DNA from: Clostridia bacterium | Lineage (GTDB): Bacteria; Bacillota; Clostridia; Oscillospirales; Acutalibacteraceae | DNA: 64,000 bases | Reading direction: 5' to 3' | Assembly: GCA_017549285.1 (NCBI GenBank) | Contig: JAFYVE010000006.1 | Coordinates: 1-64,000 of the forward strand | Notes under the pieces: model-generated | Seen by the model: the letters and a program-made list of their open reading frames with translations, nothing else | The model's database searches: none | Told to the model about the DNA's origin: nothing | Translations under genes and position numbers: made by a program | Shown: positions 1-64,000 of the stretch, one piece after another | Layout of the letters: each line of letters starts with the position of its first letter | Position numbering within the stretch: position 1 is the first letter of the stretch

Positions 1-24
1 ACGTCGATCCATTTAAGGATTAAC

Positions 25-129
25 GCACCCCTTTGCGGTTGGTAGCTTTAGCTTTTTGCGCACCCCTTTAGGGGTAAGCCAGTATTATGCCCTTTTAGGG
101 CTGTTATAAAACCACCGGCTCTGCCGGTG
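25..129. repeat. Cluster of short hairpins and a repeated decamer at the window edge
   Basis: The decamer GCACCCCTTT occurs twice (25-34 and 60-69). It is followed by small palindromes, including CACCGGC-TCT-GCCGGTG at 113-129 and a GCCC..GGGC hairpin near 89-101. No ORF crosses this stretch convincingly. It may be the tail of an intergenic repeat or terminator group belonging to a gene outside the window. What it does is not known. Confidence 0.4.
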
Positions 130-138
130 TGATATTTA

Positions 139-167
139 TTGACGAAAATAATATATTATTGTATAAT
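139..167 (+). promoter_or_regulatory. SigmaA-type promoter of the HD-domain gene
   Basis: TTGACG (139-144), a 17-base spacer and a perfect TATAAT (162-167). The expected transcription start near 174 lies downstream of a possible GTG start at 129, so the gene must start at the ATG at 198. Confidence 0.8.
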
Positions 168-197
168 AGAAATATAAATGCAAAAGGAGTTTTTTGG

Positions 198-761
198 ATG
201 CTTACATTGGAAAGAGCAAAAGAATTATTAAAAACAACCACCACACAAGAGCATCTTTTTCTTCACGCTATGAATGTATCGGTTGCTATGGGCGGTATGG
301 CTGAACATTTCGGTGAAGACAAGGAATTCTGGATGGCAATAGGTCATCTTCATGATTACGATTACGAACAGTTCCCCACAGAACATCTTCAGCATACGGA
401 AAAAGAACTTCTTGAAAAGGGACTTGAAGAAACTGAGGTCCGTGCAATTCTTGCTCACGGTTTCGGTCATTGTAATGATGTGGAACCTCTTACAAATCTT
501 GAAAAATCATTATTTACCGTAGATGAACTTACAGGTATAATTCAGGCTGCTGCACGTATGCGTCCCCTTGGTATTACCGATATGGAAATTTCAAGCTTTA
601 TGAAAAAATTCAAGGATAAGAAATTCGCTGCAAAATGTGACAGAGAAGTAATCCGTAAGGGCTGTGAAATGCTCGGAATGGAAGTAAGGGATGTTGCAGA
701 AATTTGCATCAATGCTATGAGAGTGTATGCCGATGAATTGCAGATCGGTGCTAAGGTATGA
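198..761 (+). CDS. HD-superfamily hydrolase (predicted phosphohydrolase)
   Basis: The protein has 187 aa and is predicted to be a cytoplasmic metal-dependent phosphohydrolase of the HD superfamily, resembling the group of small predicted hydrolases in COG2316. The HD doublet is at His52-Asp53. Further likely metal ligands are His19/His23, the AHGFGH stretch (His87, His91) and Asp109. The substrate cannot be read from the sequence. The ATG at 198 has an AAAGGAG site (183-189), and the promoter at 139-167 excludes the longer GTG start. A lipoprotein gene follows 50 bases later and may be cotranscribed. Family membership is secure; function is not. Confidence 0.8.
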   Translation: MLTLERAKELLKTTTTQEHLFLHAMNVSVAMGGMAEHFGEDKEFWMAIGHLHDYDYEQFPTEHLQHTEKELLEKGLEETEVRAILAHGFGHCNDVEPLTNLEKSLFTVDELTGIIQAAARMRPLGITDMEISSFMKKFKDKKFAAKCDREVIRKGCEMLGMEVRDVAEICINAMRVYADELQIGAKV

Positions 762-811
762 TATTGTTGTTTTTCTCGTTGAGAAACAGGTGAGGATGCG
801 AGGTTGATTTT

Positions 812-1018
812 ATGAAAAAATTATTCCCTTTAATTGTTATTTTCTGTGTTGTTTTTGTTATGACAGGTTGCGTGGAAACAAAAACGCTTCATTGTGACAG
901 ATGTAATAAAGAAATCAGCGTAAAACAAAGCTCGGATATGGAAGAAGACTGGATAATTTATTGCAATACCTGTAATGAAGAGCTTTTCAGCGATGACCCT
1001 ATTCTCGGAAATAAATGA
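812..1018 (+). CDS. Small zinc-ribbon lipoprotein
   Basis: The protein has 68 aa. It starts with a short lipoprotein signal peptide ending in a lipobox (VMTGC), so it should be lipidated at that Cys and held on the outer face of the membrane. The mature part carries two CxxC pairs (CDRC and CNTC) about 27 residues apart, a zinc-ribbon or rubredoxin-like knuckle. A GAGG site (800-803) supports the ATG at 812. It lies 50 bases after the HD gene and no function can be assigned. The lipobox and CxxC pairs are seen directly; metal binding is inferred. Confidence 0.75.
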   Translation: MKKLFPLIVIFCVVFVMTGCVETKTLHCDRCNKEISVKQSSDMEEDWIIYCNTCNEELFSDDPILGNK

Positions 1019-1029
1019 AATATAAAAAT

Positions 1030-1053
1030 ACAGCCCGTCAACAGACGGGCTGT
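1030..1053 (-). terminator. Intrinsic terminator of the DUF805 gene
   Basis: A perfect 10-bp stem, ACAGCCCGTC / GACGGGCTGT, with an AACA loop, followed on the minus strand by a U-rich tract. It lies just past the stop codon at 1071 and also closes off the lipoprotein gene on the plus strand. Confidence 0.85.
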
Positions 1054-1070
1054 AAGTATTTATATGATTA

Positions 1071-1778
1071 TCAGAAATTCTGATTTCCGTCAACCTGATT
1101 ATTCTGAGCATCGGGCTGATACTGTGTATTAACAGGCTGATACTGTGTATTAACAGGGTTATGCTGGGGAGCAGGAGGTGCGTAGGGAGCAGCTGCCTGA
1201 GCAAATTGTGCCATATTTGCGGGGCCGTACTGATTGTCACCGTCGCTGTCTTTGATAAGACGGAAAAGAAGGATAAATACACCTGCGAAGGGGATAAGAG
1301 AAATAAAATAGTAAGCACCTGATTTGCCTGTATCGTGAAGTCTTCTGATTATAATTGCAATATTCGGGATAAGACAGAAGAGAGCACCGATCTGACCGAC
1401 AACAGGGATACAGCCTAAAATGAATGTAAAGAGAACTGTCCACCAATATTCACTCTTGGATGCTCTGCCTTTGAAGTTTGTATAATTTTTGAAAAACAGT
1501 TTGATTGCTGTCAGGAAATCAACGTTCCCGTTGTTTGGGCCTGGTGCGCTGGGCTGTGATGCAATTGAAAAGTCTGAGAAGAATCCGCCTGCATTTGATT
1601 TGGGAGCCTGATTATACTGCCCCTGCTGAGTGTACTGATTCTGCTGATTATACTGATTCTGCTGATTATACTGATTCTGCTGATTGTACTGAGGTGCTTC
1701 TGCTGCAACAGGAGTTCCGCACTTCGGACAGAATGCACTTGTATCGGTTATTTCATTACCGCAATTTCTGCAAAACAT
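1071..1778 (-). CDS. Zinc-ribbon / DUF805 membrane protein with Gln-Asn-Tyr repeats
   Basis: The 235-aa protein starts with a zinc ribbon (CRNCGNE...CPKCG, residues 3-21). A low-complexity linker of YNQQNQ hexapeptides follows at about residues 30-60. Next is a DUF805 membrane domain (about 95-195) with the typical FKGRASKSEYWW entry, several hydrophobic helices and an IIRRLHDTGKSG segment. The tail is Pro/Gln/Asn-rich with a duplicated NTQYQPV unit. DUF805 proteins are small integral membrane proteins of unknown function. The ATG at 1778 is preceded by GGAGG. Upstream in-frame codons fall inside the -10 box at 1814-1819, so a longer form is unlikely. Confidence 0.85.
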   Translation of the reverse strand: MFCRNCGNEITDTSAFCPKCGTPVAAEAPQYNQQNQYNQQNQYNQQNQYTQQGQYNQAPKSNAGGFFSDFSIASQPSAPGPNNGNVDFLTAIKLFFKNYTNFKGRASKSEYWWTVLFTFILGCIPVVGQIGALFCLIPNIAIIIRRLHDTGKSGAYYFISLIPFAGVFILLFRLIKDSDGDNQYGPANMAQFAQAAAPYAPPAPQHNPVNTQYQPVNTQYQPDAQNNQVDGNQNF

Positions 1779-1813
1779 AAAAAATTCCTCCGTAAATAAA
1801 AATTTATGATTAA

Positions 1814-1842
1814 AGTATAGCATTGTCGCTGTTTTATGTCAA
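1814..1842 (-). promoter_or_regulatory. Promoter of the DUF805 gene
   Basis: On the minus strand, TTGACA (1842-1837), a 17-base spacer and TATACT (1819-1814). It lies about 36 bases upstream of the chosen start codon. Confidence 0.85.
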
Positions 1843-2018
1843 TATGAAACATAAATTTTTTCAAAACTTTGCAAGTATTGTTGAGTTTTAATAAAAAAGA
1901 GAATATTTGGTTGTTCTAAGGACTGTTAGGTAAAATATATCGTTTTTTGTTGTATCATTATGATTTTTATGAATTATTAGTGTATTTTGCTGAAAATAAA
2001 TTAAATTTCGGGGTAATG
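1843..2018. other. AT-rich intergenic stretch
   Basis: This stretch separates the divergent promoters of the DUF805 gene and the radical SAM locus. I see no ORF with a ribosome site, no strong hairpin and no recognisable riboswitch. Confidence 0.5.
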
Positions 2019-2047
2019 TTGACATTGCGGGGACTAAAGCGTATAAT
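2019..2047 (+). promoter_or_regulatory. Consensus promoter of the kinase / radical SAM / giant-protein operon
   Basis: A perfect TTGACA (2019-2024), 17 bases and a perfect TATAAT (2042-2047), ending 33 bases before the ATG of the HprK-like gene. It should drive 2081 through at least 10335, where the first strong terminator lies. Confidence 0.9.
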
Positions 2048-2080
2048 GTATACTACTATAATAGCAGGGTTGTATCTTTT

Positions 2081-2920
2081 ATGAAAAAAAATTACTTTTT
2101 ATGCGGACATAATGTAAGTATTTCAGCACCTTTTTTCCCTGCAGACAGTAATTATTTCAGGTTGTTTGAAACAGAAGAAACAATATCGGATCTATCAGTA
2201 TTATGTAACATCTGTGATGAATTACCTGAGCCTGACGGCGTGCTGTCAGGAAACAACGAAAGTACATCTGTATATTGTAAAAATAATGAGATTTTCCGTT
2301 ATTCTCATATGGGGACGGACAGCGGTGCAATGACGCATTACAGCAATGTTGATTCAGCTGTAAGCGAAACCTTCATTGTTGAAAGAAATTATAACGTCCT
2401 TATGGATTCCCGATATATGTGGACTACAATTGCGTTGGCACAGCTTATGCTCAATAAGAATGTTTTGTTTTTTCACGCTTCTTTTATAGAATATAACGGT
2501 AACGGAATTATTTTTTCAGCCCCCTGCGGAACAGGGAAAAGCACACAGGCTGCATTATGGGAAAAGCACAGAAATGCAAGAATAATCAATGGTGACAAAG
2601 CAGGCATTTCTGTAAAAGACGGTTCGGTTTTTGCAAACGGAGTGCCTTTCTGCGGAACAAGTGATATATGTAATAATGTAACTGTTCCTCTGAAAGCAAT
2701 TGTATTGCTTGAACAGGCAGAAACTAATGTTATAACACGTCTGACGGGTTTTGATGTTGTTCAGCGGCTGATGCGGAATATCTATCTTGATATGCTCGCC
2801 CCCGATGAACAGCGCAGATGTATTGATTTGTTGATTTCAATTATTTCACAGGTTCCTGTTTATCTTCTTAAATGCACTCCTGATGAACAGGCAGTAAAAG
2901 TATTGGAAACTATTCTCTGA
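2081..2920 (+). CDS. HprK-like P-loop kinase of a peptide-modification locus
   Basis: The protein has 279 aa. It carries a Walker A motif in SAPCGTGKST (residues 146-155) inside a fold resembling HPr kinase. NGDKAG follows at 170-175, then VPFCGT, a pattern typical of the HprK-related proteins that accompany PqqD-type and lasso-peptide clusters. No full HPr kinase N-terminal domain is seen. It is the first gene after a consensus promoter and is followed 39 bases later by a radical SAM/SPASM gene. It is inferred to phosphorylate or condition a component of the small-peptide pathway; the substrate is unknown. The ribosome site is weak (AGGG about 15 bases upstream). Confidence 0.75.
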   Translation: MKKNYFLCGHNVSISAPFFPADSNYFRLFETEETISDLSVLCNICDELPEPDGVLSGNNESTSVYCKNNEIFRYSHMGTDSGAMTHYSNVDSAVSETFIVERNYNVLMDSRYMWTTIALAQLMLNKNVLFFHASFIEYNGNGIIFSAPCGTGKSTQAALWEKHRNARIINGDKAGISVKDGSVFANGVPFCGTSDICNNVTVPLKAIVLLEQAETNVITRLTGFDVVQRLMRNIYLDMLAPDEQRRCIDLLISIISQVPVYLLKCTPDEQAVKVLETIL

Positions 2921-2959
2921 TATTACATTATATATAAGCAGACGGTGGTGATTGAACAG

Positions 2960-4042
2960 ATGGAAATAAATTATGATTTGTTTATGACACAGTTGTTTGC
3001 AAAAGCTGCAGTAAACGGCACACCTCTTGCAGGTTCTTTTGAGCTGACAAGCAGATGCTGTCTTAACTGCAAAATGTGTTACATCCACCGTAGCGGGACA
3101 GATCCCGATGCGATTGCACAGGAGAAAGACACAGGTTGGTGGCTCGATATCGCACAAAAAGCTCAGAAGGCAGGTATGCTCATCCTTCTTCTGACGGGTG
3201 GAGAACCACTTCTGAGACCCGATTTTGATAAAATATATCTTGAATGTCTGAAAATGGGACTTCTTGTTTCGGTCAATACAAACGGTGTGCTTATAGATGA
3301 CGAAAAAGTCCGTCTGTTTGCTGAAAATCCGCCTCAGAGACTCAATATCACTCTTTACGGAACTTCTTCTGAAACCTACGGTGAACTCTGCGGTAATGCA
3401 GGAGCATATGAAAGGGTAATGATTGCCCTGCAAAAACTGAAAGAGGCAGGAGTAAATGTAAAAATCAACTTCAGTATGGTGCCTTATAATAAAAAGGATG
3501 CTTCGGAAGTGTACAGAACAGGTAAAGAGCTCGGTTTTTCCGTTCAGCCTGTCAGTTATATGTTCCCGCCCGTAAGAGCTTCGGGTGATGTTGTCCGTAT
3601 GGCTGCTGAAGAAGCGGCAGAGGCACAGTTTGAATGGCAGAAAAATCATCTCGGCGATGATGATTTCAGAAAATATATTGAAAACTTCAAAAATAACAGA
3701 AACTTCGGTGAGGTCAGTTACGAATGCGGCGAAAAGATCAGCTGCAGAGCGGGACTGAGTACATTCTGGGTGACATGGGACGGAAAAATGACCCCGTGCG
3801 GAATGATGCCTGAACCGAGTGTTCAGATTTCGGATTTTGATGCGGCATGGAAGGAAATCCGTGCTCAGCGTGAAAATATAATGCTTCCTGCAGAATGTTC
3901 GGCTTGTGAATACAGAAAATACTGTGATATTTGCGCAGCAGTTTCAAAAGCTGAAACAGGGAAGTTCAACGGTGTTCCTGAATATGCCTGTAAAAAGGCT
4001 CAGGAATATTACAGATTATGTAAAAATTTCATTGATCATTAA
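2960..4042 (+). CDS. Radical SAM/SPASM peptide-modifying enzyme 1
   Basis: The protein has 360 aa. The SAM-binding 4Fe-4S motif CX3CX2C is Cys33-Cys37-Cys40, and the glycine-rich TGGEP is at 79-83. The last third carries a SPASM-type set of cysteines (SCRAG, PCGM, AECSACEYRKYC, CAA, YAC), so auxiliary iron-sulfur clusters are expected. Such enzymes cross-link Cys or other side chains in ribosomal peptides. It is a close paralogue of the gene at 20896 (shared PP-x-R-x-N-I-x-LYG and CRAG-x-S-x-FW blocks). The ATG at 2960 sits 9 bases after a GGTGGTG stretch; GTG starts at 2945 and 2948 are possible. The likely substrate is the peptide at 10102. Confidence 0.85.
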   Translation: MEINYDLFMTQLFAKAAVNGTPLAGSFELTSRCCLNCKMCYIHRSGTDPDAIAQEKDTGWWLDIAQKAQKAGMLILLLTGGEPLLRPDFDKIYLECLKMGLLVSVNTNGVLIDDEKVRLFAENPPQRLNITLYGTSSETYGELCGNAGAYERVMIALQKLKEAGVNVKINFSMVPYNKKDASEVYRTGKELGFSVQPVSYMFPPVRASGDVVRMAAEEAAEAQFEWQKNHLGDDDFRKYIENFKNNRNFGEVSYECGEKISCRAGLSTFWVTWDGKMTPCGMMPEPSVQISDFDAAWKEIRAQRENIMLPAECSACEYRKYCDICAAVSKAETGKFNGVPEYACKKAQEYYRLCKNFIDH

Positions 4043-4058
4043 AACGGAGGTAATGAAA

Positions 4059-7000
4059 ATGAAAACAGGTAAAAGAATAATATCATTTCTGCTTTGTGCC
4101 GTAATGGTATTCGGAATGTTTTCAGGGGTTGATTTCGGTATTGAGTCATCAATCTTCGACCTTGAAGCATCCGCGGCCGATATAACTCTCGGCGGTATCA
4201 CACAGAAGAGAGTTGTTTCAAACTACGAGAGTCTTTATGCCCAGTATCAGGCAAGGTTCTTTACAGGTAAAAACTCAAACTCTCCCACAAATTTTGTTAT
4301 TCCCGGACTTTCATCTGATAATGACTATACTCCTCAGGGTATGACTTATTGGGAAGAAAAGGAATGGATTCTCATTTCTGCTTACGATGCAAGCGGAGCA
4401 GGCAAGCATTCTGTTATTTATGCTATTGATGCTGTTTCAACAGAATTCGTTGCTCTTTTCAAAATTCTCAATGCCAATGGTTCTGTAAACACAAGCCACG
4501 GCGGCGGTATTGCTGCATCGAAATATAACTTCTACTATGCCGATACAGGCAGTAACATCAGTTATTTCCCGCTTTCTGAAATGGATGTTGCAAAAGGCAC
4601 TGTAAAAGAAGTAAAACTTCGCGGCAGTATCAACTGCGGCGGTGAGCTTGGCGGTGCCGCAACTTCATACTGCTGTTATGAAGACGGTGTCCTCTGGGCA
4701 GGTAACTTCTATTACAGCGGTGATGACCGTTATAAAACATCTGCTCACAGTACATCAGACAGTATGATTGTCGGTTATGAGCTTCATGGTAATTCATCTG
4801 CAGAAGAGTGGTATTATCTCTCAAAGGGATATAACCTTGTCAATCTCAATAACAGTACCGGCGAACAGACTTCAGGTGCTATGAAATATACCACTTCATA
4901 CACAGGTGGTAAAATTATGATTTCGGGTAAAATCACCACTGATACAGCTCTCGGTGAAGTTACTCCCAGTTTTGCATCCTGTAATCTTACAGAAGGAAAA
5001 AAATATATTGTTGAATTTACAGCCTCCAATAATCTTTCAGATATGTATTTCTTTTCTCCTTCCGGCACACACTGTAATGTCAAGCAGTCAACACAGACAA
5101 AGGTTACAAAGCTTGAAAACGGATATTATCATTATTCAATGACATTTACAGCAGGTCTTAAACCCACCGGTGCAGACAGCTCATGGCCCACATCTCAGAG
5201 TACAAACGGAAGTTATACAGGTACATATACTATGCGTTTTGACCAGGACTCTGTTCCTGCAGGCGGTCGTGAATTTATCATTAAAGATTTCGCTGTTATG
5301 GAATATGACCCGGCTGAGACTTTTGATGCAGATCCTCTTTATGAAGGTGCAGGCTGTGCGGGTAATCCTACACATGTTATTACATTCCCCGGAATGGATA
5401 AATTCCAGTATGCTATGGTTTACAAAGGCAGAATCTACATCAGCCGTTCATGGAAGCGTACATCAGGTACTAACCATACAAGAGAACTTATGGTAGGTAA
5501 TCTTGATACAAGTTCAACAGGTACAAATAACCTTGTAATCAACGGCAGAACACGTCCTTGTTATACACTTAAGCTTGATGATATGACCCGTTTCGGCGGT
5601 GACAACGGTAATTCAGGGCTTGACAGAATGCTTTACATGGGTGAAGCACTCTGCGTTATGAACGATAACCTTTACATGTTCGGTGAAGGTGCCGCATGGG
5701 CTTATAACGGCAAGGAAAGCGACAATAAATGTCCCGAACCCATCGATGTTATCTGGAAGATTGATCAGCACGCAATTATGGAGGAACAGCGTCCCAGGAA
5801 TGATATAGCACTCAGCCATTATGAAAAAGTCTGGTCAATTAATGAACTCAGTGAGAATGATGAATATATCATTGTTTATGAATCAGAGCTTGAAGACCCT
5901 GTTACTCAGAAGAATATTCTTTATGCTGTTGATGCATTTGGCGGTTACGGTGCAAAGAAGCTTCCTAAACAGGATGATGCTTCTCAGGCAAACTCAGGCG
6001 ACTCAATGGGTATTGTCGGTTATCCTATAACAACATACAGCAAATCGGATGACGGCGAAATTCTTTATGTTGAAGATTCTGATGATGCAAACAGATCAAT
6101 CCGTTGGAATCTGAAAGCCTCAAATATCTCAGGTTCATCTGCAAACATAACAATAAGTAATACAGACCTCTATTATGTCAAATATAAGAATCTTTATTTT
6201 GGTAGCCGTCTTATTTCTATGAGAACGGCAGATAAAGGTAAGAATCTTGATAAGATAAAGATTTCCACAAATGGTGACGGAAAATTCTATCTGTATTATG
6301 AAGGTGCTTTAAATGCCGAAACAGGCGAACAGCCTAACTATTACCTCTGGTGTAATGACGGCAGTAACAGTACTTATATGGATAAGTATACTAACTATTA
6401 TGCAACACACGGTAAGGTTGGTTATACACCGTCATATCACGGACTTAATGAAACAGCAGGTACATTCCATTCAGACGGTCTTTACTATAAGGATGATGCA
6501 AATTCAGGTAATCTGATGCATAGCCCGGTTGATACAAAATACGGTGCATTCCATATCTACAAGCGTGTTACTGATGTCTATGCAGATACATATGATTCAC
6601 GAGTTTATACAGACCTTAATGCAAAACTTCAGCCGGATGGTACTTATAAAATCGACCTTGAAACTTATGCAATCGGTTCAACTCAGTATAAGGTTCTTGA
6701 TAAAGAAAGACCCACAGACTTTATCTTCGTTGTTGATACATCCGGTTCAATGAGTACACAGGACTGTAATGGTTACCACAGACATAATTCCTTTGACCTT
6801 GAAGCTGCGGCGGGAACACAGGATGCAGCAGGTAAAACTAACGACAAAGAAAACAGCACTACAACGGGCACATATACCGGCAATATGTGGGTTCAGCATG
6901 AAGACGGTGAGATTTGTCGTGTAAGTGTTAAAGTCCAAGGTGACGGCAAATATTGGAAAGTAGGTATGTGGGCAACTAAGTATTATCAGAGAGTTTATCT

Positions 7001-10000
7001 TTGGTACACACATCCCAACGGAACAAAGTACTGGTATCATCCGAATTCAAATTCATGGACAACAACTGAAACCACTTATAATGAGGCACAGCGAATTGAA
7101 GGTGACAGTAAAGACGACAGATACAACACCAACGTATTTTCCGGTGTTTGTTATGAAAAGCGTTCTGACTCTTCCAGATTAAGTAATATGCAGATTGCGC
7201 TTAACCAGCTTACATGGAAGATTCAGGAAAAGGCACAGTCAACAGGTCTTGCTCATCGTATTGCAGTTGTTCAGTACGGTTCAAATTCAAGCGGCAGCTG
7301 GACAAATACAGGTATGTACACAAATTCAGGTACATCAAGAGTCGGCTACACAGGCACAGGCACTGTTTCTGCTGCAAATTACCAGAAGGCATTCCATTCA
7401 GTTTCACAGTTCGGCAATGTAAGAAATATCATAGATAATCTTTCTGCAAGCGGTGACACATTTGTTGATGCCGGTATGGATATGGCATACAATATTGTTG
7501 CAAATTCTGATGCAAATTATCTTGCAGGCGGTGACAGAAGTGCATGTATCATTATGATTACAGACGGTTGTCCCGGTTTCGGCGGTGATGACAGTTCAAC
7601 AGCAAATACAGTCGCAAATGCTGCAATTCAGAATGCATATAAGGCAAAAGATGCCGGTGCATATGTTTATACAGTTCAGATGGGTAACAACAGTATGAGC
7701 GGCTTTGATATGAACACCTATATGGATAATGTTTCATCTGAATTTATTGATGCTAAGAGTATGTCCGACAGCGGTGAAAGAAATGTAAGAGAAATTGAAT
7801 ACCATATTGACGTGCCTATTGCAGGTTTTAATCTTGACGGTCTTGTAACAAGCATTTTCAATTCAGTTACATCAAACAGCAAAAATGCTCTTGCAAAGCT
7901 TGATGCTTCTTCACTTCTTCATGCTGAAATTACAGAAGCATTTGACCTTTCAAACGCAACTGTTACAGCAAAATTGGCAGATGCTGAATATGACGGTCTT
8001 GACAGACTTTATTTTAAAGATCCCGTGACAACATCAGGTGTTACAGTCAACTACAATAAAACTCAGCAGTCAGTTGATGTCAGCGGTTATAATTATTCGG
8101 AATATTATGTTACAAAGGCTAATGCAGACGTAAATAAGGCAAAGAAACTTGTTGTAACATTTGAAGGCGTTGTTCCCAATGTTGATATGGAGCTTAATGA
8201 TGCCAATATCAACGACACTGAAACAACAGCAATTTATCAGAAGTCAGGCGGTATGGAATTCAAGAAGTTCCCCACAGAGCATTTCTCAATGCCTGAATAT
8301 ACCTATGTTCTTGACTTCGACCTTCCCATGCTTGATAAAGAAGTCAACGGTACGCTTGTTTCTGTTGACAGCCTGCCCCGTAAGCAGGATATCAATAACT
8401 ACACAGAACTTCTTTATGCTGATGATACAGATGTTATCGTAGGTTTTGCAAACAGTAATCAGGACCTTGTTTACAGCCTCAGAGACGGTGCATCTAACGA
8501 AACAGACAGATCAAGAGCTTATGTTCTTATTCAGCGTGAAGATGAAACATACGACTGGTTCAAGCTTAACATTCTTCCCGCATCAAATGTGCTTTATGGT
8601 GACTATGATAAGTTTGATGAAACAGGACATTCATCATATCCCGATGCCGAATCATGGGATATGGTAGGTTCAAAAACAGATATTTATCAGTCACTTACAT
8701 CAACAGGAGACCTTTACGGCTTTGATGATGCTTATGATGTTTCAGGTAATGTTTTCTCAGCAGGTAATGCTTATGAAGCAACAGTAAGCGATGCAAATCC
8801 CAGAACAAAGACTCTTAAATTTGATTACACAGGTGATGCAGTTGATGTTATTTCAGCTTGCGGTCCCGAAACAGGTATTCAGATTGTAACAATCAAAAAC
8901 AAGAGTACAGGTGAAATAGAAAAGGTCTATATAATTGATACTTATTACACAGATACATCTTATCTCAACAACGGTCTTCTTTGCCAGGTTCCCGTTATTC
9001 ATCATGAGAATGTAAACGGTTACGGTGAATATTCAGTTGAAATAACCGGTGCTTATCTTGCCTCAATGGTTAATGCAAGACCCATGACAATGTCACTTTA
9101 TTCTGATGACACAATCAATTTCTACACTCCCGACACGGCTTATATGGCTGCAGAAGCAGTGCTTTCAAATGTCGGTATGGAAGAACTTCTTGATGAAGAC
9201 ATTGAAGTGCTCTTTGCAGATGAAAATTCAGTTTTCAACGGTGGCACAGGGGCAACAGGTTCAGCTGTAAGCACTTTTGCTCTCACAAGAGCAATCAGCG
9301 ACAGACCTCTTGATGCACTCAATAACTATTTTGACGGTTTCAGAGTTTATAATCCTCTTGGTGATATGTCAGGTGCTTATGTTGAATCAGAACAGGGTGC
9401 ATCATATTACAATATCGTTAATGAACTCGCTTCAACAAATGATATTATCACAGGTGCTGAAAGTGTTGTAGGTTATGTTGAAGGCGGTTCATATGAAACA
9501 ATCAATTTTGCTGATTATTCCGCTTCAAAAGCACCTATGAATGAAATTTATCTTTCAAAATCTTATGAAGGTGTGACATTCAATCTTGTAACATCACCCG
9601 AAACAAAGGTTATGATCAGCCTTCGTGCAATCAATGGAGCAACAAAGGCAAAGGTCAATAATAAGGAAATCACAGTTAACAGTGCAACTGAAATGTACTA
9701 TGACATTACTGATGCAATTGATGTTGCAAGTGGTAATCTTGTTGTAACAGTTCAGAACAGCGGCAGCGGACTTCTTTCTGTTTGTAACATAAAGGTTGTC
9801 AGTGGCGGTATGGCTCCGCTTATGATGTCTGCTCTTCCCAGAGTAAGAATGATGATGGCGGCTCCTGTTGCAGAGGATGTTCCTGAAGAACCTGAAGTTA
9901 TTCCCGAAGTAACTCCGAATCCCGGTGGAACAGGTAATGACCCCGATCTTGATGTTGAGGGTGAGATTCCCGATTACGTTCCCGGTATGAATGATTCTTC

Positions 10001-10100
10001 CGAATCAGCTTTTGAAGCATTTATTGATATGCTCAGAACATTCATTGACAGAGTTATCGGCTTCTTTAAAAGTCTTATTAATTTAATGGGAGGTAAGTAA
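4059..10100 (+). CDS. Giant secreted VWA-domain protein 1 (2013 aa)
   Basis: The protein starts with a Sec signal peptide (KTGKR, then a hydrophobic stretch, then LEASAA). Residues of about 40-850 look beta-rich and propeller-like (PQGMTYWEE, HSVIYAID, HGGG) with a jelly-roll-like insert. A von Willebrand A domain follows: the MIDAS motif DTSGS is at Asp893/Ser895/Ser897 and ITDG at Asp1169. About 130 extra residues rich in Tyr, Trp and Lys split the VWA domain after the MIDAS. The C-terminal part is homologous to that of giant protein 2. It ends in a Pro/Glu linker and an amphipathic helix, with no LPXTG sorting signal. Start: CGGAGG (4045-4050) is 8 bases from the ATG at 4059. Surface adhesion is inferred. 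Confidence 0.85.
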   Translation: MKTGKRIISFLLCAVMVFGMFSGVDFGIESSIFDLEASAADITLGGITQKRVVSNYESLYAQYQARFFTGKNSNSPTNFVIPGLSSDNDYTPQGMTYWEEKEWILISAYDASGAGKHSVIYAIDAVSTEFVALFKILNANGSVNTSHGGGIAASKYNFYYADTGSNISYFPLSEMDVAKGTVKEVKLRGSINCGGELGGAATSYCCYEDGVLWAGNFYYSGDDRYKTSAHSTSDSMIVGYELHGNSSAEEWYYLSKGYNLVNLNNSTGEQTSGAMKYTTSYTGGKIMISGKITTDTALGEVTPSFASCNLTEGKKYIVEFTASNNLSDMYFFSPSGTHCNVKQSTQTKVTKLENGYYHYSMTFTAGLKPTGADSSWPTSQSTNGSYTGTYTMRFDQDSVPAGGREFIIKDFAVMEYDPAETFDADPLYEGAGCAGNPTHVITFPGMDKFQYAMVYKGRIYISRSWKRTSGTNHTRELMVGNLDTSSTGTNNLVINGRTRPCYTLKLDDMTRFGGDNGNSGLDRMLYMGEALCVMNDNLYMFGEGAAWAYNGKESDNKCPEPIDVIWKIDQHAIMEEQRPRNDIALSHYEKVWSINELSENDEYIIVYESELEDPVTQKNILYAVDAFGGYGAKKLPKQDDASQANSGDSMGIVGYPITTYSKSDDGEILYVEDSDDANRSIRWNLKASNISGSSANITISNTDLYYVKYKNLYFGSRLISMRTADKGKNLDKIKISTNGDGKFYLYYEGALNAETGEQPNYYLWCNDGSNSTYMDKYTNYYATHGKVGYTPSYHGLNETAGTFHSDGLYYKDDANSGNLMHSPVDTKYGAFHIYKRVTDVYADTYDSRVYTDLNAKLQPDGTYKIDLETYAIGSTQYKVLDKERPTDFIFVVDTSGSMSTQDCNGYHRHNSFDLEAAAGTQDAAGKTNDKENSTTTGTYTGNMWVQHEDGEICRVSVKVQGDGKYWKVGMWATKYYQRVYLWYTHPNGTKYWYHPNSNSWTTTETTYNEAQRIEGDSKDDRYNTNVFSGVCYEKRSDSSRLSNMQIALNQLTWKIQEKAQSTGLAHRIAVVQYGSNSSGSWTNTGMYTNSGTSRVGYTGTGTVSAANYQKAFHSVSQFGNVRNIIDNLSASGDTFVDAGMDMAYNIVANSDANYLAGGDRSACIIMITDGCPGFGGDDSSTANTVANAAIQNAYKAKDAGAYVYTVQMGNNSMSGFDMNTYMDNVSSEFIDAKSMSDSGERNVREIEYHIDVPIAGFNLDGLVTSIFNSVTSNSKNALAKLDASSLLHAEITEAFDLSNATVTAKLADAEYDGLDRLYFKDPVTTSGVTVNYNKTQQSVDVSGYNYSEYYVTKANADVNKAKKLVVTFEGVVPNVDMELNDANINDTETTAIYQKSGGMEFKKFPTEHFSMPEYTYVLDFDLPMLDKEVNGTLVSVDSLPRKQDINNYTELLYADDTDVIVGFANSNQDLVYSLRDGASNETDRSRAYVLIQREDETYDWFKLNILPASNVLYGDYDKFDETGHSSYPDAESWDMVGSKTDIYQSLTSTGDLYGFDDAYDVSGNVFSAGNAYEATVSDANPRTKTLKFDYTGDAVDVISACGPETGIQIVTIKNKSTGEIEKVYIIDTYYTDTSYLNNGLLCQVPVIHHENVNGYGEYSVEITGAYLASMVNARPMTMSLYSDDTINFYTPDTAYMAAEAVLSNVGMEELLDEDIEVLFADENSVFNGGTGATGSAVSTFALTRAISDRPLDALNNYFDGFRVYNPLGDMSGAYVESEQGASYYNIVNELASTNDIITGAESVVGYVEGGSYETINFADYSASKAPMNEIYLSKSYEGVTFNLVTSPETKVMISLRAINGATKAKVNNKEITVNSATEMYYDITDAIDVASGNLVVTVQNSGSGLLSVCNIKVVSGGMAPLMMSALPRVRMMMAAPVAEDVPEEPEVIPEVTPNPGGTGNDPDLDVEGEIPDYVPGMNDSSESAFEAFIDMLRTFIDRVIGFFKSLINLMGGK

Positions 10101-10101
10101 A

Positions 10102-10335
10102 GTGAAATCTTATATAAAACCGACTATTGCACTTGCAATAACAGGTAATGATTCAGGTTCTTACAGCTCATGCATTGTAAAAGCAGACCTTGATCTTATT
10201 GAGAGTATTCTTGGTCTTGAAGTTCCTTCAAACGGCTTCAGCATGACAGAGCCTTGCGGATATCAGCTTCCCATTGATATGTATTGTAAATTTACATCGG
10301 CAGAATTAGGTGCTGCACAGGCGTTTGTTTCTTAA
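10102..10335 (+). CDS. Candidate modified-peptide precursor 1 (YIKP peptide)
   Basis: The peptide has 77 aa and starts MKSYIKPTI. Cysteines are at 24, 52 and 62. It has no signal peptide and no known domain. The GTG start is 2 bases after the stop of giant protein 1, and its GGGAGGT site (10088-10094) lies in the last codons of that gene, so translation is probably coupled. It is homologous to the 79-aa peptide at 19869: same start, Cys24 in the same place, and a spaced Cys pair near the end. With two radical SAM/SPASM enzymes and a PqqD-like protein in the same locus, a RiPP precursor is the best reading; the product is unknown. Confidence 0.8.
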   Translation: MKSYIKPTIALAITGNDSGSYSSCIVKADLDLIESILGLEVPSNGFSMTEPCGYQLPIDMYCKFTSAELGAAQAFVS

Positions 10336-10341
10336 AAAAAT

Positions 10342-10373
10342 AATAACCGTCGGAAAACTCTCCGACGGTTATT
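10342..10373 (+). terminator. Strong terminator after peptide 1
   Basis: A 13-bp stem, AATAACCGTCGGA / TCCGACGGTTATT, with a 6-base loop and a following run of T. It ends the first module of the locus. The same CCGTCGGA core is used at 26945-26966. Confidence 0.9.
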
Positions 10374-10435
10374 TTTTTTATACAAAAAAGTATAAAATAA
10401 CAATGATAATTCGTCATAATACATATGATGTTTAC

Positions 10436-10464
10436 TTGCAATTTGCTTAAATTTATGTTATCAT
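10436..10464 (+). promoter_or_regulatory. Probable promoter of giant protein 2
   Basis: TTGCAA (10436-10441), 17 bases and TATCAT (10459-10464), about 55 bases before the ATG at 10519. The match is moderate, but a promoter is expected here because a strong terminator lies just upstream. Confidence 0.5.
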
Positions 10465-10518
10465 ATATCCGATTATGTATACCCTTTTTTATACTAATAT
10501 ATAAACGGAGGAATAAGT

Positions 10519-13500
10519 ATGAAAAAAGTAATTTCACTTCTGCTTTCAGTTGTAATTGCATTTTCAGTTATTACACCCGCAATTCCCGGGCTTGATTTTG
10601 CAGACATTAAAGCAGAAGCAGCAAGCGGAAGCGGTAGCGCTTACGCTACGCTGTTTACTACATCTGACTTACAGGTGAACGACTATTACAAACAGGTGGA
10701 AACTATGATTTCCTATGCTGTTGACGATGGTTACAGTGCACCTGATGCCTTGTTGTTCGGCGGCGACTTCCAGACAAGCAGCAATGCAGAAGAATCCATC
10801 ACACATCATATGGATAATATGGAACGCCTGTTCAATAAGTTTTTCCCTTATTATCACACAGATAACCTTGTGTTTATAAAAGGTAACCACGATGCTCGTG
10901 ACGAACGTCATTATGAAACAGGTCTTTATGAATTTGATAATTTCATGGTTTATGTTATCAATGAAGATGACTACAGAGCAGGAAATCTCAATGATGCAAA
11001 GACTGCTTCTGAAAACCTGAAAATTGCAATGGACAGACTTCTTACTTCAGGTAATGACAAACCTGTTTTTGTTATGACACACGTTCCGTTCCATCACAAC
11101 TCCCGTGGTGAGTACAGTCAGTCTGCTTACGGCAGGTATCTGTTTGAAGTGCTTAACGACTACGGAAATTACATGGACATCATTTTCCTTTTCGGTCATA
11201 ACCATTCAGGTGCTTTTGACGATTATATCGGTGGTTCTGTAAACTATCTCGGTGTCGGTGATACCATTTATATTTCATCTTATGATGGTAAAAACAATCT
11301 TAACTACGGTGCAGAGCACTATACATCAGAAACACTTACATTCACATATGCTAACTACGGTTACGGCGGATATTCAAACAATACCGAAGGTACAATTACT
11401 GATACTGTTCACGACATCGGTGCGGTAAAGAGTACCAAAATTGAGACAATGGGTGTTTTTGATATCTATGAAGATAAAATAACACTTTCCCGTTACACTC
11501 TCGAAGGAAAATACAACGAAATCAAAACAATTAACCGTAAAACTCCGTCTGCTGCAGACGGCAGTTGCAGTGAACCTTATGTAAATGTTGCAGGATATGG
11601 TGAGGCTTTTGTCGGAACTGCAACAGGCGCTGTTGCCAATGCTACAGGCTTCAGTGAGAATGCTACATACACATGGAAATCCTCCAATACAAATATTGCA
11701 AAGGTTAACGGTACAAGTAGTGTTTGTCAGATTTCATATGTCGGTGAAGGTACTGCTACAATTACCGTAACAGTCAAAGAAGGCTCACAAACAGCAAGTG
11801 CAAGCTACGATGTGAAAGTCAGCGGAAACACAGTTGGTGCTCATGCTGTAAGCACATCCGTACTTATGGGCTTTTCAGACGTTACGGGACAGACACTTGA
11901 ATATTATAATATTGATTTTCCGTATTCAATTTCACTTAGTGGATATTACACTGCCGCTAAAAGTGTATCAAATGAGAAATGGACAACTTCAGCTGCAAGT
12001 GTCGCAACTGTTAATAACGGTCTTGTTACATTCGTTGGCAACGGCAATGCAACAATAACCTACAGTGTTGATATTGTTGATGCAAACGGCACAAAAAAAA
12101 CATATAATTCATCTGTTACTTTTATTGTAAGTAATGGTGATAAGTTTGTTGCTTCTGATGAAATTATTGGTTATAAGAATAATTATTATCCTGTTGAAAT
12201 CTTATCTCCGGGAAACAGGTATGTTCTGTATTCTCCCCGTACAAATTATACTGAGAGTTCAGCTGCAAGCAGCATCGCAATATCCGGCGAAAAAACAACG
12301 AACGGCAGTTACGGTGCATTGAAAGGTGTTTCTGTAACACCGGTTAATAACGTTATCACTACTGATAACGAGTTAATTGTGTGGGAATGCATAAAGAGTG
12401 ATTCATCCGGTTTATATTACCTTAAAAATTTAAGCACAGGAGAATATTTTGTAACTCGTTATAGTAATCCTACTAAGCTTTTTACTACAACTGCTACACT
12501 TTCTGAATATTCAATTGAGTCCTATCAGTTTAAAGTTTTTCGTTATGCAACTGATGTTATAGATGGCGGAGTACAAGTCTTGATGGCAAACAATACAAAT
12601 GCTTATGTTCGTAATGATGGCTCCAAATTCTATTCTTCATCATCACCGGCGGTGGTTATACCTTATCAGGCTGAAACCATTCTTGCAGAACCTGAAACTG
12701 AAGCTCATATTGAAATGGGCGGCGATTATGTAGAAGATTCAACACAGACTGTTTACAAGGTGACAGATGCAACATCAATCCGTCTTTACGGTGAACACAA
12801 AAACTACGGCGGAAATGTTGTTGAAACATGGTCATCAAGTGATACTTCTGTTGCAACAATCAGCGCAGACGGTACTGTTGACTTTACAGGAACATCAGGT
12901 AAAACAACAATCACTTATACAATAAAAAGTGATAATGTTCCGGCAAAATCATTAACATTTACTCTTGTTTCCAAAAACGGCAGAGAAGCTACAAGAACAT
13001 TCAGATATGTTGAAAATATCCAGACGGACAGACCTTATATTTTTGTAAACAAGAGCAGCCTTACACCCGGTGACGGTTTTGCTCTTTCAACATCAAAGAT
13101 ATCAAAAACAGCAATGCTTCCTGCAGATATTGAGATTAAGCAGAATGAAATTCACGACTATCTTTATGTTGAAATCCCCGCAAGCAGTTCTCCTGAATAT
13201 GTCTGGACAACAGGCGGTCTTGATACCTCCTTTGTTTATATCACTACTGAAAAAAGCATCCAGTACACATGGTGGAATGACCTGAATAACGACGGAATAA
13301 AAGATTTTACCGAGGGATCAGGAGAAATTACATATTCAAATGGCTACCTTGAGGGTGTAGGCGAGATTGCCGGTGTTAATAACATGATGCCAACATCTGA
13401 ATATCTTGGTGCAGAAATTACCGGTTACGGTGAATGGGGTGTAACAGGTAGCCTTTATACGCTTCCTCTTGCTGAGGCAGACTTAAACAATCTTGCACCG

Positions 13501-16500
13501 CACGAATTTATCTATACCGGAGACGAGCTCTATAACAAGCATATAGCAGATGTTAGCAGTAAATATGGCTCTTATACAGGTAACACTGCCGTAGGCTATC
13601 ATTCAAGCGGTTATTACGGCATTGGTGGTGTGGGCAGCTCATACTCGAGGGTTTACGCATTTGAGGAAGTTTTCCCCGATCCCACAGCAGTTATTCTTTC
13701 AAACTACGAATATGTCGGTAAAGAAGTAACCCGTGACGAAGTTTGTCCGCATCAGACAGAACAGCTTATGGCGGAAGCACAAAACTTCCCCGACGGTACA
13801 AAGACTTATAAGTGGTCATCAAGCAACACAGATGTTGCAACAATTGATGCAAATGGTAAGATTACCTATACAGGTAAAGCCGGCAAAACTACAATAACAC
13901 TTGAAATTACTAATACAAGTGACGTATCGGAAAATAACATTTCCGATACACAGACGGTTGAAATTACTGTAAATCCGTCACAGATTGACACAAGCAATGA
14001 TAAATACAAGTTCTATCTTACTGACAAATTTGAAGACGGCAAAGAATATGTACTTGCTCATGTCAATACAGAGCAATCTGATGCTGCAAAAAATGATGGT
14101 CTTTCATATACTATTTCGACTGAAAGATATAACGATAATCTTGCTAAAGGCGAAGTGAATCCGATTGTAGCGGGCAGTCCCGATTATATTGAAAATCCAA
14201 CGGAAACTTCAATATGGACAGCAACGGCAGCCGGTGAAGACGGTTATTTCTATCTTACGGATGCATCCGGTAATTATCTTGCAATTCAGTATGATAGCGG
14301 AGATTATGATGTTGTTCGTTCATTCAGCTCTATGGAAGGCGCAACCAATTCTCAGGGAACAGCAATTTCTGCAGACAGTTTTCTTATAAAAACTGACGGA
14401 GAATATCTTTACAGTAAGAGTTCCGGTACTCGTGGTGTATTATTTAATTACGGAAGCAGTGCAGGTTCAACTAAACGTTTCAGCGTAGGTAGCGGAAAAT
14501 CAACCTTTAAGCTTTTTGGAAGAACCCCCTTAGATGTTGATATATACTATAAAACAGAATCATTAGTTCCCGGATATAGTTATGTCCTTGCACATACTCC
14601 CGACAGCGGCATTACCTACACAGTTTCAAGCAATGAATATGCAGGAAGCGATGGAAATTATGTTAAAGCTGATTTGGGGCATGTAATCAAATCAGGAGAT
14701 CCTTCTTATATAGAAGATCCTATAGAATCATCAATATGGAAAGCCGTTGAAAGCGGAGAATCAGGATATGTTTATCTTGTTGACCAGAATGGTCATTACC
14801 TGGCTTTGGATTACACTAAACCGCGTACATTATCTTCGTTTGCGTCTATTGATTCAGCAACCAATAATAACGGAGATCCGATTGATCCTGATTGTTTCCT
14901 TTTCTATTACAATAACGGCTACATTCAGAGTAAGGGTAGCGGAAGCGGTGGTATATCCTTCAATCTGGGAACCACAACTCCAAGATTCCAGGTCAGCTCA
15001 ACAATGGCAAAATTTGAGATTTTCTCAAAAAAGACGACTCAGGCAACATATTATCTTACTGATACATTGACTGAGGGTATGCAGTATATTATTGCAAATT
15101 CCAATGTTGCAGGTTCTGCATACATTGCATCAAGCAATATGTACACAAACAATATAACTCCCAGACTGAAGGAAGGTACAGTTTCTGTTTCAGGTTCGTC
15201 TGTTTATATTGAAAATCCTGAAAATGCACTTGTTCTTACTTGTGTAAAATCAGAAAAGAACGGATATTATTATCTTGTTGATTCAAACGGAAAATATCTG
15301 ACTCTGAATGCACTCAGAAATCAAGATGCAAACGGTGACAGAATAGGTACTGATACTGCAGTGGTTGCTATGGCTGAACTTGATGAATATGAACGTATCT
15401 ACAGCCAGTTAAGATACCGCGTAAGTTCTACATCAGGCACATTCGTTCTTCAGAATGCCGGCGGAACAACTGAAAATTCAGACGGAACATCAACAATTAA
15501 AGCCGGTTATCTGACTTTCTATTACAGCGGCACAAGCAATCCTCGTCTTACCCTTAGCATGTGGGCTCCGAAAGAGGAAAGTGTATATCTTTATGCTCTT
15601 AAGGATGAGGAACCTGCAGAAGCAGCTGATCCTCAGACCCAGATCCGTATCAACGGTGCTACATCAAGTAAAGATATCACAAACCAGCTTTACAACCGTT
15701 ACTTTATTGAAAACGGTGACAGTGAGCGACTTCTCAGATATGTTAAAGATGTAAATGCAGGTTATACATACGAATGGTCTTCATCAGACACATCAATTGC
15801 AACAATTGATAATGAAGGTCTTGTAACATATACAGGTAAAGAAGGCTATGTTGTAATTTCACTTAAGGTTACAGGTACTGATATCAACGGAATACCCTAC
15901 ACCGAAACTGTTATCACAACGCTTCAGGTGTTTGACGGTCCTTTTGAACTTTCATCAAATGATTACCCCGAATATCCCTATGAAGGTTCAATCCGTGTAA
16001 ACAAGACTGCATCAAACATAGTTAACGGATATAAATTCCAGGAAACAGGTGTAACTGAAATTGAACTTGGCGCAACAGGTGTTCCCGTTACACGTCCTGT
16101 TGATGTTATTGTAATTTTTGACCATTCAACATCAATGAATGATAACAAGAAACTTCAGGATGCGATGGAAAAAACACAGGAATTTGCACTTCGCGTTCTT
16201 GAAACAAATCCGAACAACAGAATTGCAATTGTTGCTTTTGACTCTATGGGCAGTCGTTACAAATCTGCAATTTCTACTGAAGTTTTAAATACACTTAATG
16301 AATCCGAAGCAGGTGTTATCACAGGTGACGGCACAATTGAGAATGCTTTTGTTGCTGCCGGTGATGAAGCTGCACTTATCGAGTCAATCAAGAGCCTGAG
16401 TACAAATAACCAGGGTAACACAAACTATGACTATGGTCTTAAAAAGGCTTATGATATCCTGAAACACGCAAAAGATGACGGTAGCCCCAACGACAGAATC

Positions 16501-19500
16501 GTTGTATTTATGTCAGACGGTGAACCCAACCAGTTCAACGGTGTTCAGATAGATTCATCTACTGCTGAAAGCAATGCAATCAGAGAAGCTTGGCTTACAG
16601 GTGATAAGCAGTTCTTCATTGACAACGGCTACCTTAATGCTGACGGTTCAGTAAAAGATGAATATCCTGCGTTTGCACTCTTCAATGAAGACGGTGACAA
16701 CTGGTATGCAAAAGCTCTTAAAACTCCCACCGGTGAACCGTCAAATCTTCCTGCATTTGATTATTATGCACCTTATCAGACCGGTCTTGGTGCAAAGATT
16801 TTCTCAATCGGATATCACACAAAGGACACCTTTGGTGCTCTTAGCAAAATGGCATCAACTCCTGCTGACTATTTCAACGATATCGGTAGTGAACTCAGCG
16901 CAGCTTTTGATAAGATTATCTTTCAGGTTTTCTATGCAGCATCAGATGCAGTTGTAACTGATAAGATGGGTGCACAGTTTGATGTTCAGTTTGCTCCTGC
17001 AGTTACAATTCAGGGAACAACCTATACTTTTAGCCCCTCATTTGAAGTCGGTGCATGGACACTTGATAATCAGGGCAATCGTGTTGCTTATAATGTAATA
17101 GAAAAAATCACATTCGCAACAAACGATAATGGTGACCTCACAAGTGCAACATCTACACTTACAGGTGATGCGTTTGATGAAGCCGCAAGCACAGTTGAAG
17201 GTCAGTATGTTTCCTACAATCTTCTTACTGAAACATTTACATGGAATATCGGCGACATCAACAGAAATGAAATAACTCTTAAGTACTATGCAAGCCTTAC
17301 AGGTGCAGCAAAGGGCGAAAGAGAAGCCGGTATATATAATACAAACGAATCTGCAAAACTCAGCTATACAAACTACAGAGGAACAAAGAATTGTTCAAAG
17401 TTCTTCCCCGTTCCCACTCTCGGTTGGAATCAGGCTGCAGTAAGCTATGAATTCTATCTTGTAGACGAAAATGGTCAGCCCATAGGTCTTACCGGCAGCG
17501 TAGTTCCCTTTGCAGAAAGAGTAATCATCGGTCGTGAACAGACAAAGGCTCTTCTTCTCAATGAGAAAGGTGAAGTTTCAAGCAGTCTTATTGCCGAATC
17601 TGTACTTCCCGAAGGCTATAAACTCTTCAACCCCGATGCAGTTTACAATATTTCTGTTTCAAGTGCTGCAGACGGCAGTTCGGGTTCGGCAAGTATTTCG
17701 GACGACACACTTACAACATACTTCCGTAACGGTTCATATTACATCAATGTGAATGGTGAAGTACCCGATGTCACATCTTATTACAATACTGCAGTTTCAT
17801 TTGCAGTCAAAGTTTCAGAAGGTCTTGTTCCCGATACAATTGTAATTGACTACGGTCTGCCCGTTAATATCAATGTTCTTGGTAACGACTATGTTGTAGA
17901 CGGCGGTGAAATCACAGGTGTTGCAAAGACTGTCAACACAACAGACCTTAACAATATAGGTCACACTTCTTCTAAACTTGCAAGCGGTGGAAAAACTGAC
18001 GTACAGATGACCTACGGTAATGTTACTGTTTCTGAACCTGATATTTATAATCCTTACGGACAGTATATTACTTACACTCCCACACGCACGGATATGAATA
18101 CGGAAGATGTATTCTATTATGAATACTTTGCTGGCGGAAAATATTATTATGCACAGGTAGTTGTTATTCCCGCAACAAACATCTATTATGAAGAATCATT
18201 TATGAATTTTGTTGACGGTAACGGATATAAGTGGGAAGATGTCGGAACAACTCTTGAAGAAAAGTTCCAGGCAGAAGACAGACCCGGTAACTTTGCATTC
18301 GACGACTTTGACGCAGACAATGCATACGGTTATGACAATGCATATGCTGACAACTACACATATTCACTCGGCAGTGCAAAAATGACAACTGTTGACCAGG
18401 ATTCTGCAGGTAAAGAACCAAAAGCCACATTTACATTTGCAGGTACAGGCTTCAATCTCTACAGTGTCACAAACAGCGACACAGGCATGATCCAGGTTAC
18501 AATTTACAAGGCAGGTACAACCACAATTGTTAAGAACTTCCTTGTTGATACATACTATGGTTACACAGGTGAAGGCGATTCTCTTGCTCCTGCTCCCGTT
18601 GAAGACGGTATATACCAGGTACCCGTATTAAGCAGAAGTGATCTTGATTACGGCACATATGATGTTGTTATCAAGCCTCTTTACAGCCGTGCATTTGACC
18701 CCAACTATGCAGACGGTGCAGGTGAATACAGCATTTATGTTGACTCTGTAAGAATCTTCAATCCTGCAGGCGTTGATGGTAATGTAAGCGATGCTGTAGG
18801 TGATGCTTACCTTAAAGACGGTGAATATGCACCTGAATTCAAGGAAATCAGAGATATTGTTATTTCTGCAGAAGATTTCAGCAACAATGTTACTTCTCTC
18901 GGTTACAACGGAGCAATCTTCCTTGACGGTAAGACTGATGCAGGGCTTGCAACATATAAAGCACAGGGACCCAAGAATGAACTTTATCTTGCCCCCAATC
19001 AGGCAGTTTCATTCATGGTAAGCTCAGAGACCGCAGATACTCTTGCAAGTCTTCAGCTTGGTATGAAGGTTGTTTCAGGCGGTGCAACTGCAAAAGTTGT
19101 CGTTATGAACACTTCTGAAAAATCACCGAACTATTTCGAACTCAACAGTGCTCACGAAATGTTCAGAGACATTGATTCCGCAATCGTATGGAATCAGGAA
19201 AAGATTACTTACGGTGATGATAATGTATATGAAACACTTCATCCCATTGTAATTGCAAACGTTTCAGATACAGAAGTTATCTCTCTTACATCTCTCAAGT
19301 GGGCATATACTTCAGCTCCTGATGCAGGAGAATCAGCAATGAGCTTTATGGTTAATGAAGAAACTCCCATGATGGCAACATTTGCTCTCAGACGTGCTAT
19401 GGCTGTTGCTGAGCCTTACAATGAAGAAAATGTAACAATCGAGTGGAGCGATACTTCATTTGTTGAAGGCAAAGAGGCTACACTTACAGTTACAACACTT

Positions 19501-19872
19501 CCCGAAGTTGTCAGAGTAACAGTTGACGGCATTGATATCACAGATTGTGAAATCAATGAAGACGGTAATAAGGTATGGACATATACATTCACAGTTGTTC
19601 AGACAGGTGAAAACGCTTATGATGTTGTTCTTTATGATCGTAACGGTGAATGTGGTGACGCCATAAAGACAGAAACAATTTTTGTTGAAGAAGCACCTGA
19701 AGAAATTATTCCCGATGCTCCCGAAACAGAAGAACCTTCAGATGATAACACCGGTAACGGTGCTGATGAAGACGATTCTGCAGATAACGGAGATAACGGA
19801 ATGAGCATCTTCAGCAAAATCATTGAATTTATCAAAAAGATTATCAATTTCTTCAGGAGGGTATTTGCATGA
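10519..19872 (+). CDS. Giant secreted metallophosphoesterase / Ig-like / VWA protein 2 (3117 aa)
   Basis: A Sec signal peptide (about 1-35) leads into a calcineurin-like metallophosphoesterase domain: Asp50, GGD (Asp83), GNHD (Asn123-Asp125), His188 and GHNH (226-229). Five Big_2-like Ig domains (WSSS..VATI patterns) are interleaved with four beta-trefoil-like repeats (Y-V-L-A-H ... YLAL), located near nucleotides 12165-12700, 14005-14530, 14540-15040 and 15045-15620. A VWA domain follows with MIDAS DHSTS at Asp1868/Ser1870/Ser1872 and SDG at Asp2000. The C-terminal region matches giant protein 1 and ends in an acidic linker and an amphipathic FSKIIEFIKKIINFFRR helix. GGAGG (10507-10511) precedes the ATG. 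A cell-surface enzyme/adhesin is inferred. Confidence 0.87.
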   Translation: MKKVISLLLSVVIAFSVITPAIPGLDFADIKAEAASGSGSAYATLFTTSDLQVNDYYKQVETMISYAVDDGYSAPDALLFGGDFQTSSNAEESITHHMDNMERLFNKFFPYYHTDNLVFIKGNHDARDERHYETGLYEFDNFMVYVINEDDYRAGNLNDAKTASENLKIAMDRLLTSGNDKPVFVMTHVPFHHNSRGEYSQSAYGRYLFEVLNDYGNYMDIIFLFGHNHSGAFDDYIGGSVNYLGVGDTIYISSYDGKNNLNYGAEHYTSETLTFTYANYGYGGYSNNTEGTITDTVHDIGAVKSTKIETMGVFDIYEDKITLSRYTLEGKYNEIKTINRKTPSAADGSCSEPYVNVAGYGEAFVGTATGAVANATGFSENATYTWKSSNTNIAKVNGTSSVCQISYVGEGTATITVTVKEGSQTASASYDVKVSGNTVGAHAVSTSVLMGFSDVTGQTLEYYNIDFPYSISLSGYYTAAKSVSNEKWTTSAASVATVNNGLVTFVGNGNATITYSVDIVDANGTKKTYNSSVTFIVSNGDKFVASDEIIGYKNNYYPVEILSPGNRYVLYSPRTNYTESSAASSIAISGEKTTNGSYGALKGVSVTPVNNVITTDNELIVWECIKSDSSGLYYLKNLSTGEYFVTRYSNPTKLFTTTATLSEYSIESYQFKVFRYATDVIDGGVQVLMANNTNAYVRNDGSKFYSSSSPAVVIPYQAETILAEPETEAHIEMGGDYVEDSTQTVYKVTDATSIRLYGEHKNYGGNVVETWSSSDTSVATISADGTVDFTGTSGKTTITYTIKSDNVPAKSLTFTLVSKNGREATRTFRYVENIQTDRPYIFVNKSSLTPGDGFALSTSKISKTAMLPADIEIKQNEIHDYLYVEIPASSSPEYVWTTGGLDTSFVYITTEKSIQYTWWNDLNNDGIKDFTEGSGEITYSNGYLEGVGEIAGVNNMMPTSEYLGAEITGYGEWGVTGSLYTLPLAEADLNNLAPHEFIYTGDELYNKHIADVSSKYGSYTGNTAVGYHSSGYYGIGGVGSSYSRVYAFEEVFPDPTAVILSNYEYVGKEVTRDEVCPHQTEQLMAEAQNFPDGTKTYKWSSSNTDVATIDANGKITYTGKAGKTTITLEITNTSDVSENNISDTQTVEITVNPSQIDTSNDKYKFYLTDKFEDGKEYVLAHVNTEQSDAAKNDGLSYTISTERYNDNLAKGEVNPIVAGSPDYIENPTETSIWTATAAGEDGYFYLTDASGNYLAIQYDSGDYDVVRSFSSMEGATNSQGTAISADSFLIKTDGEYLYSKSSGTRGVLFNYGSSAGSTKRFSVGSGKSTFKLFGRTPLDVDIYYKTESLVPGYSYVLAHTPDSGITYTVSSNEYAGSDGNYVKADLGHVIKSGDPSYIEDPIESSIWKAVESGESGYVYLVDQNGHYLALDYTKPRTLSSFASIDSATNNNGDPIDPDCFLFYYNNGYIQSKGSGSGGISFNLGTTTPRFQVSSTMAKFEIFSKKTTQATYYLTDTLTEGMQYIIANSNVAGSAYIASSNMYTNNITPRLKEGTVSVSGSSVYIENPENALVLTCVKSEKNGYYYLVDSNGKYLTLNALRNQDANGDRIGTDTAVVAMAELDEYERIYSQLRYRVSSTSGTFVLQNAGGTTENSDGTSTIKAGYLTFYYSGTSNPRLTLSMWAPKEESVYLYALKDEEPAEAADPQTQIRINGATSSKDITNQLYNRYFIENGDSERLLRYVKDVNAGYTYEWSSSDTSIATIDNEGLVTYTGKEGYVVISLKVTGTDINGIPYTETVITTLQVFDGPFELSSNDYPEYPYEGSIRVNKTASNIVNGYKFQETGVTEIELGATGVPVTRPVDVIVIFDHSTSMNDNKKLQDAMEKTQEFALRVLETNPNNRIAIVAFDSMGSRYKSAISTEVLNTLNESEAGVITGDGTIENAFVAAGDEAALIESIKSLSTNNQGNTNYDYGLKKAYDILKHAKDDGSPNDRIVVFMSDGEPNQFNGVQIDSSTAESNAIREAWLTGDKQFFIDNGYLNADGSVKDEYPAFALFNEDGDNWYAKALKTPTGEPSNLPAFDYYAPYQTGLGAKIFSIGYHTKDTFGALSKMASTPADYFNDIGSELSAAFDKIIFQVFYAASDAVVTDKMGAQFDVQFAPAVTIQGTTYTFSPSFEVGAWTLDNQGNRVAYNVIEKITFATNDNGDLTSATSTLTGDAFDEAASTVEGQYVSYNLLTETFTWNIGDINRNEITLKYYASLTGAAKGEREAGIYNTNESAKLSYTNYRGTKNCSKFFPVPTLGWNQAAVSYEFYLVDENGQPIGLTGSVVPFAERVIIGREQTKALLLNEKGEVSSSLIAESVLPEGYKLFNPDAVYNISVSSAADGSSGSASISDDTLTTYFRNGSYYINVNGEVPDVTSYYNTAVSFAVKVSEGLVPDTIVIDYGLPVNINVLGNDYVVDGGEITGVAKTVNTTDLNNIGHTSSKLASGGKTDVQMTYGNVTVSEPDIYNPYGQYITYTPTRTDMNTEDVFYYEYFAGGKYYYAQVVVIPATNIYYEESFMNFVDGNGYKWEDVGTTLEEKFQAEDRPGNFAFDDFDADNAYGYDNAYADNYTYSLGSAKMTTVDQDSAGKEPKATFTFAGTGFNLYSVTNSDTGMIQVTIYKAGTTTIVKNFLVDTYYGYTGEGDSLAPAPVEDGIYQVPVLSRSDLDYGTYDVVIKPLYSRAFDPNYADGAGEYSIYVDSVRIFNPAGVDGNVSDAVGDAYLKDGEYAPEFKEIRDIVISAEDFSNNVTSLGYNGAIFLDGKTDAGLATYKAQGPKNELYLAPNQAVSFMVSSETADTLASLQLGMKVVSGGATAKVVVMNTSEKSPNYFELNSAHEMFRDIDSAIVWNQEKITYGDDNVYETLHPIVIANVSDTEVISLTSLKWAYTSAPDAGESAMSFMVNEETPMMATFALRRAMAVAEPYNEENVTIEWSDTSFVEGKEATLTVTTLPEVVRVTVDGIDITDCEINEDGNKVWTYTFTVVQTGENAYDVVLYDRNGECGDAIKTETIFVEEAPEEIIPDAPETEEPSDDNTGNGADEDDSADNGDNGMSIFSKIIEFIKKIINFFRRVFA

Positions 19873-20108
19873 AAAATTATATAAAACCCGGCATCTCTTT
19901 CCAGAGTCTGGAGCTTGCAACAAATATAGCTGCAGGGTGTGTATATACAGCAACACTTGCTCCTGCAGAATGTCCTGTTGACATTCCCGGCCAGCCAGGG
20001 CTGTCAGTCTTCCAGGAAGAAACAGGCTGTATGCTTTATTCTCCCGAAGGAAATGACCTGATCTGCTATCACGTACCAACAGCAGACTCAAACGTATTTG
20101 AATCTTAA
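19869..20108 (+). CDS. Candidate modified-peptide precursor 2 (YIKP peptide)
   Basis: The peptide has 79 aa and starts MKNYIKPGI, with cysteines at 24, 35, 54 and 66. Its ATG overlaps the TGA of giant protein 2 (ATGA at 19869-19872). Its AGGAGGG site (19855-19861) lies inside that gene, so it is translationally coupled. It is homologous to peptide 1 and has an extra Cys35 flanked by Pro. The region after residue 24 is rich in Pro, Gly and Cys (ECPVDIPGQPG), a plausible modified core. Radical SAM enzyme 2 and the PqqD-like protein are encoded downstream. Secretion is not evident from the sequence. Confidence 0.8.
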   Translation: MKNYIKPGISFQSLELATNIAAGCVYTATLAPAECPVDIPGQPGLSVFQEETGCMLYSPEGNDLICYHVPTADSNVFES

Positions 20109-20115
20109 TTTCCAC

Positions 20116-20147
20116 AAAGCCGTGTCCTTTTCCGATGGCACGGCTTT
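20116..20147 (+). terminator. Weak terminator or attenuator after peptide 2
   Basis: A 9-bp stem, AAAGCCGTG / CACGGCTTT, with a 14-base loop and only a short T run. It sits between peptide 2 and the lipoprotein and may reduce rather than stop transcription into the modifying enzymes. Confidence 0.55.
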
Positions 20148-20170
20148 TCGGATATTTAAAGGTGAACTTT

Positions 20171-20842
20171 ATGAGATTAATCAGAATTATTTCAGCTTTT
20201 GTGTTAATATCGGTAATTCTTCTATTTGCATCCTGCACACCTGCAGAAAAAGAAGAAACCGTAACAGGTGTTCAGTTTCCCGTTACGGTTATGAATGATA
20301 TTGTTATTGAAGATATGTATTCTTATAGCGGTGAATTTCCCGAAGACGGAAGTTTTGCTGAAAAAGAGAATGTAGTGGCACTTAAGGTCAGAAATGAATC
20401 AGAAAAACCATTACAGTTTTTAAGAATTTATGTCACAACAGACCTGAAGGAAATGGTTTTTGAAATTTCAACTCTTCCCTCAGGAATGGCTGTGAATGTT
20501 TTTGAAAAAAGCGGACAGTCTCTCAGTAAAAATGAAAAAATAACCGATATAAAGGGTTATGCTCGTGCAGATTTTGAAAATCAGATAGGACTTATGCGAG
20601 AAACATTTGAAATTGACGTGCACGATAAGATTATCAATATAAAAAATATCTCAGGAGCCGATATTGATTCTGATATCTATCTCTATTATAAAAAGAAAGA
20701 TAAAGACGGTAATTATTTCGGCGGAATCACTTTCCGTACAAAAGCAGACGGGCTTAAAGCAGGTGAACTCAAACAGCTTCCTGCATCACATTTTGACCTT
20801 TCTGACAGCGAAGTGATTTTTATAGATTATGCAGATAATTAA
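20171..20842 (+). CDS. Lipoprotein of the peptide-modification locus
   Basis: The protein has 223 aa. Its N terminus is a lipoprotein signal ending in LLFASC, so it should be anchored on the outside of the membrane. The mature part looks beta-rich (alternating hydrophobic stretches such as ENVVALKVRNESEKPLQFL), like an Ig-type fold, and matches no family I recognise. An AAAGGTG site (20158-20164) is 6 bases before the ATG at 20171; an in-frame ATG at 20135 lies inside the terminator hairpin and is unlikely. It is encoded between peptide 2 and radical SAM 2, so a role in surface presentation or immunity for the peptide is possible but not shown. Confidence 0.75.
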   Translation: MRLIRIISAFVLISVILLFASCTPAEKEETVTGVQFPVTVMNDIVIEDMYSYSGEFPEDGSFAEKENVVALKVRNESEKPLQFLRIYVTTDLKEMVFEISTLPSGMAVNVFEKSGQSLSKNEKITDIKGYARADFENQIGLMRETFEIDVHDKIINIKNISGADIDSDIYLYYKKKDKDGNYFGGITFRTKADGLKAGELKQLPASHFDLSDSEVIFIDYADN

Positions 20843-20895
20843 AAGCATTTTATGATATCTGTTTTTATTGATTGAAGAGTTTAGGGGTGAAAAAA

Positions 20896-22041
20896 TTGGA
20901 TAACAAACCTGTATCAATAAATCCCGTTCCGGATGAACCGTTGATATCTTCATATCTTCATAACAGGGCAAGGGATATGGGCATTCCCGTTTCGGGTACT
21001 TTTGAAATCACTGGAAGATGCAATTTCAACTGCAGAATGTGTTATGTTCATAATCAGCAGAGTAATCTGATGCAAAAAGAAGAACTTTCTGCCGAGTGGT
21101 GGATTGAAACAGGAAGAAAAGCAGTTGAAGCAGGTATGGTTTTTCTTCTTATAACAGGCGGAGAACCTCTTCTTCGTGATGATTTTCCCGAAATCTATAA
21201 GGCTCTGCACGAAATGGGGCTTGTTATTTCAATTAATTCAAACGGATATCTTCTTTCGGGAAAAATAAAAGAACTTTTCAGTAAGTATCCGCCCAACCGA
21301 ATAAACATTTCACTTTACGGGTCGGATAATGATACTTATGAAAAATTTACGGGTGTACGTGCTTTTGATACAATAATCCGTAATATAGCAGAAATGCGTG
21401 AAATGGGAATAAGTATGCGATTCAATTGCAGTATTACGCCCGATAACCGTGATGATATGGAAAATATCTTCAATGTTGCCAATGAACTTGGTATGCATAT
21501 AAAAACAACATCATATATGTATCCTCAGACAAGACTTAACGGTACATTCGGTGAAAATAATAACAGGCTTTCACCTTCTGAGGCTGCCGAATGCCGTGTA
21601 GGGTGGTCACGTCTTCGTTATTCAACTGATGATTTCCTTTCACGTGCCAGAGGAATGAAGAAAACTATTGATGAATTCCTTGCGACAGAACGTGAATGTG
21701 AAGAAGAAAACGGAATTCGTTGCAGAGCAGGCAGAAGCAGTTTCTGGCTTAATAAAAAAGGTGAAATGGCTGTATGCGGAATGATCGACAAATCATTTGA
21801 TATTAAAGAACTCGGATTTGTTGAAGCGTGGAATCAGGTAAAGAAGCTCTCTGCTTCGATAAGGTTGCCTGCTGAATGTCTGAATTGTCCTTACAGAAGC
21901 ATTTGTAATGTCTGTGCAGCAGTATGTTATACGGAAACAGGGGATTTTTCAAAGAAACCCGAATATGTGTGTCAGTTCAGCCGTGAAACAGCAAGACTTA
22001 CACAAATTGAACTTGAAAGGCTTACAAAAAATGGAAATTAA
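20896..22041 (+). CDS. Radical SAM/SPASM peptide-modifying enzyme 2
   Basis: The protein has 381 aa. CX3CX2C is Cys42-Cys46-Cys49, followed by ITGGEPLL. A SPASM-type C-terminal region carries RCRAG, VCGM, ECLNCPYRSIC, CAA and YVC. It is collinear with radical SAM 1 through most of its length, so the pair arose by duplication. TTG at 20896 follows AGGGGTG (20883-20889) with 6-base spacing; GTG at 20887 and TTG at 20872 are less likely. The 3' end overlaps the PqqD-like gene by 11 bases, indicating translational coupling of enzyme and chaperone. The likely substrate is the peptide at 19869, possibly also the one at 10102. Confidence 0.85.
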   Translation: MDNKPVSINPVPDEPLISSYLHNRARDMGIPVSGTFEITGRCNFNCRMCYVHNQQSNLMQKEELSAEWWIETGRKAVEAGMVFLLITGGEPLLRDDFPEIYKALHEMGLVISINSNGYLLSGKIKELFSKYPPNRINISLYGSDNDTYEKFTGVRAFDTIIRNIAEMREMGISMRFNCSITPDNRDDMENIFNVANELGMHIKTTSYMYPQTRLNGTFGENNNRLSPSEAAECRVGWSRLRYSTDDFLSRARGMKKTIDEFLATERECEEENGIRCRAGRSSFWLNKKGEMAVCGMIDKSFDIKELGFVEAWNQVKKLSASIRLPAECLNCPYRSICNVCAAVCYTETGDFSKKPEYVCQFSRETARLTQIELERLTKNGN

Positions 22042-22291
22042 AAAGAAAGTTATTCTGCGTTCGGTTGCAGGTGAATATATGCTTATGCCCGTTGGTGAAA
22101 CCGTGTCAGAGTATAATGGCATATTTATGCTGACTGAAAGTGCATATCTGTTGTGGAAAGCAATAACTGACGGCGGAGAAAAAGAAGACCTTGAAAAAGT
22201 TCTTAAGGATGAATACGGAATTGACGATGAAACTGCAGAAGCAGATGTTACTGAGTTTATCGAAAAATTGCATTCATACGGAATTGTCTGA
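22031..22291 (+). CDS. PqqD-like peptide chaperone (RiPP recognition element)
   Basis: The protein has 86 aa with the PqqD-fold pattern: a beta-rich N terminus (VAGEYMLMPVGE), then LTESAYLLWKAI and a C-terminal helical part (DVTEFIEKL). PqqD-type proteins bind the leader peptide of RiPP precursors and present it to the radical SAM enzyme. The ATG lies inside the end of radical SAM 2 in another frame (11-base overlap). It is the only PqqD-like gene in the locus, so it probably serves both enzymes. This small protein strongly supports the RiPP reading. Confidence 0.8.
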   Translation: MEIKKKVILRSVAGEYMLMPVGETVSEYNGIFMLTESAYLLWKAITDGGEKEDLEKVLKDEYGIDDETAEADVTEFIEKLHSYGIV

Positions 22292-22309
22292 TTTTAAATT
22301 AAATACAAA

Positions 22310-22346
22310 AAAGGAGCTTAACTTCTGATTTAAGTTAAGCTCCTTT
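22310..22346. terminator. Bidirectional terminator closing the peptide locus
   Basis: A perfect 15-bp stem, AAAGGAGCTTAACTT / AAGTTAAGCTCCTTT, with a 7-base loop. It lies between the convergent PqqD-like gene and the radical SAM gene at 22350. Confidence 0.9.
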
Positions 22347-22349
22347 ATT

Positions 22350-23762
22350 TTATTGCATTTTTGCTTTACCGCCGTCACGGTAATACTGTGTTCTTGTTTT
22401 GGGATGAGGGTTGTTTGCCCAGATTTCTTCTGCGACGGGTTTCCATTCAAGGGCAAATTCATCACATTTTCTGCAGAGTGTGTCAACGTCTTCTTCAATG
22501 ATAAGGTCTGTTGACTTTGCACCTGTCTTTCTGATGATTTCACGGAGTTTTTCGGGGTTTTCAAGCATCGGACAAGGTCTGAGATGATTGTCATTGAAGG
22601 GCTGTCCTTTTCTGTATTCAGTGAAAAGAGGATTTTTAAGGCCTTCAAGAAGTGTATGTGTATGAATATTTGCGTCTGAGTAATGAATGAATACGCAGGG
22701 CTCCATATCACCTCGTGAGTTGATGTGAAAGTAGTTTCTGCCTGCTGCAATACAGCCGCCGACAAATTCACCGTCATCCTGGAAGTCAAAAATAAACATC
22801 GGTTTGCCCATCTTACTGTTTCTGATTCTTCTGAGCCAGTGATACATATATTTTCTCTGAGCAGGAGAGGGGATGAGATTTTTGTCAGCTTCGTGACCTA
22901 CGGGCATATAGTTGAAATAGAAACCGAACTTGACACCCTTTTCTATCATAAGGTCAATAAATTTGTCACTTGTAACATAGTCAACGTTTGTTCTTGTGTA
23001 GCATACTGAGATGCCGAAAATGATCTTGTTTTTCTTGAGAAGATCCATTTTTTCAAGAGTTGTCTTATAAGCGCCGTCACCTCTGCGCCAGTCGTTGCTT
23101 TCTTCACTGCCTTCGATGCTCAGTGCGAGAGAGAGGTTGCCCACACGTTTAAGCTCATCGCAGAATTCCTGATCAATAAGTGTTGCGTTTGTGTATGCAA
23201 GGAAAACGCAATCAGGATTCTGTTCACAGACTTTTATTATATCTTTTTTTCTGATAAGGGGCTCGCCGCCTGTGTACATAAAGATGTGGGTGCCGAGTTC
23301 TTTACCCTGAGAAACGATGCTCTGCATATCTTCAAGAGAGAGATTGAGTTTGTGACCGTATTCGGCAGCCCAGCAACCTTTACAGTTGAGGTTACACGCA
23401 CTTGTGGGGTCCATAAGAAGAAGCCACGGAATATTGCATCTGAACTTTTCTCTGTTTTCACGGACCTGTTTTGTGCCCTTAAGACCTGCTTCGTAGCCAA
23501 AAGCATAGACCATCTGCTTGAGGATAGCAGGGTCAGTGTCATTTATTATATTTTTTGCAAGCTGAATATAAATGTTATCGGGGTCTTCAGCGCCTTTTTT
23601 CATGCTGTCAAGAGTTTTGCCCGGAAAAATACCGCTGAACAGACTGAATACACAGCCTGCGAACTTAGGGATATTCTTTTCAGGGTCTTTCTTTATATAT
23701 TTTATTGCTTTGTCGGTAGCTGCAAAAAGCCCCGCTTTTGCAATTTTATCTTTTGCAGACAT
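22350..23762 (-). CDS. Radical SAM protein, COG0535-type
   Basis: The protein has 470 aa. An N-terminal helical extension of about 115 residues precedes the radical SAM core: CNLNCKGC gives the CX3CX2C motif, followed by MYTGGEP. C-terminal cysteines (GGCIAAG, EPCVF, RPCPM, LCRKC) suggest a SPASM/twitch-like auxiliary cluster. It is not a close paralogue of the two enzymes upstream and has its own promoter. It converges on the peptide locus, so a shared pathway is not implied. The ATG at 23762 has a GGAG site; in-frame codons further up are less likely. The substrate is unknown. Confidence 0.8.
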   Translation of the reverse strand: MSAKDKIAKAGLFAATDKAIKYIKKDPEKNIPKFAGCVFSLFSGIFPGKTLDSMKKGAEDPDNIYIQLAKNIINDTDPAILKQMVYAFGYEAGLKGTKQVRENREKFRCNIPWLLLMDPTSACNLNCKGCWAAEYGHKLNLSLEDMQSIVSQGKELGTHIFMYTGGEPLIRKKDIIKVCEQNPDCVFLAYTNATLIDQEFCDELKRVGNLSLALSIEGSEESNDWRRGDGAYKTTLEKMDLLKKNKIIFGISVCYTRTNVDYVTSDKFIDLMIEKGVKFGFYFNYMPVGHEADKNLIPSPAQRKYMYHWLRRIRNSKMGKPMFIFDFQDDGEFVGGCIAAGRNYFHINSRGDMEPCVFIHYSDANIHTHTLLEGLKNPLFTEYRKGQPFNDNHLRPCPMLENPEKLREIIRKTGAKSTDLIIEEDVDTLCRKCDEFALEWKPVAEEIWANNPHPKTRTQYYRDGGKAKMQ

Positions 23763-23796
23763 GGTGATCTCCTCTCTTGTTTGCAAAGTACATAAT

Positions 23797-23825
23797 AGTA
23801 TAACACATTATTTTTATTGTGTAAA
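23797..23825 (-). promoter_or_regulatory. Promoter of the COG0535 radical SAM gene
   Basis: On the minus strand, TTTACA (23825-23820), a 17-base spacer and TATACT (23802-23797), 35 bases before the start codon. Confidence 0.8.
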
Positions 23826-23869
23826 CACTTTTATCGTTATTAAGTATACAGATTTTTAAAATAATCTGC

Positions 23870-23898
23870 TTGTATCATTGTGCATTATATGTTATTAT
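23870..23898 (+). promoter_or_regulatory. Promoter of the TVP38 / NptA-like / mntP operon
   Basis: TTGTAT (23870-23875), 17 bases and TATTAT (23893-23898), about 31 bases before the ATG at 23930. Confidence 0.65.
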
Positions 23899-23929
23899 TA
23901 TTAAATGAACATTAAAAAATGAGGTAGAA

Positions 23930-24607
23930 ATGGATAATAGAAAAAAAGAAACAGCCGGAATAATTTTAAGGGCTGCAGTTGCAATGATTCTGTTTGTTAT
24001 CGCAATAGTAAATTATGACAAACTGTCGGGGCTTGATGTGGAAGCGCTTCTTTCACAGTTTGATAAAACAGGAGTAATTGTAGCCGTTGTGCTCGGTTTG
24101 TATTTTGTAAAGGGACTTATATTTGTACTTCCTGCATCGGTAATTTATGTTGCAGTAGGTGTTATTCTTGATACGTGGCTTGCAATCGGAGTGAATGTTC
24201 TCGGTATCATAATCGAGATTCTTGCCGCATATTTACTCGGCAGATTTTTAGGCAAAGACTATGTTCACCGTCTTCTCTCAAAAAAAGAAGCGGGAAGGAA
24301 GATTCTTGCAACCAATTTTCAGGATAAGAAATGGCTCATTTTTGTAACCCGACTTCTGCCCGTGTTTCCCATAGACTTTCTGAGTCTGTTTTTCGGGGCA
24401 ACAAAGAGCAACGGTTTTGTACATTTTATTCTGTCTGTTGCAGGTCTTGCACCGAGAGTAATTCTTTTTACCATAATCGGTGATAATCTCTTTAAATGGA
24501 TTCCTATGGACAAACTGATTTTTATAATAATCTGCTGTATTCCCGTCGGAGTTATTGTATATCTCGTAAAAAAATTTGTTTTAGATAAAAAGAAAAAGGA
24601 GAATTGA
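23930..24607 (+). CDS. TVP38/TMEM64 family membrane protein
   Basis: The protein has 225 aa with about five hydrophobic segments. It has the SNARE-associated/DedA-like core with FVLPASVIYVAVG, a conserved AAYLLGRFLGK helix, and RLLPVFPIDFLSLFFGAT, which is characteristic of the TVP38 branch. These proteins are thought to act in lipid scrambling or membrane homeostasis; the exact role is unknown. GAGGT lies 6 bases before the ATG. It ends one base before the Na/Pi transporter gene and is the first of three cotranscribed membrane-protein genes. Confidence 0.87.
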   Translation: MDNRKKETAGIILRAAVAMILFVIAIVNYDKLSGLDVEALLSQFDKTGVIVAVVLGLYFVKGLIFVLPASVIYVAVGVILDTWLAIGVNVLGIIIEILAAYLLGRFLGKDYVHRLLSKKEAGRKILATNFQDKKWLIFVTRLLPVFPIDFLSLFFGATKSNGFVHFILSVAGLAPRVILFTIIGDNLFKWIPMDKLIFIIICCIPVGVIVYLVKKFVLDKKKKEN

Positions 24608-24608
24608 T

Positions 24609-26354
24609 ATGGATATTTTCTCAATCATCGCCATGATAGGCGGACTTGCGCTGTTTCTTTTCGGTATGAATGAACTCAGCGAAGGTCTTGAAAAAATGGC
24701 AGGCGGAAAAATGGAATCTATCCTGAAAAAAGTAACGTCAAAACGATTGATGGGACTTCTTCTCGGTGCCGTTGTTACTGCTGTTATTCAATCATCATCG
24801 GCTGTTACGGTTATGCTTGTTGGTCTTGTAAACTCAGGCATTATGCAGTTGTCACAGGCAATCGGTGTTACAATGGGTTCCAATATCGGTACAACAATTA
24901 CCGCATGGATTCTTTCGCTTACAGGTATTGACAGCTCAAATGTCTTTATAAATCTTCTCAAACCTGCTAATTTCTCACCCATTATTGCTTTTGCCGGCGT
25001 TATAATGATAATGGTCAGCAAGAAACCGAAGCATAAGGATATCGGTAAAATCTGCATCGGTTTTGCTGTGCTTATGTACGGTATGACAATGATGTCAGAC
25101 GCTGTTGAAGGTCTTTCGGAAGTGCCCGAATTTGTTAATATTCTTACATTCTTTTCAAATCCCGTTATGGGTGTTATTGTCGGTATGGTTTTTACTGCAA
25201 TCATTCAGTCATCATCAGCTTCTGTCGGTGTTCTTCAGGCACTTTCAATGACAGGTGCTATTACTTACGGTGCCGCCATACCTATTATTATGGGGCAGAA
25301 TATCGGCACCTGTGTATCATCACTTATTGCATCTGTCGGCACATCAAAGAATGCACGTCGTGTGTCTGTTGTTCACGTTCTTTTCAATACAATCGGTACT
25401 GTTGTCTGTCTTGCAGTATGGCTTATTGCTGACAGTATGATTGATTTCGCATTTACCGAAACTGCTGTAGAACCCTTTGAAATTGCTGTTATTCACTCAA
25501 TATTCAATATTGTCACAACAATTTTCCTCTTTCCCTTTGCAGGTCTTCTTGAAAAACTTGCAAAACTTATCATCCGTGATGCGAAAGAGGAAGAAGCAGT
25601 TATTCTTCTTGATGACCGTCTTATGACAGTGCCTTCATTCGCTGTTGCAAAGGCTGAAAGTGTAACAGACGAAATGGCATCACTTGCAAAGAAGAGCGTT
25701 AAATCTGCAATTTCACTTCTTGACAGATATGATGAGAAGACAGCACAGCTTGTTGAAGAAATGGAAGATAAAATTGACCGTTATGAAGATGAACTGGGCA
25801 CATATCTTGTCAAGCTTTCAAAGAAAGATGTCAATGAAAACGACCTGAAGAAGATTTCAAAGATTCTTCACACAATCAACGACTTTGAACGTATAGGTGA
25901 CCACGCAAGTAATATTCTCGGCACAGCTCAGGAAATGCACGATAAGAAGATTGCATTCTCACAGGAAGCGAAGGAAGAACTTGAAAATCTCAATGATGCT
26001 ATTTCTGAAATTCTTTCAATCACCGTCAAGTCATTCAAGAATGATGATATTGAGCTTGCTGAAATTGTTGAACCTCTTGAAGAAGTTATTGATGAAATAA
26101 TTGACCACGTCAAGAGTAATCACATTGACAGACTTACAAAGGGCGAATGCACAATTGAGCTCGGTTTCATTCTTTCTGATATGCTTACAAACTACGAAAG
26201 AATTTCAGACCATTGTTCAAACATTGCTGTTGCCGTTATCGAGGCACAGAGAGAAATGTTTGATGCTCACGAATACCTGAACAACGTCAAGAAAAACGGT
26301 GAAGGTAAGTATTACGAGTATTTTGAAAAGTATAAAAAGCAGTATTCTGTATAA
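24609..26354 (+). CDS. Na+/phosphate cotransporter (NptA-like) with C-terminal PhoU domain
   Basis: The protein has 581 aa. Two inverted Na/Pi repeats carry the QSSSAVTVM and QSSSASVGV signatures, with GSNIGTTITA and GQNIGTCVSS as the paired partner motifs. A PhoU-like helical domain occupies about residues 345-560 (FERIGDHASNI and YERISDHCSNI). It imports phosphate, or related anions, with sodium across the cell membrane, with PhoU as the regulatory module. An AAAGGAG site lies 9 bases before the ATG. Spacing to the neighbouring genes (1 and 13 bases) shows an operon. Confidence 0.92.
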   Translation: MDIFSIIAMIGGLALFLFGMNELSEGLEKMAGGKMESILKKVTSKRLMGLLLGAVVTAVIQSSSAVTVMLVGLVNSGIMQLSQAIGVTMGSNIGTTITAWILSLTGIDSSNVFINLLKPANFSPIIAFAGVIMIMVSKKPKHKDIGKICIGFAVLMYGMTMMSDAVEGLSEVPEFVNILTFFSNPVMGVIVGMVFTAIIQSSSASVGVLQALSMTGAITYGAAIPIIMGQNIGTCVSSLIASVGTSKNARRVSVVHVLFNTIGTVVCLAVWLIADSMIDFAFTETAVEPFEIAVIHSIFNIVTTIFLFPFAGLLEKLAKLIIRDAKEEEAVILLDDRLMTVPSFAVAKAESVTDEMASLAKKSVKSAISLLDRYDEKTAQLVEEMEDKIDRYEDELGTYLVKLSKKDVNENDLKKISKILHTINDFERIGDHASNILGTAQEMHDKKIAFSQEAKEELENLNDAISEILSITVKSFKNDDIELAEIVEPLEEVIDEIIDHVKSNHIDRLTKGECTIELGFILSDMLTNYERISDHCSNIAVAVIEAQREMFDAHEYLNNVKKNGEGKYYEYFEKYKKQYSV

Positions 26355-26367
26355 AAGAGGTTTATAA

Positions 26368-26934
26368 ATGACAATCTGGGAGATATTTTTAATTTCGGTA
26401 GGTCTTGCAATGGACGCATTTGCCGTTGCCGTGTGCAAGGGGCTTAAAATGCCGAAAATCAATAAGAAACAGACAGCTCTTATAGCTCTGTTTTTCGGCG
26501 GTTTTCAGGGACTTATGCCTCTTATCGGCTATTTTCTCGGCAAACAGTTTGAAGAGTACATAGTAAGTATTGACCACTGGATAACATTTGTGCTTCTCGG
26601 TTTTATCGGCGGCAAGATGATTTACGAATCATTCAAAAAGGATGAAGACGAAGAAGACAAACCTTTCAGCATAAAGGAGCTTTTTGTCCTTGCCATTGCA
26701 ACAAGCATTGATGCTCTTGCTGTAGGTATCACATTTGCATTCCTTAAAGTAAATATTGCCGTTGCAGTTTCTTTCATCGGCGTTATCACAGCAGGACTTT
26801 CCGCAGTCGGTGTGTTTATCGGTCATAAATTCGGTGAAAAATATAAAAGTAAGGCTGAATTTGCAGGTGGTCTGATTCTTGTGCTTATCGGTCTTAAAAT
26901 ACTTCTTGAACACCTCGGTGTAATTACATTTTAA
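26368..26934 (+). CDS. mntP: Manganese efflux pump MntP
   Basis: The protein has 188 aa with six hydrophobic segments in two homologous halves. The signature aspartates are in the first half ([16 protein letters not shown]) and the second ([17 protein letters not shown]). MntP exports Mn2+ and protects against manganese excess. No yybP-ykoY riboswitch is seen, as it is the last gene of an operon with short spacing. An AGAGG site precedes the ATG. A terminator follows 10 bases after the stop. Confidence 0.93.
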
Positions 26935-26944
26935 AAAAACAAAG

Positions 26945-26966
26945 CCGTCGGAGAAAACTCCGACGG
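26945..26966 (+). terminator. Terminator of the mntP operon
   Basis: A 9-bp stem, CCGTCGGAG / CTCCGACGG, with an AAAA loop, followed by TTATTTTTT. The core matches the terminator at 10342-10373. Confidence 0.92.
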
Positions 26967-26982
26967 TTATTTTTTGTAAAAA

Positions 26983-27010
26983 AAGAACACCTTATTACAA
27001 AGGTGTTCTT
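26983..27010 (-). terminator. Terminator of the tRNA-Gly gene
   Basis: An 11-bp stem, AAGAACACCTT / AAGGTGTTCTT, with a 6-base loop. On the minus strand it is followed by a run of U, three bases beyond the CCA end of the tRNA. Confidence 0.88.
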
Positions 27011-27012
27011 GT

Positions 27013-27088
27013 TGGAGCGGATGACGAGGCTCGAACTCGCTACCTCCACCTTGGCAAGGTGGCGCTCTACCAGATGAGCTACATCCGC
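27013..27088 (-). tRNA. tRNA-Gly (GCC)
   Basis: The minus strand folds as a 76-base tRNA with acceptor stem GCGGATG / CATCCGC, a U discriminator typical of glycine tRNAs and an encoded CCA. The anticodon loop TTGCCAA reads GCC, pairing with GGC and GGU codons. The T arm carries GAGTTCGAGCCTC. A terminator lies directly downstream. Confidence 0.96.
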
Positions 27089-27201
27089 AACTGCTCGTAT
27101 ATAATAGCAGATATAGCCACACTTGTCAAGAGTTTTTTTTAATTTGTGAGAATTTTTTTTGTTAAAGCTTCAATATTCTTTTAATAATAGTCATTTATAA
27201 T

Positions 27202-27230
27202 TTGACATTATATAATAAATATATTATAAT
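27202..27230 (+). promoter_or_regulatory. Consensus promoter of the dockerin protein / nth / secA operon
   Basis: Perfect TTGACA (27202-27207), 17 bases and perfect TATAAT (27225-27230), 33 bases before the ATG at 27264. Confidence 0.9.
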
Positions 27231-27263
27231 AACTGTATATGTTTACGAAAGGCGGAATGAAGG

Positions 27264-28751
27264 ATGGTTAAAAAAGCATTATGTGTATTTCTTGCTGTTT
27301 TTATGTTTTTGTCTGTGCCGTTTGTTCTGCCTGTAAGTGCCGAAGAAGCTTCAACGGGCACTTATCTTGTTACAGCTTCTCAGGGTGCAAAGTTATATAA
27401 AACAAGTATGGAAGAATACGAGTTTGTCAATACTGCTCCCGAGGGGGCTTATATAAACATCATAAAAACTGAAAACGGATTCGGCTACACGGTTTTTGAT
27501 GCCGTTTACGGCTGGGTTGACCTTTCTTCGGGTGTGGAATTTGTTGACAAAATGCCTTCTGTTACCGATAAAAACAAAATCGAAGGCGCCAAGGCAATCC
27601 ATATCACAAGAGCACCGAAAAAAAAGACATATGTTGCAGGCGAGGAATCTGCAGACATAACCGGACTTGAAGTTTCACTTGTTTTTAATGATGAATTCAG
27701 CTCATCAATGCCTGTTACGGGCTATAAAGTGGCTTTTCCCGATCTCAACACTCCCGGTGTGAAGAAGGTTAATGTCTATTACGGCGGATTCAGCACAAGC
27801 TTCGAAATTACCGTTACAAAAGTTCCCGTTACGGGGATTGTGATTAAAAAACCTTCAAAAACAACATATATTGAAGGTGAGCCCGTTTCGTTTGAAGGAC
27901 TTTCCGTTACCGCATATTTCAGCGACGGCAGAAATGACGGCAGGGGAATTGTACTTGATAAAGGTGATTACACAATCAGGGGAGTAAAAGAAGGCGACAC
28001 AACACTTGCTCCCGGAACTTATGAAGTGACTGTTGAGTATATGTATCCCGAAATAACAGCCACATTCAATATTTATGTTACCGAGAAATCCGTTAAATCG
28101 CTGAAGCTTCTGAAAATTCCTTCATCACTCAATCTCTATCAGGGACAGATTTTCAACCCTTCTGATTTTCAGCTTCAGGCAACCTATGATAACGGTTCAA
28201 CAGAAATTATAAAAGACTTCTATATCGAATATGATAATATGCAGGTCGGAACAGGCTATACGGCAAAAATTTATTATATGGATAAATATGTTGCTTTTGA
28301 ATATGACGTTCTTGAACTTAAAGAAACAGGTATTGAGCTTGGTGATACAGCCCGTGTAGGCAGTTATGCAGAGGATGAAATAAGTTTTCAGAATCTTAAA
28401 GTGTATATTATTTATAACAGCGGTGAAAAAAAACTGATAGAAGATTATGAGCTGACTCATAATATTGATATGTTCACGGTCGGCAAATATCCCGTAAAAG
28501 TGACTTACGGCGATTTTTCTGCTGAATTTGAATATACTGTTGCAAAACGTAATGAAACAAGAATCGGTGACGTTAACCTTGACGGTGTTGTAAGGGCTGC
28601 AGATGCAAGACTTGCTCTCAGAGCCGCAGCAAAACTTGAAAACTTAAGTGCAGAGGCTTTCCTTGCCGCCGATGTTGATTTTGATGAAAAAGTGACTGCG
28701 AAAGATGCAAGAAAAATTCTTCGTGTTTCGGCAGGACTGGAAAAATTCTGA
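27264..28751 (+). CDS. Secreted multi-Ig-like protein with C-terminal dockerin
   Basis: The protein has 495 aa. A Sec signal peptide (about 1-27, ending VSAEE) is followed by an SH3-like module (about 33-95). Next come four bacterial Ig-like (Big_3-type) repeats, recognisable by T-Y-x-x-G-E and Y-x-V-x-V-x-Y-G patterns. A type I dockerin lies at about 432-495 with two calcium-loop halves (GDVNLDGVVRAADARLALR and DVDFDEKVTAKDARKILR). Dockerins dock to cohesins, but none is encoded here. It is not a recognised enzyme and a structural or binding role on the cell surface is inferred. nth starts 2 bases after its stop. Confidence 0.85.
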   Translation: MVKKALCVFLAVFMFLSVPFVLPVSAEEASTGTYLVTASQGAKLYKTSMEEYEFVNTAPEGAYINIIKTENGFGYTVFDAVYGWVDLSSGVEFVDKMPSVTDKNKIEGAKAIHITRAPKKKTYVAGEESADITGLEVSLVFNDEFSSSMPVTGYKVAFPDLNTPGVKKVNVYYGGFSTSFEITVTKVPVTGIVIKKPSKTTYIEGEPVSFEGLSVTAYFSDGRNDGRGIVLDKGDYTIRGVKEGDTTLAPGTYEVTVEYMYPEITATFNIYVTEKSVKSLKLLKIPSSLNLYQGQIFNPSDFQLQATYDNGSTEIIKDFYIEYDNMQVGTGYTAKIYYMDKYVAFEYDVLELKETGIELGDTARVGSYAEDEISFQNLKVYIIYNSGEKKLIEDYELTHNIDMFTVGKYPVKVTYGDFSAEFEYTVAKRNETRIGDVNLDGVVRAADARLALRAAAKLENLSAEAFLAADVDFDEKVTAKDARKILRVSAGLEKF

Positions 28752-28753
28752 TT

Positions 28754-29380
28754 ATGACGAAAAAACAGATAGCATTAAATGCCGTTGAGGCACTCAGAAA
28801 AGAATATCCCGATGCAATCTGCTCTCTTACGGCAGACACGCCTTTTGAATTGCTGATTGCAACAAGACTTTCCGCACAATGCACCGATGCGAGAGTCAAT
28901 CTTGTAACTCCTGCGCTTTTCAGCAAATACAGGACACTTGAAGATTATGCTCAGGCAGATGCTGAGGATATTGCCGGGATAATTCATTCCTGCGGATTTT
29001 TCAGGCAGAAATCGAAGGATATCGTAGGAATGGCTCAGAAAATCCTTTCCGAATTTGACGGGAAAGTGCCCGATAACATCGAAGACCTGACAACACTCCC
29101 CGGTGTTGGCAGAAAAACAGCAAACCTTATCTGCGGAGATGTATACGGCAAACCTGCCGTTGTTGCGGACACGCATCTCATAAGAATTTCAAACAGACTT
29201 GGTCTTGTCGCAACAAAAGATCCTTATAAAGTGGAAATTGAACTCAAAAAGCTTCTTCCTCCCGAAGAGAGCAACGATTTCTGCCACAGAGCCGTGCTTC
29301 ACGGCAGAGCAATCTGCGATGCAAGAAAACCGAAATGTGACATCTGTCCGATGACAGACTTCTGTAAGAAAAAAATCTGA
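28754..29380 (+). CDS. nth: Endonuclease III
   Basis: The protein has 208 aa. It is a DNA glycosylase/AP lyase that removes oxidised pyrimidines in base-excision repair. The helix-hairpin-helix contains LPGVGRKTA with the catalytic lysine, and the catalytic Asp lies in VVADTH. The C-terminal 4Fe-4S motif C-X6-C-X2-C-X5-C is complete (CDARKPKCDICPMTDFC). The length is normal for the family. It is placed between a secreted dockerin protein and secA on one transcript. Confidence 0.96.
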   Translation: MTKKQIALNAVEALRKEYPDAICSLTADTPFELLIATRLSAQCTDARVNLVTPALFSKYRTLEDYAQADAEDIAGIIHSCGFFRQKSKDIVGMAQKILSEFDGKVPDNIEDLTTLPGVGRKTANLICGDVYGKPAVVADTHLIRISNRLGLVATKDPYKVEIELKKLLPPEESNDFCHRAVLHGRAICDARKPKCDICPMTDFCKKKI

Positions 29381-29415
29381 TACTTATATATACTTTTTGA
29401 AAGGAAGTAATACTA

Positions 29416-32142
29416 TTGTCTTTACTGACTAAAATTTTCGGAGATTACTCCACAAAAGAACTCAAGAGAATTCAGCCTCTGAAGGAGAAGGTTCTGTCTC
29501 TTGAAGAAGAATTCGGCAAGCTCACAGATGCCGAGCTTCAGGCAAAAACACCCGAATTCAAAGAAAGACTTGCAAACGGTGAAACACTTGATGATATCCT
29601 CCCCGAAGCATTTGCAGCCTGCCGTGAGGCTTCCTGGCGAGTTCTCGGTATGAAACATTTCCCCGTACAGATTCTCGGCGGTATCGTGCTTCATCAGGGT
29701 AGAATCGCAGAAATGAAAACAGGTGAAGGTAAAACTCTTGTTGCTACTCTTCCCGCATACCTCAACGCTCTTTCAGGCAAAGGTGTTCATATCGTTACAG
29801 TCAACGATTACCTTGCAAGACGTGACTCAGAATGGATGGGTAAAGTATATCGTTTTATGGGGCTTACTGTCGGTCTTATCATTCACGGTGCAGATCACGA
29901 TGAAAAGAAAGCCGCATATGAGGCAGACATCACATACGGTACAAATAACGAAATGGGCTTCGACTATCTTCGTGACAATATGGTGCCTTACAAGGAAATG
30001 AGAGTTCAGAGAGGTCATAACTTTGCAGTTGTGGACGAAGTTGACTCAATTCTTATCGACGAAGCAAGAACACCCCTTATCATTTCAGGCAGAGGCGACC
30101 GTTCATCTGACCTTTATAAGCGTGCAGATGATTTTGTAAGAACTCTGCGTGAAAAGAGAATCAAGGAGCTTGATTCAAAGCAGGAAATCGAAGAAGTTGC
30201 AGACGAAAATATTGATTACATTGTTGATGAAAAGGCAAGAACAGCCACATTCACAAAGCAGGGTATCGCAAAGGCTGAAGCTTACTTCAACCTTGATAAC
30301 CTTATGGACGCAGAAAACCTCACACTTCAGCATCACCTCAATCAGGCTCTCAAAGCAAGAGGTGTTATGAAGAGAGATGTTGACTACGTTGTAAAAGAAG
30401 GCCAGATTCTCATTGTTGACGAATTTACAGGCCGTATTATGCTTGGCAGACGTTACAACGAAGGTCTTCATCAGGCTATTGAAGCAAAAGAAGGCGTGAA
30501 TATCCGTTCAGAGTCAAAGACTCTTGCAACAATCACATTCCAGAATTATTTCAGACTGTACACAAAGCTTTCAGGTATGACAGGTACAGCTATGACTGAA
30601 GAAACTGAATTCCAGGAAATCTACGGTCTTGACGTTATCGCAGTACCCACAAACAAGCCTCTTATAAGAAACGATATGCCCGACGTTCTCTACAAGACAG
30701 AGAATGCAAAGTTTGCGGCTATTATTGACCTTATCAAGGAATGTCACGCAAACGGTCAGCCTGTACTTGTTGGTACAATCAATATCGAAAAATCAGAACA
30801 GCTCAGTAAAGTCCTCAAGAGAAACGGTATTGCCCATAACGTGCTTAATGCGAAGTATCACGACAAGGAAGCTGAAATCGTTGCTCAGGCAGGTAAATTC
30901 GGTGCTGTTACAATCGCAACAAATATGGCAGGCCGAGGCACGGATATTATTCTCGGCGGTAATGCTGAGTATCTTGCAAAGGCAGAAATGCGTAAAATGG
31001 AAGGCATGACCGAGGAGCTTATTGCAGAAGCTACAGGTTTTGCCGAAACAGATAACGAAGAAATCCTTGAAGCAAGAAGAATATATACAGAGCTTGAAGC
31101 AAAGTTCAAAGAGGAAATTTCAGGTGAAGCAGAGCAGGTAAGGGCTGCAGGCGGTCTGTTTATTATCGGTACATCAAGACACGAGTCAAGACGAATCGAT
31201 AACCAGTTAAGAGGCCGAGCAGGACGTCAGGGTGACCCCGGTACAAGCCGTTTCTTCCTCTCAGCTGAAGACGATATCATCAGACTTTTCGCAGGTGACA
31301 GATTCTTCAACATTCTTGATACATTCAAGAGTGTAGGCGACCTTCCTCTTGATGCAAAGATGTTCTCAAAGACAATCGAAAATGCTCAGAGCAAGGTTGA
31401 AAGCAACAACTTTGCAGTACGTAAGAATGTTCTTAAATACGATGACGTTATGAATATCCAGAGAGGCGTCATCTACAAGCAGAGAAATCAGGTGCTTGAC
31501 GGTGTTGACCTTGATTCAACAGTACGCAAGATGATTATTGACAGCATTTCCGATGCAGTCAGCTTCTATTGTCCCAAGTCAAACAATGCAGAAGACTGGA
31601 ACATCACAGGTCTTAAGAGTAAGTATTCATGGCTTCTCGGTGAAAATGAGCTTGAAAGTGAAACAGACAGCGGTGTGATTCTTGATCAGATGCTTTCTCT
31701 TGCAGATGCAAAGCTTGATTCACAGAAAGAGAAGTATGGTGAGCAGATGCTCAAGGCTCTTGAACATAAGGCTCTTATTGAAAACGTTGATATGCGTTGG
31801 ATGGATCATATCGATGCTATGGATCAGCTCAAGAGAAGTGCAGGTCTTAAGGCTTACGGTCAGAAAGACCCCGTTCTTGCATTCAGAGAAGAAGGCTCTG
31901 ATATGTTTGACGAGATGATAACAAACATCCGTGAAGGTACTGTTCAGTTCGTTCTCTGTGCTGTTCTCAAGAGTGAAGAAGACGTAAAACGTGAACAGAA
32001 AATGAAGCCCACAGAAACATCAGGCGGTGACGGAAGCGAAAAGAACCGTCCCGTAAAGAAGGGTGAAAAAGTCGGCAGAAACGACCCCTGCCCCTGCGGA
32101 AGCGGACTTAAATATAAAAAGTGTTGCGGAAAGAATATGTAA
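29416..32142 (+). CDS. secA: Preprotein translocase ATPase SecA
   Basis: The protein has 908 aa, full length. It is the ATP-driven motor of Sec export at the inner face of the membrane, and must serve the giant secreted proteins of this locus. Walker A is MKTGEGKT near residue 100; other hallmarks are [31 protein letters not shown] and [13 protein letters not shown]. The C terminus carries the SEC-C zinc motif [14 protein letters not shown]. The start is TTG at 29416 after an AAGGAAG site. It follows nth by 35 bases and has no clear promoter of its own. Confidence 0.97.
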
Positions 32143-32222
32143 GACAAACAATAATTTGTCGGGCTGATTCAATGAACAATTTACAATTTACAATGTACAA
32201 TGATTTCAGGAAAAACAAATTA
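32143..32222. other. Spacer after secA with a small hairpin
   Basis: A GACAAA-CAATAA-TTTGTC hairpin (32143-32160) starts right after the secA stop but lacks a T run. The rest is AT-rich with repeated ACAATTTACAAT-like units leading into the inverted-repeat element. Confidence 0.4.
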
Positions 32223-32394
32223 TGTAGGGACCGATGCCCACATCGGTCCGATTGTGTAATGAAATGGAGCAATAACGGTGGTACACCGTTCTATTGCAAT
32301 AAATTCAATGAATCAATTTGTTCATTCTGCGGAAATCAGAGATTTCCGATTTGTCTTCGACAAATGCGGACCGATGTGGGCATCGGTCCCTACA
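32223..32394. mobile_element. MITE-like element with perfect 28-bp terminal inverted repeats
   Basis: The left arm (32223-32250, starting TGTAGGGACCGATG) is the exact reverse complement of the right arm (32367-32394). Each arm also folds on itself (GGACCGATG-CCCA-CATCGGTCC). The 116 bases between contain further hairpins: GCAATA..CGGTG / CACCG..TATTGC, CGGAAATC-AGA-GATTTCCG and TTTGTC-TTC-GACAAA. ATTAT occurs at 32219-32223 and 32396-32400, a possible target duplication. There is no transposase. A degenerate partial copy is at about 43203-43224. It may be a non-autonomous transposon or a REP-type repeat. Confidence 0.75.
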
Positions 32395-32436
32395 CATTAT
32401 TCAATCAGCTCTACAAATTCTGATTTATACAAAAGA

Positions 32437-32464
32437 ACAGCCCCCTCCTTGCGGAAGGGGCTGT
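32437..32464 (-). terminator. Terminator of the GH16 gene
   Basis: A 12-bp stem with one mismatch (ACAGCCCCCTCC / GGAAGGGGCTGT), directly downstream of the GH16 stop and followed on the minus strand by a U-rich stretch. Confidence 0.85.
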
Positions 32465-32472
32465 ATTATTGC

Positions 32473-33375
32473 TTATTTATACTGATATACTCTTACATAG
32501 TCAACGATGAATTCAGCTGTTTCGCCGGGTTCCATGCTCATGGGACCTACACCGTGTCTGTCGGCATATGCAACACCGTTTTCACCTGCAACTTCACAAG
32601 AAAGAAGAAGCCATTCGGGATTCTGTGAAACACCGCCTGTTGAAAGTCTGCCTGTTTCAACACCGTTGATATAGAAAATGTATTCATTTTCATTCCATTC
32701 AAGGCCGTATGTATTGAACTCTTCATAGGGGTTGTTTGCATACCACTTGTCGATGCTGTCACCGTTGTGACCTTCACCGTATCCGTCATAGTGGATACCG
32801 CTTATAACTGCATCGCCATAGCCCCAGATTTCATCTTTGTAATACATTGATTCAAAGATATCAACTTCTGTACCGTCTTTACCTGAGCCATCAACATTGT
32901 AAACGCCTTCATTCATCATCCAGAATGCAGACCACATACCTGCTGACTTGGGAAGGATACAACGGCATTCATAGTAACCGTATGTCTGTTCAAACGTGCC
33001 GTTTGTTGTGATACAAGCAGAATACCAGCCGGGTTTGTATTCTTTGAAATCGATTTTGTCGCCCCATTTGTCAAGATAACGGTTTTCAAGGGGTTCGTCA
33101 AAATATGCTGTTGTGATGATAAGGTTTCCGTCTTTAACATCAACCATATCTTCGTGCCAGAATCCGCCTTTGCGTTCTGTAACCCACCATTCTGTCTGCC
33201 ATACTGATCTGTCAAGCTCGTCACCGTTGAATTCATCTGACCAGGTGAGCTCAAATCTTTCATCAAGATTGAGGTCCTGACCTGAGGGAATTGCAGGTAA
33301 ACCGAAAACATGGGGAAGTGTGGGCGAAATAATCATAAGAAGTGAAACGATTGTTCTTAATAATTTTGCAAACAT
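32473..33375 (-). CDS. Secreted GH16 beta-glucanase (laminarinase-like)
   Basis: The protein has 300 aa with a signal peptide (about 1-25) and a single GH16 jelly-roll domain from about 38 to 299. The catalytic motif is EVDIFE (ExDxxE, the beta-bulge form found in laminarinases and related enzymes). It is framed by LTWSDEFNG near the start and the aromatic blocks WSAFWMM, HYDG and GLEWNENEYIFYING. It is predicted to cleave beta-1,3- or beta-1,3/1,4-glucans outside the cell. No binding module or dockerin is attached. An AAAGGAGG site lies 8 bases before the ATG, and it has its own promoter and terminator. Confidence 0.92.
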   Translation of the reverse strand: MFAKLLRTIVSLLMIISPTLPHVFGLPAIPSGQDLNLDERFELTWSDEFNGDELDRSVWQTEWWVTERKGGFWHEDMVDVKDGNLIITTAYFDEPLENRYLDKWGDKIDFKEYKPGWYSACITTNGTFEQTYGYYECRCILPKSAGMWSAFWMMNEGVYNVDGSGKDGTEVDIFESMYYKDEIWGYGDAVISGIHYDGYGEGHNGDSIDKWYANNPYEEFNTYGLEWNENEYIFYINGVETGRLSTGGVSQNPEWLLLSCEVAGENGVAYADRHGVGPMSMEPGETAEFIVDYVRVYQYK

Positions 33376-33402
33376 AGCAAAACCTCCTTTTAGTTTAATT
33401 GC

Positions 33403-33432
33403 ATTATATCAAAAAGAAACAGGGTTTGTCAA
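33403..33432 (-). promoter_or_regulatory. Promoter of the GH16 gene
   Basis: On the minus strand, TTGACA (33432-33427), an 18-base spacer and TATAAT (33408-33403). Confidence 0.8.
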
Positions 33433-33478
33433 TAAATAATGATTTATCATTCAGCGATAAATTCTGATTTGTATAACA

Positions 33479-33502
33479 AAAAGCAGTCTTGCGACTGCTT
33501 TT
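33479..33502. terminator. Bidirectional terminator after corA
   Basis: A perfect 10-bp stem, AAAAGCAGTC / GACTGCTTTT, with a TTGC loop, 5 bases beyond the corA stop. Confidence 0.88.
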
Positions 33503-33506
33503 ATCT

Positions 33507-34442
33507 TTATTTGAGCATTTTGCTTTTCATAAACACAACCATCGCTGTGAGTGAAATCACAAGAGCGCCTACAACAACGATGAGGAAACCGAGCGGATTT
33601 TCGGCAAACGGGAGATTCAGATTCATACCGAATGCGCTGAATATAAGAGTGGGGATTGAAAGCACGATTGTTATAACCGAGAGCACTTTCATAACGATAT
33701 TCAGGTTGTTTGAAATAACCGATGCGAACGCATCCATTGTGCCACTTAAAATACCTGAATAGATATTTGCCATTTCGATAGCCTGTTTGTTTTCAACAAT
33801 AACGTCTTCAAGCAAGTCAATATCTTCGGGATATTTTTTTATAATTTCAAGACGGAGCATTTTTTCAAGGATTGCTTCGTTTGAACGCAGAGCTGTTGTG
33901 AAATAAACAAGTGATTTTTCAAGCTTGAGAAGTTCAATAAGCTCTTTGTTACGCTGTGATTTATGAAGTTCATTTTCAACGTTTTCACTTTTTCTGTCGA
34001 TGTGACGGAGATATGTCAGGAAAAGTGATGAAGTCTTATAAAGTATCTGAAGGATGAATCTTGACTTCATATTTGAGTAAAAATCTTTTACCTTGCCGTT
34101 TGAAAACTGCTTGAGAATAGGTGTATCCTCACTGCATACGGTAATAACGGCATCGTCTACAACAATGATTGAAAGAGGAATTGTGCTGTAAAGCTCAGTT
34201 TCCGTTTCTGTTTCCAGACAGGGGATATTAACAAGAATCATTGTGTAGTTGTCTTCAAGCTCGATACGTGAACGCTCATCGGCGTCGAGGGCAGCTTTGA
34301 GGGCATCAATATCGAGGTTGTATTTGTTTGAAATACGATTGATTTCAGATTCTGTGGGGGCAACAAGGTTGACCCAGCAACCGGGTTCCGGTCCTGTTAA
34401 TTCTTCAAGGTAGTTGTTCCTTGTGATGTAACAGTTTGTCAT
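33507..34442 (-). CDS. corA: CorA-family magnesium transporter
   Basis: The protein has 311 aa. A cytoplasmic alpha/beta domain and long helix (about 1-245) are followed by two C-terminal membrane helices. The family signature GMN lies at the end of the first (FSAFGMNLNLP). CorA forms pentameric channels for Mg2+ and sometimes other divalent ions. The ATG at 34442 is 10 bases after AAAGG; an in-frame TTG at 34451 is too close to that site. It has a roughly 180-base leader with a hairpin that covers part of the ribosome site, see 34456-34486. Confidence 0.93.
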   Translation of the reverse strand: MTNCYITRNNYLEELTGPEPGCWVNLVAPTESEINRISNKYNLDIDALKAALDADERSRIELEDNYTMILVNIPCLETETETELYSTIPLSIIVVDDAVITVCSEDTPILKQFSNGKVKDFYSNMKSRFILQILYKTSSLFLTYLRHIDRKSENVENELHKSQRNKELIELLKLEKSLVYFTTALRSNEAILEKMLRLEIIKKYPEDIDLLEDVIVENKQAIEMANIYSGILSGTMDAFASVISNNLNIVMKVLSVITIVLSIPTLIFSAFGMNLNLPFAENPLGFLIVVVGALVISLTAMVVFMKSKMLK

Positions 34443-34455
34443 TATTATCAAATCC

Positions 34456-34486
34456 TTTCACGGCCGAACAAAACAAAGCCGTGAAA
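34456..34486 (-). promoter_or_regulatory. Hairpin overlapping the corA ribosome binding site
   Basis: On the minus strand, TTTCACGGC (34486-34478) pairs with GCCGTGAAA (34464-34456), and the final AAA belongs to the AAAGG site of corA. The helix could control access of the ribosome. The upstream leader (34487-34623) matches no riboswitch class I know; it does not look like an M-box. Confidence 0.5.
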
Positions 34487-34629
34487 AAATGTGTTTCAGG
34501 GTTTTGTTTTATTCAGCGATTCTTCGTTTGGGGGGTATACCGGTTTCCGGACACGCGTCAGGAACCATTAAGAATCACTTCCTTATTTTATGAATTTCAG
34601 AGCAAAAACAAAAAACGCTCTTTTATTAT

Positions 34630-34657
34630 TTTATACCATTGGTGTTTGATTTGTCAA
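34630..34657 (-). promoter_or_regulatory. Promoter of corA
   Basis: On the minus strand, TTGACA (34657-34652), a 16-base spacer and TATAAA (34635-34630). Transcription would start near 34623, leaving a leader of about 180 bases. Confidence 0.7.
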
Positions 34658-34673
34658 GAAATATTAAAAAAAT

Positions 34674-34699
34674 AACAGGGAGTTTTTTTGCTCCCTGTT
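34674..34699 (-). terminator. Terminator of the dockerin-like protein gene
   Basis: A 9-bp stem, AACAGGGAG / CTCCCTGTT, with an 8-base loop. On the minus strand it is followed by ATTTTTTT. Confidence 0.88.
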
Positions 34700-34708
34700 G
34701 ATGAAGTT

Positions 34709-36220
34709 TTATTTTTTAGGAATCAGTCCTGCTAATCCGCCGGGGAAAAGCTGTTCCAGACCGCCGTTGCCTATAAAGTCACCCACACCGCCGAGTACAT
34801 CGTCAATCATCTGGTCGGTTGAATTTATAGGTCTTGTTGTGGTTTCTGTTTCGGTGTTGTTGCCGTTCTGATATTTGTCTTCATAAAAGTCCTGAAGTTC
34901 TTTCTGAGCCTCTTCATCCTTTACACTCTGATATGCCATAAGGATTACAAGAAGGTCACCAATATGCTTCCGGGTGGCTTCACTCTTCTGATATCCCTTG
35001 ATTCCGAGCGCTTCTTCCGTTGTGGGAAGTTCAATTATTGAAGCAGATGCTCTGAGAATCTGTCTTGCGTCAGCAGCAAAAATGTAACCGTTGCTGTCAA
35101 CATCGCAATAGGGAAGATCTTCTTCAGAACAGGTTTCAAGCATTGATGCAATTCTCAGAACAAGTCTTGCGTCTGAAGAATTCACCTTGCCGTCACGGTT
35201 TGCGTCACCCATCTGTCTGTGTGAGAAATCGAAATTGCTGTATTCTGTTGTTACCTTGTAAATAATGCCTTCTTCTTCAAAGTCAACATTGAGGAAAGGC
35301 ATTGTTGAACTGTATGAACCGTCTTCCTGAGGGAAGAGGAATGTAACACCCATATTTGTTGTAAAGCTTGTAAGTTCACCGTTACGGTTTACTGCACATT
35401 CAACATAGTTGCCCGTATATTTGAGCATAACATATGTATTCATAGCTGCTGTGCCGAAATTGAGTGTAGCATAAGCCTGATCTTTTGTATCAAATACGTG
35501 AGAGAGACCTGAATCAGCCGCTGAGCCTTCAACATCGTGAAGGTCAATATGCATTCTGTATGCACCGCTCTTATAGATTGAAATTGTGTAATCCTTTATA
35601 TCATCTGCAGTAAGACATGCAACATAATCCTTACCCGAAACGGGAAGATTATTTTTTATATCATTACCGGGGTTATAAACGGTTCTTACCTGCTGTGATT
35701 TGTTTGTGCCGTCAATAACACTTGCGAAAAGGTCTTTTGTGCCGACGAGTGACTCAACGATACCTGTAACGGGACCGAGTCCTCCCTGAAGCTGTGAGGA
35801 GAGTTTTGCATCCATTGTTGCAGTCTGTGTCTTTACAAAACCGGGAGTGCTCTTTTTGAGCTCATTGACTGTAATATTGAAAAGAGTTGCAATATTTGAT
35901 GCCTCAGCCTTATCAATAACAATGACTTCTTCTTTGTCGTCTGTTCCGGGGTCGTCTGATGGTTTATTCGTAGTTCCGTTCCACATATCTTTGAAGCTGT
36001 CAGCAAGGTTATCAAACGGACCTTTTTCATTGATTTTTTCTTCAAGCCAGTCACCGAAAGATTCACTTATGTTGATGTTTCCTGAACTTCCGCCACCACC
36101 GAGCATACCCGTAATTATATCAGTTATATCTATTGCAGCCGATACGGACAAAATGCTTCCTGTTATAATAGTCAGGCAGAGAATCACGGAAACGGCTGCT
36201 GATATGTAGCGTTTTTTCAT
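34709..36220 (-). CDS. Secreted protein with internal dockerin-like module
   Basis: The protein has 503 aa. A signal peptide (about 1-29, VSAAID) is followed by a Gly/Ser-rich stretch and a beta-rich domain of about 250 residues with no recognised family. An internal dockerin-like pair lies at about 345-405 (GDANRDGKVNSSDARLVLR and CDVDSNGYIFAADARQILR). A helical C-terminal part and a Thr-rich tail ending in Gly-rich repeats follow. Dockerins usually lie at a protein end, so the internal position is unusual. The only other dockerin in the window is at 27264; no cohesin is seen. Function is unknown. Confidence 0.75.
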   Translation of the reverse strand: MKKRYISAAVSVILCLTIITGSILSVSAAIDITDIITGMLGGGGSSGNINISESFGDWLEEKINEKGPFDNLADSFKDMWNGTTNKPSDDPGTDDKEEVIVIDKAEASNIATLFNITVNELKKSTPGFVKTQTATMDAKLSSQLQGGLGPVTGIVESLVGTKDLFASVIDGTNKSQQVRTVYNPGNDIKNNLPVSGKDYVACLTADDIKDYTISIYKSGAYRMHIDLHDVEGSAADSGLSHVFDTKDQAYATLNFGTAAMNTYVMLKYTGNYVECAVNRNGELTSFTTNMGVTFLFPQEDGSYSSTMPFLNVDFEEEGIIYKVTTEYSNFDFSHRQMGDANRDGKVNSSDARLVLRIASMLETCSEEDLPYCDVDSNGYIFAADARQILRASASIIELPTTEEALGIKGYQKSEATRKHIGDLLVILMAYQSVKDEEAQKELQDFYEDKYQNGNNTETETTTRPINSTDQMIDDVLGGVGDFIGNGGLEQLFPGGLAGLIPKK

Positions 36221-36262
36221 TTTACTCTTCCTTTCTTATGTAAGTAACAATAAATCAACTAT

Positions 36263-36291
36263 ATAATACCACAGGAATAATGATATGTCAA
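36263..36291 (-). promoter_or_regulatory. Promoter of the dockerin-like protein gene
   Basis: On the minus strand, TTGACA (36291-36286), a 17-base spacer and TATTAT (36268-36263). Confidence 0.85.
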
Positions 36292-36339
36292 AGGCTTTTT
36301 ATGGAAAAAACCTTATATTATTGCTGTGTAACAAAAAAA

Positions 36340-36382
36340 TGTGAGTGTGAAAAAGCTGTTCTTTCATTCTTACACACTCACA
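36340..36382 (-). terminator. Terminator of the GH116 gene
   Basis: A 10-bp stem, TGTGAGTGTG / CACACTCACA, with a 23-base loop. On the minus strand it is followed by a run of U. It lies about 75 bases after the GH116 stop. Confidence 0.75.
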
Positions 36383-36457
36383 TAATTTTTATATTTTTAT
36401 TATTTTAGTATTATTCTATGATGTAGTATATACATACAAATGATCTGATAAGAGAAG

Positions 36458-38920
36458 TTATTGTTTGTTAACCTTCCATCCGTCAAGATTGCCTTCAATG
36501 CAGTTTATTGTACATTTGCCGTCTGTGATTTTAACTTCTGCAAGACAGTTGCAAAGGCAGAGGGGAAGTGTTGCATTTTTTACAACGGGTGAGAGTGAAA
36601 TTGTTTTTTTGCTGCTGTTGACTTTAAGACCGAGAAATGCATTGAGTGTTGCGAAACTTGACATAGGTCTTGTATAGTGATGTCCGCATTCCCAATGGTC
36701 CCAGAAAGCACCGAAACGTGCCTGATTGTTAGGGATTGTTTCTGCAATTGTGTCTGACATTTCTTTAAGTCCTACAGAGAGTGCCATTGCTGAAATAACA
36801 TAGCCGATACCTGTCCATACAGCTTCTGCCTGACAGTTTCTGTATGTGTGGAGTGATGTCTTTTTGCCTTCGGGACACGATGCATTTATAAGGCCCGATT
36901 CCGGATAGAAGTTGTTTTTAAAAATGACTTTCAGAATATCAGCCACTTTTTTATCTTCAAAAATGCCTCCGATACCGGAAACACGAAGGAACCATTCACC
37001 GTCGAGCTGGTCAGTCATAAGGCATTCGTCTGTTTTGTTGCCGTCATTCCAGAGGTTGTAGTATTCGCCGTTCCAGAGTTTTTCTTCGAGTGAAATTTTT
37101 CCTTTTTCAAGAAGAATTGACCATTTTTCTTTTCTTTCTGAATCATTCATTTCATCTGCAATCATTGATGCAGCTTTCAGAGCTGCAAGCCAGAGAATGC
37201 TGATGTATGCAGGTGTGCCCGCAAAGTTCCATGCATCGTATGTGTTGCGTTTTGTGTCTGTATCGGGCAATCCGTCTTTGTCTGAATCGAGTGTTTCAAT
37301 CGAATCCATCGCTGCCGAAACATTTTTCCACAGACTTTCAAGATAATCTCTGTCACCCGTGAAAAGATAGTCACGAAGTACCATAAGAACAAACTGCATG
37401 TTCATGTCAACACGCTCAAAGCTGTCATCAACATGTTCAAGGTCGGGAGCGAAAGAATGATGAACTCTGCCGTCTTCACGCTGGAATTCGGCACCCATTT
37501 TCATGTGCTTCTTCTGAAGGTCGGGGAAAAGTGCAAGCAGACCGAATGATGCATGATAAGTGATGTCTGTTGTATGGAAACCGCAGAAACCGAGACCTTC
37601 CCAGAGTCCGAATTTACCGTTTTTGAGATAACATGAACTCTTCACAATTGTTGCAAGATGCGATGACCAGCATTCGGGATAAACGGGATTTACATCCGTA
37701 TTGAAAAGAAACTGAGAAAATGCATCTGCCTTATTGAAAATATCTGTATTTTCCGTAAGGAATCGGTTTGCTTCAAGTGAAGATTCAAACAGATTTTCAT
37801 AGTAATGACCGAGCTTTTTTTCATCATTACTCAAAAGGTTGGGGAAATACCATGAGAAAACAAATCTGAGTGTTTTCTTTTCACCTGCTCCGAGAATGAT
37901 TTTGCCGTTGAGGGCACATGCACCGAATTCACCTGTCATTCTTGTAAGCTGTCTTCTGATATAGCCGAGAAAATCTTTCTTCTGAGAAAAACCGTCAGGA
38001 TAATTCTCCGTATAGCATCTGATTCTTTCAACAAGAGGAGTGACAAATGCATAGCCGAGATATTCGTTGCAGAGTGCGTTAATCTGTTCTTCGGAAAGCT
38101 CATCAATGTTTTCGGGGATATCAGACGGCTTTGATGACGGAACGGAATCGGGCAGAGTGCCGTTTTTGTGCCAGTCGAAAAGAACCGATTCCTGAGTTAC
38201 TCCGTAATCGTTTGAATATGCAATGTATTCTTTTATGTAGCTTGTGAATTCAGCTTTGACAAATGATTTTTCAGCATCACCCGTAAGTGAGAGTGTGAAG
38301 TTACCGCAATCGGGTTTGTCATTTTTTACTGCTGAATCAGAGAAAATACAGACTGTATTGTCGCTTTCCGAAACTGAGTTTATTCTGCCGTTTTCGTTAT
38401 CTGCAAATGTAGGCGCAAGTGTACCCAGAAGGCTTACTTCAAGAGCATTATCTGTCGGATTTTCAAGTGTGAAATCAAGATAAAAACCGGGTGTTGCAGA
38501 TGTATCGGAATTGTGAGGCACAAACGGAGCAACCGCTTTTAATGAAACGTTGCAGGGGAGTGCGGAATCAATATAATCAAGATTGCATACGGGGAATCTG
38601 CCGTCGAATTCAATTTTTTCAACGGGTTTGTTCCAGCCGAACATACGGTATGTAAAATCAGTCGGCTCTGTTTTCATTCCGAGCTTTCTTACCGTGATTT
38701 TACCGTTTTTATCTTTGCTTCTTATATAAAAAGAGAGTGCGCCTGTGCTTCTTTCACCGTCATCTGCTTCTTTTTCAAAGCATACCTTTGTGATTCTTTC
38801 GCAGTTTGAAATCTGCCAGTAATGAAATTCACCATCGGGAAGAAGTTCAACCGTACCGCTTCCGATACCGCCGAGAGGGATACCGCTGTTCTGAACTTTT
38901 GTTGATGTAAATTTAGCCAT
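36458..38920 (-). CDS. GH116 beta-glycosidase (GBA2-type)
   Basis: The protein has 820 aa and no signal peptide, so it is cytoplasmic. The N-terminal beta-sandwich (DUF608 type) opens with GIPLGGIGSGTVELL. The C-terminal (alpha/alpha)6 catalytic domain carries LWEG with the likely nucleophile Glu, then TTDITYHASFGLLALFP. It also carries NTYDAWNFAGTPAYISILW with the likely acid/base Asp. Family members hydrolyse beta-glucosides, beta-xylosides or glucosylceramide; the substrate here is open. It diverges from the DUF4964/4965 gene with facing promoters. A GGAG site precedes the ATG. Confidence 0.9.
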   Translation of the reverse strand: MAKFTSTKVQNSGIPLGGIGSGTVELLPDGEFHYWQISNCERITKVCFEKEADDGERSTGALSFYIRSKDKNGKITVRKLGMKTEPTDFTYRMFGWNKPVEKIEFDGRFPVCNLDYIDSALPCNVSLKAVAPFVPHNSDTSATPGFYLDFTLENPTDNALEVSLLGTLAPTFADNENGRINSVSESDNTVCIFSDSAVKNDKPDCGNFTLSLTGDAEKSFVKAEFTSYIKEYIAYSNDYGVTQESVLFDWHKNGTLPDSVPSSKPSDIPENIDELSEEQINALCNEYLGYAFVTPLVERIRCYTENYPDGFSQKKDFLGYIRRQLTRMTGEFGACALNGKIILGAGEKKTLRFVFSWYFPNLLSNDEKKLGHYYENLFESSLEANRFLTENTDIFNKADAFSQFLFNTDVNPVYPECWSSHLATIVKSSCYLKNGKFGLWEGLGFCGFHTTDITYHASFGLLALFPDLQKKHMKMGAEFQREDGRVHHSFAPDLEHVDDSFERVDMNMQFVLMVLRDYLFTGDRDYLESLWKNVSAAMDSIETLDSDKDGLPDTDTKRNTYDAWNFAGTPAYISILWLAALKAASMIADEMNDSERKEKWSILLEKGKISLEEKLWNGEYYNLWNDGNKTDECLMTDQLDGEWFLRVSGIGGIFEDKKVADILKVIFKNNFYPESGLINASCPEGKKTSLHTYRNCQAEAVWTGIGYVISAMALSVGLKEMSDTIAETIPNNQARFGAFWDHWECGHHYTRPMSSFATLNAFLGLKVNSSKKTISLSPVVKNATLPLCLCNCLAEVKITDGKCTINCIEGNLDGWKVNKQ

Positions 38921-38948
38921 AATGTTCTCCTTAAAGGATTTTTTTGTT

Positions 38949-38977
38949 ATTATACATTATCTAATAGTATAATTCAA
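38949..38977 (-). promoter_or_regulatory. Promoter of the GH116 gene
   Basis: On the minus strand, TTGAAT (38977-38972), 17 bases and TATAAT (38954-38949). Its -35 box lies 19 bases from that of the divergent promoter at 38996. Confidence 0.75.
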
Positions 38978-38995
38978 TAAAATTACTGTTTTCTA

Positions 38996-39024
38996 TTGCA
39001 ATATTTTTTAACTTATCGTACAAT
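38996..39024 (+). promoter_or_regulatory. Promoter of the DUF4964/4965 gene
   Basis: TTGCAA (38996-39001), 17 bases and TACAAT (39019-39024), about 31 bases before the ATG at 39056. Confidence 0.7.
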
Positions 39025-39055
39025 TAGAAAAAAGAAAATTAAAGGAATGATTTCT

Positions 39056-40915
39056 ATGAATATGCGTATGCCTCTTATACCGCTTATTACGGTTGACCCG
39101 TATTTTTCGGTATGGACAGAAAATATGACAAAGAAAACTCCCGTACACTGGACACACAGCGATAATACAATGCTCGGCACTGTCCTTGTTGACGGTGAAA
39201 AATACCGTTTCCTCGGTGACAGCGACGACAAGGCACTTGATGTTGTTTCAGTTGACTGTGATACATTCTCAACTGTTGCAGTTTATGAGGGTGCAGGTAT
39301 AAGACTTACTGCAAAATTTACTTCCCCTATGCTCGTGACTGACCTTTATTATGCATCACGTCCGGTTTCATACCTTAAACTTTCTTATGAGGCGCTTGAC
39401 GGCAAGGAACACCTCGTTTCTGCAAAGATTTCAGTCAGCGAAGAGCTTGTCCTCAACAAAAAAGGTGAGGGCAGAGCGTGGTCAGAGTCTGTTTCAACAG
39501 ATGAACTCACATGGGCAAGAATGGGTAAAGGCAATCAGAAAATCCTGTGGAGAAGCGGCGATGATGTCCGTATTGACTGGGGTTATTTCTACCTTGCAGT
39601 CAAGGGTGAAGCCGTAACAGGTAACGAAGTGCTTGAAGACGACCTTTATGCAGTTTTCGCAGAAACAGAGCTTGATACAGATAAACTCTTTATGTTTGCT
39701 TATGATGATATTGACAGTATGGTTTACTTCAACGAAAATCTGAAAGCATACTGGAATAACGACGGAAAGACAATCGAAGAAGCAATCCTCGAAGCAAGTG
39801 AAGATTATGATTCAATCGTTGCAAGATGTGAAGAATTTTCACAGAAACTGTGTGCCGAAGCCACAGAAAAGGGCGGCGAAAAGTATGCAGAGATGCTTAT
39901 GCTTGCTTACAGACAGGTTATGGCTGCTCACAAGCTTGTTGTTGACAAAGAGGGGAATAACCTCTATATTTCAAAAGAATGTTTCTCAAACGGCTGTGCA
40001 GCAACTGTGGACGTTACATATCCCAGTGCTCCTATGTATCTTCTTTACAATACAGAGCTTCTCAAGGGTATGCTCAGACCTGTTTTCCGTTATGCTGCAA
40101 CACCCGAATGGACATTTGACTTTGCACCTCACGATGTCGGTCAGTATCCTCTTGTAAACGGTCAGGTTTACGGTCAGAATAAGCTTAAATATCAGATGCC
40201 CGTTGAAGAATGCGGAAATATGATTATTCTTGTTTCTGCAATCTGTGAAAAGGACAATGATTATTCATTTGCAGAAGAAAATATGGAGCTTCTTGAAAAA
40301 TGGAGCAAATACCTTGTACAGTACGGCAAGGACCCCGAGCATCAGCTGTGCACAGACGACTTTGCAGGTCATCTTTCACATAACTGCAATCTTTCACTCA
40401 AGGCGATTATGGGTATGACAGGCTTCTCAAAGATTCTTCGACACTTCGGCAGAAATGAAGAAGCAGACGAGCTTTTTGCAAAGGCTCAGGAATATGCGGA
40501 TTCATTTATCGCAAACGCAAAGAATCCCGACGGAAGTTACCGTCTTGCTTATGACAGAGAGGGTACATTCAGCCTTAAATACAATTCAATATGGGATAAA
40601 ATCTGGAAGACAAATCTTCTTCCCGAAGAGTTCTTCAGCGCAGAAATTGAAAGATACAAAAAAGAGGCTCTGCCTTACGGTGTACCCCTTGATTCAAGAG
40701 AAAAATATACAAAGTCAGACTGGCTTATCTGGGCAGCCTGCCTTGCTGATAATAAGGAAGATTTTGAGTTTTTCGCATCCCTTCTCTGGAGTGCTTACAA
40801 CACAATGAGAACAAGAGTGCCCATGACAGACTGGTATTATGCCGATACATCCGAAATGGTCGGTTTCAGACACAGAACAGTTCAGGGCGGTCTGTTCATA
40901 AAGCTCATGATGTGA
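39056..40915 (+). CDS. DUF4964/DUF4965 protein (glutaminase A-like)
   Basis: The protein has 619 aa. It opens with the DUF4964 signature MPLIPLITVDPYFSVW and continues through a beta-rich region into a helical C-terminal domain of the DUF4965/DUF1793 type (FDFAPHDVGQYPLVNGQ, DDFAGHLSHNCNLSLKAIMG). Named relatives are fungal glutaminase A proteins, but most bacterial members sit among glycosidases and their activity is unproven. No signal peptide is present. AAAGGA (39041-39046) is 9 bases from the chosen ATG; the ATG at 39047 is too close to the site. It diverges from GH116, so coordinated use of one glycan is likely. Confidence 0.85.
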   Translation: MNMRMPLIPLITVDPYFSVWTENMTKKTPVHWTHSDNTMLGTVLVDGEKYRFLGDSDDKALDVVSVDCDTFSTVAVYEGAGIRLTAKFTSPMLVTDLYYASRPVSYLKLSYEALDGKEHLVSAKISVSEELVLNKKGEGRAWSESVSTDELTWARMGKGNQKILWRSGDDVRIDWGYFYLAVKGEAVTGNEVLEDDLYAVFAETELDTDKLFMFAYDDIDSMVYFNENLKAYWNNDGKTIEEAILEASEDYDSIVARCEEFSQKLCAEATEKGGEKYAEMLMLAYRQVMAAHKLVVDKEGNNLYISKECFSNGCAATVDVTYPSAPMYLLYNTELLKGMLRPVFRYAATPEWTFDFAPHDVGQYPLVNGQVYGQNKLKYQMPVEECGNMIILVSAICEKDNDYSFAEENMELLEKWSKYLVQYGKDPEHQLCTDDFAGHLSHNCNLSLKAIMGMTGFSKILRHFGRNEEADELFAKAQEYADSFIANAKNPDGSYRLAYDREGTFSLKYNSIWDKIWKTNLLPEEFFSAEIERYKKEALPYGVPLDSREKYTKSDWLIWAACLADNKEDFEFFASLLWSAYNTMRTRVPMTDWYYADTSEMVGFRHRTVQGGLFIKLMM

Positions 40916-40975
40916 TAAAATTTACCGCTTGTAACGGTAATGATTGTTATGATATGATTGAAAAGGGTGGTTACT

Positions 40976-41941
40976 ATGACAAATATTGCACAGCTTGTTG
41001 ATGAAAAGAATTATGCGTACGTTATGAAAAATGAAGTTGAACCATTTCTTGAGGGAATAAGAACAGACGGATATTTCAATACATTTGACGGCAAAAGAAT
41101 CCATTATGAGGCACACACGGTTGAAAATGCAAGAGGTAATGTTGTTATTGTTCACGGCTTCACCGAGTTTGCCGAAAAGTTCCGTGAAATGGCTTATTAC
41201 TTCGTAAAGAACGGTTTCAATGCATTTGCAATCGACAACAGAGGTCACGGTCATTCATACAGAATGGATAATGAGCTTCACACCGTTAAACTCGGTAAGT
41301 TTGCAGATTATGTTGAAGACCTTGATGTTTTTGCAAGGGAAGTTGTAAAACCATTTGCACCCGATATCCCGATGTATGCTTATTCTCATTCAATGGGTGG
41401 CGGTATTGTTGCAAGATATATTCAGGTGCATCCTGCAATGTTTGAAAAGGCAATCCTTTCTGCTCCTATGATCTGTGCTCAGCCGGGTACCCCCGTACCT
41501 CTTGCAAAAGCCATTATGGGCATTACAGCAAACCTTGGGCTCAGAAATGTTTCCGTACCCACAATGTGCAATTTCAATCCCAATGCATCTTACATAAACA
41601 GCTCCGACACCTGCAAGGAAAGATTTGAATATTTCCTTGAAAAAAGAAGAAATGACTCCGATTATCAGACTGCAGGTCCTTCTTTCGGTTGGGTGAATGA
41701 AGCATTGAAACTTACAAATCAGCTTCTTGATGATAAAAACTGCAGACGTGTTTCAGCTAAAGTTATCATATTCCAGCCTGAGCAGGATGCCAGAGTTATT
41801 TCATCATATCAGGATAAATTTGTTGATAAATTAAATGATGCAAGACTTGTACATATAAAGAACTCAAAGCACGAGATTTTCGGCTCAACAAACGATGTTA
41901 TGAAAATCTATCTTGAGAAGATTTTTGAATTTTTAGGCTGA
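40976..41941 (+). CDS. Alpha/beta hydrolase (monoacylglycerol lipase / S33-like)
   Basis: The protein has 321 aa with the alpha/beta hydrolase fold. The oxyanion loop is VIVHGFTEF, the nucleophile elbow SHSMGG, the acid Asp lies in PEQDARV and the catalytic His in NSKHEIF. It resembles lysophospholipase/monoacylglycerol lipase-type enzymes (COG2267). It is cytoplasmic. An AAGGGTGG site lies 5 bases before the ATG at 40976. The stop overlaps the start of the HAD gene by one base (TGATG), so the two are coupled. The substrate is unknown. Confidence 0.88.
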   Translation: MTNIAQLVDEKNYAYVMKNEVEPFLEGIRTDGYFNTFDGKRIHYEAHTVENARGNVVIVHGFTEFAEKFREMAYYFVKNGFNAFAIDNRGHGHSYRMDNELHTVKLGKFADYVEDLDVFAREVVKPFAPDIPMYAYSHSMGGGIVARYIQVHPAMFEKAILSAPMICAQPGTPVPLAKAIMGITANLGLRNVSVPTMCNFNPNASYINSSDTCKERFEYFLEKRRNDSDYQTAGPSFGWVNEALKLTNQLLDDKNCRRVSAKVIIFQPEQDARVISSYQDKFVDKLNDARLVHIKNSKHEIFGSTNDVMKIYLEKIFEFLG

Positions 41942-42618
41942 TGATTACTACAGTTTTTCTTGATGTTGACAATACGCTTCTTGACTTTCATTTATGTGCT
42001 CTTGACTCCATAAAAAGAGGTTTTGACACGTGGGGAATGAATTACACAGACGAAGTGTTTTCTGTTTTCAATGAAATCAATGACAGTCTGTGGCATAAAA
42101 TCGAAAAATGCGAAATGACAAGGGATGAACTCTTTCACACCCGATGGAGCCTTATTTTTGAAAGGCTCGGCATAGAAAGGGAAGGTTATGAATTTGAAAA
42201 AATGTTCGTAAGTAATCTTGCAGAAAGTGCAATCCCCGTTGAGGGAGCAAACGACCTTGTCAGATATCTTGCATCGAAATATGACCTCTATGTCACAAGC
42301 AATGCCATTCACAGACAGCAGATTGTAAGGCTGACTGCGGCAGGGATGTATGATTACATAAAAGAAATTTTTACATCGGAAGTTTTAGGCTTCGCAAAGC
42401 CTACAAAGGAATTTTTCGACGAATGTTTCAGAAGAATTCCCGATGTGAAAAAGGAAAATGTCATAATCATCGGAGACTCTCTGACAGCAGACATAAAAGG
42501 CGGAGTTGATTACGGCATAAAAACATGCTGGTTCAATTTCAAGGGCGAAAAATACGATGAACGTCCCGAAGGCGACTATATTGTCGACAGACTCTGTGAA
42601 ATAAAAGATATATTATAA
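41941..42618 (+). CDS. HAD hydrolase, YjjG-type nucleotidase
   Basis: The protein has 225 aa. HAD motif I is FLDVDNTLLD (Asp8, Asp10), motif II TSN, motif III the Lys in FAKPTKEFF, and motif IV IIGDSLTADIKGG. A helical cap follows motif I, as in the YjjG/YfnB group that dephosphorylates noncanonical pyrimidine nucleotides. Translation is coupled to the hydrolase upstream. A terminator lies 4 bases after the stop. Confidence 0.9.
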   Translation: MITTVFLDVDNTLLDFHLCALDSIKRGFDTWGMNYTDEVFSVFNEINDSLWHKIEKCEMTRDELFHTRWSLIFERLGIEREGYEFEKMFVSNLAESAIPVEGANDLVRYLASKYDLYVTSNAIHRQQIVRLTAAGMYDYIKEIFTSEVLGFAKPTKEFFDECFRRIPDVKKENVIIIGDSLTADIKGGVDYGIKTCWFNFKGEKYDERPEGDYIVDRLCEIKDIL

Positions 42619-42622
42619 AAAT

Positions 42623-42653
42623 AATCCGGAAAAGAGTTTTTCTTTTCCGGATT
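42623..42653. terminator. Bidirectional terminator between the HAD gene and the 97-aa gene
   Basis: A 13-bp stem, AATCCGGAAAAGA / TCTTTTCCGGATT, with a 5-base loop and T-rich flanks in both directions. Confidence 0.9.
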
Positions 42654-42656
42654 TGA

Positions 42657-42950
42657 TTATTTTATTTTGTTATCGTTTCTTCTGCTTTTTATTTCGTTTC
42701 GGAAACGTGTGTCGGAAATTTCCATTCCTTCAAACATACCGTCACAGTAACTTTTCTTTGAAATAAACTCAATATACTCAGTTACAAGATATGCAAGTTC
42801 TTCAAAAGCTTCACGCTGTTTTTTATCAAGCGTGCTTCTGAAGTTTATGATTTTTTTATCCAGTATTATAAGATTGTCATCATCTGCGTCACTCAGAGCT
42901 TTTAAAAATCGGGGTAAACTGCGGCTATTGATATTGTTGTTGTAATCCAT
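42657..42950 (-). CDS. Small helical hypothetical protein
   Basis: The protein has 97 aa, is mostly helical and charged, with an Asn-rich start and a basic end (EIKSRRNDNKIK). No family is recognised and there is no signal peptide. A GGGAGAT site lies 6-7 bases before the ATG, which supports it as a real gene. It is preceded by an intrinsic-terminator-like hairpin (42973-42996) and a long structured leader, so its expression may be attenuated. Confidence 0.6.
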   Translation of the reverse strand: MDYNNNINSRSLPRFLKALSDADDDNLIILDKKIINFRSTLDKKQREAFEELAYLVTEYIEFISKKSYCDGMFEGMEISDTRFRNEIKSRRNDNKIK

Positions 42951-42965
42951 ATTTTATCTCCCAAT

Positions 42966-43147
42966 AAAAAAAGGTGTACATGCAAAGCAGTACACCATAA
43001 AAATGTATGCTTCGTATGACGCCAATCACAACCTAACTTTTTACATTCAAAAAAAAGTAGAATAAAGCATACACTTTTTACAAAGAGTAAATAGTGTCTA
43101 CTTTTTTTTTGAAAATGTAAAAAGATAAAATTAGTTTTGATTGGCAC
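42966..43147 (-). ncRNA. Candidate structured leader RNA or small RNA
   Basis: A promoter-like TTGATT-N17-TACACT (minus, 43181-43153) would start transcription near 43147. The RNA would begin with one arm of a long imperfect hairpin: GCCAATC...TCTAC (43145-43097) pairs with GTAGA...GATTGGC (43061-43021). A nested ACACT..GTAAA / TTTAC..AGTGT hairpin forms its tip. It ends in GGTGTAC-10-GTACACC (42996-42973) followed by seven U, a typical intrinsic terminator. It may be a free small RNA, an attenuated leader of the 97-aa gene, or a palindromic MITE that carries these signals by chance. Confidence 0.4.
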
Positions 43148-43152
43148 CTATT

Positions 43153-43181
43153 AGTGTATCATTTTTTTCTTATAAAATCAA
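43153..43181 (-). promoter_or_regulatory. Possible promoter of the structured RNA
   Basis: TTGATT (43181-43176), 17 bases and TACACT (43158-43153) on the minus strand, ending just before the palindrome. Confidence 0.45.
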
Positions 43182-43195
43182 GCTTTTGTAAAAAA

Positions 43196-43233
43196 ACATT
43201 AATGTATAGGGACCGATCCTTACACATTAATGT
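43196..43233. repeat. Remnant of the MITE-like repeat between ACATTAATGT copies
   Basis: ACATTAATGT occurs at 43196-43205 and 43224-43233. The bases between include TAGGGACCGATCC, matching the start of the arm of the element at 32223. It looks like a shortened or decayed copy. Confidence 0.5.
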
Positions 43234-43246
43234 AGTAATAAAATAA

Positions 43247-43274
43247 AAACGGAATGCAGTGTTGCACTCCGTTT
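43247..43274 (-). terminator. Terminator of the ATC-hydrolase-like gene
   Basis: A 12-bp stem with one mismatch (AAACGGAATGCA / TGCACTCCGTTT) and a GTGT loop, 9 bases past the stop. Confidence 0.8.
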
Positions 43275-43283
43275 AATGTTATT

Positions 43284-43769
43284 TTACTTATGATAAATAA
43301 GGTGGCAGATATCGTCACCGTTGCCGATTGTCTTGGGAAGGTCAAGGACAGCCTTGTATTTGTCGCCGATACCTCTGTCACCGCACATTGCAAGGTCGCA
43401 GAGAACTCTGATTTCTTCGTCCGTGCATCCTGCTTTCTGCCATGCTTTTACGAGGGGGCAGTAATGGAATTTAAGTTCAAATCTGTCATCCTGAACATCG
43501 ATGATATCCATTTCAAAAACCCATTGTGCGGGTTTTGTGAAAAGCGTTTTCTTGAGTCCCTTGAGAGAATCGGTATTGCCCTTATCAACAAGATTCTGAC
43601 CGTTGAAGTGACCGCAACGTCTTATTGCATCTGCTGCAAAATCATAAGGGTCAAGACCTTTTTTCTTTGCTTCGTCTGTAAGATAGTAAAGCCAGAGAGC
43701 TCTGTGTTCAAGCTGTTCTCTTACGGCTTCGATTAATTTGTTTTTGATTTTTGCTTCGTTTTTAATCAT
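43284..43769 (-). CDS. L-2-amino-thiazoline-4-carboxylate hydrolase-like protein
   Basis: The protein has 161 aa and resembles the ATC hydrolase family (Pfam 14196 type), which opens a thiazoline ring on the way to cysteine. Supporting features are the central FELKFHYCPLVKAWQKAGC stretch, conserved Cys residues at LCDLAMCGD, and the ending DICHLIYHK. Family members are widespread in Clostridia and most are uncharacterised, so the activity is uncertain. A GGAGATGA site precedes the ATG, with its own promoter and terminator. Confidence 0.72.
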   Translation of the reverse strand: MIKNEAKIKNKLIEAVREQLEHRALWLYYLTDEAKKKGLDPYDFAADAIRRCGHFNGQNLVDKGNTDSLKGLKKTLFTKPAQWVFEMDIIDVQDDRFELKFHYCPLVKAWQKAGCTDEEIRVLCDLAMCGDRGIGDKYKAVLDLPKTIGNGDDICHLIYHK

Positions 43770-43790
43770 TTTCAGTCATCTCCTGACAGT

Positions 43791-43819
43791 ATTATATCAC
43801 AGTAAAATTTTATTTTCAA
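43791..43819 (-). promoter_or_regulatory. Promoter of the ATC-hydrolase-like gene
   Basis: On the minus strand, TTGAAA (43819-43814), 17 bases and TATAAT (43796-43791). Confidence 0.8.
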
Positions 43820-43848
43820 TTAATAAACGGGAAAATGCGATATTTTTT

Positions 43849-44586
43849 TTACAGATGTCTTATTTTTGTTTTATATTTTTCAACAAGCGCATTGTTGATT
43901 TCGTCACCGCCGTCTATATTTGACGATGCAAAATGGTCGGGGGTGAATCCCTTTTTGACGCAGATGTCAACACATTCGGCAACTATTGCATTGAGAATAA
44001 TCGCACCGCATACAGTTGACGTAGGGCAGATTTTTCCGTCGATGCCGTCAATTTCAACACATGCATCTCCTGTACAGCCACCGTTGTCAAGAACAATATC
44101 TGCAATTTCACAGAGCCTTTTTCCGCTCTTGTGACGGGAAGATCCCGAATATGTATGCTCAAGGTTTGTAAGAGCAATAACGTTCAAGCCTTTTTCTTTG
44201 CACAGAAGTGCCATATCAATAATAACACCGTTTCTGCCCGAATTTGAAATGATGACGATTGTGTCGTTTTCTTTCATATTGTAGTCACGGAAAATTCTTT
44301 CAGCCATACCTTCTTCACGCTCGCAAAGAGTGCTTTCGGATGCAGAAATATGCAGCATAAGAGGTTCAATAAGTATGGGCTGAATATTCACAAGCCCTCC
44401 TGCTCTGTAGAAAAGTTCCTCTGAAAGCATATGAGAATGTCCTGTGCCGAAAAGATAAATCTGACGGTCGTTTATGAGTGTATCGGCAAATATTTCTGCC
44501 GTTTTAATGATTGCACCGTTTTCATCCTTTTCAATTTTTTCGATTATTTTTTTTACGTTTTCAATGTATTGAGTATATTTTTTCAT
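43849..44586 (-). CDS. SIS-domain sugar-phosphate protein (COG4821-like)
   Basis: The protein has 245 aa with a sugar isomerase (SIS) fold. The phosphosugar-binding stretch is YLFGTGHSHMLSEELFYRAGG, and the second SIS element is IVIISNSGRNGVIIDMAL. It resembles the COG4821/UPF0309 group, which binds phosphosugars but has no settled activity. The start overlaps the kinase stop by one base (44586), making it the last gene of a three-gene operon with a sugar kinase and a ceramidase-like amidase. It may isomerise or split the kinase product. Confidence 0.85.
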   Translation of the reverse strand: MKKYTQYIENVKKIIEKIEKDENGAIIKTAEIFADTLINDRQIYLFGTGHSHMLSEELFYRAGGLVNIQPILIEPLMLHISASESTLCEREEGMAERIFRDYNMKENDTIVIISNSGRNGVIIDMALLCKEKGLNVIALTNLEHTYSGSSRHKSGKRLCEIADIVLDNGGCTGDACVEIDGIDGKICPTSTVCGAIILNAIVAECVDICVKKGFTPDHFASSNIDGGDEINNALVEKYKTKIRHL

Positions 44587-45467
44587 TACAAACCTCTCGC
44601 AAGCTCAGCCGCAGTTTCTGCAGGTGGTGTTTCAATAAGCTTGATTTCTGTTTCCGGGAATTTATTTTTGATTGCATCTGAAAATTCTTCTCTGAAAAGG
44701 CTGTTGTGCTGAAAAACTCCGCCGTAAAGACCGAGGATATCGCATTTTTTTACTTTATTAAGAAGCATTCCGACCGTAAATGCAAATCTGTTTGCTTCAT
44801 TTCTGATGATTTCTTTTACGGTTTTATCATTTTCATCAAGATGTGATGCAAAACGGGCAAGCCTGTCCTTTGTCATGTCGGAGGAATAGATAATATCAAT
44901 AGCTTTTCTGAAATCGTCAACACCGAAAAACTTTTCCGCACTTTCAAGAAGGGGCGTTTTTTTATTTTTGTCACACATCTGACAGCAGATTTCAAGAGCC
45001 TTGACGGCAATTGAATAAGCTGAGCCTTCGTCACCGAGAATGTGTCCCCAACCGCCTGTTACATGGGGGTTTCCGTTTTCGTCTTCACCAGTTGCAATTG
45101 ACCCCGTACCGCATATTGCAACACAGGGACACTTTGCATTTTTTACCGATTTAAGAGCAATATGTACATCGCTGTGCATTCTGATTTTATCTGCATTTAT
45201 TATGCCGTCGCAGAGTTTTTTTGTTGTTTCCTTGTCTGATTCACAGTCAAGTGCCGAGCAACCGATAAATGCACCCGAGAAAGAGAAAATTTCTGTTTCA
45301 GCCGTGATTTTATTCATAAGCTCAGACAGGTTTTTTCTTGCATTTTCATATCCTACGGAATAAAAATTGATTGTGGCACCCGAAACGGTTGTTATGAGTT
45401 TGCCTTTTTCATCTGTTACAACAGCTACGGTTTTTGTGCCGCCGCCGTCAATACCGAGATAATACAT
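44586..45467 (-). CDS. BadF-type N-acetylglucosamine/glucosamine kinase
   Basis: The protein has 293 aa with the ASKHA ATPase fold. Phosphate-1 is LGIDGGGTKT (residues 4-13), phosphate-2 is AICGTGS, and GGWGHILGDEGSAYSI is the signature of the GlcNAc-kinase group of BadF/BadG proteins. It should phosphorylate an amino sugar in the cytoplasm. The gene overlaps both neighbours by one base (SIS gene at 44586, ceramidase-like gene at 45467), so the three are translationally coupled. Confidence 0.88.
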   Translation of the reverse strand: MYYLGIDGGGTKTVAVVTDEKGKLITTVSGATINFYSVGYENARKNLSELMNKITAETEIFSFSGAFIGCSALDCESDKETTKKLCDGIINADKIRMHSDVHIALKSVKNAKCPCVAICGTGSIATGEDENGNPHVTGGWGHILGDEGSAYSIAVKALEICCQMCDKNKKTPLLESAEKFFGVDDFRKAIDIIYSSDMTKDRLARFASHLDENDKTVKEIIRNEANRFAFTVGMLLNKVKKCDILGLYGGVFQHNSLFREEFSDAIKNKFPETEIKLIETPPAETAAELARGL

Positions 45468-46936
45468 TATTTTACACCTCTTATAAGGTTATGCATCGCA
45501 TCAAGAATTGTACGTGCAGTTTCCGGACCGGTTGAATTTGTTTCTTCGTAATGGTTTCTGCCGAAAACATCCTTGCCCGAATCAATGTAGGGGAGCTTAT
45601 CGTTAAGGAAAAAGTCGTTGTCGGGAATAATATAACCGAGCTCGTCGTTACAAAGTCCTATTACAAAAGTGTGCTTTGCATCGGTCATATCTTTAAGGAT
45701 TGTGTATTCGGCACGTTTACCCGTCGCAGACATATATTCTGTAAGGAATTCACCGTTGTAAAGCTCAGGGAAAAGCTCACCGGGAATCATAAAAATGCCG
45801 ATTTCTCCGTTTCCGAGCTCAATGTAACCCGTTTCTGAGTAAATGAAAGCTTCACTTCTCTTTGAGCTTCGGGCGATATCATTATTGAGGACCTTGAGAA
45901 GCCTTGCGAGAATAAGCACGAAGTTTGAAGCCTTTATTCTCAGAGGAACCGATTTTATGTTGATACAGCCGGGGAGTTCTTTTTCATCGGTCATTGAGTT
46001 GACTATTTCACCGAGCATTTTTCCGAATTCTTTTGTGTAAGCTTCGCAGTCAATTGTTTCTCTGTAAACCTTTTTGATTTCTTTTGCAGAAATCATTCCG
46101 CCGATAGCACCGTTTATGAAAACAACATCACAGTTTTCGTTATTGGCTTCAATTTCTTTAATCATATATGCAGGGAAATCAGCACTTACTGTCTTTGTGC
46201 AGCCACCGAGAAGTTCTGCGTGAGAAGCAAAATTGACAATAACGATATTTTTTTCACCATCGGATGATTCAAAACGTATTTTTGTGAGATTAGAGTCAAA
46301 TGTATCGGGTGTACGGCAGTCAAACTGTAAATCTTCTGTCTGCTTTACCGAATAATAAAGTTTGCCGTCTTTTCTGTTTTCATAAGAACGGATAATTGCA
46401 TCGGCAGTTTTCTTACGGAGGGACTCCATAAACTTTTCATTTCTTCCGCAACTGAAAAGCTTTTCACCCCATAAGCCTTGTGTATCGATTGCTGAATGGG
46501 AGTGTGTTGCCGAAATATTGATTGACTTGAGACAGGGGATTTTTCTGCTTTCAATGACAAGCTTTCTTATAAGATTTATGTCGTGACGGCTTAAGCCCAC
46601 AGCATCAATCACGCACATAACAACTCCGCCCGTGCCCGTGTTGTCATCAATGTAAAAGGCACGTGCATACATATCGTCAAGCACACCTTGGGCCGGGTTG
46701 TTTGAACCGTAGCCTGCTATGTAATATTTCTCTTTTGTCACATCATCGGGAGTCAGAACAGATGAAGCAAAACCGCAGGTGAATTTTTCTCCGTTACGGG
46801 ATGTGAATTTACTGTCACCTGTGAGCATATATCTGTCTGCATCAGATTCTTTTGTGAAATAGCTGTCGGGCATACCCGAAATAATTGTTTTTGCAAGTGT
46901 TCCTATTGATTTTGCCGTCAATGTTCTGTATTTCAT
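45467..46936 (-). CDS. Neutral ceramidase-like amidohydrolase (cytoplasmic)
   Basis: The protein has 489 aa and matches the N-terminal catalytic region of neutral/alkaline ceramidases (Pfam 04734 type). Likely zinc ligands are visible: His in SATHSHSA, His in FASHAELLG, Glu in MIPGELFPELY and Tyr in NDELGYIIP. The usual GDVSPN active-site block is replaced by INGAIGGMIS, so the substrate or mechanism may differ. There is no signal peptide and no C-terminal domain. The ATG at 46936 follows GGGAG. Clustered with an amino-sugar kinase and a SIS protein, it may deacylate an N-acyl amino sugar rather than ceramide. Confidence 0.82.
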   Translation of the reverse strand: MKYRTLTAKSIGTLAKTIISGMPDSYFTKESDADRYMLTGDSKFTSRNGEKFTCGFASSVLTPDDVTKEKYYIAGYGSNNPAQGVLDDMYARAFYIDDNTGTGGVVMCVIDAVGLSRHDINLIRKLVIESRKIPCLKSINISATHSHSAIDTQGLWGEKLFSCGRNEKFMESLRKKTADAIIRSYENRKDGKLYYSVKQTEDLQFDCRTPDTFDSNLTKIRFESSDGEKNIVIVNFASHAELLGGCTKTVSADFPAYMIKEIEANNENCDVVFINGAIGGMISAKEIKKVYRETIDCEAYTKEFGKMLGEIVNSMTDEKELPGCINIKSVPLRIKASNFVLILARLLKVLNNDIARSSKRSEAFIYSETGYIELGNGEIGIFMIPGELFPELYNGEFLTEYMSATGKRAEYTILKDMTDAKHTFVIGLCNDELGYIIPDNDFFLNDKLPYIDSGKDVFGRNHYEETNSTGPETARTILDAMHNLIRGVK

Positions 46937-46952
46937 AATCAGTTCTCCCTTA

Positions 46953-46979
46953 TTTGAAAAAAGCATTGATTTTTTCAAA
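46953..46979. promoter_or_regulatory. Inverted repeat between divergent genes
   Basis: TTTGAAAAAA (46953-46962) and TTTTTTCAAA (46970-46979) form an inverted repeat in the 76-base gap between the ceramidase-like and GNAT genes. It could be an operator; a minus-strand TATAAT (46988-46983) lies beside it with only a weak -35. Confidence 0.35.
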
Positions 46980-47012
46980 ATAATTATATATCATATAAAA
47001 AGGTGATTTGTT

Positions 47013-47564
47013 ATGATAATGATAAGAAAATATGAAGAAAAAGATAAAGAAGGCGTAAGATTTACTTGTCTTAACAGTGAGGGAGCACCTCATACGGGCA
47101 ACCTCGGTGAGTTTATTCTTCACACTTTCTGCGATTACTATATTGAAAAAGAGCCTGAAAACTGCTTTGTGCTCTCCGATGACGGGAAGGCAGTAGGCTA
47201 TATTATATGCACCGAAAATTATGATGCATATAAAGAGGTTTTTGACAGAGAGTATCTCCATCTTAATAAGGATTTAGGTGATGAACTCTATAAATGGGCA
47301 GCAGAGTCAACCGTTCTTCAGGAAAAGTATAAGGCTGAGTATCCTGCACATCTTCATATTGATATTCTGCCTGAATATCAGCGTCAGGGTTGGGGCGGAA
47401 AGCTCGTTGAAGCACTTTGCGGACATCTTAAACAGAAAGGTATCTGCGGAGTTATGCTTACAGCGGGAACTGAAAATGAGAATGCAGGTAAATTCTACCG
47501 CAAATACGGTTTTGAAGTTATAGAAATCTATAACACAGATGTGGCATTCGGAAAAAAATTATAA
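47013..47564 (+). CDS. GNAT N-acetyltransferase
   Basis: The protein has 183 aa with the GNAT fold. HLHIDILPEYQRQGWGGKLV is the acetyl-CoA pyrophosphate-binding loop (motif A, R/Q-x-x-G-x-G/A), and NENAGKFYRKYGFEV is motif B. It transfers an acetyl group to an amine; the acceptor is unknown. AAAGGTG (46999-47005) is 7 bases before the ATG. Its transcription terminator lies inside the 3' end of the convergent PPTase gene. Confidence 0.87.
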   Translation: MIMIRKYEEKDKEGVRFTCLNSEGAPHTGNLGEFILHTFCDYYIEKEPENCFVLSDDGKAVGYIICTENYDAYKEVFDREYLHLNKDLGDELYKWAAESTVLQEKYKAEYPAHLHIDILPEYQRQGWGGKLVEALCGHLKQKGICGVMLTAGTENENAGKFYRKYGFEVIEIYNTDVAFGKKL

Positions 47565-47574
47565 TTTCGTTTTT

Positions 47575-48189
47575 TCAGAGGACTGTTCCGTTCGGAACAG
47601 TCTTTTTTTTCTGACATACCGATACAATATATCCGTTATCAATACTGAATGTTTCAATGTCATAGTTGTCGTAATTTTCATCGTGAATAAGCCCTGTGCT
47701 CACGCATTTTCCCACAGCTTCGTTTTTTGTCCACAGTTCAAAAAAACGGCTGAGTATTTCCGTATTATCAGTATTTATAAATTCTTTTTCTTCGGGAGTG
47801 TGGCCAAAAAGATAGTTGATTTCATTTTCTGAAAACACTTTTTTTGCAGTTTTTAAATTAACGGGGCGTATTTTTTCAATGTCAATTCCCACAGGTGCTT
47901 TATCAACGGCACATACAACGATATCTTCCGAATGGCTGATATTGAATTCAGCAAGTGAAGTGTAAGGTTTGCCGTACCGTGTTCTTTCAAAAGTTATATT
48001 TTCAGGGGCAATACCGCACATTTCTGAAATCGCCGTGCGGGCAAGCATTTCGCCCGCAACCGAGCGTTTTCTGTCATCTTCATAACGGAATGCATCAACA
48101 CGCTTTTTTCGGTCATCACTCATCATTGAATACCATTTCCGGTATTCGTCATTATTCAGTTTACGGATATCGTAAGTATAAATCTGCAT
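47575..48189 (-). CDS. Sfp-type 4'-phosphopantetheinyl transferase
   Basis: The protein has 204 aa. The motifs are in order: GKPYTSLAEFNISHSED, PVGIDIEKIRP (Mg/CoA-binding Asp and Glu) and FFELWTKNEAVGK. It loads a phosphopantetheine arm onto a carrier protein. No carrier protein, NRPS or PKS gene is present in the window. It lies 19 bases after an acyltransferase/condensation-like gene at the end of a glycosidase operon. Its last codons contain the terminator of the GNAT gene. Confidence 0.88.
   Translation of the reverse strand: MQIYTYDIRKLNNDEYRKWYSMMSDDRKKRVDAFRYEDDRKRSVAGEMLARTAISEMCGIAPENITFERTRYGKPYTSLAEFNISHSEDIVVCAVDKAPVGIDIEKIRPVNLKTAKKVFSENEINYLFGHTPEEKEFINTDNTEILSRFFELWTKNEAVGKCVSTGLIHDENYDNYDIETFSIDNGYIVSVCQKKKTVPNGTVL
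47581..47602 (+). terminator. Terminator of the GNAT gene, inside the PPTase coding end
   Basis: A 9-bp stem, GACTGTTCC / GGAACAGTC, with a GTTC loop, followed by eight T on the plus strand. It lies within the last codons of the convergent PPTase gene. Confidence 0.88.
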
Positions 48190-48208
48190 TTTTGCATCTC
48201 CGTCTGAA

Positions 48209-49723
48209 TCACGGATTCAGATTGAAATAAGCCCTGAGTCTTTCTTTTGAAATAACGGGGTTTATTTTTCTGAATCTGCGGTGTTTATATTCTTTTATTT
48301 TCTCGGGGAAAAGTGCTGTTCTGAAGTATGCATCGGGCGTATCAGTTACGGTTGCTTTTTCACCGCAGAGAGGACATACCGAATATTCTTCACCGATTCT
48401 TACATTACATTTTCCGCACTTTTTCGGGGCTGTTACGGTGTTTTCTTTAATTCCGTTTTCCATTGAACTTTCAATTCTTACGTCAATACCCATTGAAGAA
48501 AGAATTCTGAAATATTCGGTGCATAAGCTTCTGTCCTTACCGCTTAAACCGAAAATGATGTTCATGTAGCCGTTCATTGAAATGATATAGAAGAACATCG
48601 GCATGCCGTAAACCCTTGAGTCACCGCTTACAACTTCAATTCTTTCAATATGATTGCTCATAACGGGAGGCAGAGTAAAATTACCGATATTTGACATAAT
48701 GATTGTCATTTCTTTTGTGTGGTTTTTCATCTGCATCATATTGAGAACGGGCTTTTTGATAAAATACGGAATAACCTGAAGCACTTTATTCTGAGTGAGT
48801 GCATAGTTTGAATTAATGAAGCCCTGCTGAGTTTCTTTTGTGTTGACGGATGCGAGTTTACCCTTGATTTTCTGAGCAATTTCATCGAAAGTCCAGTCAG
48901 TACGTCCTTCGGGATTAAATTGCAGAGGAATTGAAGAAGTGAAGTTTCTTACAGTATCAGACGGGAAGAAATTTCTGACATTTACAGGCACATCAACAAT
49001 AATTGTTTTTTCAATCGGTTTTTCTGCTGTACGGATTATTGCAAGAATAATTCCCGTTGCGAGAAATTCACCTATTGTGATTCCTTTTTCCTTGCAGAGC
49101 AGTTTTATTGTATCGATTGAAACAAAACCTGAAATATGATTCTGATAATCGGGAGTGTATGTATAGGGGATGTTATATGCTTCATCCCTGTGAGGTTTAG
49201 GGAGCTTTTCACCGTTCTGATATCTGCCGAAGGGGTTTTCAAGCTCTGTATCGCTCGGCTTTTCGTCAGCAAGTCTTATACCCTCAAAATCACTTCTGTC
49301 AGCTCCGCCGAGAATCATATACTGTGCAACAACAGTTTTAAGCAGTTCAATGCTTCCCGCTCCGTCACCCAGAACATGTGTTGTTTCAAATGCAAGTCTT
49401 CTTTTGTGATAAAGAAAAACAATTTCGGGTTCACCGTCGTTGCCGAGTCTTCTGAGCTTTGCGGGGGCATATTCTTCGGGCAACACGGGAGGCAGGCCCT
49501 CTGCTTTTTCAAGATATGTCCAGAAAAAACCTTTTGTGTTTCTGTAAAGATAATGGGGATAACGGTTGACAGTCAGTCTGACAGCTTCTCTGAGCCTTTC
49601 AGGATCAACTTCTTCATCCTTGAATATGGCTGCAATTCTGAAAAGTCTTGATGTTTTATAGGTGTCAACAGCTGAAAACATTATTGATACCGTATCATTT
49701 TTCATCCATTCGTATTTTTTCAT
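48209..49723 (-). CDS. Condensation-like / alcohol acetyltransferase-like protein with zinc ribbon
   Basis: The protein has 504 aa with the CoA-dependent acyltransferase fold. The catalytic HxxxDG motif is HVLGDGAGS in the first third. A zinc ribbon (CGKCNVRIGEEYSVCPLC) occupies the C-terminal part, as in DUF6320 proteins often annotated as alcohol acetyltransferases. It is cytoplasmic, with an AAGGTG site before the ATG. Its partner downstream is a PPTase, so acyl transfer from a carrier protein or CoA is plausible. The acceptor, perhaps a sugar or glycolipid given the operon, is unknown. Confidence 0.8.
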   Translation of the reverse strand: MKKYEWMKNDTVSIMFSAVDTYKTSRLFRIAAIFKDEEVDPERLREAVRLTVNRYPHYLYRNTKGFFWTYLEKAEGLPPVLPEEYAPAKLRRLGNDGEPEIVFLYHKRRLAFETTHVLGDGAGSIELLKTVVAQYMILGGADRSDFEGIRLADEKPSDTELENPFGRYQNGEKLPKPHRDEAYNIPYTYTPDYQNHISGFVSIDTIKLLCKEKGITIGEFLATGIILAIIRTAEKPIEKTIIVDVPVNVRNFFPSDTVRNFTSSIPLQFNPEGRTDWTFDEIAQKIKGKLASVNTKETQQGFINSNYALTQNKVLQVIPYFIKKPVLNMMQMKNHTKEMTIIMSNIGNFTLPPVMSNHIERIEVVSGDSRVYGMPMFFYIISMNGYMNIIFGLSGKDRSLCTEYFRILSSMGIDVRIESSMENGIKENTVTAPKKCGKCNVRIGEEYSVCPLCGEKATVTDTPDAYFRTALFPEKIKEYKHRRFRKINPVISKERLRAYFNLNP

Positions 49724-49738
49724 TTTTTCACCTTGATT

Positions 49739-51550
49739 TTATTTTTTCAGTACGGGCATTTCCGTCATTCTGAGTTTTGCACTTCCGTAGGGATGAAGTT
49801 CACATTTTTCGGTTTCCGAAAGGGGAACTCTTGACTTCGGAGTTTTTCTGGCAATGCTTCTGTAAGGGAATTTGAGCCCCCAGTTGATTTTCTGCATATT
49901 TGCAGTTACCGTTACGGGCGGATTTTCTCCCGAAAACGGATATTCACCGACAGTATTGTAATTTACTTCAAAATTATCATCTGAGAAAGCGTAATTCCAG
50001 TCTGATTCGGGAATAAAATGATAATCGCAATAGGGGAATTTACGTTCCACACCTTTTCTTGTGCGTTCAAGGATTTTCTTGCTGAATTTTATCGGCACGG
50101 AGAAGAGAATTGAACCCATCTGTAATGCATAAAGTTCATTGGGTCGTTTTTTTAAGAAAGGCTCTGCCGTGAATTCAATTTCAATTTCCGTCTTGCCCTG
50201 TTTTACATTGAATTCAAGGTCTTCGGTTGCATTTTCTTCACCGTTTACTTTAAGATTTTTTGCAAAAGAAGGAATACGGATACGGAAAGTAAAATCCTTT
50301 TCCGATTCAATATAATAATGCATTCTGTTGTTGAAAGGATAGTCTGTTTCAAGTCTGATTTCAACACCGTCTGCATTGAGTACGGACGGGAGCATAACAG
50401 CGTTTATTATTGTGTTGCCGTTGTGCATAAATGGAGTGAGTGCAAATTTCGGCCAACCCTGATTGAAGTTTGCAGTACAGCAGCCGAAATTAGGTTCAAG
50501 ACCGAAAAGATGTGCTTCGGGACCGTTTGTGCTCCACGGAGCCATAATCATTGTCTTCTGACATGCAATCTGATTGACTTGCTGAACATACTGATGTGTC
50601 CACATGTCTTCGCTCAGCGTTGCGGGAAGGGCGTTGAATGCAAGCACTTCAAGACGTTCTGCCCATTTATTATCTCCCGTGTGAGCAAAGATTTCTTCAT
50701 AAGAATACATCTGTTCAACTATTGCACAGCACTCAGTACCTCTTGTGGGGTCAAGACCTGACAAAACTTCGTCACCCGTAAAGCCTTCAAATGCCGTACC
50801 GTTATATCTATCAAGGATTTCACGGAGCTTTTCTGCATTATCCGTGTATTCATCACCCAGAAGATTATGTGAAACCGCTTCACTTTTGAGCATCATTGCA
50901 AGATTTACAATGTGAGTATTAAGAACCCATATATGACGAGGCTTTTTCCAGTTTTCGGTTGTTGTGTTGTAGTCAAAGCCCTGCTTTTTCAGAATTTTTG
51001 CAAGGTCTTTTATCCACTCTTCCTTATATCTTTCATAAAGGAAATTGAGTGAAATAAACGATTCAAACCATCTGAATTTACCCCACATAAACAGCTTGAT
51101 TTTGCCGTCTCTGAGGAGTTCATAGTAATTTTTCATTACTCTGTATATTGCATCGGGGATTCTTTCATCACCCGAGCAATCATAATAGACCTTGAGAGTT
51201 TTGCAGATTAACTGAATTGCCCAGGTGTCATAAGTTGCTCTTTTTTTCTCAGAGCAGGGGCAAATCCAGCCGTCTTCTTCCTGAGAAGACAGAATTGCAT
51301 CAATATATTTTTTTGCAGTTGCAATCATATCTTCATTTTCAAGAAGATATGCAAGGGGAATAAAACCGTCAAGCCAATAGGGGACTCTCTCCCAGCCTTC
51401 ACAGTTTCCGCCTATCCATTTGCTGTCACGGATATCGGGCCATATTTTATGTAAATTACCACTTAAGCCCTCTGCCTGTATTTCAAGCTGACGGCGGAGC
51501 CACCCATCGGGTTTTATCTCTTTTGAGGTGTAAAAATTCCATTTATTCAT
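49739..51550 (-). CDS. GH127-type beta-L-arabinofuranosidase
   Basis: The protein has 603 aa, formerly DUF1680. The (alpha/alpha)6 barrel carries the cysteine-glutamate zinc centre of the family: Glu and Cys in TRGTECCAIVEQM and the paired Cys in NFGCCTANFNQGW. A beta-sandwich C-terminal part follows. Family members release beta-L-arabinofuranose from plant glycoproteins; related families act on other furanosides. No signal peptide. The ATG at 51550 has GAGG 9 bases upstream and overlaps the MFS stop by 8 bases. A start at 51580 is less likely. Confidence 0.87.
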   Translation of the reverse strand: MNKWNFYTSKEIKPDGWLRRQLEIQAEGLSGNLHKIWPDIRDSKWIGGNCEGWERVPYWLDGFIPLAYLLENEDMIATAKKYIDAILSSQEEDGWICPCSEKKRATYDTWAIQLICKTLKVYYDCSGDERIPDAIYRVMKNYYELLRDGKIKLFMWGKFRWFESFISLNFLYERYKEEWIKDLAKILKKQGFDYNTTTENWKKPRHIWVLNTHIVNLAMMLKSEAVSHNLLGDEYTDNAEKLREILDRYNGTAFEGFTGDEVLSGLDPTRGTECCAIVEQMYSYEEIFAHTGDNKWAERLEVLAFNALPATLSEDMWTHQYVQQVNQIACQKTMIMAPWSTNGPEAHLFGLEPNFGCCTANFNQGWPKFALTPFMHNGNTIINAVMLPSVLNADGVEIRLETDYPFNNRMHYYIESEKDFTFRIRIPSFAKNLKVNGEENATEDLEFNVKQGKTEIEIEFTAEPFLKKRPNELYALQMGSILFSVPIKFSKKILERTRKGVERKFPYCDYHFIPESDWNYAFSDDNFEVNYNTVGEYPFSGENPPVTVTANMQKINWGLKFPYRSIARKTPKSRVPLSETEKCELHPYGSAKLRMTEMPVLKK

Positions 51551-52937
51551 TTTCTGTAACCTCGGTTTTTTCTGTGTCAAGGCCTTTTTTCATAAGGAAG
51601 AAAAGGGGGATAAGAGCAAAAATACATACAATACCTGCCCACAGGAACATATCCTTTGCAGGAACAATAACTTCTGCCCCTACTTCGTTTATGATTGTTC
51701 GTGCGGCATACTGACATGCCTTATCACCGATAACGGGACCTATAACCATAGGAATCATTACGACAAAAATCATTCTTATACCCTGGAACATACCTGCTTT
51801 GCCTTCGGGAGTGAAATCCTTGACTGTTGCGCTGAAAAGAATGTTGACAAGGGCATTGCCGAGTACAACAGGCACAAGACTTGCAAGAATAACGAAAATT
51901 CCCGTGCTTGTTGAAAGAATGAAGAAGCCCAATGACAGCACAATAACACCTATTAAAAGGCATAAGCCTCTTTTCTTTGTTGAAAGTTTCAGAAGAGTAA
52001 CAATGCATGCAAGAAGAATGATAACAACAACCACGGCTGTTATAATAACAGAGGGTTTGAGAATGTTTTCAACACCGCCGTTGTCGGGTATGACAACATA
52101 CTGCACATAAGTAAGAAGATAAGGATAGAAAACCTGGAATGCAACGATTGCCAGACAGAATGACAGTAATGAGAGATAAAGTCTTGAATTTTCTTTGATT
52201 ACAGACGGTCTGAAACCGTAGAAAAGGTCTGCTATGTAGTTTGATGAAGACTGTGCCTGTATTGTGCGGGGAGGGTCTTTGAGGAGAAACAGTCCTGCTA
52301 CACCGCAGAGTGTTACCACAAAACCGAGTCCGCCGAAGAAAAGCTTGTAGCTGATTGTACCTGCCTGAGCAAAACTTCCGATACCTGTTACGGCAAGGGA
52401 TGATATTGTGCCTACAACAGACAATACGGTTTCAACAACAGGTCTTTGTTTGGGCACGGTGATATCCGTTACCCACGCCTGAAAAGCGGCATCGTTACTT
52501 GTAGAGCCCATAAATGTCATTACAATATCCATAAGGATTACAAACCATACGGTACAGCCGAGAATCTTTGTTTCGTCTGAAAGATTGAAAAGAGCTGCAA
52601 CGTTATCCTTTGAAATAAAACCGAACATTGCTGTAACTATACCCCAGAGAATATATCCCACAGAAATAAACATTTTTCTGTTTTTAAGCTTGTCGCTGAG
52701 AGCGCCCATTATGAATGTTGTGACAACAGCTGCTATGGCTGAAAGTGCAACCATACGTGCAACGGCAGTTGTGGCTTCCATTGTGCCGAGAATCGCAGCC
52801 TGAGATACGTCTGCATATATTTCGTTTGTGATAAATGTGTTGAAATACATGTTTTCCGTATTCCACGCAACACCGCCCATAAAACTGAACAGAGTTATCA
52901 ATAACCAGTTCTTTTTGCTGAGTTTTTCTTTATTCAT
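51543..52937 (-). CDS. MFS transporter, probable sugar or oligosaccharide permease
   Basis: The protein has 464 aa with about twelve hydrophobic segments. The MFS loop between helices 2 and 3 reads GALSDKLKNRK. The N terminus (NWLLITLFSFMGGVAWNTENMYFNTF) resembles major-facilitator permeases of the glycoside-pentoside-hexuronide type. It probably imports the oligosaccharide broken down by the GH38 and GH127 enzymes of the same operon. AAGGTG lies 6 bases before the ATG at 52937; GTG at 52946 is inside that site. It overlaps GH127 and lies 20 bases after the membrane-protein gene. Confidence 0.87.
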   Translation of the reverse strand: MNKEKLSKKNWLLITLFSFMGGVAWNTENMYFNTFITNEIYADVSQAAILGTMEATTAVARMVALSAIAAVVTTFIMGALSDKLKNRKMFISVGYILWGIVTAMFGFISKDNVAALFNLSDETKILGCTVWFVILMDIVMTFMGSTSNDAAFQAWVTDITVPKQRPVVETVLSVVGTISSLAVTGIGSFAQAGTISYKLFFGGLGFVVTLCGVAGLFLLKDPPRTIQAQSSSNYIADLFYGFRPSVIKENSRLYLSLLSFCLAIVAFQVFYPYLLTYVQYVVIPDNGGVENILKPSVIITAVVVVIILLACIVTLLKLSTKKRGLCLLIGVIVLSLGFFILSTSTGIFVILASLVPVVLGNALVNILFSATVKDFTPEGKAGMFQGIRMIFVVMIPMVIGPVIGDKACQYAARTIINEVGAEVIVPAKDMFLWAGIVCIFALIPLFFLMKKGLDTEKTEVTENE

Positions 52938-52957
52938 ATCTTTCACCTTGCACGGAA

Positions 52958-54649
52958 TTATCCGACTTCTTCACAGGAAATGATTGTTTTGTCTGAATAA
53001 GATATCGCTACTTTATCACCGGCAGACAGCAGAAGCATATTTTCGTGTTCACCGGCTTTTGCCCTGAAAATGTTGTTGTCGGTGTCAATAATATAAATAT
53101 AGGTATTTCCGTCAATGTCAATATATTTTATTGATGCTATTGTGATCGTTGTTTCTTTTATTTCTTTGTCTGTGTCTTCGGTCTTTATACCGAGAGTTTC
53201 TTTGTATTTTCTGATGCATTCATCCTGAGTTGAAGCGGTTGTGACAATGTTATATTGCTCCACATTGACTGTTGCATAAAGTTTTACAAGTCCGCCTGAG
53301 TCTTTGAGTACCATTATGTAAGTAGGATGACCGTCAATGTTGATAAGTGACGGGAATGAAGCCTGATAGCCTTTTTCCTGAACTTCCCCCTCGGCTGCCG
53401 CCATTGCTGATTTTTCGTCAGCACCTGCGATTGAATAGTAACGGCTTTCGCCCGTTCTTTCATTTGCAAGAAGGAAACCTATGTTTGAACTGTCACCGTT
53501 TACCGATGTAACACCCGTATAAATCCAGATATCACCGTCTTTTGCAACATATCCGTAGTCAGAAACGGGTGTTGCATCTCCGTCATCGGACTCATCATCA
53601 CCGGAATAATATGTTGTTACTTGTTTGCAGTCTTTTTTTGCAAACATACTGTTCATATATCCGTTACTGTACATACCGGACCAGTTGTATTGTCTGCATA
53701 TCAGATCACCGTAAAAAACTACATCTATCCAATTGGGGATGTCTGCTGCTTCATATCTCTCGGTTTCACCCGTCACGGGGTCAAGAGTAACACAACCGAG
53801 AACAGTTGTTCCACCGAATAGTCCTATTGTATTTTCAATAACGGAGGCAATATAGTAAGGCTTTCCGTTTTCGTCAATTTCAAAATGGAGATTGTCAAGC
53901 ATAAGCGTGGGATATTTTGTCCATAGATATCTGAACGCATTTTCAGAAAAATGAGCTGAGGGAACATATTTCATTCCTTCAGTTTTTTCAAATGATGCTG
54001 ACATTGTAACAGGGTTGACAGTTACATATCCTTTTACACCGTTGTCTTTGTTATTCTTCCATTTGAAAAATCCCGCATATTCGAGAGGTGCAACTTTTAC
54101 GGGTTTGCCGTTGTAGTCTATCTGCGTGTAATCATAAGAAACATTGAATTGACTGACCACATCGGAAAGTGCGCCTATTTCACGGTCACCGAGCATCTGT
54201 GCGGATGCTGTATCCATAAGTGCGATTGAATCAGTACCGACCGATTCTGCAAGGTCTTGCGAAAAATCAGATTCTGTGACTTTCAGTATTTCTGAATATG
54301 CTGTTGCATTGAATACGGAACTTCCGATAATACCTATAAAAAATATCAGAACCGTAAAAACAATCGGTGCTATGTAGTATTTTGCGTTGAAACGGGGCTT
54401 TTTTATCGTTACGGTTTTGTTTTTGTTGCCTTTTTTCTTTTTGATCGTGACGGTTTCAGTTCCGAAATCATTGAAGCCCATTGCAAGACGTGTCACAACG
54501 GTAAATGTGAGAATTGCAATGTCAATAAAAATCCACAGATCAATATTATGAATATTGAATGCAGGACAGAAAATATAAAAAAGCAATCCTGTGACAATCA
54601 ATGCAGAAACAGCACCGATTATAAATGGGAAAATTTTGATTTTTTTCAT
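52958..54649 (-). CDS. Large membrane-anchored protein of unknown function
   Basis: The protein has 563 aa. Three hydrophobic helices lie at about 5-28, 38-55 and 90-112. The first two are separated from the third by a basic loop containing a TVTIKKKKGNKNK repeat. The rest should be outside the cell, about 440 residues with PepSY-like repeats (VTVNPVTMSASFEKTEG and VTLDPVTGETERYEA). I do not recognise the family. It sits between the mannosidase and MFS genes, so a role in substrate binding or transport is possible. AAGGAG lies 9 bases before the ATG at 54649; TTG at 54658 is too close to it. Confidence 0.75.
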   Translation of the reverse strand: MKKIKIFPFIIGAVSALIVTGLLFYIFCPAFNIHNIDLWIFIDIAILTFTVVTRLAMGFNDFGTETVTIKKKKGNKNKTVTIKKPRFNAKYYIAPIVFTVLIFFIGIIGSSVFNATAYSEILKVTESDFSQDLAESVGTDSIALMDTASAQMLGDREIGALSDVVSQFNVSYDYTQIDYNGKPVKVAPLEYAGFFKWKNNKDNGVKGYVTVNPVTMSASFEKTEGMKYVPSAHFSENAFRYLWTKYPTLMLDNLHFEIDENGKPYYIASVIENTIGLFGGTTVLGCVTLDPVTGETERYEAADIPNWIDVVFYGDLICRQYNWSGMYSNGYMNSMFAKKDCKQVTTYYSGDDESDDGDATPVSDYGYVAKDGDIWIYTGVTSVNGDSSNIGFLLANERTGESRYYSIAGADEKSAMAAAEGEVQEKGYQASFPSLINIDGHPTYIMVLKDSGGLVKLYATVNVEQYNIVTTASTQDECIRKYKETLGIKTEDTDKEIKETTITIASIKYIDIDGNTYIYIIDTDNNIFRAKAGEHENMLLLSAGDKVAISYSDKTIISCEEVG

Positions 54650-54679
54650 AATCTTCAACTCCTTTTTTTTCAGTAAAGA

Positions 54680-57613
54680 TTATATCAGTATGCCAATTGT
54701 AATAATTTCAAAAGGCTTGTATTTTATTGTGTCTGTTTCGCCTTCAACATCTTCAAGGAAATTGAGAATTTTAACGGGATTGTCAAGCCTGAGTGTGCCT
54801 CTTTTTCCGTTCTGTTCCGAAAGACGGACAACAATCATATTTCCTTTTTCGCTCATTTTCATAGCCTGCATATAAAGTCCGTCAAAAGTGTTGCCGAAGC
54901 TTAAATCAGCCTTTGAAAGTGGGATGTTATATTCAAAAGCGATATTGTTGATTTCAGCTTTTACAAAATCGTCACCGTGGGGATAAATCATATAGCTAAA
55001 TTCGTGGTGACCGAGGTCGCTTGTGACATCGGGACGCACCGTTGCTCTGAGAAGACTCAGACTCATTGAATTTTCAAGCAGTCCCACACCGTATTTTGAA
55101 TCGTTGATAAGGGCAATACCGCCGTCGGTTTCTGCCATATCAACCCACTTGTGATGACATACCTCAAAACGAGCCTGCTGCCAAGTGGTGTTTCTGTGAG
55201 TTTCTCTTTCGATAAAGCCTGCACTCGTGTCGCAGACAGCTTTTCGGGTCAGCACATTACAATCAAACTGTGCTTTTGCAAGCACGTGTTTTTCGTGCCA
55301 GTCAACGATGTTTTCAGTTTCAATGCCTCTTGACTGACGGAAAACTCTGATAATACGTTTCCATGTGCTTTTCTCTGTTGCAAGAGTACATTCAAATGAT
55401 GCAACTTCACCGTTTTTCTCAATAAGAGTGAGGGGAGAAACTGTTTTTATTTCAACTTTTCTGTCGGTGTAATTGGGAAGAATATCCCATGCATCATATA
55501 CACCGGGGTTGTCCTTGTAAAGAATAAGCTTGTTGAATTCGCCGTCTGTCCATTCACGGTCAAGCTCTTTGTCATAAAGACTTATGATACTGCCGTCATC
55601 GGCAAATGTGATTTCATAGAACGGAGTGACAACCTTTTCACCGATTGCGACCCATTCATCCGTATGATTTTCTTTATGTATTTCTCCGCTTGAAAGGGCA
55701 GGAAGAGAGGGGATTGCCCAGTAACCTTTTTTGCCGTAACGGATGCTGTCACCTGATTCATCGGGAACAAAAGTAAAATGCTTACGGGAGAAATTGAGTG
55801 AATTGAAATATTTTTTACCCGTGCCGATAAGCTTGTTTACTCTCTCTTCGATTTCTTCATAATCAGCTATAGCATCACGGTAAACGGGAGTGATATGACT
55901 TCCGGGGAGAATGTCATGGAACTGATTTACAAGCAATTTTTTATATATATCACGGATTTCGTCGTAAGGATATTCTTCACCATTTAAATGACGGAGTGTT
56001 GATAAAATTTCTGCCTCACGGAGCTTATATTCAATCTGACGGTTATATCTTTTTATGTTTGATTTTGTTGTGAATGTGCCGCGGTGCATTTCAAGATAAA
56101 GCTCACCATCCCATTTTGAAAGATTCTTATTGTCTTTAAGATTCTTTTCAAGGAATTCCTGACCGCTTGTATGCTCTGTCTTCGGCATAATTGAGAGCTT
56201 ATCGAAACGGTGCATCATTTCAATCATTTCTTCGGTGCATCCGCTTCCTCCGTCACCGTAACCGAACATTGAAAGTGTCTGTCCTCCCTGATTCTTATCC
56301 TGATAAGCTTCCCAGTTTTCCTGAATCTGTGAGGGCATATTCCATGTTATGAAATGTGTGGGAGGTACGCAGGCATAAACTTCACTGCCGTCAATACCTT
56401 TCCATATGAAGTTGTTGTGAGGGAATCTGTTTGTATCATTCCATGTTGACATCTTGTTAGAAACAAAATAGTCAACACCGCTTTTTCTGAGAATCTGAGG
56501 CAGAATCCAGCTGTTGCCAAAAACATCGGGTAACCAGCAATTCTTTACCGTTATTCCGAATTTCTCGCGGAAATAGTGCTGACCGTAAAGAAGCTGACGG
56601 ATAAGACTTTCTGCATTCGGTACGTTGCAGTCGGGTTCAACATACATCGCACCGACGGGTTCAAACTGTCCCTTGGCAACCTTTTCTTTCAATTCTTCAA
56701 AAACATCGGGATAATATTTTTCAAGCAATTCATAAGTATATGCCTGAGTGTGTGCATATCTGAAATCGGGATATCTGTCCATAAGACGCAGCTGAATAAG
56801 AATTGTTCTCAGGTTTTTCTGAACACTGTGGATTCTTCTCCAGTAATATGCAATATCAAGATGGGAATGGGCAACAAGAGCAACATCACCGTTGCCTTTG
56901 TAATCGTCATTTGCAAAAATCACATCATCGACATATTTTTTTGCATTTGCGACATCTTCATTTTTTACATCGTCAAAGTCTATGAGATTGAGTGCATTAT
57001 TGATTTCACGGTTAAGGAAATTGCGGTAATCCTCATTGAAAGCATCACTTTTTGCAACATCAAGAAGAAGTTCAAGGTCGTACACAAGGTCAAGAACAGT
57101 ATGATTGATTGTTGCAAGATAAGCGCCTTCAAAAATCTGACGGCAGCCGCGCACGGAAAGTGATTCGGGATTACGTTCATCATCGGGCTTTGAACGGTTA
57201 TAGCCCTCCATTTCAAAATGAAGAACATCGGAATCGATGTAAGGAGTCAGCAGAATTCTGTCACGGTTGGGGTCAACACCGCCCACATATTTGCCGTTTA
57301 CTTTTACAATGATTTCTGCTGCGGTTTTAAGTGAAAACCACAGTTCTTTGTTTCTGAGATGTTCGGGAACAGTTACCTGAGCTTCAAAAAACGCAGTTCC
57401 GTCGGGAGTGAAATACATATCACCCTTACGGAGAGTTCTCCATCCTTCGGGATAGAATTCATACTGCATTTCAGCCACCTGACGTGCATCACGCACCATA
57501 AGGCTGTCTATTTCATATTTCTCATCGTATATGTACCTTTTAAGCCATCCGAAGCGTAAATCAGTCCACTCCTCGGGGCGCATACTTCTTCTTACAACCT
57601 TGATATGAGCCAT
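54680..57613 (-). CDS. GH38 alpha-mannosidase
   Basis: The protein has 977 aa and no signal peptide. Zinc ligands are in AHSHLDIAYYWRR and in NQFHDILPGSHI. The nucleophile Asp lies in WLPDVFGNSWILPQI. A long C-terminal beta region completes the family architecture. It removes alpha-linked mannose from N-glycan-type oligosaccharides in the cytoplasm. It follows the NifU-like gene by 12 bases and precedes the membrane-protein gene by 30, in one operon. A GGTG site precedes the ATG. Confidence 0.94.
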   Translation of the reverse strand: MAHIKVVRRSMRPEEWTDLRFGWLKRYIYDEKYEIDSLMVRDARQVAEMQYEFYPEGWRTLRKGDMYFTPDGTAFFEAQVTVPEHLRNKELWFSLKTAAEIIVKVNGKYVGGVDPNRDRILLTPYIDSDVLHFEMEGYNRSKPDDERNPESLSVRGCRQIFEGAYLATINHTVLDLVYDLELLLDVAKSDAFNEDYRNFLNREINNALNLIDFDDVKNEDVANAKKYVDDVIFANDDYKGNGDVALVAHSHLDIAYYWRRIHSVQKNLRTILIQLRLMDRYPDFRYAHTQAYTYELLEKYYPDVFEELKEKVAKGQFEPVGAMYVEPDCNVPNAESLIRQLLYGQHYFREKFGITVKNCWLPDVFGNSWILPQILRKSGVDYFVSNKMSTWNDTNRFPHNNFIWKGIDGSEVYACVPPTHFITWNMPSQIQENWEAYQDKNQGGQTLSMFGYGDGGSGCTEEMIEMMHRFDKLSIMPKTEHTSGQEFLEKNLKDNKNLSKWDGELYLEMHRGTFTTKSNIKRYNRQIEYKLREAEILSTLRHLNGEEYPYDEIRDIYKKLLVNQFHDILPGSHITPVYRDAIADYEEIEERVNKLIGTGKKYFNSLNFSRKHFTFVPDESGDSIRYGKKGYWAIPSLPALSSGEIHKENHTDEWVAIGEKVVTPFYEITFADDGSIISLYDKELDREWTDGEFNKLILYKDNPGVYDAWDILPNYTDRKVEIKTVSPLTLIEKNGEVASFECTLATEKSTWKRIIRVFRQSRGIETENIVDWHEKHVLAKAQFDCNVLTRKAVCDTSAGFIERETHRNTTWQQARFEVCHHKWVDMAETDGGIALINDSKYGVGLLENSMSLSLLRATVRPDVTSDLGHHEFSYMIYPHGDDFVKAEINNIAFEYNIPLSKADLSFGNTFDGLYMQAMKMSEKGNMIVVRLSEQNGKRGTLRLDNPVKILNFLEDVEGETDTIKYKPFEIITIGILI

Positions 57614-57625
57614 TTCTTCACCGCC

Positions 57626-57859
57626 TTATTTATCCCAGAAAAAGGGCTTTTTCTTCTCTGCAACAATTTTTACCTTTTCGCCTTTATCACGGAGTATTTC
57701 ACTTTCTATCCAGGAAATACAGCGCTCAACAATAAGACATTTTGAGCATTCACCCTGAAGAAGTACAGTGAGAATTCCGTCATCATAAGATACAAAATCT
57801 ATTTCACCGCCGTCACCCTGAAGTTTCGGCTTTATTATACTATTGATATACTCTTTCAT
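57626..57859 (-). CDS. NifU-like small protein
   Basis: The protein has 77 aa and matches the NifU C-terminal (NFU-type) domain: KPKLQGDGGEIDFVSYDDG near the start and LQGECSKCLIVERC with the CxxC pair. NFU domains carry and deliver 4Fe-4S clusters. It is the first gene of an operon whose other members are glycosidases, a transporter and a PPTase, which is unexpected. It ends in a basic/aromatic tail (KKKPFFWDK). Confidence 0.82.
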   Translation of the reverse strand: MKEYINSIIKPKLQGDGGEIDFVSYDDGILTVLLQGECSKCLIVERCISWIESEILRDKGEKVKIVAEKKKPFFWDK

Positions 57860-57900
57860 AAGGAAACCTCATTTTTTGATATTAAAACCTATTGTATTTA

Positions 57901-57929
57901 ATTTTATAATAAAATAAAAAGAGTGTCAA
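57901..57929 (-). promoter_or_regulatory. Promoter of the NifU-GH38-GH127-PPTase operon
   Basis: On the minus strand, TTGACA (57929-57924), 17 bases and TAAAAT (57906-57901). Intergenic gaps from 57859 to 47575 are all 30 bases or less, so seven genes are probably cotranscribed. Confidence 0.75.
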
Positions 57930-57971
57930 CCGAAAATTATATATATTAAACTAATTTTATATAGAAACGGC

Positions 57972-58000
57972 TTGTCTTGTGATGAAAATTATGGCATAAT
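57972..58000 (+). promoter_or_regulatory. Promoter of the GH29 gene
   Basis: TTGTCT (57972-57977), 17 bases and CATAAT (57995-58000), about 31 bases before the ATG at 58032. Confidence 0.65.
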
Positions 58001-58031
58001 ATTTCCATAATATTGAAAAGGTGTGGCAGAT

Positions 58032-59507
58032 ATGACAACTCAGGAATATCTTAATCTTATTGATAAAGTAATTGAAAACGGGAAATATAAGGCAGACTGG
58101 TCTTCACTTGCAAAACATAAAGTGCCTGAATGGTATATGCACGACAAATTGGGTGTGTTCATCCATTGGGGAGTATATTCCGTACCTGCATACGGTAACG
58201 AGTGGTATTCAAGAGGAATGTACGACAAAAACGTCCGTGAATTCGAACATCACAGAAAAGTGTGGGGACCTCAGGATAAATTCGGTTATAAGGACTTCAT
58301 CCCTATGTTCAGGGCTGAGAAATTCGATGCGGAAAAGTGGGTTTCACTTTTCAGAAAAGCCGGAATGAAGTATGTTATGCCCGTTGCAGAGCATCACGAC
58401 GGTTTTGCGATGTATGACACGGAATTCAACCGTTGGAACGCAGTTAAGATGGGTCCCTGCCGTGATGTTACGGGTGAAATAAAAGCTGAATGTGAGAAAC
58501 AGGGACTTGTTTTCTGTGCATCAACTCACCGTGCAGAGCACTATTTCTTTATGAATCCCGGCCGTCTTTGCGACAGCGATGTCAATGATGAAAAATATGC
58601 TGATTTTTACGGTCCGGCTGTTTATTCGGAAGAATTTGATCCTGAAATTATACATATTACAACTGCAGACACTTATTCAACGGGTGCAAGTAAGGAATGG
58701 CTTGATGACTGGCTTGTGCGCACCTGTGAGCTTGTTGACAGATATCAGCCGTCAGTTCTTTATTTCGACTGGTGGATTCACAATCATTCATTCAAGCCTT
58801 ATCTTAAAAAACTTGCCGCATATTATTATAACCGCGCAGATGAATGGGGCAGGGAAGTCACAATAAATTACAAGCACGAGGCATTTCCGCCGAATGTAGC
58901 AACATTTGATGTTGAAAGAGGCGCACTTACAGGCATTTCACCTGTTTACTGGCAGACAGACACGGCAATCGGAAAATGTTCGTGGGGTTACAGAGCCGAT
59001 AATGAATACAAAAGTGCAAGACAGGTCATCTGCGACCTTGTTGATATCGTTTCCAAAAACGGAAACCTGCTTATAAATATCGGTCCGAAATCTGACGGCA
59101 CAATAACCGACGAAGAAACAGAAGTTCTGCTGACAATGGGTGAATGGCTGGAAATCAATGGTGACGGAATTTACGGCACAACTTTCTGGAAAACATTCGG
59201 TGAAGGCGAAGTCAATGCCGAGGACGGATTTTTCAAAGACGGTGACGAAAAGGCATTCACAACAAGTGATTTCAGATTTACATATAAGGATTCATATCTT
59301 TATGTATTCCAGATGCGTCCTTCAAAGAGTGTTGAGATAAAAACACTCAGAAAGCACAATCCTCACGATTATCTCATTGAGAGTATTGAGCTCCTGGGAA
59401 GTGACGAAAAAATCGATTTCATAAGAGATGGGGAAGCTCTTAAAATCAACCTTAAAGGTGATTTCAGAAATGACCTGCCCATCTGTTTTAAAATTGCAAT
59501 AGGATAA
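58032..59507 (+). CDS. GH29 alpha-L-fucosidase
   Basis: The protein has 491 aa and is cytoplasmic. The family pattern WYMHDKLGVFIHWGVYSVPA lies near the start. AEHHDGFAMYD and WNAV follow, the nucleophile Asp is in VLYFDWW, and a beta-sandwich closes the protein. It releases L-fucose from host-type glycans. AAAAGGTG lies 8 bases before the ATG at 58032; GTG at 58023 is part of that site. It is a single-gene unit with its own promoter and terminator, divergent from the NifU-GH38 operon. Confidence 0.94.
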   Translation: MTTQEYLNLIDKVIENGKYKADWSSLAKHKVPEWYMHDKLGVFIHWGVYSVPAYGNEWYSRGMYDKNVREFEHHRKVWGPQDKFGYKDFIPMFRAEKFDAEKWVSLFRKAGMKYVMPVAEHHDGFAMYDTEFNRWNAVKMGPCRDVTGEIKAECEKQGLVFCASTHRAEHYFFMNPGRLCDSDVNDEKYADFYGPAVYSEEFDPEIIHITTADTYSTGASKEWLDDWLVRTCELVDRYQPSVLYFDWWIHNHSFKPYLKKLAAYYYNRADEWGREVTINYKHEAFPPNVATFDVERGALTGISPVYWQTDTAIGKCSWGYRADNEYKSARQVICDLVDIVSKNGNLLINIGPKSDGTITDEETEVLLTMGEWLEINGDGIYGTTFWKTFGEGEVNAEDGFFKDGDEKAFTTSDFRFTYKDSYLYVFQMRPSKSVEIKTLRKHNPHDYLIESIELLGSDEKIDFIRDGEALKINLKGDFRNDLPICFKIAIG

Positions 59508-59513
59508 AAAAGA

Positions 59514-59547
59514 AGAAGGTGAAAAAACGGAAGTTTTTTCACCTTCT
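59514..59547. terminator. Bidirectional terminator between GH29 and the GH151-like gene
   Basis: A perfect 15-bp stem, AGAAGGTGAAAAAAC / GTTTTTTCACCTTCT, with a GGAA loop, shared by the two convergent genes. Confidence 0.92.
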
Positions 59548-59558
59548 TTTATAGCTTA

Positions 59559-61499
59559 TTATTTAATTTCAACCATCTGATGAATATTGACTTCGGGCAC
59601 AACAAACTCTGCTTTACCGTTTTTGTATTCAAACGGAATGTCTTTTCCTTCGGGAACAAGTGAAACAGATGTCGGTTTATCGCACTTGACGGAGCATTTT
59701 ACGTTATAAAGAGGAACTGTATCTTCAATGACTTCCGTATTTCTTCCTCTGACAGTCGTATGGGCAAAGAGAAGATGCATGATGTTTCTGTTTTCCGCAT
59801 CCTGTCTTGTGTATGTCATAACTGCCTTATCGGGGATATCTGCCTTTGCGGTGAAACCGTCACCCATAAGTTTTTCTGCAACTTCGGTGAAAAGTTCCTT
59901 GAAGAAAAGGTGTCCGTGCTGTGCATAAGCTGTGAAAATATTCCAACCAATGTAAGCAACATTATTCCTGATAACAGCACCTGCAAATTCTTCTTCGGGG
60001 TTATTGGGTGTATGTGCGTGTGAGCAGAAATGCTCTGCAGTTCTGTTGAAATACGGGTTCTGCATCTTTGCAACAACTTCACCGTCTGTGACTTTGATTT
60101 TGTGAGAATCGCAACGCATAACATATTCTGTATTGCCGTTGACTGTTTCAAAACAAGGAACAAAATATGATGGGTACATTTCATTTCTGCCCTGATATTC
60201 TGCACCTGTGTCAAGAATAAACTTACCGTCTTTTACAATTGATTCAGCCGTTGCGATGATTTTGCCGCCATTTTCGGCAAATGCCTTTATTCTTTCAGCT
60301 GTTTCGTCGGAATAGCCGTTTACATCAGGAAGAATGAGCATTTTATAGGTAGAAAAATCAGCTGTTTCGTCAATGAAATTATAAAGATAACTGTTTTCAA
60401 GGAGCATTCTGTTAGCTCCCACGTCGGCATCTCTGTCTCTGCCGTGTGTGACGGCTTCACCGCTGAGCACGGCAATATCAGCTACGTTGACGGCACCGTT
60501 GAGCCACGGCTCTCTTTCTTCAACACGTGCATATGCCTTGCCGATGAGGTTATATGTAGCCGTATTCATTTCGCCGAGAGGATGCATCTGGTCACCGATT
60601 GAACAACCCGCGCCGTTTGCGATGCTGAGAGCTGTTTCATAAATGAGTGCATTGGGATGCTTGAAACCACCGAATTCACCCCAGCTGTGATGGAATTTAC
60701 CTGTCATGCCAAGGAATTCAACATCTTTGACTGTACGCACATAAGCCGCAGAGAGAGGGAAATGGTCATAACCCCAACCGCCTGTGGGAAGGCTTTCAAG
60801 TTCAAGATGCGTGTTTGCGTCAATATATCCGTAATCACCCTTTGGCACATGTCCCTCGTTGTGATAAATCGTTGCGGTGTCGCTGTATTTTCTTACTGAT
60901 TCGTTTGTTCTTCTGAGGTAGTTTGCAAAAACGATATCACCGAACTTTTTCACATCTTCTTCATTTTCGGGGTCAAAACCTGCATTTTTCATATCTGCAA
61001 GGCACTTTTCGCAGTAACATTTTCTCGGTGCAATGATATCAAGGAAAATACCGCAGGGGTTATACTTCTGCATAACCTCTTCAATCTCTGCACAAAGAAC
61101 ATCAAGATATCCCGTATTGAAACAGAGTGTGTGGAAATGCACTTCGTTTCTGTATTCTTCAACATCTGCCTTGTCTGTTGACCTGATGTAATGCCATTCG
61201 GGATGCTTCACATAGTCCTTTTCGTCGTAACCCGCGGAAATATAAACGGGAGCATTGACACCTATTTCCTTACACGCTTCAAGCTGTGCTGCAAGAAGGT
61301 CAAAATCAAGTTCAGGATGCATTTCATTAACATCTGTAGGATGATATGACCAACCGTGATGACATTTTGAGAAAACAGTTATTGAATCAACATGACCCGC
61401 TTTAAGGGCTGCCTGAAACTGTTCTTTTGAGAATTTTTTTCCTACGGGCAGAAGTCCGCTTGTATGAAAATCAAGATGTACCTGTCTTTTTCTGAGCAT
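59559..61499 (-). CDS. GH151/GH42-like glycoside hydrolase
   Basis: The protein has 646 aa. An N-terminal TIM barrel of the GHL6 type (VHLDFHTSG, GVNAPVYISAGYDE, CFNTGYLDVLCAEIEEV, CGIFLDI) is followed by a GATase-like beta-galactosidase trimerisation domain (YKMLILPDVNGYSDETAERIK...NGGKIIATA). This is the architecture of GH42 relatives and of GH151 alpha-L-fucosidases; the latter fits the neighbouring fucosidase. No signal peptide. GAGGTG lies 6 bases before the ATG at 61499; GTG at 61508 is part of that site. It is 13 bases after the GH36 stop and cotranscribed with it. Confidence 0.78.
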   Translation of the reverse strand: MLRKRQVHLDFHTSGLLPVGKKFSKEQFQAALKAGHVDSITVFSKCHHGWSYHPTDVNEMHPELDFDLLAAQLEACKEIGVNAPVYISAGYDEKDYVKHPEWHYIRSTDKADVEEYRNEVHFHTLCFNTGYLDVLCAEIEEVMQKYNPCGIFLDIIAPRKCYCEKCLADMKNAGFDPENEEDVKKFGDIVFANYLRRTNESVRKYSDTATIYHNEGHVPKGDYGYIDANTHLELESLPTGGWGYDHFPLSAAYVRTVKDVEFLGMTGKFHHSWGEFGGFKHPNALIYETALSIANGAGCSIGDQMHPLGEMNTATYNLIGKAYARVEEREPWLNGAVNVADIAVLSGEAVTHGRDRDADVGANRMLLENSYLYNFIDETADFSTYKMLILPDVNGYSDETAERIKAFAENGGKIIATAESIVKDGKFILDTGAEYQGRNEMYPSYFVPCFETVNGNTEYVMRCDSHKIKVTDGEVVAKMQNPYFNRTAEHFCSHAHTPNNPEEEFAGAVIRNNVAYIGWNIFTAYAQHGHLFFKELFTEVAEKLMGDGFTAKADIPDKAVMTYTRQDAENRNIMHLLFAHTTVRGRNTEVIEDTVPLYNVKCSVKCDKPTSVSLVPEGKDIPFEYKNGKAEFVVPEVNIHQMVEIK

Positions 61500-61512
61500 A
61501 TTAAACACCTCA

Positions 61513-63957
61513 TTATTTTACTGCTTTGATATTGAGAATAATTGCTTTTTCGCCATCGGGTAAGGGAATTGTCAGACCGTCTGACATAAGCTCGTTACCT
61601 GTAGCTTTTTTAGTTTCGATTATGCCGTCGAAATCGGAAATTTCATACTTTGCATCGGGAGAAAGTCCGTTGAGTGTGACGTTGTATTCATTCTTGTACA
61701 CTTCTTCTCTCTTATAAATCAGAACAACGCCGTCTGCACCGTCTTCTGACATATACTGCATTGAGAGCATCTTATTTTTGTTGTAGCTGCCGAAATCGAG
61801 GGGGAAGTAATTGCCTGACATACATTCTTTCTGCTCATGGTGATAGTCAAAATCGGGATGTGTATGTGCATAGAAATCCATAAGCATAAGAGGTGTAATG
61901 GCAGATCTTGATGAATATTCACTTGTCATATTGTGTGCCGTGCCGGACATTGGAAGCCAGAATGAAATGCCGTAGGTATGTGACTGTGTTGCCTCGAAAA
62001 GGTCTGAATGAACGGCACAGTTGTAGTCACTTCTCCAGAAAGGAATACTGCGGTATGTCATTTCAAGGTCAAGACGCTTACCGCCCGAAGCACAGTTGTC
62101 AATAATAAGCCCGTCGATGTTTTCGGTAAGATAATCAAGATATCTGTAAAGATTTGTGACATAATGGTTTTCGCATATACCCGTTCTGCCGTCATAATAT
62201 TCATTATCGGCTTTCTGCCAGTATTCAAGAGGTGCAAAGTTGAAATCCTGACGGTAGATTGTAACACCGTTTTCAATCATTGATGCTGTGAGATATTCAC
62301 AGTAAAACTCAAGTGCATCTTCATTCGCAAGATTCCACATAACATTGTCGTCACCGGTATCAATAATCCATTGTTCATTTTCCATACCTTTTTTATGGAA
62401 AACTGTGTCACGGAAAATTCTTTCAGGCTCATACCACAGCACGTGACCGAGCCCTTTATCTTTTGCATAGGTTGAAAGTTCAATAATGCCGTTATCATAT
62501 CTTTCAGTATCAACTGTCCAGTTGCCTACACCGTCATACCAGCCTTCGTTATAGCTGTACCATCCCGCATCCATCCAGAATGCATCGGTATGCTCAAAAA
62601 CGTCATCATCAAGACTGTCAAGGATTTCAATAATCTCATCCGATGTTCTTTTTGATTCGGGACCTGCAACTTCCATTACAAGATACTGATTTTTTGTTAT
62701 ATTTTCGGGATATACACAGTCGGTAATCCATTTTCTGAACTGATTGAAGCCCTTGAGGGCATTATCATTATCATAGAATGTGAGTGAAACAAGAGGTGAA
62801 CGCACTTCTTCACCGGGAAGAAGATATGCATTGAAATTCTGCTGTCTGACCTTTACGGCTGTTTCTCCGTTTTTCTGAGAGAATTCAGCTTCCCATTGTC
62901 CCGTCCAGCCGATGCCGAATACAATGCCCGTTTCCTCACCGTTTACATTGAAATAGGGAAGATATTTTTCGGTGGGTTTACCGTCATTTGCTGAGAATGT
63001 TTTCTTTGAAGAAAGTGACTTTTTAACGAGAGAGAAGTCACCTGCATTTGTATCACTGCCGAGTGAGTAATAAATATCAGCTTTGCCTGTTACAAATGAT
63101 GAATCGAGTGCATAGAAATCGCTGATTACACCTGAATTGGTGTTGCCTGTATTTTTAATAAAAACTTTCCACTGAGCCGAAGCATTATTTCCGAAAACAG
63201 TCACTTCGGCTGTGACTTCAAGGCTGTCTTTTGTGAATGTTATGTATTTTGTTTTTCCGCCGGTGTAGATTTCTTCCGAAGCATCAGTTACTGTTTTTGT
63301 CCATTCTTCGGGATTCCATTTCACACCGTCAACTGTGAATGTGAAGGGATAAGAAGATGCAGAAATAAGGTTTTTGTCTGCCCATTCACTACTCATCTTC
63401 TGCTCTTCATCTGTAATACTCATTTCGTCTGCAGTAAGAGTGCCGAACTGCAGATTCTTTTTATATTCAAGAGCCTTGATGTTTTCTTCGTTGATCACAG
63501 CAAAACCTCCGCAGGAAACAACAAAATAAACAACTGCAAAAATCACGTTTGCAACCTTGTATTTCTCTTTTGCTCTTAAAATGAATGTTACAAGCAGAAG
63601 AATTGCAGATGCAATAAAAACAAAAGAGAATGTTTTTACAACAACATATCCGCTGTCATTACAGGTCTGATTAATCTTTGCGTTAACACCCCATATGATT
63701 CCGTGAACAAGTCCGTTGCCTGCAACAAATGCAAGAATTTTACCGATAATACCCGATTTCGGAAGAACTGTCTGCACAAAAAGAAGCATAAACCAACCGA
63801 GCGCAACACCCGTCATGCCTGTATAAAGATGAACATCAGCACCGCTGTTTGTGCCGTGGAATATGTACCAGAGTGAATATGCCGAATAAATCACAAGACC
63901 GAGAAGGATGGTGGTGATAACAAGTTCAATTATCTGGCTGTTTTTTATTTTTTTCAT
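61513..63957 (-). CDS. Membrane-anchored GH36 alpha-galactosidase
   Basis: The protein has 814 aa. The first 160 residues contain about five hydrophobic helices (near 8-30, 44-64, 72-92, 104-127 and 133-155). A GH36 domain follows: a beta-sandwich, then a TIM barrel with FWMDAGWY, LWYEPERI, the nucleophile Asp in YRQDFNF and the acid/base Asp in DNCASGGKRLDLE. GH36 enzymes are usually soluble, so the helices are unusual. They would fix the enzyme to the membrane, with an odd helix count putting the catalytic part on the opposite side from the N terminus. A GGAGATG site precedes the ATG. Confidence 0.88.
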   Translation of the reverse strand: MKKIKNSQIIELVITTILLGLVIYSAYSLWYIFHGTNSGADVHLYTGMTGVALGWFMLLFVQTVLPKSGIIGKILAFVAGNGLVHGIIWGVNAKINQTCNDSGYVVVKTFSFVFIASAILLLVTFILRAKEKYKVANVIFAVVYFVVSCGGFAVINEENIKALEYKKNLQFGTLTADEMSITDEEQKMSSEWADKNLISASSYPFTFTVDGVKWNPEEWTKTVTDASEEIYTGGKTKYITFTKDSLEVTAEVTVFGNNASAQWKVFIKNTGNTNSGVISDFYALDSSFVTGKADIYYSLGSDTNAGDFSLVKKSLSSKKTFSANDGKPTEKYLPYFNVNGEETGIVFGIGWTGQWEAEFSQKNGETAVKVRQQNFNAYLLPGEEVRSPLVSLTFYDNDNALKGFNQFRKWITDCVYPENITKNQYLVMEVAGPESKRTSDEIIEILDSLDDDVFEHTDAFWMDAGWYSYNEGWYDGVGNWTVDTERYDNGIIELSTYAKDKGLGHVLWYEPERIFRDTVFHKKGMENEQWIIDTGDDNVMWNLANEDALEFYCEYLTASMIENGVTIYRQDFNFAPLEYWQKADNEYYDGRTGICENHYVTNLYRYLDYLTENIDGLIIDNCASGGKRLDLEMTYRSIPFWRSDYNCAVHSDLFEATQSHTYGISFWLPMSGTAHNMTSEYSSRSAITPLMLMDFYAHTHPDFDYHHEQKECMSGNYFPLDFGSYNKNKMLSMQYMSEDGADGVVLIYKREEVYKNEYNVTLNGLSPDAKYEISDFDGIIETKKATGNELMSDGLTIPLPDGEKAIILNIKAVK

Positions 63958-64000
63958 AAAAACATCTCCGGAAAATATACTTTTTATCTAAAAAGGACGC

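Follow-up and report, generated by a model that had tools for sequence, protein, structure and literature searches.

The window analysed here is a stretch of 64,000 nucleotides from contig JAFYVE010000006.1 of a Clostridia bacterium (Acutalibacteraceae). All parts that had been named in the first-pass annotation of the locus were found, namely an HprK-like kinase, two radical SAM enzymes, a PqqD-like protein, a lipoprotein, two giant proteins and two short peptides. The features, all on the forward (+) strand, are the following:

2081..2920, +, predicted HprK-like peptide kinase, 279 aa, ScmC/HprK_rel_A-like
2945..4042, +, radical SAM/SPASM-type enzyme 1 (module A), Pfam Radical_SAM 7.8e-24
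4053..10100, +, giant secreted protein 1, 2015 aa, with signal peptide, VWA, shared module, acidic linker and amphipathic C-terminal helix
8415..9803, +, shared module of giant 1, type A (long insertion)
10102..10335, +, peptide 1, 77 aa, YIKPTI, 3 Cys, FVS end, GTG start
10336..10379, +, intrinsic-terminator hairpin 3' of peptide 1, -22.2 kcal/mol, z -7.2, T run
10519..19872, +, giant secreted protein 2, 3117 aa, with phosphoesterase-like N-terminus, Big_2 repeats, VWA, GBS104-like Ig, shared module and C-terminal helix
17824..19446, +, shared module of giant 2, type B
19869..20108, +, peptide 2, 79 aa, YIKPGI, 4 Cys, VFES end, ATG start
20116..20147, +, hairpin between peptide 2 and the next genes (terminator or attenuator), -19.7 kcal/mol for 20105-20165, z -3.0
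20171..20842, +, membrane-anchored extracytoplasmic protein, a lipoprotein in the window
20887..22041, +, radical SAM/SPASM-type enzyme 2 (module B), best solved relative SkfB, 3e-14
22031..22291, +, PqqD-like RRE, 86 aa, lasso-B1 type, PqqD match 2.9e-15
22310..22346, +, terminator-like hairpin at the operon end, z -5.1

The GTG of peptide 1 lies one base past the stop codon of giant 1, and the ATG of peptide 2 overlaps the stop of giant 2 (ATGA). The clean terminator 3' of peptide 1 divides the two modules of the window. An Rfam scan of positions 1-26000 returned no element at gathering threshold. Metallophos, Big_2, VWA_2 and GBS104-like Ig of giant 2 all score above their cut-offs, and the VWA_2 match of giant 1 (1.5e-5) reaches 26 bits versus a cut-off of 27. 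The signal peptide and acidic linker of giant 1 and the C-terminal helix of both giants were read from the sequence, as was the anchor type of the protein at 20171..20842 and its relatives, some of which have a transmembrane anchor.

A chance neighbourhood of these genes was rejected because the same gene set returns in relatives. The locus is one case of a system found mainly within its own bacterial family. Two modules sharing one kinase and one PqqD-like protein, as first described, hold true for the window, but this is a local arrangement: other modules have their own sets or are giant-peptide pairs whose fetched surroundings contain no enzyme gene (L110, L117, L118, L127, L132). A PqqD gene on contig C55, considered as a second system, stands alone and was discarded.

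We then compared the enzymes with known families. The best PDB match of the kinase profile is the HPr kinase 1jb1 (8.8e-5); the window kinase as a single sequence matched no HPr kinase in PDB or Pfam. Pfam Hpr_kinase_C was detected in six of 16 kinase relatives (best 3.1e-4), and His132, G152/K153/T155 of the P-loop, N170 and D172 are invariant in the 16 aligned kinases. Enzyme 2 also matches Pfam Radical_SAM (1.2e-22). The SPASM match of enzyme 1 (0.016) is under the cut-off and none is listed for enzyme 2; the Cys pattern was recognised by inspection. The best PDB relatives of the PqqD profile are the lasso B1 proteins TbiB1 (5v1u, 3.4e-11) and TfuB1 (6jx3, 1.5e-8). Papers on lasso-peptide clusters describe HPr-kinase homologues that phosphorylate mostly a C-terminal Ser, as well as a YxxPxL leader motif in the precursors (PMC10368454, PMC8498205, PMC5067487). 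Phosphorylated lasso peptides of the paeninodin type (precursor A, kinase K, RRE B1) thus resemble our system in the HprK-like kinase (a match at profile level), the Ser-ending precursor, the B1-type RRE and a YxxPx[I/L]-like leader motif. They differ in that our system has SPASM-type radical SAM enzymes and peptides with three to five Cys residues, whose genes lie behind that of a surface giant. No Pfam family corresponding to a lasso B2 protease or asparagine-synthetase-like cyclase was found among the nine locus proteins. That kinase, radical SAM and PqqD proteins form a maturation set for short peptides, as initially proposed, is well supported by inference from the profile matches of the kinase and PqqD and from the lasso kinases.

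The SynChlorMet cassette consists of the kinase ScmC, the PqqD-like ScmD and the two radical SAM enzymes ScmE and ScmF. A kinase, a PqqD-like protein and two radical SAM/SPASM enzymes (NCBIfam ScmC, ScmE, ScmF) are thus common to both systems; we know of no surface protein in that cassette. ScmC is the best NCBIfam match of the window kinase and is found with 12 of the 16 kinases at E up to 0.01; the matches of the radical SAM enzymes include ScmE and ScmF. But the kinase scores 28 bits versus a cut-off of 125 for ScmC, the radical SAM enzymes 72-80 bits versus 400 for ScmE/ScmF, and both window peptides are without an NCBIfam match at E up to 1. With scores this far under the curated cut-offs, it is hardly conceivable that the locus is a SynChlorMet cassette, and just a distant kinship of the enzyme set is left. 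RiPPs made by SPASM radical SAM enzymes (SkfB, PqqE, sactipeptides, ranthipeptides) share the enzyme family and the Cys-bearing precursor, but not the kinase, the conserved C-terminal Ser or the pairing with a surface protein. The rSAM-with-lipoprotein system TIGR04133 was matched weakly (54.6 bits versus a cut-off of 425). It pairs a radical SAM enzyme with a lipoprotein partner, as in the window; to our knowledge it has no giant, kinase or peptide pairing. Our search of a literature library found no paper on a layout of giant and modified peptide.

The peptides counted here are the 47 with a profile E up to 1e-3, including two near-identical pairs (L061/L116 and L121/L122). Weaker matches outside this set are L067, which ends in Ser, and L071, L073, L133, L134 and L135, which have other ends. 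Alignment A1 contains 20 peptides picked by eye; it omits the incomplete L044 and L060 and the more distant L068 and L069 (Ser end) and L071, L073, L075, L077 and L078 (non-Ser). YxxPx[ILVFM] occurs in 40 of the 47, and 45 end in Ser; three to five Cys residues are typical of the peptides. The two exceptions are an interrupted peptide and one without its second half. All six Ser codons are used at this position (39 TCN, 6 AGY), and among 708 called ORFs of at least 100 aa, Ser does not rank with the eight residues that most often come last. The main profile favours Ser-ending peptides because it was built from them; more distant kinase-bearing loci have peptides with other ends (L071, L073, L075, L066). 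The two window peptides had been called homologous. In favour of this, they have YIKP, three aligned Cys residues, an F-x-S ending and paralogous neighbours in common. However, a profile built from the type of peptide 2 alone, an independent homology test for the window pair, does not detect peptide 1; it matched five of ten other-type peptides (best E 0.033). The two types, A and B, are only weakly alike.

We also looked at relatives in which peptides might be absent or eroded while the enzymes stay, and 12 enzyme loci without a listed peptide gave a mixed outcome. L062 has a plausible Ser-ending peptide, and short peptides of other types are present in L066, L070, L072, L074 and L077. No peptide was seen nearby in L040, L047, L050, L054, L064 and L076; the giant of L047 runs off the contig with its end out of view, and the genomes of L040, L047 and L050 carry peptides elsewhere.

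The claim that each peptide is paired with a giant is also supported, by a shared module, coupled or nearly coupled starts, a common expression unit and parallel divergence. A peptide gene is located directly 3' of a giant in 33 of 47 cases (31 plus L044 and L129), and its start lies -4 to +29 bases from the stop of the giant in 29 of the 31 pairs. A module of about 500 residues, without Pfam or PDB family match, is present in each of the 31 giants that immediately precede a peptide. It is C-terminal in 30 of them; in L063 another 855 residues follow. The module was defined from peptide neighbours, and its profile (A3) contains 20 giants or parts out of 35 found. Giant and peptide are never fused into a single frame among the peptide-profile matches listed (largest open frame 148 aa). 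In five of the 47 cases, the fetched sequence contains no module giant (L057, L059, L068, L120, L130). Of 44 peptide genes (L044, L060 and L068 omitted), 31 have a hairpin of at least nine pairs behind them, versus 1/23 for the lipoprotein-family gene, 2/44 for the kinase and 7/51 for the radical SAM gene. At a laxer cut of seven pairs the contrast is smaller (34/44 versus 7/23, 9/44 and 22/51). Therefore, giant and peptide look like one expression unit.

Among 398 genomes of the bacterial family, scored with at most three module candidates per genome, the peptide profile was found in 33, the module profile in 33 and both in 27 (hypergeometric 1.9e-30, a value that ignores kinship). The window's genome (88% complete) encodes four module giants and four peptides, neighbours one to one. 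A module match in genome G107 was not found again in the fetched region L186, and in G108 two open frames (4956 and 24,959 residues) were dismissed as artefacts, since a run of N lies in the fetched stretch. We also fetched regions in which the module had no listed peptide beside it. They gave 29 further module ORFs, and 28 of these are without a detected peptide (24 of the 28 with downstream sequence in view). Therefore, the module can do without a peptide next to it.

Module types A and B are separated by measured spacing, and peptide and module are of matching type in every unit that could be measured (32 of 34). Searching for the type-A insertion with two regular expressions recovered 7/9 and 6/9, fewer than all because the motif varies. 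Over 23 units, the divergence of the peptide correlates with that of the module (r 0.74; partial r 0.62 given radical SAM), whereas the partial correlation between peptide and radical SAM given the module is 0.02. The control with N-terminal parts of the giants, parts that do not align, gave r 0.37. Adjacency leads to joint inheritance, and this alone can yield parallel divergence.

These results bear on the possibility that the peptide is a RiPP of the usual kind, acting as a secreted signal or as a bacteriocin, and that its gene happens to lie behind that of a surface protein because both serve the same niche function. Enzyme set, leader motif and kinase do resemble natural-product clusters. 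In addition, the related cluster G432, from another family, comprises module, lipoprotein-family gene, PqqD, a Ser-ending peptide, kinase, radical SAM and an ABC exporter, and the divergent family loci L067 and L068 have, beside kinase and peptide, what we take to be an ABC-like exporter and a small hydrolase-like gene. On the other hand, the enzyme-free pairs of giant and peptide, the match of subtypes in 32/32 units, a divergence that tracks the module and not the radical SAM enzyme, and an ABC-like gene in only five of 30 loci (labels by eye) are at odds with this explanation, and we give it a minor though appreciable chance. This last count also made us reject a dedicated exporter within the loci; no conserved exporter or leader protease was found among them. 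Outside the family, G687 combines module, Ser-ending peptide, kinase and radical SAM.

The original observation that the locus itself lacks an exporter was correct, but G432 carries one behind these genes, and a homologue is present elsewhere in the window's genome, on another contig (37% identity, residues 20-565 of 579). Beside this unlinked gene lie chaperone genes, identified by eye, and a member of Pfam NTP_transf_5.

A missing conserved exporter gene, the tight coupling with the gene of the giant and a peptide that, by its residues, has no signal peptide would also fit an intracellular cofactor or helper that, for example, the giant needs to fold, to be secreted or to pass quality control ahead of export. 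The membrane-anchored extracytoplasmic protein in many loci and the ABC exporter of the G432 operon speak against this role, which we regard as unlikely. It is even less plausible that the giant is the substrate of radical SAM enzyme and kinase, with the peptide merely recruiting them. The module is the common element of 31/31 paired giants, but leader-like YxxP, conserved Cys residues and terminal Ser belong to the peptide, the modification would have to precede Sec export, and many module proteins have no adjoining peptide.

Taken together, we lean towards a RiPP-type maturation system that serves surface proteins, with the peptide as partner of the giant. That the peptide is the substrate of the enzymes is highly probable, and by analogy to the lasso-cluster kinases its C-terminal Ser is likely the phosphorylation site. 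A physical partnership between peptide and module has about even chances. According to this model, a Sec-exported giant and a peptide of about 80 residues would be made from one coupled message, mostly ending at the hairpin, and gene order and hairpins suggest that the enzymes would be supplied by read-through or from elsewhere. In the cytoplasm, the PqqD-like RRE would bind the N-terminal YxKPx[I/V/F] of the peptide and present it to the radical SAM enzyme, which would modify the Cys-bearing middle; the HprK-like kinase would phosphorylate the conserved Ser. The finished peptide would be exported, in the window's genome perhaps via the unlinked ABC transporter, and outside the cell could become the partner of the conserved module of the giant, as pairing and parallel divergence suggest. 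More tentatively, the radical-SAM-modified and C-terminally phosphorylated peptide might be a functional, prosthetic-group-like part on the constant module of otherwise unrelated giants instead of a free natural product, and thus represent a new class of surface assembly. RiPP peptides are known mainly as free products or small cofactors. In this system, gene order, expression unit and evolution link the precursor to one particular domain of very large surface proteins. Should this prove to be a physical partnership, radical SAM chemistry along with the phosphorylation of peptides would take part in building the cell surface of some gut Clostridia.

Two sortase genes are present in the window's genome. 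Attachment of the window giants by sortase was rejected, since both appear from their C-termini to end in a helix and to have no sorting signal. The giant of G432 carries a sortase-like signal at its C-terminus.

Inspection of genes and domains at the locus (2019-22346 of the window, which was placed on contig C39 of a draft genome of 2.3 Mb and 88% completeness) confirmed the gene list of the first-pass annotation. The two modules have one kinase and one PqqD-like protein between them, in the following gene orders:

Module A: HprK-like kinase, radical SAM 1, giant 1, peptide 1
Module B: giant 2, peptide 2, membrane-anchored protein, radical SAM 2, PqqD-like protein

The stop of giant 1 and the start of peptide 1 are 1 base apart, the stop of giant 2 is overlapped by the start of peptide 2, and three hairpins are located 3' of peptide 1, peptide 2 and PqqD. 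Unusually for an adhesin-like protein, giant 2 (10519-19872) carries at its N-terminus a calcineurin-like phosphoesterase domain (2.2e-8 in Pfam), to which Ig-like and VWA domains are fused.

The N-terminal parts of the giants are dissimilar, and one shared module of about 500 residues is present in 31/31 giants whose gene immediately precedes that of a peptide. The module is located near the C-terminal end in 30/31 (in L063, 855 more residues follow). Judged by eye, an acidic linker and then an amphipathic helix come after it in most cases. Scanning 20 members against Pfam gave no recurring match, any family being found in at most one, and the PDB holds no relative up to E 10. The module giant of the order relative G432 (L209:1-10110) ends in a sortase-like sorting signal and lacks the amphipathic helix, which suggests that the helix takes the place of cell-wall anchoring in the window's family, the Acutalibacteraceae. 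Two tandem module proteins without peptides were observed in G253 (L174:692-10089); in their final 60 residues there is no acidic linker of the kind present in many other module proteins.

The pairing of this surface-protein module with a peptide is new, while the enzyme set is of a known kind in a new setting; our searches of the open-access literature, covering few subscription papers, returned nothing on such a pairing. The 20-row peptide profile matches in 33 of 398 family genomes, the module in 33 and both in 27; G358, one of the six module-only genomes, has a Ser-ending peptide overlooked by the profile search. The window's genome contains four peptides and four module giants, every pair being adjacent. 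Overall, 33 of 47 peptides are positioned directly behind a giant, and another 4 share their cluster with a module giant located at a different position; the others lie at contig ends (5) or have no module giant in reach (5). Among 29 further module ORFs, whose regions were fetched as no peptide was listed, 28 have no adjoining peptide, with downstream sequence in view for 24 of these. If module type is defined by the spacing between two motifs, module type and peptide type agree: the spacing is 99-115 residues in 9/9 modules beside type-A peptides (the type of peptide 1) and 30-44 residues in 23/25 beside type-B peptides (that of peptide 2), the other two not being measurable.

Peptide and module distances are correlated (Mantel r 0.80, 34 units, 0/5000 permutations), also inside type B alone (r 0.77). 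For 23 units with a nearby radical SAM gene, raw r was 0.74 for peptide and module versus 0.51 for peptide and enzyme, and partial r was 0.62 for peptide and module given the enzyme versus 0.02 for peptide and enzyme given the module, the enzyme being the nearest one, which may differ from the true partner. Partial r against the peptide was -0.08 for the kinase (22 units), -0.05 for the lipoprotein (15) and 0.05 for PqqD (15). These sequence comparisons support the view that giant and peptide form a unit. Contact between them is not proven by parallel divergence, because the nearest enzyme may not be the partner and neighbours are co-inherited. The earlier interpretation is supported in part.

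Hairpin placement also points to giant and peptide as a probable unit. Within 90 bases 3' of the gene, stems of 9 or more pairs follow 31/44 peptide genes, 1/23 lipoprotein, 2/44 kinase and 7/51 radical SAM genes (stems of 7 or more: 34/44, 7/23, 9/44 and 22/51, respectively). No 9-pair stem follows the peptide in the four clusters where the giant sits elsewhere (L053, L112, L115, L131; 4/4).

In an alignment of 20 peptides picked by eye, the invariant positions (peptide 2 numbering) are Tyr4, three cysteines (Cys24, Cys54 and Cys66) and the C-terminal Ser79. A C-terminal Ser is present in 45/47 peptide ORFs (profile E up to 1e-3); the seed peptides were chosen by N-terminal motif or similarity, their last residue not being used, and the resulting profile is biased towards Ser-ending peptides. 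As for the two exceptions, the ORF in L060 is interrupted, a second piece in another frame ending in Ser, and in L044 the second half is missing and the next gene starts there. The terminal codons are TCN (39) and AGY (6). Peptides of G432, G687, G571, L039, L171 and L062 likewise end in Ser; more distant types in L071, L073, L075, L077, L078 and L066 do not. The two peptides had been called homologous, which stands only in part: types A and B are no more than weakly alike, the type-B profile finding 5/10 type-A peptides (best E 0.033) and missing peptide 1. Because of this weak likeness, their identical start motif and last residue are the more telling.

The best matches of the PqqD profile are lasso leader-binding proteins (TbiB1, 3.4e-11; TfuB1, 1.5e-8). 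The kinase profile matches HPr kinase (8.8e-5), which was not found with the window kinase as a single sequence. The kinases have an invariant His, P-loop and Asp, and a motif of the same kind is reported for lasso kinases. In lasso precursors YxxPxL is described as a conserved leader motif, the leader is reported to be bound tightly by B1, and phosphorylation is reported as always at the C-terminal Ser until one exception at Ser3; precursors of kinase-bearing lasso clusters from two phyla have little in common but a C-terminal Ser, according to a review. On these grounds the peptide is the likely substrate of the PqqD, radical SAM and kinase activities. The closest solved relative of radical SAM 2 is SkfB.

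An ABC exporter is encoded inside the operon of G432, and the window's genome has a homologue (37% identity, 1e-117; next best 1e-48). On its contig C27, an ABC exporter gene overlaps a gene of Pfam NTP_transf_5 (L223:6977-9894). Since nucleotidyltransferases of some kinase-bearing lasso clusters are reported to add hexoses to the phosphate, the predicted phosphoserine could be elaborated further.

Radical SAM 1 homologues (E up to 1e-30) occur in 29/200 family genomes, the window's included. In the regions fetched around these and around peptide-profile matches, module A recurs as kinase, radical SAM, giant and peptide, and module B, with variations, as giant, peptide, membrane-anchored protein, kinase, radical SAM and PqqD. 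Giant-peptide pairs without an enzyme gene inside the fetched region were found in L110, L117, L118, L127 and L132. Not all close relatives carry the system: G190, a genome from the window's genus, matches none of the three profiles, and the distribution across the family is patchy. Beyond the family the system is rare. The peptide profile matches 13/391 class genomes at E up to 0.01, below 1e-3 only the window's genome and G432, which are also the only ones with giant-module matches among 291 class genomes. Six regions around matches outside the window's genome were inspected (G432, G687, G571, two of G414, G655), and two are full cases: G432 and G687, the latter with module (8e-64), peptide (E 0.0017), kinase and radical SAM. 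An 11-kb contig of G571 carries peptide, kinase, radical SAM and PqqD, the module not being found there, and the system is not seen in both G414 regions or in that of G655.

Elsewhere in the window's genome, a radical SAM gene is paired with one for a membrane-anchored protein on C14 (L040:4804-6651), both of the kind seen in these loci, with no nearby peptide, kinase or giant; this enzyme perhaps acts in trans. A PqqD gene stands alone on C55 (88606-88815; L230:16601-16864), between what we take to be asparaginase-like and glycosidase-like genes close to leuS. It looks like the remnant of a lost cluster copy, because a similar neighbourhood in the congeners G080, G321 and G366 (L053, L112, L115) holds a cluster of peptide, lipoprotein, radical SAM, PqqD and giant. 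Seven clusters (L043, L059, L060, L126, L130, L171, L190) adjoin genes resembling capsule or exopolysaccharide regulators, presumably a tyrosine phosphatase and a chain-length regulator.
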